Assembly (NCBI RefSeq): GCF_019649055.1
Contig: NW_026570333.1
Span: 310,001-374,000, forward strand
Origin: Paramacrobiotus metropolitanus
Taxonomy: Eukaryota; Tardigrada; Eutardigrada; Parachela; Macrobiotidae
Direction: 5' to 3'
Length of the DNA stretch: 64,000 nucleotides
Each line of letters starts with the position of its first letter. Position 1 is the first letter of the stretch. Shown here in pieces: positions 1-64,000 of the stretch. A program made the translations under genes and the position numbers. Below the pieces are notes generated by a model. The model did not search any database and had not been told where the DNA came from. It saw only the letters and a program-made list of their open reading frames with translations.

Positions 1-606
1 GTACCCAGAAACCTGCTAATGGAGCATCTTTAAAAAACGTTCAAGTCCACCATAAAGCACTACAAGTGGGCTATCATGGCCGGGACGGCATCCATTTTGG
101 GAGGGCGTCGGACATGGTCAGTGCAATATCCTGTCAAGTAGAAAGACCCAGATACATCAGAGTTTGTGGTTGTGGCTAGCCAAGCGAACGGGGAGCACGC
201 AAAACAAAGAACGGGGGACGACGCTGAAACGTGCCGCCGTAATCGGATCAAGGTACTGACCGGACCCAGTTTGCCTGCCTTAAAAATTTTTGGCATTTAT
301 CTACTTATTAGTAGTATCTACTTATTATTAGTTATTTACTTTTATTCTTAAGGAGCACCCTGGCACCGCATGATTGTGTAATTTTTTGGAAAAGTTTTAA
401 GTTTGACATCCCTTTTACAAAATGGACGCCAAGTGACTTGCATGTACTAAAATTATTCATCACTTTGCTTGCCACATATGTGCGCGGGAAATGTTGTAAC
501 TCGTGGTGTGTGCACAGCCATGCTTTCTAGTTTCTTTCCAGGAAGGATTAATTTTCTTCGTTTTCTTCCTGCAGCAACCCGCTGTTTCTAGTTTCAGCTT
601 GCCTTT
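1..606. other. Gene-free left edge, upstream of the coiled-coil gene
   Basis: No exon-like open frame is supported here. The short open frames on both strands have no codon bias and no recognisable protein. A pyrimidine-rich run followed by TTTCAG at about 585-598, just before the ATG at 607, could be a 3' splice site, so the next gene may have an untranslated or coding exon further upstream. Otherwise I see nothing. Confidence 0.5.
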
Positions 607-1403
607 ATGGACTTAAAAACCGAAGTGGTGCCCAATGATGGCGCAATACAGCTGCGAGATGTTACACAAAAGCAGATTTTAGAAGAAGGTACGACTTTAG
701 CGAGGAAGCCGCATTAATTTACGTCCTTTAAAGACGCATGGTGACATATTGCACAAATTAAATGTTTTCTACGGTCCTTGAATCTGAGTTATTTAAGTGC
801 TGCAGGCGTGAAACTTTAACCGTGTCACATTTGGTGTTGACAGCAATGAAAACTATAAAGACTCTGGAGGAGATCACACAAGGGCAAAAGGGAGAACTGC
901 AAAGTCTGAGACAAACCCTGGCTGACATGGAGATCATTAAAGCGTAAGCCGTAAGAGAAAAAAAAATATCCCCTTATCCTGTCGGAGCATGCATGTAACA
1001 AAAGAGAACGCTTTTTCCACACGCTTGTTAGTTGTTAGGGTTAACCGTTCGTGACCGGCAAATCTCGTTATGCTTCGGTACTTCCGGCTTACAATTTCAG
1101 AAGTCAAGAAACAGCTGCAGAAAAGCTGGACATTTACCATGGCACAAGTGCTCAACCAAATCAGAATGAAATTAGATTTCATGTGGTTAGTAAACGCTTG
1201 TTGATACATTTGCCGGATTAAGTTCTGAGTGTATTTTGCAGTTTGAGCGAATGATCGATCAGCTCTTCCAAACATACGAGCCCCAGGTGGATGCATCCAG
1301 TTTCCAGGCGCTGTCCGATACAACCTCCTTGTGGCTCGAAGAACAATGCAGTCCCTCCAGCATCATGGCCTTGACAAATGCAGTTTTGCGTGATTGCCAG
1401 TGA
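607..1403 (+). CDS. Small coiled-coil protein, four exons, 142 aa, function unknown
   Basis: I do not recognise this protein. Exons are 607-688, 844-943, 1101-1185 and 1242-1403, each bounded by GT and AG with matching phases (1, 2, 0), and the TGA is at 1401-1403. The 429 coding bases close exactly in frame over three introns of 56-157 bp, the main evidence that it is real. After a short N-terminus, residues about 20-65 are rich in Glu, Gln, Lys and Leu with heptad-like spacing (KTIKTLEEI, ELQSLRQTL), a likely coiled coil. A polar linker follows, then a helical C-terminal part (FERMIDQLF; TSLWLEEQC). There is no signal peptide or membrane segment. Codon use is less GC-biased than in the other genes. 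Size and coiled coil would suit a small complex subunit, but that is only a guess. A 5' exon may be missing, because the ATG sits just after a possible acceptor. An AATAAA lies at 1851-1856. Confidence 0.6.
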
Positions 1404-2030
1404 TTGTATTATGCTTATACTCTTCTGTACAGTGACGGCTCAAGTGGTCGCGGGACATTTCGTCGCGTGGGACATTTCGCCACAAGTTTTCGTTGCAGCG
1501 GCAAATTTGTTTTGGTCAGCTCGTAGGGCTGCGCGGCAGGTCGTCGCGGGACATTTGGTTTTACGGACATTTCGTCTAAGGACAACTCGTTTTTGTGGCA
1601 AAGAGCCATATGGCTGCTCGTTGTCATATACCAGTCGATAATTTTTCGACTCCCGAAAGTCGCGCTACTAAATGCGCCACACAACGAAACAGCTGAGAAA
1701 TTTAGAGATAGCTCAGATAGATATTATCGTTTCGTAGGAGATTTGGGATGAACGATGCGATGGACATTCTATTCTTGTCTGCCGTGTGTTCATTATAGTA
1801 TTTGTCCATACAAGGATGTCAAAGGTCAATTTATACTGACCTTATGGCTTAATAAAAATTACAAATTAGCATCCATTTTGTGTGGAAGGAAGATATACAG
1901 GAGATGCACATCTGTGCCAGTGTGTTTGCATCAGTTTTGGCTACCGCGCACAAACAAAAAATTGCGGGTTTAACCGTAAAACAGATGCGTATGCAAAGCG
2001 AGTCAATCGACTTTTTCAACAGAAAGTTCA
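1404..2030. other. Non-coding spacer with short direct repeats
   Basis: No gene is supported. GTCGCGGGACATTT occurs twice (about 1447 and 1543), with related GGGACATTTCG and GGACATTTCG strings between and after, so this looks like decayed repeat DNA. AATAAA at 1851-1856 may end the upstream gene. Confidence 0.4.
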
Positions 2031-2300
2031 GAAAACCGGTGTTCGTGAATGTGAAAGTTTCAACCAGAAAAAACTAAGGATGGGGTCATCGGAACAAAAA
2101 ACGAGCCATCCCGGAAGCCGTTAACAGACGGGGCCACATGAGCTAATTGGAGACCCAGGAGCTGTTCAGCTGCAGGATCACCAACAAGCCCACGTCACCG
2201 CGCCAGCAGCACTATCGCTCTGTGCCACTACACCACAAATTTGCGGACAGAGTACTCTTGTTTCTTAACAGCGCGCCCAGCCACGCCACTCGTCAGTATC
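2031..2300 (+). repeat. Dispersed repeat, copy A
   Basis: This stretch is clearly homologous to 27742-28011. Shared landmarks in the same order are GAAAACCGGTG, AGTTTCAACCAGAAAAA, GGAACAAAAAACGAGCCATC, AGCCGTTAACAGACGGGG, CCACAAA and CCAGCCACGCCA, ending near GTCGTCAG or TCGTCAG. Copy A has about 20 extra bases containing AATTTGCGGACAGAGTAC. That string recurs at about 2717-2735, so a fragment of the family lies just downstream. No long open frame or terminal inverted repeat is visible, so the class is unknown (SINE-like or a MITE remnant). Confidence 0.75.
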
Positions 2301-3718
2301 TATAAGCAATTCACGTTAAGCAGTGAAAAGCCATCCATTGGTGCTTTAAATTCTCCTTTGTAATAACGGAAGCAGCAGACTAACTATGGGCCTATGGCTA
2401 TTAACTATGGCTACTGCGACAGGTGCATACTGAAAGATAGAAATAAAGAAGCAAGCTGATATGTAAGCTTTGGATGCTTTTTGTCTCCGTTACATAAGTC
2501 GTGACAGCCAGAGGCAGAGCTTGGCTCGCCTGGTCAGAAAGCCGGTTTCCGCTACAAAATGCCTCAGCATGCCACAATCCCGATACGCTGCTCTGACCCC
2601 TGATTACCTGGACTGACCTTTAATACCAAGACTGCAATTAATTTGCGATGTCGGGAAAGTTGCATAGGTTGCAAAGTCGGGTTAAATAGTTGAATCCGTA
2701 AAAATTACACCCATCACAAAAATTTGCGGACAGAGTACATTGGATGTCCTAATATATGGGATTTTCGGAGGAAAGGAGGAAAATGGCGAAAATGCATAAA
2801 TCAGGAGCATGAACACTCATTAATTATCCAGAAATCTGTCCGTTTACATGGACGGTACATGAAAGATGCATTGCTTTGTATCTACTGAATTCTTGCACAA
2901 TTTTTCGTCATTTAGATGAGTTGCTGTTCTAATCCAGGTTACCGTATTCACCAGCTGTTCATTTTCGAAGTTGTTTTCGCTAAGTCTCTGGATTTGCAAC
3001 ATCCAAAATACTTTTGTGGGACGCACATGGTTATCAGCCGACAAGTAAAAGTGCTGAACGCCGCCACTTGACGTACAACACTTCTACTTTGATTTCCAGA
3101 AGGAACTGCAAAACATTTACAGCGTACGATACACTGAACATAGATCAAAAACAGTTCAGCACGTTTACAGCGTTGGCACTGCTTGCATCCATGCTGTGTG
3201 CTTAATCTGCTTATGTCGTATTCAGCGAAACCTGCAAAACACAGGACGAAAAATGCTGGGATTATCTGAGGCAAGAGCGTGTAAATATGCGAAGGCTAGA
3301 TGGAACTATCGCTTGAAACGCAGACATTTACGAGCAGACGTCGCCGGTTGCCGATGACGAACTTGGACCATATCAACATGTTGGAGAACCACATTGCCGG
3401 TTGTTGGGTCGGGATATTTCGTTAAGGCCCTCTCAGGTGCTTTGCTTATTTTGCAAGGCTTTTATCGGTCACAAGGTTTACTTTGCAGAGAAATCAACGC
3501 TACCGGTTAAAAGATGATATTATAACACCAAAAGGAACAAACTGGCTGATATTCACCTACAATGTTAATGACCTGCCATAAGCTGCATATTATTGACTGA
3601 TTTTGTGATTTAAAACATTACTTCATTCTTATGCTGCTAAGGAGTAAGGAGTCAATACAGATACAATAAACAGGCTTAGGGCAGATAGAGGAGAAAAACT
3701 GAACAAAGGCGCTTTTAA
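2301..3718. other. Non-coding spacer with a partial dispersed-repeat fragment
   Basis: No gene is supported: the open frames on both strands are short, with no codon bias. The region contains the partial copy near 2717-2735 of the repeat at 2031-2300. It also has short internal repeats such as TTTACAGCG (about 3117 and 3164). The right end abuts the inverted-repeat element starting at 3719. Confidence 0.4.
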
Positions 3719-4371
3719 GGGAAGTGGCCCGGTACATGGTACCAAATTCGTGTACATGCACGAAATCTTTCACTTTCGCGCACTCCCAAACCAATTTTTC
3801 TCTTGTTTTATGACAATCTGTAGTCAAATGATTTGTATACACAGGCCTGAAAACCGTTTGCGCGCGCAACATCCGGTTCGCGAGTTATGGCTGTTAGAAA
3901 ATTCCAACAAGTTTAAATGCATTCAGGTGTACCAAAAGTCTCATTATGGACCGATCTCTTTCAGATTTTGCACGTAAATGCACGTAACCACGAAGAACGT
4001 TTTTACACCGATCCACTGTTCTAGCATGTTTTTCAAATTTTAAAATGAATTTCAAAATTTTAAAATTCATTTTAAAATTTGAAAAAATCGTGGAAGTCTG
4101 GATCGGTGTAAAACGATCTTCATGGCCATGTGCATTTACATGCAAAATTTGAAGGAGATCGGTCCATAATGAGACTTTTACACCTGAAAGCATTAAACTT
4201 TGAATTTTCTTACAGCCATAACTGCCGAACCGGATGTTGCGCGCGCGGTTTTCAGGCGTGTATACAAATCATTTGACTACAAATGTCATAAACAAGAGAA
4301 AAAAGGTTTGGGAGTGCGCGAAATGAATTTCGTGCATGCTGAATTTGGTACCATGTACCGGGCCACTTCCC
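3719..4371. mobile_element. Palindromic (foldback/MITE-like) element with TTAA flanks
   Basis: The 653-bp unit is almost entirely one long inverted repeat. The left end GGGAAGTGGCCCGGTACATG is matched by the reverse complement at the right end, and the arms stay alignable (with indels) to a centre near 4045-4060, where alternating AAATTTTAAAA tracts form the loop. TTAA stands immediately outside both ends (3715-3718 and 4372-4375), as after piggyBac-type insertion. Because TTAA is itself palindromic, a TA duplication (Tc1/mariner type) cannot be excluded. There is no transposase frame; the short frames inside are by-products of the palindrome. It is most simply a non-autonomous element moved by a transposase encoded elsewhere. 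Confidence 0.85.
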
Positions 4372-5120
4372 TTAAGTTCAGCTATTTGTCCACTGGAATT
4401 AAGTCCTTCGCTTACGGCGAGGCGCATTGTTATTGTGTTTATGACTATCCTCGGCTGTCTGTATTTACCACCCGTAAAGCAAACAGCTGACCTGCATTCT
4501 TATGAATCAAGGACGATTTTCGCGAGTGCAAACGCATTTTTCAACCTGGTCCTGAGTGTACTAGGCCTCCCGCCACCGAGCGGCATTGCTGCCGAGAAAT
4601 GCCATTCCGCGCAAGATCTGTGCTGATGTGCTGACTTGTAAATTTTAATACTAAAAAAGCTGGTCAAAAGTCGAAACTGCGCTTTGTCAAGCCAAAAATA
4701 TTTAAAACGTTCTGATGAGGAGGAATAAAAAAGGGCGACAAAATCAGTAAGGAGAAAACTGTCATAAAAATTTAAATGTCGTGACTCGCTTTTGAAGCGA
4801 CACAGAAAACAGAAAACAAAACGTGTGTTTCAACTTTCAACCCGTCTGCTTAGCGTACGGACCTCCCGCCACCGAGCGGCAGTCACAGAAAACCTGCACT
4901 GTGCGCTGAACTTGGAAAATATTTCTTACCAGTAAATGACTGTAAATCTGTAAATTGGAATAGTTTTCTTGTATTTTTATTTTGGATTCTCATCTGTACA
5001 AAGTCCAATTGCTGATAGCCTGATTGCAGTTAATTAACTGGTTAATCCAACGTATCGTTGATCCGATAACCAGCGGCTTATCGGGGCCCATCGAGGCACG
5101 CGCCTGCAACCGCGCAGACC
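4372..5120. other. Spacer and probable promoter/5' UTR of the methyltransferase gene
   Basis: No coding exon is seen. A 20-base direct repeat occurs at 4566-4585 and 4862-4881 (CCTCCCGCCACCGAGCGGCA) and contains a small GC-rich inverted repeat. The last 80 bases before the ATG at 5121 become GC-rich, as expected of a 5' UTR. I see no convincing TATA box. Confidence 0.4.
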
Positions 5121-8100
5121 ATGCAGAATGCAGGCGAGTCTGTCTCAACAGCTGGCAGTACGAACACCACAGCTGACAAGTACAAGGGAATTCGCAGTGC
5201 CATGCAGAAACTGGACTACTCCGTCTCCGCCATGGACGGCCCCACGGTGAAACGGTCCACCTCGGTGACGTTCGAGGGGGAGGGCAGCGGGAAGCATGAG
5301 ACAGAGACGGACAGTTTGTACGAGATGCTGCAGCAGCTGGATCTGGACAAGAAGGATGTGCTCTTCCTGGGACGCGTCGCTGAGTGAGATTTCAGAGTTT
5401 CTCTTGTTGATATCTCGATGTTGGCATACTCATAGACGTTTCTACAAAATAACCTACAAAGATTTATTAATGTATTTTTGGGATAAGTCTCGCTCTGGAA
5501 GTTTCGAGAATTTTTATTAAATTGTCGTTTGAAACTGGATTTTTGTTACGTCTTTTCTTCATTTTTCATATGTAAGGGTGCCAGCGTTTGGCTATGCAAT
5601 CAAAGCTTAAACAATTAAATTACTAGCAGTATTACCAAGATTTGAAAAAAGTACGGCGGTATCTGGAATATTTCTTGAATTTCTTGCAGTTTAATTATCG
5701 AATAGTAACAGAAAAAATAGTCTTTTAATCGCTGGATATTGATTACTGCTGAAGTAAATTTAAAAGCATTTGAATAGTTTTTGCTTAATTTTTAAAAATT
5801 GAATTGTCGGCCGATTTAATCCATTTTTTGTGCCGTTTCTGTGCAGTTTGATGCAGTTTTTGTGTAGACGTATTTTCAGTTTTTTAATTATTATATTAAT
5901 TGTACTGTATTTTACACAACAATGCTGTTGTGGGAATTCTTCGAATTGTTTTTGCAGTGCATGGTTTGTGTGGAATTTCGTATACGCCGCTATCTGCTGT
6001 ATTTTAATCTGTATTTTTTTGTTTTATTGTAGATACCAGTGGTTCACGTGGCTGTTGCGTAAGGTGCGCTCGCTGGAGATCGTGAAAACCGATGGCCCGC
6101 AGGGATCGCGTGAACGCCGCAACAGCAGCACGAGCCTGAAGGGCGGCAGCTCCGAGGGCGGCCGGGAACGACAGCGGTCCGGCTCCGGCTCATCGGAGGT
6201 CTGCCCTATCAGCAGCGCGTCGAAGCGCACGCCCGACAGGTACATTCACACACTTCCGCCCAAGCGAGACATTTTTTTGCGAATCAGTTTATTTAAATTG
6301 ATTTATTTGATATTTTTTGTATTAATTGTTAGGAATTTTTAGACGTTTTTATTTACTTTTGTTAATAATTTGTCGTCGTATACAGAGAATTACGTATGGA
6401 TTTTTCCAGATTTTTATACAGAGAAATGTAGTCCAGGCAAATTGTATGCAGCTGTGACTGATATTCTTTGAGACTGTGCTAATTGCTCGGGGATTTTGTT
6501 TAATGATTTTTTCTGCGTATTCGTTTGTTATCATCGATTCGGCGTTATTTCTTGTGTAAATTTAAGAAAAAAACGATTTTTTTTATACTAGAGGTAAATG
6601 TACTTAGAAAGCTGAATGCTGGATATTTTGATGATAAGTTTTGATCACGCCACTAATCTACGTTCAGCCGTTGTAAACACCGCAGACGCAGGGTTTCGTT
6701 GTCTGTTCTTCCAGATTTTTCTGTAAAAACGTTTTGAGCCGTTTATCTGAAAATTTACGTACCCTGTAGTGTTTGAAACGTGATAATTATCTGATTTTCT
6801 GATATTGTATGCGCGTGACGCTGTTAAAGAAACTGCAGAAAGGATTTGTCGTTAAGACACTGAAGAAAGGGTGTGTTTCAACATGCTTTTTCTCTGTTTT
6901 TCGTGCCTGCAGCAAGGATGTGCTGGTGATGAACTGCACCGGCAACACAACCACCTGGACACAACTGGAGGAGTTGCTGACCAGTGCGCTGCGCACCCTA
7001 CGCCCCGGCGGCTTCCTGCTGGCCCGCGAATGCCTGGCCTCTCCCTCCGATGCAGGTGCGCTCAGTCTTTTGCGCCGTCGGATCATTGCAAGTTAAATGA
7101 AATTAAATTTGGTATTATTTGTCTAATTAATTATTAAAAATTAAAATTGTATCTGAGCATCTGTTGATAATATTTTTTTGAATGTTCTTACACATTTATT
7201 AAGAAGGATTTGTTGTGGTTTACTTAATTAAGCGGGAATAATAACTACCGAAAGTCCAGCGATTCTGGGCAATTTTTTTAGAGGATTTTCTGAACATTTT
7301 ACGATATTTATGTACAAGTTTTGGGTGATTTTGTGGTGATTTCTTATCAATTTTTCTGTACATTTTCCGGTATTTTTTTCAGGTGCGAAAGTCCAGTGGG
7401 CTTCTGTGTAGTTCTTTATTGGATTTTCGATACATATTTCGTTGTTTTTATTAACTGCGATTTTTTAACAATAAATGCAAAAATTCAGCGGATTGTCTGA
7501 TTTGTTTCGGGATTTTTCTGTAATTTCTTCCCTATAATTTACAGACGGTCAACGCGTGAATTACAACGATCCCGCCGAAACGTACGCCTTAATCCGTGAT
7601 TTATCCTTCGTGGCGGAAGACACGCAACGTTACGGCTTCAAGCTAGCCTACGCCGTTTCGCCGGATCCGCAAAAAGTACGGAAATAAATTTCGAGAAATA
7701 AATATTTTTTTTGGAAACAAGTTAGCATTTATTCTCTCAACTAAATCATTATTAACAAAAATTTTAACTAATTAATTTATCTGTAATTTAAAAAAAACCA
7801 GGTAAATCGAAAATGCGAAAACCGAGCAAATATTGTACGCAGACGATTTTCTTTGCAGTTTACGATGTTTTAGTTTATTACAACATTAGCCTACGATTTC
7901 CGTTGAATAAATAGAATCTATTTTTACATTATTTGTTTTATTTATGTTATTTTTTTATCCGATTGTTTTTATTCTTTACGTGAATCAGAGTTGTTATTTT
8001 GGCGGTTAAACGTACGGAAATTTGCTGGGTTGTTACGGGTATTTTTTTTTCTTTGCATTTACGATATTTTAATATGTATCCGGTTTCCGAGCAAGGTAGG

Positions 8101-11100
8101 CATGTGTGGTATGATCGTAGTGTATTGGCGCATGGTAAGCGATTCACGTGCTCTCCTTGGTACGCAGCACAGTAATAAAACATTTGTAATTTGATTATCA
8201 TAATATTTTTTGATGACGTTATTTATTATACCACTTTTCTAATGGAAGTGTTTTTATTTGTTTGTTTTTGGTATTCTTGTCTGTTATTTATATATTTTTT
8301 GTTACTTATTTGTATGAATCGACAGACATTTTAATCCGCGTAGACGAAGAAACGCACGGCAGTGTACTGGGCTTTTTCTAGGTTTTTCTTTATTTTTACG
8401 ATATTTCTTTATTTTTACGATATTTTATTTTAAGTTTTGCGAATTAATGGAATTGTTTATGTGTTTATTATTTATGGTCTTTTCTGTTACGTTTATTTCA
8501 TTATTATTTACGTGAATCGGCATGAATTTTTTTCCCGCGCAGACGAAGAAACGCACGGAAATGTGCTGGTTACTGGAGAAAGTGCCGTGCGTCGCCAGCG
8601 GGATGGAGTTCGGGAAGTTCCTGGACGAAGTGCAGTACTCGCGCAAGGGCATTTCGAAGTACGAGGCCATCTTTGGGGATGGCTTCGTCAGCACGGGCGG
8701 CCAGCGGACCACCAGCGAGTTCTGCCAGATGCTGGGGCTGCAGCGCGGCCAACACGTGCTGGACGTCGGCGCCGGGATCGCCGGCAGCGCCTTCCACATG
8801 GCCAAGGTGAGATTGCGCTAGTCCAGTTTAAACGTAGTGTTAATGTGTGTGAACGTAGTGTAGTGGCGCTAAGGTGGCTACACTCGACAATTGCGCCAAC
8901 TTGGTTTGTTTCAACAGTGCAGTAAAGTAACACTTTGTTAACGAAATTTCAGTTTTTCTTGTTTGTTGATTGTTTTATTTTACTTATGGAATTAACGAAA
9001 TATAAAAAAATAATACAATTTGAAAAACATTAAAAATTTCATAAAATTAACGCGAAATGGTTTTCGTCGTTTTTATGAGTTTATTTTATTATGATACTGT
9101 AGGAGAATCAGTGGGCGAGCTTGACAAAGGAAAGAAGGAATGACAAGCGGCTATATACAAATTAAATATTAATAATGAAGCGATATTAAATAATAACAAA
9201 TTAATAATGGTAATAATTTAAGTATTCAGCACTCTTTAGTTTTGCTGTCACTAATAAAATCATTGTTCACGTCAGATAATCACAAATCGAGAATAACGAT
9301 GGTATGCCGTAATGGTTCTTGCATAATTTAATAAATAAATTTAACAGTTTATTAAATTAATAATAATAAATGAAGACAAGAAATTAATTGGTTATGTTCA
9401 GAATTAATTATAATTTAATTCGGGCGGTGATGATGGTTGTCCTTTGCTCAGGAATACGGCGTGCATGTGACGGGCGTGGATCTGTCGTCCAACATGTTCT
9501 CCATCGCCGTGGAGCGGCGCGGCGAAGCGGCGCTGTCCGCCGGCAGCGTCGATCTGGAGATTGCCGACATCCTGACGCGGGAGTATGCCGCCGAGAGCTT
9601 CGATCTCATCTACAGCCGCGATGTCATCCTCCATATTGCCGACAAGCGCCGCTTATTCCAACAGATGTTTGTACGTTGATCAGTTAAAATAAATAAAAAA
9701 TAAATCCTTGGTCATAAATAAACAGAATAAAAAAAATGAAGTACAGTAAATTGAAAAATAAACCTTCGGCAGGTTATTCCGCCGCTTATTCACGCAGCTG
9801 CTCATTCATGCGTGAATCAGTGAAATACGTCGTGGACAAATGAAGATCAATAAAAAAGAAAATAAATCGTTAATAAATTAAATATTATTTTTGAACACAA
9901 TAAATAGAGCGAATTAAGCTGAAATAAATAGTACTTTTTGGCCGCAGTCTGGAGCGAGTCTAACGACTTTTTTTATAGCATTTAAATTGTGTTTTTTATT
10001 TGTTTATAATTTTTGAAGCAGTTGTATCGCATAAGAAATATGTGGCTTTGTAGATGAAAAAATATAACTGAATTTTTTTACAGTAGCCTGTAATCGTGGA
10101 CTATTTTGATATATCATTTTTGATAATTGTTCAGTATTTTTAACTTTTAAGTCAGTTTTTTTGCGCATGAAAAAGATGCCAAAAATGCAGTGTATAAAAA
10201 TATGGTTGTTTATACTGTAGAAAAATCTGCATCGAAAGTTTAATACATAAGAGATATTTTGAAATATCAACTTTTCTTGCGTCCTGTCCTGTCGCCACTA
10301 TTCTACATAATCTGTCCTAAATACTGCAAATGCCCGGTTTTCGTTGTGTGTAGAAGTGGCTGAAACCCGGCGGGAAACTGCTGATTACCGACTACTGCTG
10401 CGGCGATAAGACGCATTCCAGCGATTTCCAGACCTATGTCCAGCAGCGCGGATATATCCTGCTGACCGTCGCCCAGTACGGCCAGGTCAGGGTTTTGGTT
10501 TGACGCGAATCGGCGCTTTAAATGCATGTGATCGTAGTGTACTGGCCACAACATCGGTGGCGTGAACTGTTTGGTGCAGTGTTGTGCTAGTTGCGTTGAC
10601 TGATTTAACGGTTGTGAAATGAAGGATCCAATTTTTTTTTCTAAAAATCAGAAGCGGTTTTCATAGTTATTCTAGGGTTTTTTTATTCTAAATGGAATTT
10701 ATTTAGACTTTATGCTGAAATTATATATATCTGCTCTAACGATTTATGTATTATACTTTTTGTTTTTGTACTTTTATTTTACAAAAGTGTTATGCGCCAG
10801 AAAAATTCCTGGCGCATAGAAGTGACCTTTGTTTTATTCTGAATAATTATGCGGAATTTCTGTTTAACTTTTGCGGCTTTAGTTTAGTTTTATTGAATGT
10901 GTTTTGTAATTTATATACAGCAGTAGTCAAATTTAGCATATTTATTCCGTTAACCATTCTATTCACTAGTTTTAACACTTATAATGACAAAATTATTTTA
11001 ACTAATTAGTTATTGAATTCGGCTCGATTTATTTCACAGTATTTTACTGGGCGTTAATATTTATTTCAAATTTTATTTAATTAATTTTGCTGCTAAATTG

Positions 11101-11409
11101 GTAACTAATTGTATAGCGTAACATCAGCGCGTCTTTGCACGGAGAAGTTGTCGATAACCTTAACTCTTTTGCGTGTAGTTGCTGGAGGAAGTGGGTTTCG
11201 TACGCGTGAAAGCCGACGACCGGACGCAGCAGTTCATCAGTGTGCTGCACAATGAACTGCGCAAATTTGAGCCGCTGGAAACGGAGTTTGTGGAGCAGTT
11301 CTCCCGCGAGGACTACGAGGAGATCGTCAGCGGCTGGAACGCCAAGGTGGGCCGCTGTCATGCCGGCGATCAGGCCTGGGGACTGTTTATTGCCGAAAAA
11401 GATGCCTGA
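5121..11409 (+). CDS. Phosphoethanolamine N-methyltransferase, PMT-2-like, eight exons
   Basis: Family role: SAM-dependent methylation of phosphoethanolamine derivatives toward phosphocholine for phosphatidylcholine synthesis, in the cytosol. Exons: 5121-5383, 6033-6239, 6913-7055, 7545-7675, 8543-8806, 9452-9670, 10354-10485, 11179-11409; phases agree and the frame closes at 529 aa. The C-terminal half (about 260-529) is a complete class I methyltransferase: VLDVGAG at 320-326 (SAM motif I), GVDLSS at 344-349, then [23 protein letters not shown] and the family pattern [12 protein letters not shown]. The N-terminal half keeps only the tail of a second methyltransferase domain ([12 protein letters not shown], then MCWLLEKV) and no glycine-rich SAM loop, as in nematode PMT-2, whose N-terminal domain is vestigial. 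Exon 2 adds a Ser/Arg/Gly-rich, probably disordered insert. The first ATG of the frame is used. Enzyme class is confident; preference for the mono- or dimethyl intermediate is inferred. Confidence 0.88.
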
Positions 11410-12932
11410 TTTTTCAGTGGTATTATTAGTGTGCCGGTGTGTATGGTTGGTTTGACGCTCGTTAATTTTTAATTTTTTTTGGCGTGGTATTGGTGTGAAT
11501 GACAGTGATTCACCGATGTTGCTGGGCAGTGGGCACTGGGCAGATGAGATAAATAATAAAAAATAAATAAATAATAAATATAATAAATACATAAATAATA
11601 AATATTTTAAATAAATAAATAATAGATAAATAATAAAGAATAAATCATAAATAAATTCGTGAATAATTAGAATTCAGTTTATGGGAATAAAGATTGCGTT
11701 CTAGATGGAAAATAAATTAAAATAAAGAAAAACTTAATCGGTATTCATGAATAAAAAAACATTTTCGGATACAGATAAATAAAATTTAATATTTTGTGAA
11801 AAAGAAAATCGAATTGAGGTCACTTCGGTGCATCCGGAAACTTCCGGGCGCCTTCATTAATTCAAACGGAAATAAAATCGGTTGTTGAACCGAAAGTAAA
11901 TTTACTTCAAAATACAGCAATAAATAAAATCAATATGATAATACAACCCTGGCACATACTAGTACAGGAACGTTGCAAAAAAAAAAGATCGAAGGTTTTT
12001 AAATTTTTTTTACACCTATTTGTCGTCAAAATCAGCCATATTAATTTTCAAGATAACGAAGCGGTGCGACTATTGCTGTCACCGTACTACACTTTCTCGC
12101 GATACTGATTTGCAGCGCTTACCAACAAGGCAACAACGTAGTTTAAATTCTGCATAATTTTTGGTAACATACATATTAAGTTAAGCACGGTTAATTCTTC
12201 ACAGGTTAAGATTTAAAACTAAATGAAAGTTCCAGTGTTGAATATGTTGCTGCAGTTAAAAATGCGTTGAATTAAAATTACAATAAAAACATGTTAAAAA
12301 TGATTTTCGAGTGCAGTTGTACTCTGTAGAACGGAGTGAACGTTAATGTGTCAGTTTCTGAAGAGCGCCGTGCGTACCCTCTTGAATGACAATTAGTTCA
12401 ACTTTTGATACAAAATGTCATAAAAAGATTTATTTATTTTCTGCATAATTTAAAAAAAAAACAACGTTCTAGTGATAAACATTTTAGTTCTTTATTTTCT
12501 CAATGCGAATCACAGCAACAGCAGCCACAGGCGACAGCCAATCAAAAAATCCCCTGGTAATTCCCTACCACACCGCGCCATCTCCACCCCACTTCAGCGG
12601 ATGCTCGCCACTCCACGCTAACAATTTCAACAAAGCGGAAAATCCCACGGCGAAAACGACAACAAATCGCAGCACACCCGACGGCAGCGTGAATTTCCCT
12701 TTCAGCGTTCATGTGAATCCTGATGTCAGCGCAGCGTTCATTCCCCAACTGGTGTTTAAAATTACACTCTCTTGAATATAAACCGAAGTTTTCCACTTGG
12801 AATAATTTTTACCTTTAACGAATTTTCAAACGACTCTATTATTTTCACGTTGATTCACGTTTGATGCAACACAACTTTCACGTTGAATGTTTAACACTGT
12901 AACGCGGAATTGATTATTGTTTTGGATGCGCG
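11410..12932. other. Intergenic region with AT-rich simple repeat and ambiguous open frames
   Basis: 11549-11660 is an AAATAAATAAT-type simple repeat that includes the first AATAAA after the methyltransferase stop. At about 12503-12796 both strands are open for 80-90 codons with mildly raised GC, but neither frame resembles a known protein, and I see no supporting splice partners. It is probably promoter or 5' sequence of the gene at 12933. Confidence 0.4.
11555..11560 (+). terminator. Poly(A) signal of the methyltransferase gene
   Basis: This is the first AATAAA, about 145 bp after the TGA at 11407-11409. It lies inside an AT-rich simple repeat, so the exact signal used is uncertain. Confidence 0.45.
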
Positions 12933-15900
12933 ATGGAAGCCTTCACTAATCATCTCAACAAGATGAAGATCCCGGAGATCGACACTCCGTTAGAGTCGAC
13001 TCCCAGCGTGGCCTCCTCGGTGGTGTCCGCGGGGGAATTCTCCATTCCTCAGCTGCTGCCACCCGCCGAAGGAAACGCGGCGCAACCGGTGGAGGAACGG
13101 GTACAGATCAAGCAGCCTAACCCGCACGAGCTCATGGTCGAACGGGTGATTACGACACAAGCGCCGGATTTAGCCGCGACGCACAGTGCAGAGTATGAAC
13201 CGGATAATTCCACGGAGGAGGAGGATGAACCGGTGGCTGATGAGCACGGCAGTCATGGCCAACGAAGGATGAGCGGTGCGAAGAAGCTCAAGAACAAGCT
13301 GAGTAAGGCGTTTAATAAGGTGTTCCATACGCATGTGGGAGAGGAGAAGAAGGAGGAGGATCTGCAGCAGCATCATGCGCCACCCGAAACTGGTACTAAA
13401 TTAGTAAATTTTACAAAAATTTGCTGGAAAATTTATTTACTATTTCCCGAGAAATTAGAAATATTCAGATAAATATTCCGATAAATTAAAAATATTAGAG
13501 ATATTCTATTTTCCCAAAAAATAAGAAATATTATGGATTATGGTTTGCCCCTTGGGTGATTCGGAATAATTTAAATTTTGTGTAATTGCTTTTGTATAAT
13601 TCTGAACAATTTACATTTTGTATAATTGCTTGTAGTATTTTTTTGTAATTTCCTGTAATTTTGTTTAATATCAGAAGCGAGCTTTTTATTGGTTGCTTTA
13701 ATTTCTTTTAGTTTTAGTCAGGATTGATCTAAGCACATTATTTAAGTGCTTTAATTTTATTTTGATGTTTATCCAGAACGTTGTTCCAGTTAGACTGAGT
13801 TAGTTATTTTTTGCGTTAGTTGCAAAATTATGAATTTTGTTTTGATTTTAATTTGTAACCGGAAAGTTTCTTCAAGTAGTTATTTGAGAAATTATTTGAT
13901 TTTAGTTTTAATAAAGATTATCAATTGTATTTTAACTCTCAACTAGAAAATCCGTTATTAAATAATTATTTGACCGGTGGCGTATTATAACAGGCAATCC
14001 CGACGACGCCTCCAACAAAGTGACCCTCCACAAAGAAATCCCGGCCAGCAGCCACGACCAGAACGTGCAGCAGCGCCTGGAGTCCGCCTTCGCCACCGAG
14101 GGCCTCAAAGCCTCCCGCGACCCCTCCGAACCCACCACCACCCTCAACCGCTTCGAAGCCCCCGCCACGGCCCCTTGCGCCCCCGCCACCTCCCATCCCG
14201 GGGGCCCCGGCGGCGTCCTGGACCTCGGGCGCATGATGGACCTGCAGGACCACCGGGCGCCGCACCTCGAGAACCTCCAAAGCTCCCCCTGCCCGCCGCC
14301 GCGCAAAGACAAGAACCCGGAGAAGAGCCCCGAGAAGGTGCCGTATTCGGTGCGCCGGGCGGAGTTGGCCGCGGCGCTGGACCCGGTGCTGGCGGATCTG
14401 AGCGAGGTGAACTTGAGTCCGTTGCGCCGCGATTCCCGCCCGCATGTGCCGGTGTATACGTCGCCGGAGCCGGTGCATTTCGACAGTGTGACGGTGCGGG
14501 ATCATGTCGGCGGAGAGGGGCATCTCATCCGCTCCAAGGAGATGTGGAATCTCCCGGACAAGACCGCCGACGAGCAGCAGCGCCGCTCGCCTATGCAGGT
14601 AATTGCCTGCTAATGCGGAAAAAAATCAGCGGTTTATATTTTCAAAAGCTTTGAAAATATTTTGAAAATTTCTTTATTTTTAGCCATCGTGATTGTTTTG
14701 GTTGGATAATACTTTATATGTTCATTTCGTGGGTTTAGTTAATTTACTTATTCTTTGTCGGCATTTTAAAAATTTGCTAATTTTTTTAAAATTTGGCTTG
14801 TTTTGAGAAATTTGGTATTTTTAGCTCATAAAGTTATAGTTGTTAATTTATTTCGCATAGTCAGGTTATTAATAATTATACGGCGGAGCGTTTTAATGAT
14901 TGGTAATTTTTTCCTGTTCTTTTTGGTTGGTGGAAGAAATTTGGATTTTTCCGCTTTCATGTGCGAGGTGTAAAGTTTACCAGAATTTCGATAAAATTAA
15001 GGAAATCTTGGTTTTCCCTTTATAACTGTCATTTTGTTCCCTATAAAGTTGTTAATATATTTTACTAGTTTTCTGCAAATTAGGACATGGAGAAGGATGG
15101 CGCCAAGTTCAGCAGTCAGTTTGTCCGCGTCGGTGAGCACGGCGATGCGTATCAAGAGCGACTGGAAATGGCGCGCGAGAAATGGATCAACCCCATCGCT
15201 GCGGCCCCCGGCATTCCCACCGACAAGTCCATTAGCAGCTTCCAGAGCGAACCGGAAGTCCTGATGCGGTCTTTTGAGCGCGTTGAGTCCGACACGGACG
15301 TCCTCAAGGAGGGTCATCACCTGCTGACCGAAAAGGTCAGCCTGCATTTTTATCGGAAATTAACCGCATTTAATTTCTAATTACTTTTGGTTTTTAATTT
15401 AATTGAATTCTTTCTCATTGCTCTTGGTTTTCTATTTAATTTTACGTTACCATGCAATGTGCATGAAGACATAAAGAGGATTTTTACAAATTGTATTCTG
15501 AAGAAAAACTATTAATAATATTAAAAAAATGGAATTTAAAAATAAAATCAGTTAAAAATAATACATAATATGTTTACTGATATTTTGTGTAATTACAGAT
15601 CAATTCGCCTATGGAAAAACCCCGCCTGCAGTCCAACCAGGACCCACTGGAAGAGATCTCCCATCTGGCCCGCAAATTCGTCGCCGAACGTGACGAGCGA
15701 CCGAGTCGCGGCAGTAACGGCGCCGCCAGCAATCAACCCCAGGTACTAGTAATAAATTCAATTTTATTACCGGTGTGTTTGTCTGTTTATTTATTTCGTC
15801 AATAATCATTTCGTCAATAATGTTAACGATTTATTTAGACGGCGTACAGTCTGGATAAAGAGGAATTCGCCAACCGGAAGCCGAGCGACTCGCCGACCGC

Positions 15901-17094
15901 TTTTAAGAAGCCGCTGCGTGAGGAGGACAGTGGCGCGGCGCCGGAAGAGACCGGGATGCGCCCGGTGGAGGAAATGACGCCGCAGGAGCGAGCCGACCGG
16001 ATTGTCGATATGGAGACCGAGGGCAACGATCTGGCGCCCCGCCGTCGAGGTGTGTACACTGGATTCATGCGCTAAAAAATAACAAATTTGTTTAAAATTC
16101 AGGGAAAAAGAGCGGGATATTGCAAATTGATCATGCAAGTATTGTGAATGTGGAAATTAATTTGTTAGCATAAGGAATAGCACGTTGCAACCCTCTTGTA
16201 CGTTAAAAATTGATAATTAATTTAAAGAAAGCAAGAAAATAAATTAATATGCAATAATGATGAAAAAATCGGACATAGATGTATACAAAAATAGAACGCG
16301 AAGAAATGGTGTCGCTGGAAAAAAGAGTGAAATTTTCTTTGTACATGATAGATGTTTTATATTTGCGATTTTCGTCGATTTATGTTGCAAGTTTCCAGCC
16401 GCAGGGAATGACAGCCAGTATACTACGACTTTCACAGTCTTTTCTCGTGCGTATCAGCATTGACGTTGTTATTCGTCGCTAAAATATAATTACTTAGTTA
16501 AAAAAATTATTACTTAGTTTAATTAAAATTATGTGGGAACAGCGGGTTATTGAATTTTGATGAGGTGTACTTGGAATTGCAGATTACCAAGTGGCCAGCA
16601 CGGTGCCCGGCGACCTGGAGCAGCCGGTCCTGGAAGACCCGAATCCTCCCGTTCCCGACATTCCCCGCGAGACCGACCGGCCCGCCCTGGACCGCGCCGA
16701 CACCCTCGAGGAATCGCACACCGAGGGCGACGAGAAGTCCCTCGTCAGCAACGTCCTGGAGTCCGTGGAGTCGGTGATGCACGCCGTCACCGGCATCTTC
16801 CACCGGGACACCCCGGAAGTCCCGCCCGCCGACGCCGACCATCCCCAACGCACCGGGATCGTCGACAAGGTCGTGGACAAGATGTGGGATGTGTTCACCG
16901 CCGGCACCGGGGGCCCGGACGTCCCGGTGCTCCCGGACGTGGAGGAGAAGGCGCCGGAGGTGGCAAAGGAGACCGCGGAGGTGGTGGAGGTGCTGCCGGT
17001 GTCCGGGGAGTTCATCACGGGGCCGGTGAAGGTCCCGGAGGCGGGGCTGAGTGCCGGGCAGCAGCGCCGACAGACGGCGTCGCGGGATATATAG
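12933..17094 (+). CDS. Acidic, Pro-rich, probably disordered protein, six exons, 727 aa
   Basis: I do not recognise the family. Exons are 12933-13392, 13994-14598, 15084-15335, 15599-15742, 15839-16049 and 16583-17094 (TAG). All junctions are GT..AG with consistent phase and strong C/G-ending codon use, so the gene is well supported. The protein is dominated by Pro, Glu, Asp, Ser, Thr and Ala, with almost no Cys or Trp, indicating disorder. Against this background stand short amphipathic helices: a basic one at about 116-131 (AKKLKNKLSKAFNKVF), and two near the C-terminus at about 610-630 (LVSNVLESVESVMHAVTGIF) and 648-666 (GIVDKVVDKMWDVFTAG). There is no signal peptide or membrane span. Such architecture fits a membrane- or protein-binding disordered protein. 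If the host is a tardigrade, a stress-protective role would be possible, but nothing in the sequence shows it. Poly(A) signals lie at 17293-17298 and 17308-17313. Confidence 0.82.
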
Positions 17095-17340
17095 CCATGA
17101 ATTTTTCCTGATTTTCTCCTGCAAATTATGGCTGTTTTTTTATTAATCAAATTATGGCAGTTATTTTTGTGTTTCCTGTTTTGATGTGCTTCCCCTGTTG
17201 TGAGCTGCTATGTTGGCTAAAATTTAGCCGGTATTATTCTTTGGTTTTTATCTCCGTTTAATGCTAAACGAATTCCCGATTTAAATACAGTAAATAAATG
17301 ACTATAAAATAAAACATTATTTCCAGAATTATTAATACAA

Positions 17341-17408
17341 GGCAAGTGTCCCTTAAATTAATAGACGAGGCAAGTGTCCCTTAAATTAATAGACCCTTAA
17401 ATTAATAA
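17341..17408. repeat. 28-bp tandem repeat
   Basis: Two consecutive units beginning GGCAAGTGTCCCTTAAATTA are followed by a truncated third (CCCTTAAATTAATA), just downstream of the poly(A) signals of the disordered-protein gene. Confidence 0.8.
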
Positions 17409-18234
17409 ACGTAATTATTTTTTCCGGGATAAAACAACGAAATGGATTCTGCAGATTAAAAACGAAATTAATTCTTTATTAATTTTTAAGACGAGAAACA
17501 ATAATTTAATAATAATTATTATGATAGTAATAATTTTACTAATTCTAAATAATTTTTGAAGCGAATAAATAAAATTAAAAAATAATGAAATGTGTTTTTA
17601 TTTATAACAAGCGTCTATTGAAATTATTTTGTAGCATTTTTCGTTTGGCTCTGTTTTCACGCGTGATTCAACGTGGGAGTCGTAATGACGGCTGTGGGCG
17701 ATGGCAAATATTTTGCGTGCCCGGATACACTTTACGACGGAAAATATGTTTCAAAAAGTCATAAAAACATTTTACGACATTCGGCTCAGCCTTTTAACAA
17801 CCAGTTGAGGCAGTTCCTCCGCTGACAGTATGACAGAGTGGATTTATATCGCAACGGCAAACACCCCCGTGTGTGCCGGTCTGTGAGTTATGGACAGGAA
17901 ATGAGAGGATGTTATTTATTGGACGCTGTTCAGTTTTTGCTGTCCTTGCGTAATCCTTAAACGCTGAAAATATGACCTAGTTTCCTAGAAATCTACGAAC
18001 AAATGCAATTATTAAAACGGAAAAAGAAATTATTTTAACTGCCTTTGCCGCATGTACGTGCACGTATTGTGAAAACGGGAACGGTCCGGTTCGGCTTCGG
18101 TTCGGGTAATTAAAGGTAGGAATTTGCTTCACAGCGAACTTGAATCAGCGTCACTGAATGGGCCAATGATTAGTGGTCAGTCAGTGGTCAGTTCTCGTTG
18201 AACGTCGCTGAACAGCTGCGCTGAACCGAAGCCG

Positions 18235-18240
18235 TATAAA
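18235..18240 (+). promoter_or_regulatory. Candidate TATA box
   Basis: TATAAA lies in a GC-rich context about 580 bp before the putative Caskin-like start codon. It is the only good TATA match near that gene. Transcription would start near 18265-18270 if it is used. No transcript data support it. Confidence 0.35.
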
Positions 18241-18719
18241 GCAGTGGCGAGTACAGTACATGCATACTGGATATCGCTGCCCACTCGCCATTGGTCAGCG
18301 CTGCTCTGTGTTTGCGACGTCTCGTACAGCACTCGTACAAACCAGTGCGTGCACACTGCTCTATCTGCCGCAGCACGTACAACCGCCGTACATTCTCCAC
18401 CGGGCACCGGCCAAGCATGTTTCGGCCTGCCGCGCGAGAGAGAGACGCGCTAAATAAAGCTCAAACACGGCCGTTCAGGCAAATCTGATTTGATTTGACT
18501 GCTGCTTCTCTCCCCACACTTTTCCTCGCCGTTGCTCCTTTCTCGTGCCAACTCCATGCCCAGCGAGGAAACCCCAACTTTGGTCCGTAAAGTGAATTAA
18601 TTTCTCCAGTGATTTGCTCATCCGTGGCCCCGGCCTGCTCCACATAAAATTAATTCCGAAAATTGCCCAGCTGGCGGATTTTTCAGGTCACCCTGGTTGA
18701 AACGCTAAAACGGCGCAGG

Positions 18720-18768
18720 AAGACGAGAGAATGGATAATAATAGAAGACGAGAGAATGGATAATAATA
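18720..18768. repeat. Two-copy tandem repeat, about 24 bp
   Basis: AGACGAGAGAATGGATAATA occurs twice in immediate succession, within the probable 5' UTR of the Caskin-like gene. Confidence 0.75.
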
Positions 18769-18818
18769 ATTTATGACGGTTGATTATGCTGCGCGTCTCT
18801 TGATGGTTGATGGGAAAG

Positions 18819-21800
18819 ATGGGAGCTAATCAAAGTTCAAGCGCTGCCCATAATCTTATCGATCCCCGTTACACTTCCCACTCGGCAACGCTGCATCTTA
18901 ATCCGTGTGTCACTGATAAGGACGTGCTGGGCGATAAGGAGAAATGTGTCAATACAAGTGAATTTCGACGCACTGCCTCGGCGCGGTTTATCTCGCGCAA
19001 CACAGCAGAACACGATGGACCAGTGTTTCATCAACAGCAGTTAGACTCTAACGGCCACAATCACCGTGTGTTAATTCATCATCAGCCGCATTCTCACGAT
19101 TATCTCCACGTGGAGTACCGCGCTAACGGACACAAAACCCATTTGCTACCAGGTATGTCCTTTGAATACACTTGAAAGACGCATTTGCCAATTCTTCCCG
19201 ATTTTTTTAAAATTTTTCATGTAATAATCAGTGCGTATGTTTGCGATTCCCTGTACAATTGCGGCATTTATGCATATGTAGTACAGAGTGGGATTGACAA
19301 CAGCTCAGTTTTGTGCATAAATTTGTGGGAATTAGCGTTGTTTGTTATTTCCCTGTACGTAGCATTAGGTTAGTGTTGTGCCAACAGGGAAGCGTTACGT
19401 CCGGCGCAGTTAGTTGACAATTATCGCGCGTATTAATTATGATAATCGCAACTGGATTCTGCTTTGCATTCGAATATGATTTGGGGAAAATTTCCTGCAT
19501 CGTCTGCATTTACATAATGCCGTGCCCGATAAAACGCTATCATTTCCTTGTTGGTTGTTATCGCGTATTGATTAGGCGCGACGAAGAGAAAGACCGAGTG
19601 CCATTAATTTTCCCTGGCTCGTCTTGTGTGGCGTTTAATAGCGGGGCAGACAAGTGTGATTTGTGTTGGGCTTTGAATAAACAGATCAATTTGATACCCG
19701 GCGTGTAATGTAGTGTTGTGTTTTGTTTGGATTGGACTGCGAATGCTGCGATGCGTCGGCATCCGATGTTGCAAAGATGTGTATATGCAACGCTGCGTTG
19801 GCCATGTAAAGAAGTCGTTAGTTAACGTCAATTGATTGTCGAGCAGGCCAATCCGAACTTTGATCTCCACGGCGAAGCTGTTTGCAGGTAAACATCGCCG
19901 ATCAAAAGTGCCCCGTTTTGACTTTTTCTTCATCGCGGCATAACCAATAACCATCGGATTTGGTGGGTAATCGAGCGAAATCCAGCGTGCGAAATCAGCG
20001 ATTTTTCCGGTGTTTTTCTGCTGACTTGGCTTGTTGCGGTTGGTTATTCGGCAATAATCTGGTTTCATAATTTCCAAAAATTCATTTTTAAATCATTTAA
20101 AAATTCCAGAATCGCTTTTCTTCCATAAAACAAATTTTTCCAAAATGTTCGATCAAAGACCAACGAAAATACGAGTATACTGTATCTTTAACAGATTTAA
20201 AAAAATTGCTATGTTTCGGTTGATCGAGCTCAAGAGTTTTCCTTTTGATCCGTAAAGCAACCTTGTAAAATTTTATATATGTTTTATGAAAATTCCAGAA
20301 TGGGTTTCTTATGCAAAATATTTACTTTTAATTATCGGGTGACAAACTAAAAAAGGTTATGGAAATTTGGAAAATGCCGAATTTTAATTGAGTATTTGAT
20401 GACGAATTTAGTCAATTTACGTACTTATTTGTTATTTAACTTCGTTGGATTCCGTTCGAATTTTGTTTTTACACCAGTAAAAAATGGTTTAATAACGAAT
20501 TGGATTTACGATAATCTAATATGAAAATATTTATGAGCTAAAATTGTGAGAACGACACGCTGCAGTCCATTTCGTTTAAACGCCGGGAAAAAAATCAATT
20601 GCGACGTCTGATGTGATCCGTGCCATATTTCAGCGGCCGTAAAACTCTGATTTAATTATACGAGTAAAACTTTGATTGAAGTGATAAAAATAAATTTCAT
20701 CATACATGTCAGGATCACATCACAGATGCGCAACTCAAATTTAACAACTCCGCAACCGCACACAAATGTCAGAAAATAATTCCGGGGTGGAGATATTAAA
20801 AAGCGCTGATGATTAGCGTATGGCCAAGGAGGTCATCTGTGTTTGTTTAGCCCTGCTCATCACGGCAACCATCACCCCACCTCGGCGCATCATCGTGACT
20901 GACAGGAGGTCGATTATTAATTACACAGCACCGAACACTTGTCGATGTGTATCGCGATACAGATACCCGCGATATTAAATCTGTATATATATATCGAACG
21001 GAATATACGTACATCCGGTCAGTGCAGTGCTGACAAGTCAAACCTGCTTTCGCGTCGTGTTTGTTTGACTTTTATATGCGCCTTCGCTCTCGTTCCCTTC
21101 CTGGCGTGTTTTGATCATTCAAATAGTGGATTCAGGGTGTAATTATAGAGGCCCTCTTCATGTCCAGCTGGACGGTGTGTATGGAGCATTTTAAAGCCAA
21201 TTTTGCGAAAGCCGGCTGCTGCTGAACGGCAGGCTTGTTTTGCCGGCCGGTTTCCGTTTGGATTCCGTGGAAACGATCGGTTTACATGGTTTTAAGCAGC
21301 CGTTTACCCAACTCTCGCGGTCCGGGCCTTTAAATCATTAGTAATGCGAGATGACCGGCTGCGTGTACAGCGTGTACAGGGGTCACTTAGCGGAAATGGG
21401 GGTTTGTTTGGAATGTGTGTGCATCTGTGGTTTAATCCATCCGTGCAACTAAGTGGGTTTTGTTGTTGGTATTCCGTTACGCCACGTGGAAAATGTCGCG
21501 GATAAATTCCGAATTTTTCCGACAGTAATTTTAGCAGAATTCGACTTAGTTCAAATTTTTGATGAAAATGTATCGGAAACAAAATGCCAAAAAATTGAAA
21601 TCCGGTGCACTTTCCTTCCGATCATACTCAGATTAATTTCCGATATTTTTCTGGAACTCTTTAACAAAATTCAGCTTGTCCCGAATTTTTATTGAATTTT
21701 AAAAATTAAATTGATTTATTTTACGATTTTTTACTGTACTCGCATCCGCTATAAAATGCCGGTGAATTTAAATCTCTCGGTGGACTTGATTTTCAGTTGT

Positions 21801-24800
21801 GTATGTTTTATAATGTTTTAAATGAATATGAAAATTTTATTTAAATTACCGTAAAAGCAAACAACGTTTGCTTTTCAGATTTGAATATTTTTTCGGTTTG
21901 GTAGAGAATTTTTTTGATGGATTTTCCATCTTTTTGACACCATAAAAAGCCGTTTACGCACGGATGATTAGATTTGATTTATTTGATCCGAGGGTTCCTT
22001 TGTAAAAAACTGATGACAAATCTTGTCGTGTATGACATAAGCGAGCGGCTTTTAACAGCGGCGCTTTGGCGATATTGCTTCAACTTGCTCGGTTCTCGGC
22101 GGAAATGGCCAGCAGGCACGCGGCTTGATCGGCAATTGAATTACACTGCTCTTTATTCCTCAATGGTCCTCAATGGTGGATTATTACGCAGTCGCTGCAG
22201 CAGTGCACTGCCGCACCAATTATGATTATTGCCGTTTGTCAGCATTATTATAACGATCCTGTTTACCAGCGCCAGCACACATGTACGTGTTGAAAATGCT
22301 CCGTGCAAATATTAGCGACAAACGGCTGTCAAATAAATACATGCCGAATCGCGCGACGCAGCCTTGATCGAGTTAAAGTCGTAGAGAAAAAAACGGTCCG
22401 CAGCCAATAAAAAACAACATACTCGAGAGCGCATTTTGCTACTGTAATGCTGCGGCATGCTTGGCTGCGCGGCGGGGCTAATTCGGGTCTTTTATATCGT
22501 CAACGCTGGGCTCTTTTAATTCTTTTTAATTTCCGGCCTCAAACACGACGCGATGGCGCTTTTTTACGACCTGCTAGGCGGACCGTATATTTAAAATTAT
22601 TATATGCGTTTCCCTTATTTTTTCGCGGTTGATGGAGCGTAGAACGTTGTGTATCAGCGTCCCTGACATCGTTGTCTGTTGATTTTCTGCGGTGCATTTT
22701 TATGTATCTAACAGGTATTTTTTGTTCAGTTTCACAGTTTTCAGCTGTTTTTGTATCGGGTCTTTTTATGTGAAAAATCATGACTTCGATTATTTAGAAA
22801 AAAGCTGTATTGAATGTTTTTTACACGCCACATTATTAGGTAATTTTTTTGCAGTAAAAATCGTTGAATTCACTATAAAAATTATAATGTGTCTGTAGAA
22901 AATGCGAGTTATACTCGGACATCCGACGGAAAAATTTAATTCGATTGTCGTTTTGCGATGGCGGGATTTTTTAGCTGCAGTTTTAGCTTCCGGCATTTCG
23001 TTACTTCTCCGTTTACTTGTGTAAAAAGCAAACGATAACGATTTTAAATTATTCGGAAGCAGTGATGATGATAATAATTCTAAATTATTAAACGCGTTTA
23101 CCGTTAGACAGATGTGCAATCCACTTTGAGCCGACATACTACGATTCTCTAGGAACTCCGAGTACAGTTTTCTCAGGTTATGTTTGTTTGTTCAAGGTGA
23201 TTTTTCACATTTTGATCTGTGGAATAGTTGTTCGGGATTATAATTAATTTTAAATTATTAATAACAAATAAACGCATTTTTCTGATGAGATGCCCACGGT
23301 GCAGACAAAAATGTTTACTGTGTGTGCGAAAGTTTGACCAGCTGTGGATATTTTTTTGGACAACTTGAGGATAGTTTTCCTATGTTAATCTGCGGAATAA
23401 TTGCATGAGATTTTAATTAAATTTAAATTATATTAAATAAACGAATTCTGCAGACATCGATGCAGACGAAAATGTTTACTCAGTTTACGTACTGTGCGTG
23501 TGTGTGAAAGTTAGAGAAGGTGTAGCCAACTTTGGGGTATTTTGTGGAGGTTAATAATTTGCGGTATAACTGTTTGTGATTTTTATCAATTTTTAAATTA
23601 AAATTAATAACCGAATTTTCTAGATGAGATGCCCACGGAGCCGGCCTCCGCCAGCCCGTTGGCCCGCAACAGCCCGGCCCGCTCCAGTATTTTACGGGGC
23701 AGCTTTCGGCGCATCAAGGCGCAGCTGAGCGTCAACGTCCCGCCGCCCGTCGTCCCCGACGACAAACTGCACCGGCTGTCCAACGCCTCGCTGGCCAGCA
23801 GCAGCTCCGGCTTCGGCAGTAGTGGCTCGGCCAACAAGACGCCGGAATCCACAGGTGGGTGTTGTTGTGCATGCCGACTGCTGCAGCTGAGCTGCTGATG
23901 CAGGGATCTGGGTCGCCATCAGCATCCGATCGCTCATCTCGAGTGGTCCGGGTTAAGGCGACTAATGGCGCGTTAATGCTGAGGATTGCGGCGCTGGCAC
24001 ATGTAGTTAGCCTTGATGCGCGGAGAAACCCTGCTAGATGGATTTTTAAGTGATCAGCCGATTTTCTACCGGATTATACAATTTTTAACAATTTTAATTT
24101 AATAGTTTCTGACTTTCTGTTTTATTAAATTTTTTTAGTGTATAATTTTCGCACGTCTGTCTAATTTTAAGTTTTTTTATAGAATTTGTTTACTCTTGCA
24201 TTTACTTCGCAACTGAAATTGGCAATTTTTTAAACGTTTATTATTTTTATTTTTAACCGTTTATTATCTACATTATTATTTTCAATAAAATAAGTAAGAA
24301 TTTTACTGAGAAAAAGGACCATGAGAATCGCCTGTCCTTTTCAGAATATTTTGAAATTATTGGGTGTTTGTAATGGAGGATTTCAGTAATTACGAGTATG
24401 TTTGATCTTATTAATATTTATATTTATTTACTTCACAGTTATTGTTATCTGCAGTATTTTTGTGGCGCATTTAATTATTTATTTATATATTCGGTTTTTC
24501 TTTTTCTTTTCTTTTTTTATTTTTACCATTTTTATTTTATTTTCAAATTGTGTATACTGCGTTGGTGTTTTTTATGGAAAATTTGGGAAGTTTTCCGCAC
24601 GTTTGTAATCGGAAAAAATAATATTTTTGATCCAGCAGCAGCTTGTAAACTGAGGGCGTTACATAATATATATGTTTTATTTTGCGGGATAATTGATAAG
24701 TGGCCGAATTATGGCTTCCGCCGCCGATATCCAGTCTCCCGTAATAACGATGGCTAAAAGCGTTTAATGTTGTTGCGCACAGAGAGTAATGGGTCGTTGC

Positions 24801-27800
24801 GGCGTAATCCGGGGAATCTGAAGCTGAAGATCGTCGTCCCGCCGGCCACTTCCGGCGACGCGGCCACTGCGCCGCCGCCTAATGGCCCGGGCACGCCCGC
24901 CGCGGCTAATCCCCCTAATCGACTGCCGCTGGCGCCCAACTACCATCGCGATCCCGCGCCGCTCTACAGTCCCACCCAGCACAACGGTTTTCATAATTCC
25001 ACATCCGCTGCGTCCCGCGCCCGCTCCCCCTTCGCCTCCCCGCTGCCGTCCCCTTTGACGCCCCAGAGCGCAGGTCAGTCCTGATTTGCTGATTGATGGT
25101 GTTCCTTTCTTGTGTGATTATGGAAATTTATTCTGGAATATTTTTTTAAACACATTGCAGTTAATGTTCCTGTCGTATGTGTAATATCGAATATGTGATG
25201 TTAGAAATTTATTTTTGATTATTTTTTAACACATGTACAATTTTTATGTTCCCATCGTATGTGATTACTTATAGAAATTTATTTTGGCATATATATTATT
25301 TTTTGCACATTAACAATTATTTTTTGTGCGTTTTTGATCGATTGGAGATTATGATGAGCTCATGGTTCGATTAAGTAATTGCTAGAATTAGAATTTTGGC
25401 ACGATTTTTCACCGAGCGAATTGCAGAAGTACCAGAGTTATTGTAGAACAGTGGTCTAGCGTGTATTTACCATTGCTACAGTCGATTGGACATTACCGAT
25501 TGAGAAATGTATTCGCGTTTTCATGATAATTTTTTTTTCTGTTTAAAGGTGGTTTAGTAATAAGAATTTTTACAACTACATATACGTATATAACAATATT
25601 TTTCTTGGCTTTTTCATCGAACAACTTGCTTTTTAATTGGAATATATTAATTTTGTGAACATATGTTAGCGTATTTTGAAAATGTAAATTCGCGGATTTT
25701 CTAATAAAATTTCCGAAATTATGTTCCAAACTTTATTCTTATTTTAGTTTATCGTCATATGTTACTTCTTATTTTTTCATTTGAGAAAATTTGGCTGAGA
25801 GCGTTTCGTTTGTCGTTTAATCAAGTATTTTTGGAATATTTTGGCACTTCTGCATTGATTCTAATCAAACATTTTCCATGGTATAAAACTGATATGAAAG
25901 CCTGTTTTAATGTTTTCATCGTAAGCGAATTGTTGGCATTTCGTGTAGCAAGCTGTCAATTGCGCGATGTGTTGTGACGGGGAGATTTTTCCCACATTTT
26001 TTCGTGTTTGTATTACAATGTTGGACGGCGGACGGCAAACACGCTGTCGTTGTTGTGGACAGCTGGCAAATGTTGGCACATCTTCATCTGCTCAGCGTTG
26101 AGTGGTGTATTCGCCGATTAGAATACCGAAGCACGCCTCGTGCTCCGTTTTCGACGGCGATTAAGTGCTGACAGAAGACAGACAACAGAAATTGGAGAAC
26201 GCTAGGTATTCGCTGAAAATTCTTATGGCAGTTTTGTCAGTTATTAGCAATGATCGGCTGAATTTTCTGCTCAGTTCTAACAAGGAAGATACAGAATTTG
26301 TAATTGTTTTTAATGTTTTTCACAGTATAATTCGTCACTTTTTTCGGGCCGCCGGTCAACTGCTTAGGTACGCATACAAAAATCGTAGAGTAGTGGCTTG
26401 TTGCAACCGAGAAACAGTTCGCATAATTAAACAAGAAATTGTGGCTGCTTTCCTAATAATAATTAGTGTTTTATTCATTTTCTTCCGAAATAATAATTTT
26501 ATTTGCTGTGTCCTCGAATATATTTGCTTGGATTTATCCGAGCGGACGTTATTTTAAAAAAAAATTGCCGACCAATTTTTCGTTGAATTAATTCAAATCC
26601 TGTTTGTATTTATTAAAAAATAAATAAAAATCAGTTAAAGCAGTTAATATAAAAATTATTAATTAGTCTGATTCATTAATAAATACAAACAGGATATGAA
26701 TCATTCACGAAAACTACTGGTCGGCAATTTTCTGATAAAAAGAACGTCGAACTCGGTAAATCCAGGAAACTAATCTAATTTTTATATTAATTCATTTATT
26801 AGAAGAATTTCCCAGGTTTATAAAAATTTCTGTTATTATTTTGAAAAATTGATTTATGCTGCCGGTATCATTTTAATGGCTTTAATATCCTCATAAAATT
26901 ATCTAAGAAATTTGTCGGATTACGGGGAAATATTTATGCTTTCCCTGTATAAATACGGTGGTTAGTGATGGATGGCGATTAGTCCGCGTCGTCAAATGCA
27001 TGTGGATCAGCCAGCCGGCAACAGCAAGTGGAGGTTTAATAGCGCCGAGTGCGAGTGATATGGATGACCCAGAATATCGGGCCATAATTTTCATTCATCG
27101 CTCTACAAGTGTATTGAACATTCGGCGGGATAGATAGATGATTCAGAGTGTTATCGGGAGGGGAGAAGTTAGTTAACGCAAGATGGATCGGCCGGTAGTC
27201 TTGACTGTGCCCGTCGCGCGTCTTGATGGCTTTCGTCCATTTCCCGATCGCTTGTCAACGACCTCTGGGCCGCGGCGTGTACACACTCTGCTCCCGCACT
27301 TCACATTCATTCATAATCTTTTCCTTTTATCTCTCTCCTCTTGATAGCGGAGAGATTAGGGGATTTTATCGCGCTGATCGTGCGGTGATCGGATTTTCTG
27401 GAGATTTATTTTCTGCCTTTGTTTTTAATTTTTAAATAATATTATTGTGGATGGAAACGTGAGTACTGTAACAGTTATATACATAGTTAAACTGCTAAAT
27501 TTAATTTTTTAATACAAATGAAGATGAGCGTTGCTGAAATCGAGTGAATAATAACGGAAAAACTTGTGTAATTTATTTTTAATTATAACTAATATTTTGG
27601 AGTTTCTTTATTGCATTATTATTCCGCCGGTACCTAACATGTTTTGACTGTACACAGATTTATGTGTACTTGCTGACCCTGGTTAAATATGTTATCTATT
27701 TTATTTATCAAAGGCAGTCGGCTTTTTCATTAGGGAATACTGAAAACCGGTGCTCGTAAAAGTAAAATTAAGTTTCAACCAGAAAAAGAAAAGGTTGAGG

Positions 27801-30800
27801 TGATGGGAACAAAAAACGAGCCATCCCGGCAGCCGTTAACAGACGGGGCTATATGGTCTGATGACTCTGATTGAAGAATACGCAGCTGTCCAGCAGTGCA
27901 CTCTCCAGCGAGACCACGTCTCCGCTCCAGCGGCATGCCCAGCTCTGCGCCACTTCACCACAAAACTCGTGGTTTTCTTAACATGGCGCCAGCCACGCCA
28001 GTCGTCAGCATTTAAAGTTATTTAGAAAATGGTTTATTCCAGTATTTTTCTGTGGTTTTCCTATGGACTTATTTTTCCGGGACTGTTGTACACATATCAC
28101 CGTCTTTGGATTTATTTTACGTTGTCATTGCGTTCGGCGCGTTCAGCCAGCTTTTATTGGCCCATTCATTATTTGGGGAATTTTTAAAATATGTTTTTCT
28201 AAATGAACACATTTTCCGAGAATTCAGTAACAATGCGACGGGATTTTTTTCGCCAGCTTCTTCGTTGCACAGATGACTGCGGCTGGTATTAGTTAAAAAT
28301 GCTAAAACTTGACGGTCACAAACGATAACCGTTTTCAGTAAAAAAATGATGAAAACTTCGGTGCCGAAATAAATAAAAAAAAGCCAATATTATTGATATT
28401 TGATAAAATATCGGATATTCGTCAAAAATAATCCGTGGAAAAACAGAGGGATTGGGAACTTAATCCCGGAGTGTTTCTGCAGGTGGATTAGGTTCCTTCA
28501 GTAATCTGCACTACTCGACATCCGAGAACAAACCGCTGCCGGTGCTGCGCTCACCCGGCGATGTGTATCCCGTCATGTACCGTTCCGACGTGAAAAACCC
28601 CGTAAACGGCAACGGATTAGCCAACGGTCGTTGCGAGTATGTGGAGTTAATGTGCAGCAACGAGGCCGCGCACCGCGAGCATCCGCCGCAGCCGTATTAC
28701 TACTACAATTACGATCCGGATCTGATCAGCGATGAGTCGTCGGTGCGCAATTCCCGTTCGTCCTTTTCATCCTTCGACGGGTCGAGTTATTCCGCCGGCA
28801 GCTTCACCAATTCGCCGAATAGTGTGTGCGGCGGCAGTGCGCCGGCGCTGGATCTCATGGGCATGCTCAACAACGGGATGACCGTAAGTTGGCGGAATAT
28901 TATTGCGGCATACTCTTTTTTTGATTTTTTATTATTTGGTATAATTATTTTTTTTTGTTTCTGGCATTCGGCATAATTATGTTATTAAAATTACTTTTTT
29001 CTGATATTTTTAAATTTTTATTTTTGAAAATTTCTCATCGTCACGAAGGAATTACATATTTTTGCAAGCGGAAGACATAAGGATTTTTCTGCGAATTTTC
29101 TGGCCTTTTTCGTCGTTTGAATGGGATTTTTATTCTTCCATGTTCGCTTTTTTTTGAAAATGTCAATTTAAGTGAGCACGCTTTTAGCAGTATTTGCCAT
29201 AATTTTGTTTGGAAATTAATTTATTTTTATTATAGTTTTTAACTGTGTTCTTCGGCGCATCATAAATTCAAAAGATTTGCATTTTTGGCATCTGAATTAT
29301 GGTTTGTTTTATTTTACTGCATTTTCGAATCCAATTTTTTTTAAAATTAACTATCTTGTTAAACGATTTTTTGGAATTGTTCGTCGTATGCATGTTTTTC
29401 TGTTCGTCAGGTTTTAGAATCTGCTTTTTAAAAATAATGGCCTTGTTCTTTCTCGTCAGGAAAAAAAGTATTTTTACAGTGATTAAAAAAAAATAAATTT
29501 AATTTATAACGTTGATTTTACCTTTTATATTCGGCGCCGAGTGATACCGAACCGTATATGTAAAACTGCTGTGGTTGCGTGAAACAGTCACTGTACTACG
29601 TTTTCCTCTTATCTGCAACGCAGAGTCGGCCGAACGTGAACGATCAAATTCCTAATTTTTCCTGGTGTGTTTTACGTAATTGATTTTTCCAAATTTTTTC
29701 AGTTGATCTTCTACTTTTATTTTAGACGATAATTCCATGCATAGAGTATACGCGTAATGTTGTTTGGAAATTTTCCATTTTGTTAGTTTTTGGCGTTAAA
29801 GTTGAAGCGAGTTATAGAATTTTGTTTTTCTGACTTTTCTTTAATTAATGGTAACTGGTAAGCGGTAAGTATCACCCGAGTTAAGTTTTTTGATCCCTCA
29901 AATATGCTGATAATATAATAAAATTTATGTGGATTTTTGTAAAAATTTGCGGTTAAACGGGCATTTTTCTCGCGAGTTTTTCTGCCGTTTTTCCTGTATG
30001 AATTGCTCTGACAGGATCGGTTAATTTTTTCTTGATAAATCGCTAAATAATTCATCCTGACACATGGGTAATTGTATCGGCCAAAAGAAACACCAACTAT
30101 TTTCTTCCCTCAAATTGAGCGCGAGTTGGTTAACTGTCGCGCGCCGCTAATCGGCTGATCCGTCACCCGCGCATTGTTGAATAGCGGGGTGATCGGACCG
30201 CGGTTGTCAGTAGTGTATTTAGTGTAAAATGCCGGAGAAAGCGTTTGTGTAATTGACGGATGTGCGGACGGTTGCAGGACAACGAAGTGCTGTCGGCGTG
30301 GCTGGGCAGCATCGGTCTGACCGACTACTTCCCCCACTTCATCCAGGCCGGATACGACATGCCCACCATCCAGCGCATGACGACGGAAGTGAGTGTGGCG
30401 TGTGTAGTTTGTGTAATCAAGTGTCCGGGAACGTTTTGAACGCTTCGTTAGGTTTTTTATTTGTTTTTCTCTGGGTACACTTCGGTTTAATGGATAATGT
30501 GCATGTTTGCGGGAAAATTATTTTTGAATGCCCGCATACTGAAAACAAATCAACGGGATATTGTTGAAAGTAGCGAGGTCACTGTTAAAATAAACAGCAG
30601 AAAGATTTTCCGAAAAGATAATACAGAAGCGTGGAAAAATAATTAATGATTTTACTGTTGAATATTGGAAAGATAAATTACGTACGCATTGCTTTTTTAC
30701 GCGTTATGTTATGCAGCAGAACTGGGAGAATCGTAGTCTATGGGCGTGAGCTTCTTGCACATAAATAGAGTTATTACCTGTCACTCCTTTCTGATTTATG

Positions 30801-33800
30801 TAATTTGCGACGGTTTTGTTGGGTAAGATTTTTTTCCATAATAATTTAAAATTTTTTTGCAAAGGTTTTAAAAATTTGCCGCTTCCTTAACTGTTTTTTA
30901 GGTTGCAGTATCAAAACGCCTCTGAAAAAATTGGGCACATAAACAAATAATACAAATGATAGAGTTTTAGCGGCTGTTGAATAAGATGGTTAGGGGAATG
31001 TTTTGTTGAAATGGGAATATTATAAATTAATATATTATAGATTAAATATTATAAATGGAAATGGGAGTATGATATATTAAATTGAGCGGAAAACCGGCTT
31101 GAAAAAATGAGTATTAAACCGCAAATTGGCACAAAATATGAGCAAAGTGTGGATGACGCAGAGCGATTTGAAAGTGAACTCTGGAGCCTGGTATTAAATT
31201 TGACGAAAGGTCAGAGTGTGAAGTGGGGTGGATGTGTTGCAGGATTTAACGGGGATCGGCATCAGCAAGCCGAGTCATCGGAAGCGATTCCGGGCGGAAA
31301 TCACGCGGCTGCCCAACATGGACGCCTTCCAGTTCGGCAGCGACATACCCGTATGTCATCCCATATTATCGCCTTATAAAGTATTTCGTGGTTAAACAGA
31401 TATTTAAAATTTAACAAATAACGATAAAAACGATTTAAAATAAATAAAAATAAATACATAAAAATTTTCAAATATTTTCAAATATTTTCAAAATGCTTCT
31501 AATAAATTGAAAATAAAGGTAACCGAATAACTTTAAAGAAAAGGTTATAATCCTTAGTTATAGTTTTTTTAAAGTTTAATACGGTTTTTTAAAAATAAAA
31601 GGTTTTATTGATAGGTTTAAAAGCCTTTTATTTAAGTAAATCTACGCTGTAGAAGTTTAAATAGATTAGTTCTTATGGTTTGCTTTTCATGGTAATTTTT
31701 TTGTTAAATCACATTTTTGGTTGTTTTTTCAATAGGTTATTTTTTTGTTAATTATTTTTGTTTGTCGTCATTTCTTATTGTTTTGCTGATTCTGGCACGG
31801 TAATAATTCAGTTGGAGAAGTATTGCGAGAGTTGTAGTCTATGGGCGTTAGCTGTTCCGACATACGTGTAGATATTCACTGTCCTTCATCGATGATTTGA
31901 TTAGCGACGGTAGTGTTGCGCGAGAACCTTTTTCATAATAATTTAAAATTTTTACAATGTGTTTAAAATTTGTGTTTTCAGGTGTTTAAATTACGTTAGT
32001 GTTTCACAATTTTGTTTTATAGTTTTTCGGTGACGTTAAATTAATTTGGAGATTTTTGTGGAAATGCTTTTTGTGCGGCGCAGGTGACGATGAATCAGCT
32101 GCTGTCGGCGGTGAAATTGTCGGAGTACACGGAGTTATTCGCCGCGCAACGGCTACACAGCGTGGACGACATGCTCAATTTGACATGGGAGGATCTGGAA
32201 GAAATCGGCGTGAAGAAATTAGGTTAGTGTGTGGCCCCGACCCGTTCCCAGGGCGCCCAATTATCCTGTAGCGCCGTTTAGCGCTGATTGTCTTCAATGC
32301 CGCATCCGATTGTGGTCGTGTAGTCAAAGATGTCACTGCAGCTTTTTTCTCCTTTTTCTCGCTATTGAAAATACAAGAATTTCCTCGTTTTTCCTAATGT
32401 ACAAATCTGTCTTGCAGTAGAGTAGTTTTTTTGATAATTTTGTTTATTAATATATTATAATCTTGTCGACCGTTCTCTTAACTTTTTTGCAGTGTGAAAT
32501 ATTTTATTTAATTCAGTTCATTTTATTTTATGTAGATTTATTTTAAATTTATTTCATTTTGATTTCTATTTCGATTTTTTTCCTTTAGGTTTTCATTAAG
32601 GCTTCGTTTTTATTAGATTTTATGATTTTGTTTTATTTAGATCTCCTTACTTAATTTTTCCTGACTCGTATTTTTCAGCCATAAAATTTCTTTGGTTTTT
32701 TCAATAAACGTATTAATTTTTTAGATGTATCGTCTTGATATTTTTGTTTGTTTTTATTTTGTTATTTTATGTATTTATTTATTTTCGTTTTTATTTTAAC
32801 GGGTTTATTCTGTGTGTCTGCTACCGATATTTAAATTTTTTCTGTAAATTAACTGCGAAATTATTGTTGTAGGTCACCTGAAGAAGTTGACGCTGGGCAT
32901 CCGGCACTTCCGGGCGCTGAAGCGGCACACGGTGCTGCTGGAACAGGAGCAGCAGCTGCACCGGGAGAACACCCACAGCCCCGTCGCCCCCGCCCCGCCC
33001 AACGGGCATCTGGCGGCGGCGCACACCGGCGCCACGGACGACACGGGCAGCGGCAGCGCCAGTATCGGCTCCGGCTCGTCCGGCGCCCGCCCGCTGCCGG
33101 CGGCGCCCCTCCTGACCACGTTCCAGGTTGGTTGATTTTTTAAGCGGGATTTTATTGTATGAAATTAACCCTCCTTTTCATTACTTACATCTTTTCAATA
33201 TTTTTTTTATTTTAATTTTTCTGTAAACTTTTAACTATATAAAAAAATCGATAATTTTGTTTGGTAAAGAAAATGCAAAAAAATAAAATACGCAAATAAA
33301 AATAACTGGTAAGTAAATAATAAAACAGTTAAATGTTTTTAATAAATTAGGCGCCACCGTCGGGAACAACCTCCCCTTCAAAAAAGCTCAACGGCCACCT
33401 GCCCGAGCTGCGGCGCCCGCACTCCGCGCATTCCGACCGCCCGGGCGGCCCCCACCACCTGGCCCTCCCCAACGGTTCCTCCCCGACCCCCCGGTCCCCC
33501 GCGCCCCCTCCCCCGGCCCCCTCGCCTCTCTCCAGCCCCTCCAAGAAACCCCCGACACGCCGGACACCACCAAGACCCTCCCGCGCCGCAAATCCACCCG
33601 CACCTTCGCGCAACGCTTCGCCCAAGCCTTCCACAAGGACCCCGCCCGCAAAAAATCCACCCCGTGCTCCCCGGAACCCCCCGATCCCCGCAAACCCCAC
33701 CCGGAGGTCGGGGACCCGGTTTATCCGCCGCCGAGCAGTAATTCCCTCTCGTCCTTCGCCCCGACCACCCTGGCGGCGCTGGCTAGTCCCCGCGCCAACC

Positions 33801-34204
33801 AGTTACTGAGCCGGCACCCCGGAGGACCTCCGACGGACCCCGGGGACCTCGGGGAGGACGTCCTAGATCTCGCCGCGTTCCCGCCGCCCCCGAGTCCCTT
33901 GTTGCGGGGTCTCCACGCACTGGAGGAGCTGTCGGTGGACACGGAGCGGACCCCGACCCTCCCGCATAGGAGATTGCTCCCGCCGGAGGTCCCGTTCGCC
34001 CGGGATGACCTCGGGACGGTCCGGCAGCGCGCGGTGGTGCCGCCGCGGGCCGTCTGCGGTCCGACCACCTTCTGTGATCCGCGGCGACCGCCTGGAGGTG
34101 GCGGGCAGTGCGAGGTGCTGGATGAGATCAGCGGGATGCTGGCCAGCCTCACCTGCGAGTTGGACCAGGCCATGGTGCAGCTGGAGGCCGCCGAACACGG
34201 CTGA
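18819..34204 (+). CDS. Caskin-like synaptic scaffold protein with tandem SAM domains, nine exons
   Basis: Caskins are cytoplasmic scaffolds that bind CASK and LAR-type receptor phosphatase partners at synapses. Exons: 18819-19152, 23624-23854, 24783-25073, 28483-28883, 30278-30388, 31243-31350, 32084-32222, 32873-33126, 33351-34204. SAM1 spans exons 5-6 (VLSAWLGSIGLTDYFPHFI, GYDMPTIQRM, LTGIGISKPSHRKR) and SAM2 exons 7-8 (LSAVKLSEYTELF, LTWEDLEEIGVKKLGHLKK); both follow the Caskin pattern closely. The flanks are Ser/Pro-rich and disordered, and a conserved-looking helix near the end (LDEISGMLASLTCELDQA) resembles the Caskin C-terminus. No ankyrin repeats or SH3 domain lie in the window. Exon 1 instead starts MGANQSS, a good N-myristoylation signal; an in-frame ATG nine bases upstream would spoil it. 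The last exon needs one extra base near 33545 to keep the better frame (see findings). AATAAA is at 34497-34502. Confidence 0.83.
23281..23640 (+). repeat. Tandem intron units carrying copies of the Caskin exon 2 edge
   Basis: The true exon 2 opens with ATGAGATGCCCACGG after TTTTCTAG. The string TGATGAGATGCCCACGG is already present at 23283-23299 inside the intron, followed by TGCAGACAAAAATGTTTACT. A second related unit starts at about 23446 (TTCTGCAGACATCGATGCAG, then ACGAAAATGTTTACT). Unit starts near 23281, 23446 and 23617 give spacings of about 165 and 171 bp. Confidence 0.75.
26528..26764. mobile_element. Inverted-repeat (MITE-like) element
   Basis: The left arm carries TGGATTTA-CCGAG, GACGTT, AAATTGCCGACCA and then TCCTGTTTGTATTTATTAA. 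The right arm carries the reverse complement of each in the same nested order, so the stretch folds into one long hairpin of about 100-bp imperfect arms. It contains no coding frame. It lies in intron 3 of the Caskin-like gene. Exact ends and target duplication are not clear. Confidence 0.7.
27742..28011 (+). repeat. Dispersed repeat, copy B
   Basis: This is the second copy of the family at 2031-2300, in the same orientation, inside intron 3 of the Caskin-like gene. It shares GGAACAAAAAACGAGCCATC and AGCCGTTAACAGACGGGG and ends CCAGCCACGCCAGTCGTCAG. It lacks the extra segment found in copy A. No open frame is seen. Confidence 0.75.
30725..30885 (+). repeat. Intronic repeat, copy 1 (homologous to 31826-31970)
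   Basis: It begins GTAGTCTATGGGCGT and runs through GCGACGGT to CATAATAATTTAAAATTTTT. The same landmarks recur in the same order about 1.1 kb downstream, in the next intron. The two introns flank the exon that encodes the second half of SAM1. Confidence 0.65.
31826..31970 (+). repeat. Intronic repeat, copy 2
   Basis: This is the partner of 30725-30885: GTAGTCTATGGGCGTTAGCT, then GCGACGGT and CATAATAATTTAAAATTTTT. Divergence is substantial, so the duplication is not recent. Confidence 0.65.
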
Positions 34205-34987
34205 CCAATGTTTCCGGGATTTCTGGAATTTTTTCCGGAATTTTTGGAATTTTCCTGGGATTTTCTGGAATTTTTCCGGGATTTTTGGAATTTTTTCCGG
34301 AATTTTCTGGGTAATTTTCCGGGAATTTTTAATGTTTTCGGGTTTTTTGGAAATTGAATGAATTTGTTGTGGTTTTTTTTAAATGGTCTTCCTCGTTTGT
34401 GTTCGGAAAAGCAGTTGGTGTAGCTTGTAAAAAATATGATTGCTTATTTTTTTGTACTCGAAAATCTGATTTTCCTGCGAAAATTCTATGATGCAGAATA
34501 AATTGATCGATGGATGAAAAACCCAGAAAAATTATATAAAAAAAGTAGGAAAATAATTTTGATCTAATTAATTTTAATAATCCCGTTATTAAAAAAAATA
34601 ATTTTTTAATAATCCCGTGATGGAAAGAAACCGAGCGAAATATGGCAAAAAAATAATCAAAAATCTTAATTAAATGCTTGTGGCGAAAATCGGTGGTAAA
34701 AAATAAAAACAAACATTTATTTCATTGGAATTCGCAAATCGCCGTCGCACGCTCGTTGTCAAATGACAGGACATTCAAACCTTCGCCGCATCACGATGAA
34801 AAAACAACATCTTTTTTTGATCAAAACCGCCGTGCTGATTTTTGTGAACCGATTTTTAAATTAAGCCGCTACGCCCGAAATGAGAAAGTGTGTGTCGTGT
34901 GGAAAGAAACAACCGCCATTGCGAGAAAAATAGAGAGACAGTGAAGAAACAGATCTAACGCCCCGTCCGCGGTGCTGATCGCGCTCC
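34205..34987. other. Convergent 3' region with tandem TTCCGGGAATTTT-type repeat
   Basis: The region lies between the Caskin stop and the stop of the oppositely transcribed dynein light chain. 34207-34350 is a short-period repeat of GGAATTTTTCCGGG-like units (about 11-19 bp). AATAAA at 34497-34502 serves the plus gene. On the minus strand, AATAAA (TTTATT at 34716-34721) fits the light-chain gene. There are no exons. Confidence 0.55.
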
Positions 34988-36354
34988 TCATCCCGATTTG
35001 AAGAGGAGGATGGCCACCTGGCCCAGGTAGAAGTAGATGAAGTGCTTCGTCTCGTGGGTCACCTACACAAACCAAGAAAAACATTTGCAGATTAGTGGGA
35101 GAATTAAAAAAAAAACCCTACGTAAATTCTAAAGCGAGTAAAATTTCCGTATTATTTTTTAATATTTTTTTAAAAATCTACATTAATTAGTGTGCATGTT
35201 TTTCTGTATTTTCTCAACTTCTTAAAACAGTCAGAAATATTCGGAAATTAGAGGGAAAATTTATGAAAAAAAATACGTACCGACATTGTACAATGGACTG
35301 AAATTCATGGATTATTTTTAATATTATTTTAAGTCTACAATAATCTGTCAACATGTTTTCTTGTATTTCTCACCTACATCAAACACTCAAAAAATATTCT
35401 GCCAATTAACGAATAATTTCGGAAGGAAAATTATGACTGCAAAAAATTCGGCAATCAATTGCTTTAATAATCAATTTTGTAATTAAACACGTTATTTCCT
35501 TTCGGATTTTTTTTTCAGTATTTCGTTTCCATTAGCTACGGCTGGGCATTCAGAAAAGAAAATTAATGCACCACTCTCGATGATCTGAAATCTCGATTTT
35601 TAAAAGTGGATAAACAAGACAATAAAATTTTAATTACAGACCAATAAAAATGCAATTAAATTCCGACAGAGAAAAAAATGGGGCCACCGCGAACACTCCA
35701 CTGTTACAGACAAGATCACCGTTCAAATTGCAAAATCATGACGAAAAATAAATCCCAACGAAAATGAGCAGCCGCTAGAATTGTGTGAAAGTTTGATGCT
35801 CAAAAATAAATTAAAAATAAACACAAAAGTCAGAAAAAAGCGATAAATATTCAATTTCTAATTTCCAGCTCACAAATTTCCCGAATAAAAACTGGATAAA
35901 AATTCCAGTTACCGGGAAAATACTAGGAGACATTTTTGAAAAAATTCACGGATGAATTTGCAATAACAAAAATTTAAATAAGATCAATAAATCAAAAATG
36001 GATGAAAAAAAAACCAGAAATAAGCGATAAATCATAAATATTCAATTTTTAATTTCCGGATCACAAATTTCCTGAATAAAAATTGTGTAAAAATTCCTGG
36101 TACCGAGAAAATACTGCCAGAATTTTTAAAAAAAATTCCAGGATGAGTGTCAGACTTACATAGCTGCCGAAATTGCGGCCGACGATGCAGTGCCATGTGG
36201 GATTGTACTTCTTGTCGAACTCCTTCTTGATGAAGGCCGCAATGTCCTTCTCGATGTTGTACTTCTCCAGGGCCTGCGTGGCAATGTCCACGGCATCCTG
36301 CTGCATCTCCTCCGACATGTCGGCGTTCTTGATCACGGCCTTGCGCTCCGACAT
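34988..36354 (-). CDS. DYNLL: Dynein light chain LC8 (DYNLL), two coding exons, 89 aa
   Basis: LC8 is a homodimeric hub subunit of cytoplasmic and axonemal dynein that also binds many short-motif partners and myosin V. Exons on the minus strand are 36354-36160 and 35062-34988. The donor is GTAAGT, the acceptor is TTTGTGTAG, and the junction is in phase 0 between Tyr65 and Val66. The protein has the exact family length of 89 residues. It shows the family sequence throughout: [18 protein letters not shown] at the start, [17 protein letters not shown] in the central strand, and [20 protein letters not shown] at the end. The ATG is immediately preceded by TGTGTGCAGAAGA, so a 5' UTR intron is likely. 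The intron holds a two-copy tandem repeat (about 35855-35955 and 36048-36150). The gene converges on the Caskin-like gene. Nothing is odd in the protein. Confidence 0.97.
35855..36150. repeat. Two-copy tandem repeat in the LC8 intron, about 190-bp period
   Basis: Both copies read AGCGATAAAT, ATTCAATTT, TAATTTCC, CACAAATTTCC, GAATAAAAA, AAAAATTCC, GAAAATACT in order. The second copy runs to within ten bases of the exon 1 donor. Confidence 0.7.
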
Positions 36355-38339
36355 TCTTCTGCACACACCAACGCGTCAGTTCAACGCCTTTCTGACGCAG
36401 CACAAACACGTTCAAGCACGCTTTACCGTTCTGAACTGGGAACTGCGGATTAACGAGAAGGAAACACGTGGAGAAGGGGGCGGAGAGGTAGCGGGAGAAA
36501 CGGAATGTGCGACGGATGAGAATTGGAGGAAAGGGATCGGAGAATTTTTGGCAGTGTGGAAAATGACTGGGTTTCCCGAAGAGAGCAGATTGCGGATGCT
36601 GGAATAGTGTGCAAATTGAAATGACGCGCTGGAAAAGCGCGTAGCTATGGTGCTGCCGTATGGCTGCGATGGGAGTGCCAATTCCACCCTACCAATTCCA
36701 TTGGCGTTAATTTTACGTTGCACCAGCCCAAATGAACTGCAATTTTGCAAACAAGCGCTTTTGGGGATTTTCCTGCTGTCTTCTGATTTTGTTGCAACAT
36801 CGGAGTATTTTTTTAAATAAAATTTGATATTTCGTGCTTTCTTCTTCAAAAATTTCTGTTTTTGAACGGCACGCGAAACCAGTAAAATATACTTCCGAAA
36901 ACGAACGCAGTTAAACGTGGCTGAGATCGGTGGTTTCTCTGTGATGAGAACGGCATACGCGACTAACGGTACAGGGATCTCACCACTTGCGCTGTCATTT
37001 TATCAGGCATACTTCGAGAAAATTCCACTGTATTGAAAAGAGGTCTACCACTGAAAATTCCGATCGGATCTTCCAACGTCTGCGCTCCGCCCTTCGCGGC
37101 CGTGTTTTGCCACAGAAGCCATTGGCTGCGTGATTTGGCCAGCCGTCATTCGTTAGCGGAAACGGCGGCCCGTTGCTACGCATTTGAATTTTTATTCCGG
37201 TGAAAATCAATTAAAAATTGATAACTGATAACGCTGCGCCCAGCGGCAAACGACCGGAAAGTATATCGTATTGCATTGATTAATTCCCAGAAATCGTGAA
37301 GAAAATCTGCAGTGTTCAGGGAAACTGAGGGAATACTGCCGCATCCGCCTGAACTTTGGAGCAATTAGCTAGAATTAATTTCAAAAATTAATCGTAAAAG
37401 AAAGCCTGAACCATTCGTATAAAACCCTAAATCAGCGAGAAAAAATACCGGTGTTAAAAATAAGTCATAATGTTTGCAAAAAATTATGCCGGATGATTAC
37501 GATGCAATTAGATAAAATAAAATATTATGTAAATGAATTAATAATTGTCAATTAGTAAATTAAAATTTTTTAATTTAATATTATAATTTAAAATGTAATT
37601 AAATTTAGTAAACCAATAATTTAATTTATTTCGTTTTTTTAATTTAATATTATAATTTAAAAGGTAATTAAATTTAATAAATCAATAATTTAATTCATTT
37701 AGTTTTTTTAATTTAATACAGTATTATATTCTTTTTCATTTATTTTTTTTTAAATAAATAGTATAATTTAATTTTTTTACTACTATCTAATTTTTCAAAG
37801 TACAGCAATTTCTAAGGATTTGTTTGATTTAATAAATTCCCCTAAATTATTTCGCGATTATTTAACTCGGATTTACGAGTAATTTTTACCAACGACGCCG
37901 CATTTGATTGTGTTACTTTTAATAATCATAATAACAAAAATGGATACAAGCTTTGTGTGTTGTGTTTGAAAACAGGAATCACGCATCACAGGCCGGCCAA
38001 CATGTGTCAAATCAACTGAGAAGCACGACGAATCAAATCAAAAAAGAGAGAAGAAAATAAACAAAAAAAAATCAATCACCGATCACAAACCCAACATAAA
38101 ATCTCCCCCGTTCACGCCCCGTGTTGCGCCACATATAAAGCACTTTTATATAATTATGGTCCAGAAAACTCTCCACAAAAACACACAATACAAACACCAA
38201 ACCATCCTGTATAAAACTGTGCCGCGTCCATAAATTGTCTGTCCACAAAAATCCATAAATAAATGTCCGAATGATTTTTCCCATTTTGGCACAAATAGCT
38301 GCGGTGGCGGCGACCGCCCGCGGAGTGCGTGGAATAATT
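36355..38339. other. Intergenic: LC8 promoter side and USP32 3' flank
   Basis: 36355-37400 is the upstream side of the light-chain gene on the minus strand. Its open frames are biased toward neither strand and match nothing. 37555-37740 is an AT-rich tandem repeat of about 78 bp (two copies). 38100-38339 should be the 3' UTR of the USP32 gene. No exon is supported. Confidence 0.45.
37555..37740. repeat. AT-rich tandem repeat, about 78-bp unit
   Basis: The string TTTAATTTAATATTATAATT recurs after about 78 bp, followed in both copies by AAATTTA-TAAA-CAATAATTTAATT. It is intergenic. Confidence 0.7.
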
Positions 38340-54282
<15,943 letters not shown>

Positions 54283-55351
54283 CTACAACATTTTTTCCAA
54301 ATTTTATCCCATTCAAAAGCGAAAAAATGTACACCACTCCGTCTACCAAAGAACCAGCAGAACGAGCAGGAAATTCGTCTGAAATTAAATTTAATTTCCC
54401 TCGCCCTGAACTGGGGGGGGGCGCCCCTGACTCCGGGGGAGGAAACGTCCATCCCGATACTTCACTTAAATTGCCCTTTGTTTTACCAGTTAACGGAAAC
54501 ACATTGAGGAAAAGTTATGCACGAACCTTTTTTCCAAGAGGCGATATCACATAATGAGGAAGATCATGCGTAGAATGATTGACAATCCGACGGTGATAAT
54601 TACAACGTGTCGCAGCACGCGTAAATTACAACATCAGTACAGGAAACAGATGATCGACTCCGCGACTACCGTTCCGCAGATTAGCCGTCTCTCAAGATAT
54701 CGTACTCGCAAAGCAGAAGGAGGTTAACAGAAAGAGGGAATTACGAGAATCGAAAGAAAATCATGATGGAAATTGGATAAATTCCGATTTTTGATTGCCT
54801 CCACAAACTTTTGGATTTTTTGAGTCATAATTTTCGTCAACGAGAGTTTTGTGTGTGTGTATCAAGGCAGAAAGATAAACTTCCGATGCACGTGCGTGCG
54901 CACCGGGCAGTCGATATGCCCGCTGCGCACCGGAAGTGCGCGCCCGGGCCTTCTTCTGTGCAGTCGAAAATCAGCTGCAGTCAGAAACCTCGCATTTTAT
55001 TTTTCACGTTCGAACACGAAGAAATTCTAACAGAAACACAAGTCTGATCGTTTTGTTCCCGTTCTCCTGAAATTTTTCCTCATCCAGGAATTTTCAGTAT
55101 TGTTAATCGGGGTATGTCGATGCCTTTTTCTGCTTTCTTCATGACGGTTAAGTTGCCGTAACGTTTACGTCGAACGGGAGAAATTTGGTTACTGCAGTCC
55201 AGAAAAATTCGGCGCCGTCACCTGAGTCTCTGTTCGATGCTTACTGAGTTACCATGTTATAACTGAGACGCGAATGCGAGCGCCGTATTTTTTTCGTTTT
55301 TGCGTTGTTTTTCTGATTGATGAATTTTCCCTCATCCGCAGTAGTTCCATC
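54283..55351. promoter_or_regulatory. Shared divergent promoter region of USP32 (-) and the exonuclease-like gene (+)
   Basis: About 1.07 kb separates the two start codons, which point away from each other. It contains a G9 run near 54413-54421 and a GC-rich patch at about 54890-54960. A possible 5' UTR acceptor (CATCCGCAG) lies just before the plus-strand ATG. No TATA box stands out. Bidirectional promoter activity is inferred from layout only. Confidence 0.4.
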
Positions 55352-57833
55352 ATGGAGCCACCACATTCCTCAGAATCTTGGGACGTTTCCGCGACGGAGC
55401 CCAGCCTCCCCCCGGCCGCCCCCAACGACCCCCCGCACCCCTACCTGCGCCGCGTCTACCACCCCACGGATCCCGCCCTCCAGGCTGAACTCCTAGCCAT
55501 CTCGCAGCTGCCGCCCGTCCTGCAGACGGCCCGCGCCTTCTTGGCCACCTACTGCAGTCCGCCCTCGCTGCGCTTCTTCCTTCTGCGCCGTCTGCCGGTC
55601 ATTCAGGGGGTGCCCATCAGCGACCGCCTGCTGACGGAGAACAATCCGGGCGGCGGCTTCCTGCCGGAGTATCCCGAGTTGTTCATCGTGGTGGATGAGC
55701 CCGAGAGTTTCCTGGTGGAGGAGATGGAGAAGTACCTGAGCGGACAGTCGCGGGTGGGCCTGGCCTTCGTCTGGTTGGATGTTAAGGGCGTCACACCGGT
55801 AAATACGAAGATTTCTTTGCAAAAACGGGGTATTTTCTGGTATTGATTTTTTTATCGATTTATTTCTGTCTTTTTCCTGTAATTATAATTTGGCTGTCTG
55901 TTTACTTTTTTCACAATTTTAATTTGTTTCTCTTATTTATTTCTCTTTCTTTCCTGTATTTAGCTGTCTGTTTAATTTATACCTGTTTAATTTATACCAT
56001 TTTTTAATTTTGTATCTATTTATTTCTGTCTTTTTCCTGTCTGTTTAAGTTTAAGTAAGTACTTGTACACATTTTGTTAATTTTTATTTGTTTAATTTTT
56101 ATTTGTTTCTGAGTTTAGTTAAACTGTGTTTTTTTTTTGTTTATCAAAACCAAATTTAATATCTTCGTTTTCTGGCTGTTGAAGTAATTAGTTATTTTCG
56201 TTTATTTTTTTTGCACTCGTAATTTGGTTTGTGAAATTCCTTACCGCTATTTAAATAATTATAATAATTTAAATAGGTTTATATTTGCTGTATTTTTAAT
56301 GGCTCAAAACTTGTGGATTTCTATTTATTTGAAAAATTTCTGATTCGGATCTTCTGCAAATTGCAGTTAATTTCTCTGATGTTGAAATCGCGTATTTTTG
56401 TATAGGAATGTGTGTTCGCTCTGATAGGCAGAACCGGGTTTCATTTAAAGCCGGTTTACTACGGTTTCTTCTACATTGTGCTGATTTTTTCGGGTTGGAC
56501 TACAGGTGTGCGCGATTGTGTCCAGCGAGAACTTGACGGTGGTGTTCGATGCGACGCGCTTATCGCTGACCCGCCTGCTGCTGTTTCTGCGCCAGCTCCT
56601 GCAGAATCCGGAGGTCGTCAAGGTGGTCAACGGTTGGCCGGCACAGCTGCGTGGTCTGGAGCATTTCTACACCGTCCGCCCGCGGAATGTCCACGATGTC
56701 AGCGTGGTGGAGGCCGCCTGGGACGGCGGGCAGCGGCGCGGCATGTACAGCATGACCGCCTTCCAGGCGCGCTACCGCAACGGCAGCCGGTGGTTTCAGC
56801 GCGGTGGCGAGCAGTTCTTCGCGGCGCCGCTGCAGCTGCAGGTGCCGGGAAAACGGGGTATCGCCGAGTGGAGCGAGGCCCAGTTTGAAGCCCTGTTAAA
56901 ACAGGTAATTTGTGATTAATTTTAGATTATTAGTTGTAGCTTCTAAAAAGGTAATTGTGATTTTTCTTATTTTATTTGTTTAATTTTTTTTATTTTTTGG
57001 TTGCGAACTTCGTAATGTTTAGCTTTCTGTTTTCCACAACTATTAACACGCTTGGCATAAATCACTTAATTAATCATAATAAATAAAATACTTTTTGGAT
57101 TTTATAAGTAACAATTAATGCGCGATTTTTAACAAATCAGGATTAAATTCAGCAAAAAATTACAGTTTATATATTCAACGATTATTTACGACTACATATC
57201 AGATATCTTCTATATTTATTTCCTAAGTAATAACACGTGATAATTTTAATGTTAAAATGAATAAAACATTATCAGTTGCATAACCTACAAAATGTAATAT
57301 GAAATAGGGAACAATAATAATCGGGTATATTTTTTGAAAAAATATTAATATTTCGTAATTAATTGGAAACAATACTGTAACTCAAAACGGATGAAGATTT
57401 ACCTGGTAACATGACCGAATTAAAATTAATCAAAGTATTTCCGTTTGCCGTAACTGCAATAATTTATTCGGCTTGATAATTTTATGTGGCCGGTCACATT
57501 TAACATTTGTTCTTGTGTTCGTGTTAGGTGATCTTTCTGCAGCTGGTGCGGAAACTGCAGATCCAGCGCAGCCTGACGAGAGCCATCCGCTGTATGGAGA
57601 TCGCGCTGCGAGACGTATACAAATCGCGGGAGTGGGAGGTGGACACCGCGAAGGACGACTGGCAGGACGACCCGGAGAGCAACACGGTGCACGTCAGCAA
57701 GAACGACACCGCCGCCCTCCCGGCCATCTTCCTCAATAAGGACGCCGCCGAGTCCAGCAGCAGTGAACGGGACGCCGCTACGGACGACGATGATGCCGAT
57801 GAACCGGAGTCGGAAAGCGAATTTTACTACTAA
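55352..57833 (+). CDS. Degenerate 3'-5' exonuclease-like (EXD1/RNase D fold) protein, three exons
   Basis: Exons are 55352-55798, 56506-56904 and 57528-57833 (TAA); both junctions are in phase 0, giving 383 aa with strong C/G-ending codon bias. After a Pro-rich start, residues about 120-260 follow the layout of the EXD1/egalitarian-type exonuclease domain: FLVEEMEKYL then GLAFVWLDVKG, a central AIVSSENLTVVFDATRLS strand-turn-helix, VVKVVNGW, and VRPRNVHDVSVVEAAW. The usual DxE of motif I and the His-Asp of motif II are not present (NGW replaces the expected HD), while the Asp of the third motif survives. Activity is therefore doubtful; it may bind RNA or act as a scaffold. The C-terminus is a helix (QLVRKLQIQRSLTRAI) followed by a very acidic Ser/Glu/Asp tail. 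The family call rests on pattern only. It is divergent with USP32. Confidence 0.55.
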
Positions 57834-59173
57834 CCGAGTACGTTGCGCATGTTGTGCTTCATGTCGTTAAATTAAATTCTCAATTATAGCTGATATCGTT
57901 TAATTTTTTTCTTTAGTATTTATTTCTTCTTCGCATGCTTTGTTTTTTTCCTGCGATATAAATTTCCAGATTTCCAGTTTTTCTTATTTAAAAATTATTT
58001 ATTTGTTATTTATGATTTGATTGGCGCTTATTTATAAATTTGATTAAAATATTTATGACGCAGATGTTATTTGTTTACTGTTTATGAATTTTCAATTTCT
58101 GGATTTCGGTTATTTACCTTCGTTTCTTAAACAGCGATCTTCAGCGAATTTTTATATATTTGTATTTATTATTCTGAAATAATTATTGATTAATTACTAA
58201 TAGATGAGTTATCTATGAATATTTATGACTTGTTTATGACTTCCGAAACTATTTCTTTCTCTCTCTCTCTGATTTCTTCCTTTCTTCTTTCGCAGATTCT
58301 TGCCTTCCTCTTGGTAAATGGATTCTCATTTATTTTCTAAAGCATTTACCTCATATTTTCTCTCATTTGTTTATGCATTTTCGACACGGTACGCATTGTG
58401 ATTGATCTGCACTCAGAGAATAGAAATTACGTTTGATTGGAAAAGTGGTGCAGCGGCTTTTTGGATGATGGCGATGTCTTCTCTTCTGTCTTCTGCTCAG
58501 CTCTTAACTGTTCCGCGTCATCAGTCATTAATGACCGGCTAATTAAAAACAAGCCAGTTGCTGTGACACTTGTTGCTACTTATCCTGCTCTCGCGGTACA
58601 TTGGAACATCCAATCTGCAGTCGTTGTTTAGTCGTGGTATCTCTTCAAGGTGTACCGCAGGTTTTTTCTCCTCATTAGCGTGTAGTGTGTGTATCGTGCT
58701 GCGACTGCTGCTGCTGACACGGTTTCGTCCAGTTTGGTCGTCCAAGTGTGTTGTACGCGGTGTGTGGAATGTGAAATGTCATTCACATAGTGGTCGCCCC
58801 AGTGTTTTTGTCCTGTACAGTGACGGCGGGGAATTGACCAACCGGTTGGATTATTCTACTTAATTTATCCGACGAATTTATTTCATTTTTTCCAGTGGTC
58901 AGGTGATTTTATTTTAATTAATCTTTCCAATGATCCGGTGAATTTATTCTAATTAATTTTTCCAATGGTCCGGCGAATTTATTTTATTTAATTTTTTTCT
59001 AATGGTCCGGCGAATTTATTTTATTGAATTTTTTCCAATGGTCCGTCGGATTTATTTTAATTAATTTTTTCCGATGTTCTGGAAAATTCCGTAATTATTT
59101 TCATTTTATTATTGGTTGATTGATAATTATTGGGCATATTAGCCAGCACCGTTAGGTGTCGGTTTCCGCGAGA
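57834..59173. other. Intergenic region with CT-rich tract and tandem repeat
   Basis: No exon is supported. A pyrimidine tract (TTTCTTTCTCTCTCTCTCTG and on, ending TTTCGCAG) lies at about 58248-58296. 58871-59085 is a tandem array. The ATG of the lectin gene follows at 59174, so the last few hundred bases should be its promoter and 5' UTR. Confidence 0.5.
58871..59085. repeat. Tandem repeat of about 42-45 bp, five units
   Basis: Each unit contains TTTCCAATGGTCCGGCGAAT (or a near variant) followed by TTATTTTATTTAATT. The array ends 90 bp before the lectin start codon. Confidence 0.8.
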
Positions 59174-62100
59174 ATGGAGTGGCTCCCACGCCGCCGGGAG
59201 GGCCTCGGCTGGCTGGCGTTGATTATCGTTTCCGTGGGATATTTGTCGCTTGCCGGATGCCAAACGCTGAACGCAGCTGCCAGTGTTAATGTTACGGTGA
59301 GTGCTGAATGATTTTTGCAAATTAGTGATTAATTAATTTGTATTGAATTCCGTTTTAGGTTTTTTTAATTCCAGTTTAAGTTATGTTTCACAGATGGTTT
59401 TCTAATAAATTTGTACTCTGTAAAAATGAAAACCAATCATTTTCGTTTCATTGAGGATTCGATTCGTATTAAGTACTAAATTTTCAACTGTGAAGCGGAT
59501 ACGCGAGACGTAGCAGTCGTAGTGCAATGGCTATGTGCCTGAGCCAGGTGTTCTACGTTAATTTACCACCTAGCTTTTACGAACAAATTGCGCAGCACGC
59601 AATCACTTGCTTATAAAATTAATTATTTTTTCCCAGTAGTTTCGAGCATGTGAAGGGGAAAATAAGTTTTTCGATTGTTCGGTATCTAGACCTGATTATA
59701 AAATTATTATTCAGCTCTAATATTTTCTCGTTATCCTTTCTGCAATATTTTACCTTTTGAATTGAAACATTTTTCCTTTGAAATGGAAATTCAGTTTATG
59801 TGAACTTCGTAGTGCACAAATGCAAATTGCTTCAGTAAATTAACTGTTTTGAGATATTTTAGCAGGAGTATCAATTAGCTTTGTAACTGTGCTGTATTTT
59901 ATATATGTAAATTGCTGTTCCCACTTTTCCAGTTTTAGTAGCCTTTCTTCCTAATTATTTGAGAGGAACTCTTGTTGGCGTACCTGCCGTTTTTTCTGCC
60001 GGACAATAGCCTTCTTTCATTCAGCCAAATTAGGGTCAAATGTTTTTCCTTGCGGTTTATAGTGTTAGTTTTTTCCTGTCAACGCAATCTTCTTTAAAAT
60101 GGAACTTCGGTCGATCACATCGTTTGAACTGACCTTTTGTACGGTTTCCGTATGAATGAAACGTATCGGTGATGTGTCTGAATTTTCTATGACTGTTTCC
60201 TTTAAAACGAATGTCTTGTGCATGCTTCACCGAAATTTGCTTGTATAATTTATTTACAGTTAATTATATTAAGTTAAAATAGTTTTCAATAAATTTCAAT
60301 TTGGAGTTTTATTTGGATACTTTATAAGTTGGTTTCAAAGGAATGTATTCTGAGAATTTATTTTTGATACTTTTATTAAACTTGATTCGAGATATTTATT
60401 TGTTTATAATTTACTTATTAATTTAAAGAAAAGATGCTTATTAAAACGGTTTTGGTTTAAACTCTTTTTTGTTGTCCGACATAGATAATTTTATTATAAA
60501 TACTGCATTGGGGGTATAGGTAAATTTTTGGATAATCAGTGAAATTTCCGTAATAAAATACTGTCGCAGCCGGTTATAATTTAGCCATTATTCGGAATTT
60601 AAATCTATTTTCGGTTGATGATTTTATAAAACTTAAAGTTTTTCGTGGCTCGCCATCAAATTTATATTTGCCGTATTTAATTTGATCTATTTTACTAGTT
60701 TCAAAAAATTATATCGAAATAACTGGAAAAAAATCAAGTATTGTTGGAGATAAAGGAAAGTCGATAAAGTTTATTGTGAAAGTGGAGGCCGGTTTTTGCA
60801 GACAAACGACCATAATAACTATTGTCAGAGGGGGATTGCATAAGTAAATTAGAGGTTGTTGATGAGCTTAATGAGATGCCGAGTGGCCGGTGCTGTTGGC
60901 GTTGTTACGTGAGCGCGTGAACGCCTTGCCGCACCACTTGCGCTGATGCAAGTTATTGCAAGTGCTGACGTTGGGTGGAAAGTGGGTCGCTCCGGCGTGC
61001 AGACTGCAGTGGTCAGCCGGGGGCACATCTCGTGATGGAGTGCTGATCGCGGTGTGTGTGACAGTGTAGTACATGGCGTTGTTGTTGCAGATCATCCCGG
61101 ATCTCTTCTACTGTCCGAAAGGTAAGCGTGCGCACAATTAAACGACAATCAAGTGCCGCACACGTGTAGTCCGCGGCGTGCGTATGCAAATTTAATTCGC
61201 TCATCCTGGAGTGATGCGACAGTGTTGGCTGTGAGATTTCACGGCGATGCGACCAAGAGAATATTCACTGACGCGTCGTGCATGTCGATTTCCGGGGATT
61301 TCATACGTACCCAGCCCAAAAACATTGTTGAAAAAAATTTGAAAATTTATCTAGATTTCACAGCGATTTAGGCAGAAAGTACAGCTGTGCAGGATATTTT
61401 TCATGGTTTAATTTAGTATTTTGTATAAAATCATAATGATCGAATGCATAAGAAACGTGAGAAACCGGAAAACATTTTTGAAAAATTCTGAAACTTTGCC
61501 CGTTTTTCAAAGAGATGTATATGCAGCAGTGACAGATTGTTTTTATTATTTAAATTAGTTATATAAAAATTAGTTTGAAATTAAACTTGGTTTTATTTAC
61601 GACGTCGAGAGTTATCTACAGAATACAAGGTTTCATCACGATTTTCTGCTGCTTTCAGATTCTCTTACGGTTACACCGGTTTAAGCATGACATCGTGCAG
61701 TTATTAGTGGCGATGTAATGTAAGGGCTCCGTAGGGCCAACCTCTTTCATCTGACTGCTACGCTTCCTTGGTGCGCTTTCGCTGATTACCTAAACAAAAA
61801 TTAATTGCGAATATTACTAGTATATTTTTTGCCTAAGTGGAATTTGTTTTCCGGATAATCGTAAAAATGTGCGGAGTAGTGCATCTTCTTACTTATGCGA
61901 TAATACGCACGAGCGCTGTTTTGTTTATGCCGAATTTTCAACAGTTGTATTAAAATGTAGAAGTCTTCCGAATAATTCGTGGAAATGCAGCGGATCGATA
62001 CGCATGAGTGATGTTGTATTTAGTGCAAAATTGTCAACAGTTTAATTAAAATGTTGATTATTGAAATTATTTGCACTGACAGGGTGGGTGCTGCTGGACT

Positions 62101-63650
62101 GGATGTGCTACCGCTACATGGAGACGAATGCATCCTGGTCGGTGGCCGGCGAGGCGTGTCGACGGTACGTGAAGCTTGTCCACTTCCGTTGCATGTGTCC
62201 ATCCGATTGATTTACCTTACTTTATGCGTATTAAACGACATTGCCAAATGTGACCTCGCGGTTACGCGCTCATACGAATCACTGCCTTTATGCTCTGAGA
62301 CTTTATCAGGGGGATTTTTTCTGATTATTTTACGATCAAGCGCGGGTCATGGCTGCACTGTGGGTGGGTGGAAACCCTCCCGATACTAAATTGAACAGAA
62401 AATATTCAGTTGTCCCTTGAAAGTTGTCGCTAAATTTAAAAATTCGCATTCCAGAAAAATACCTAAAAACATTTTTTGGATTAGTTTTATTATTTTTTTC
62501 ATTCTTGAATTCGCCGTAAATCGAAGACGTTCGCTGCCGGGTTGCGATTACTGAGTTGTAGAAATAATATATCTTCGAATTTTAGAAGCCGTTTTTTTCT
62601 GAGCAGTTATTTATTTTAATCTGTTGTTTTATTTGCATATTTGTATTTTTTAGAAATGCTATCAAGCTTTTTTTTTTAAATTAACGAATTTCGTTGTCTG
62701 TTTTTGAACACCATTGAATTTATACATTGACCATACTAACACATGCAGTCTTGCAGAGAAAACGTAGTGTAGTGAGTGACAGAGCCGCCGGCATTGCGTT
62801 AATTCAGTCACGCTTAACTAAAATTTTCTCTCGTGTTTTCAATATTTTTTTCCGCTTTTTTCCCTTTCTCTTCTTGTGTAATACGGAATTTAGGAAGAAC
62901 CGTGAACAGCGTTTTCTGCAAATTTGCAAAATGGTTGTCCTGTGCAGGACCAACGCTTGAACAAACAATTAAAATGGTAAAACGAACTACCCAATTTAAT
63001 TATGGAATCCTATTTCCCCCCACAATAAATTAAACACTAAAAAGGTTTAACAGAATTATGTCAAATAGGCATTCTTCCAGTTTTATTTTTACATAGGTTT
63101 TCAATAGCCAGTTCGATACACAGAGTAAAATAAAATGGCAGTATAATTAAAGATAGTTAAATGAAGTTAGTAATGCGATAATTATTTGCGTTATTAAAGA
63201 AATTCTCGTAAATCAGTATCGGCAGCGATCTGCTGACCATGTCCGACTACTCATCCCCCACCAACGCCTGGATCTCCGGCCAGCTGCCCAACACCTCGGT
63301 GTGGCTGGCGGCGGCACTGACGCCGGCGAGGACGCTCTCCTGGAGCGACGGACAGGAGATAGGGCCGTACTCCGGCCTGTGGGCCATCGGGCAGCCGGAC
63401 GCCGGTGGCGGGGAGTGCGTGGCGTTGGATGGACGCTTCGACACTGACAACTGGTACCTGGCGGCGTGCGAGACGCTGCTGCCCTTCGTTTGCCAGCAGC
63501 CGGCCTGTCCCAAGGACACCTTCACCTGTCCGGGCGAGAAGAAGTGTTTATTGATGGACCGGGTGTGTGATCACGAGGGCAACGTGGAGTGCGGATCGTG
63601 GGCCGATGAGTTTGACTGTCCGCCAGGGAACGGACGCACTGAGGCGCCGG
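59174..63650 (+). CDS. C-type lectin / LDLa-domain secreted or membrane protein, partial at 3' end
   Basis: Exons are 59174-59296, 61091-61121, 62083-62164 and 63217-63650; phases 0, 1, 2 match, and the last donor (GTAAGG) leads out of the window. Residues about 11-30 (GLGWLALIIVSVGYLSLAG) form a signal peptide or signal anchor. A C-type lectin domain follows: CPKGW, CYRY, CRRIGSDLLTMSD, VWLAA, then GQPDAGGGECVALDGR and CETLLPFVC. The QPD triplet stands where family members that bind galactose-type sugars carry it, but the usual WND motif is replaced by DNWY, so calcium and sugar binding is uncertain. Next comes an LDL-receptor class A repeat with six cysteines (CPKDTFTC to DEFDC). The protein is exported; its role (recognition, adhesion or clearance) cannot be told from this part. 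Introns are 0.96-1.8 kb except within the coding cluster. Confidence 0.75.
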
Positions 63651-64000
63651 GTAAGGATTTTTCCGCGATTTATCTAGAATTTCCCAGCTGAATGTGTTTT
63701 TTTCTTATTTTGTTGTCCCATTCATTCGACTTGTCATTTTTTACTATGCATTTGAAGTACTTGCTGTTTTTTGAAGTACGTTTTGAATATTTTATTAATG
63801 CTTTCCGTTCACAGAAAAGCTTCACAGTAACTTCAGAAACGATCACGTTAAGCATCATTCGACCAAGGCGGCATAACCACAGAGAAAATTTTATTTGAAA
63901 AATCGTTTTGAATTATTTGTTAATTTTTTTACATAGATAATTCATTTTTAATTGACATTTTTAATTTTTTAAACACATGCCTTATTCGGCATTGTTCGTT
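63651..64000 (+). other. Intron at the right edge of the lectin gene
   Basis: AT-rich sequence follows the donor at 63651. No acceptor-exon pair is recognisable before the window ends. Confidence 0.5.

Follow-up and report, generated by a model that had tools for sequence, protein, structure and literature searches.

An A-box-like motif with a downstream T-run recurs through a 64-kb window and may head short, probably Pol III, transcription units

The window, by which is meant the whole stretch of 64 kb analysed here, contains a USP32-like gene on the minus strand at 40.5-52.2 kb, with an EF-hand exon at 51582-52208 and a UCH exon at 40523-41077. A 15-base oriented motif is scattered over both strands of the window (Table 1). 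All 22 sites listed in an earlier sequence-only reading are present, each with 0-2 mismatches to the 15-mer. Two coordinates, given as 8854 and 47656(-), are corrected to 8853 and 47659(-), respectively. The sites steer clear of recognisable coding ORFs in the window, and placement of all of them in introns is plausible, as judged from the sequence. Nine sites lie within the USP32-like gene, four antisense and five sense. As both orientations occur in this gene, the element does not work as a component of the host pre-mRNA.

Table 1. Motif-bearing units and one additional motif site in the window. In each unit a core lies between the motif and the T-run.
Feature	Position	Strand	Motif	T-run	Remark
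Unit	6567..6663	-	ACGTAGATTAGTGGC at 6649-6663	T7	
Unit	8115..8211	+	TCGTAGTGTATTGGC	T6 at 8206	
Unit	8853..8957	+	ACGTAGTGTAGTGGC	T5 at 8953	
Weaker unit	10221..10308	-	ATGTAGAATAGTGGC at 10294-10308	T5	Extra to earlier list
Unit	10532..10640	+	TCGTAGTGTACTGGC	T9 at 10632	
Unit	16319..16428	-	TCGTAGTATACTGGC	T6	
Unit	23023..23144	-	TCGTAGTATGTCGGC	T5	
Unit	26383..26472	+	TCGTAGAGTAGTGGC	T4 only	Sole site among 22 without T5
Motif variant	29587..29601	-	ACGTAGTACAGTGAC		Extra site
Unit	30731..30835	+	TCGTAGTCTATGGGC	T7 at 30829	Local paralogue of 31832..31933 unit
Unit	31832..31933	+	TTGTAGTCTATGGGC	T5 at 31929	
Unit	39178..39285	+	TCGTAGTTCAAGGGC	T5	
Unit	41534..41630	+	TTGTAGTGGACTGGC	T8	Antisense to USP32-like gene
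Unit	43192..43295	+	TCGTAGTGAACTGGC	T5	Antisense to USP32-like gene
Unit	45044..45160	+	TCGTAGAGTACTGGC	T5	Antisense to USP32-like gene
Unit	46206..46334	+	TCGTAGTGAACTGGC	T6	Antisense to USP32-like gene
Unit	47565..47673	-	CCGTAGATAAATGGC	T6	Sense to USP32-like gene
Unit	48008..48093	-	TCGTAGTTAAACGGC	T6	Sense to USP32-like gene
Unit	49233..49341	-	TCGTAGTAAAATGGC	T6	Sense to USP32-like gene
Unit	49574..49677	-	ACGTAGTCCGTTGGC	T6	Sense to USP32-like gene
Unit	50288..50401	-	TCGTAGTCAATTGGC	T7	Sense to USP32-like gene
Unit	53828..53946	+	TCGTAGAACAGTGGC	T5	
Unit	56332..56464	-	CCGTAGTAAACCGGC	T5	
Unit	59517..59631	+	TCGTAGTGCAATGGC	T6	

The motif is far more frequent than chance allows, as had been proposed before. 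For its loose form TAGTNNANNGGC, 1.05 copies would be expected in the window and 16 were found, a number attained in none of 100 shuffles. In the genome of 169.8 Mb, the exact form TCGTAGTNNANTGGC has 500 matches and the reversed pattern only 7, which is well away from a background frequency. A position weight matrix, a scan also suggested in the earlier reading, was trained on genome sites outside the window only; at a cut-off of at least 12 bits it gave 23 matches in the window, one in the reversed window, and two in 67.7 kb of unrelated loci of the same genome. The window is a dense cluster: its 64 kb hold 8 of the 500 exact sites, a density some 40 times the average over the genome. Three more sites, all on the plus strand, follow in the next 10 kb, over which the extent of the cluster was checked. 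The genome total is likely about 1,000-1,500 sites, as extrapolated from the loose/exact ratio (about 3) of this one dense window, and the units in the genome perhaps number hundreds, up to a couple of thousand.

The anatomy of the motif was described on 105 de-duplicated genome sites. The A-box positions T8, A9, G10, Y11, A14, G18, and G19 (tRNA numbering) are all present in it. An A box TRGYNNARNNGG stands near the 5' end and is invariant or nearly so in the 105 sites, with T8, A9, G10, G18, and G19 invariant and A14 kept in about 95%, although several of these bases were required beforehand by the sampling pattern, and the invariance is partly imposed by it. The likeness to the A box pointed out previously is therefore sustained, and the T-run pattern described below adds weight to it. 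The fixed bases extend past the need of an A box, with TCG before and C after it, so that the extended form is TCG-TAGTGYARTGG-C. No other strongly fixed base is seen in the motif-aligned sites, apart from weak preferences at -4 (R), -1 (W), and +15 (T). Two further weak elements, TGCAG upstream (around -20 to -45) and RCAGTA within the core, are left unaccounted for by the reading preferred below.

The lack of a consistent B box or cloverleaf reported earlier was confirmed, as scan scores for a B box GGTTCGANTCC in or after the core equal those of shuffles, and no tRNA was predicted in the window or in the sampled loci. Rfam gave no match at the gathering score in the window and none at E<=5 in 18 loci, and at the same thresholds neither C/D nor H/ACA snoRNA family models matched. 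RNA folding of motif-centred segments is equal to that of shuffles, and no conserved structure was recognized.

A T-run represents a second element of the sites, variable in position and absent from the description in the earlier reading. TTTTT occurs on the motif strand at +78..+140 in 21 of the 22 listed sites, against a flank rate of about 27% (p ~2e-11), and at +15..+77, that is in the core, in 0 of 22. These 22 sites had been picked without knowledge of the T-run, and the test is therefore independent. Of 82 genome sites, 63 have T5 in the terminator window, compared with 18 for a downstream window of equal size and four for the core (p 2e-12 and 0.002). When the spacing from the motif to TTTTT was searched as a pattern in the genome, N{65,95} gave 305 matches and N{30,60} gave 24 (overlaps counted). 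Runs of T5 also exceed dinucleotide shuffles of their own region (0.81 vs 0.55 +/- 0.04), so contiguous T's are favoured beyond T-richness alone. In the core (+15..+75), there are 42 TTTT and 92 AAAA, while upstream (-50..0) there are 48 of each; the depletion of T-runs is thus strand-specific and begins at the motif. The asymmetry peaks at +55..+85, and the GC content falls to 0.27-0.29 at +90..+120.

Avoidance of T-runs on one strand from a promoter motif onwards, ended by a T-run, is the pattern of a Pol III transcription unit, and what would be expected of a Pol III gene is found here: on the coding strand, a T-run terminator that is not preceded by another T-run. The T-run was also considered as an Sm site (A-U-run-G), which is not enriched. 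It is extremely unlikely that motif and T-run are together an intronic splicing feature, with a 5' or branch signal followed, at a distance of about 100 bases, by a polypyrimidine tract; AG does follow some of the T-runs, but YAG is found behind them at the background rate (25 of 95, 24% expected), and the antisense sites, four out of nine within the USP32-like gene, do not agree with such a function.

Motifs neighbouring exact sites are on the same strand in 30 of 31 cases, mostly from two arrays and hence non-independent, and inside the window adjacent sites share the strand in 14 of 23 cases, slightly above chance (p 0.15). The array at C2:615352-620060 consists of about 14 units arranged head to tail, many of them spaced 93-147 bp. 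The motif and the preceding 50 bases are common to its units, and the cores are at chance identity. In the paralogous introns L046/L047, L045/L048, and L061/L062, the motif is identical at 13-15 of 15 positions and the flanks mostly at 65-90%, and the least conserved stretch lies in the core, at +30..+70 or to +80, with indels. Few paralogue pairs thus suggest a fast-diverging core, and two cases are contrary to it: in the L014/L015/L088 family the core is better kept, and in the close pair L007/L092 the core and the rest differ little.

At least two MITE families, and also a LINE reverse-transcriptase ORF, are represented among the exact matches. Eight of 90 sampled exact matches are copies of a single MITE-like repeat (ends TACAAGC...GCTTGTA), and three lie in a LINE reverse-transcriptase frame, so that repeats account for about 12% of the sampled exact TCGTAGT matches. 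The ACGTAGT variant has 318 matches, mostly from a second MITE. In two MITE families the motif is located near one end. These repeats are what would speak for the sites being left over from a tRNA-headed SINE or from motif-carrying MITEs. However, when flanks and bodies of single-copy sites were compared mutually and with the repeats, nothing common was found except for one stray MITE copy and local duplicates, and B box, tRNA, and tail are all absent, with an intact motif next to an unrelated body. Such an origin is considered very unlikely, and for most sites it is refuted. A tRNA-derived SINE was accordingly rejected, having no B box, no tRNA, and no common body or tail, and the head of a decayed one, as suggested in the sequence-only reading, is not supported because the motif is perfectly kept while all else has diverged, which neutral decay would not produce. 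The introner-like insertion proposed there as another possibility is not supported either, since no body is shared among the sites.

The same reading considered an intronic regulatory or chromatin mark, from which a T5 pattern behind the motif would not be expected. In this form the element would act on the DNA level, as an oriented factor-binding site with a T-tract that positions or excludes nucleosomes, and would not be transcribed. A motif that exceeds the requirements of an A box in length and strictness, its place close to an end in two MITE families, and the lack of RNA structure are consistent with it. The loss of T-runs, and not of A-runs, between motif and terminator is left unpredicted, as is the weaker conservation of the core relative to the flanks, and this explanation is considered possible but unlikely.

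A further alternative is that the sites are piRNA loci like those of nematodes, each transcribed on its own. In this case the motif would be an upstream element recruiting Pol II (SNAPc-like), with the start of a short RNA, capped, some 45-60 bases further downstream and the U-rich stretch as a pausing or termination signal. In P-type nematodes (Pristionchus etc.), piRNA loci are independent and counted in thousands, lie in introns, often of active genes, on either strand, and have each one oriented motif and a unique hypervariable product (PMC6436959). The upstream motif of nematode piRNAs drives a short Pol II transcript that is halted at a low-melting stretch (PMC6436959). The overall layout of the sites would fit well with that of the P-type loci (PMC6436959), with both-strand placement seen here in one gene, the USP32-like one, and a low-GC U-rich stretch downstream of the motif. 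The GC minimum and the position of the strongest T-run asymmetry given above would also agree with this alternative, and a PIWI-clade exon and about 15 Argonaute loci were identified in the genome (clade assigned by eye). Pristionchus-type loci are the closest analogue of the units in having many units, here plausibly intronic, an oriented motif, a unique product, and a low-melting U-rich stop. They differ in several respects. The motif TCGTAGTGYARTGGC has no GTTTC Ruby core and is unrelated to Ruby/SNAPc, no YRNT initiator keeps a fixed distance to either the motif or the T-run, and the stop is a discrete T5 or longer run, exceeding mere T-richness. The SL1 22-mer, universal in nematodes, is absent from the genome. 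Of other markers looked for, COX1 is missing from the assembly, and a lipocalin/FABP match was uninformative. The motif is also missing upstream of the U1 (three), U2 (two), U5 (five), and U6 genes of this genome, where different sequences stand, and an snRNA PSE was rejected on the same grounds. Loci of the nematode kind are rated as rather unlikely.

The reading tentatively preferred is that the sites are promoters, each driving a short transcription unit of its own, probably by Pol III, with an RNA of about 80-120 nt; as a whole it is given close to an even chance. Pol III is favoured because the A-box positions are present together with the T5 pattern. The 15-mer would serve as an extended A box recruiting RNA polymerase III, which would read rightwards across about 80 bases of unique sequence and stop at the first run of at least five T's, about 80-130 bases from the motif. 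The product would be an unstructured RNA of roughly 80-120 nt with the motif at its 5' end. The units would be intronic, sense or antisense to the host gene, and would have spread by local head-to-tail duplication, with the core free to diverge, or driven to it, and with the motif and the T-run retained. Small RNAs of an Argonaute/PIWI pathway could be processed from these transcripts, and with a PIWI-clade exon and Argonaute loci in the genome the units may have a small-RNA role.

Compared with Pol III type 2 genes (tRNA, vault RNA, snaR, SINEs), the units are alike in the A box at the start, the T-run terminator, the length of about 100 nt, and the avoidance of T-runs inside. They differ in being without a B box, cloverleaf, or conserved product, and in a motif stricter than the A box. 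The absent B box and the extra fixed TCG and C would count against a standard type 2 promoter, and a different factor may be holding the motif. The "C." system is similar in that one short promoter motif heads many small ncRNA genes, but the putative products here are outside the known ncRNA classes, and the comparison refers to the layout. A more specific possibility is a new genome-scale class of more than 1,000 independent RNA genes in introns, transcribed by Pol III from a promoter with only an A box, whose hypervariable guide-like cores supply an Argonaute/PIWI pathway other than that of nematode 21U RNAs; it is seen as fairly doubtful.

If the units are transcribed, a large set of small RNAs would be made gene by gene from within introns, and every RNA is predicted to begin near the motif and to end in U's at the T-run. 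To our knowledge, an intronic layout with one gene per small RNA is known only for nematode 21U piRNAs. The units, if true, would be a second independent case, would show how systems with one promoter per guide arise, and would link Pol III to the supply of guide RNAs.

The repeat carried in two copies in the window is an element distinct from the A-box-led intronic units, and both copies contain TTGTGGTG[TA]AGTGGC, a tRNA-like A box of closer likeness than that of the 15-mer, the motif at the head of each unit. About 15 Argonaute loci are present in this 170-Mb animal genome, one of them of the PIWI clade as judged by eye, and its U1 and U5 sequences are atypical.

Features in the window and in the genome-wide sequence set G000 (C, sequences; L, sampled loci)
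Feature	Position	Strand	Remark
Repeat with tRNA-like A box, copy 1	1950-2420	-	78% identical to copy 2
Repeat with tRNA-like A box, copy 2	27675-28145	-	78% identical to copy 1
C-type lectin exon	63212-63691	+	close to the window's right edge
Core family GAATGATGGCCATTC...TTGCATGTTGCATG	G000 C3, C16, C23, C34, C50, C55, C56		e.g., L014, L015, L088

The core family has at least eight dispersed copies in the genome, some with B-box-like GGTTTGAATCTC, and is possibly a duplicated or mobile unit. The paralogous loci L056 and L081, with a TATATAAGGCGC box about 90 bp downstream of the motif, perhaps represent a protein-gene promoter employing the same 15-mer. The 15-mer or its A-variant (ACGTAGT form) also occurs in two MITE-like families (loci L097-L124 and L009/L023/L024/L030) with TACAAGC...GCTTGTA termini; in both it lies about 100 bp from one terminus. 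The 15-mer may have been captured by these families, or may have spread along with them.
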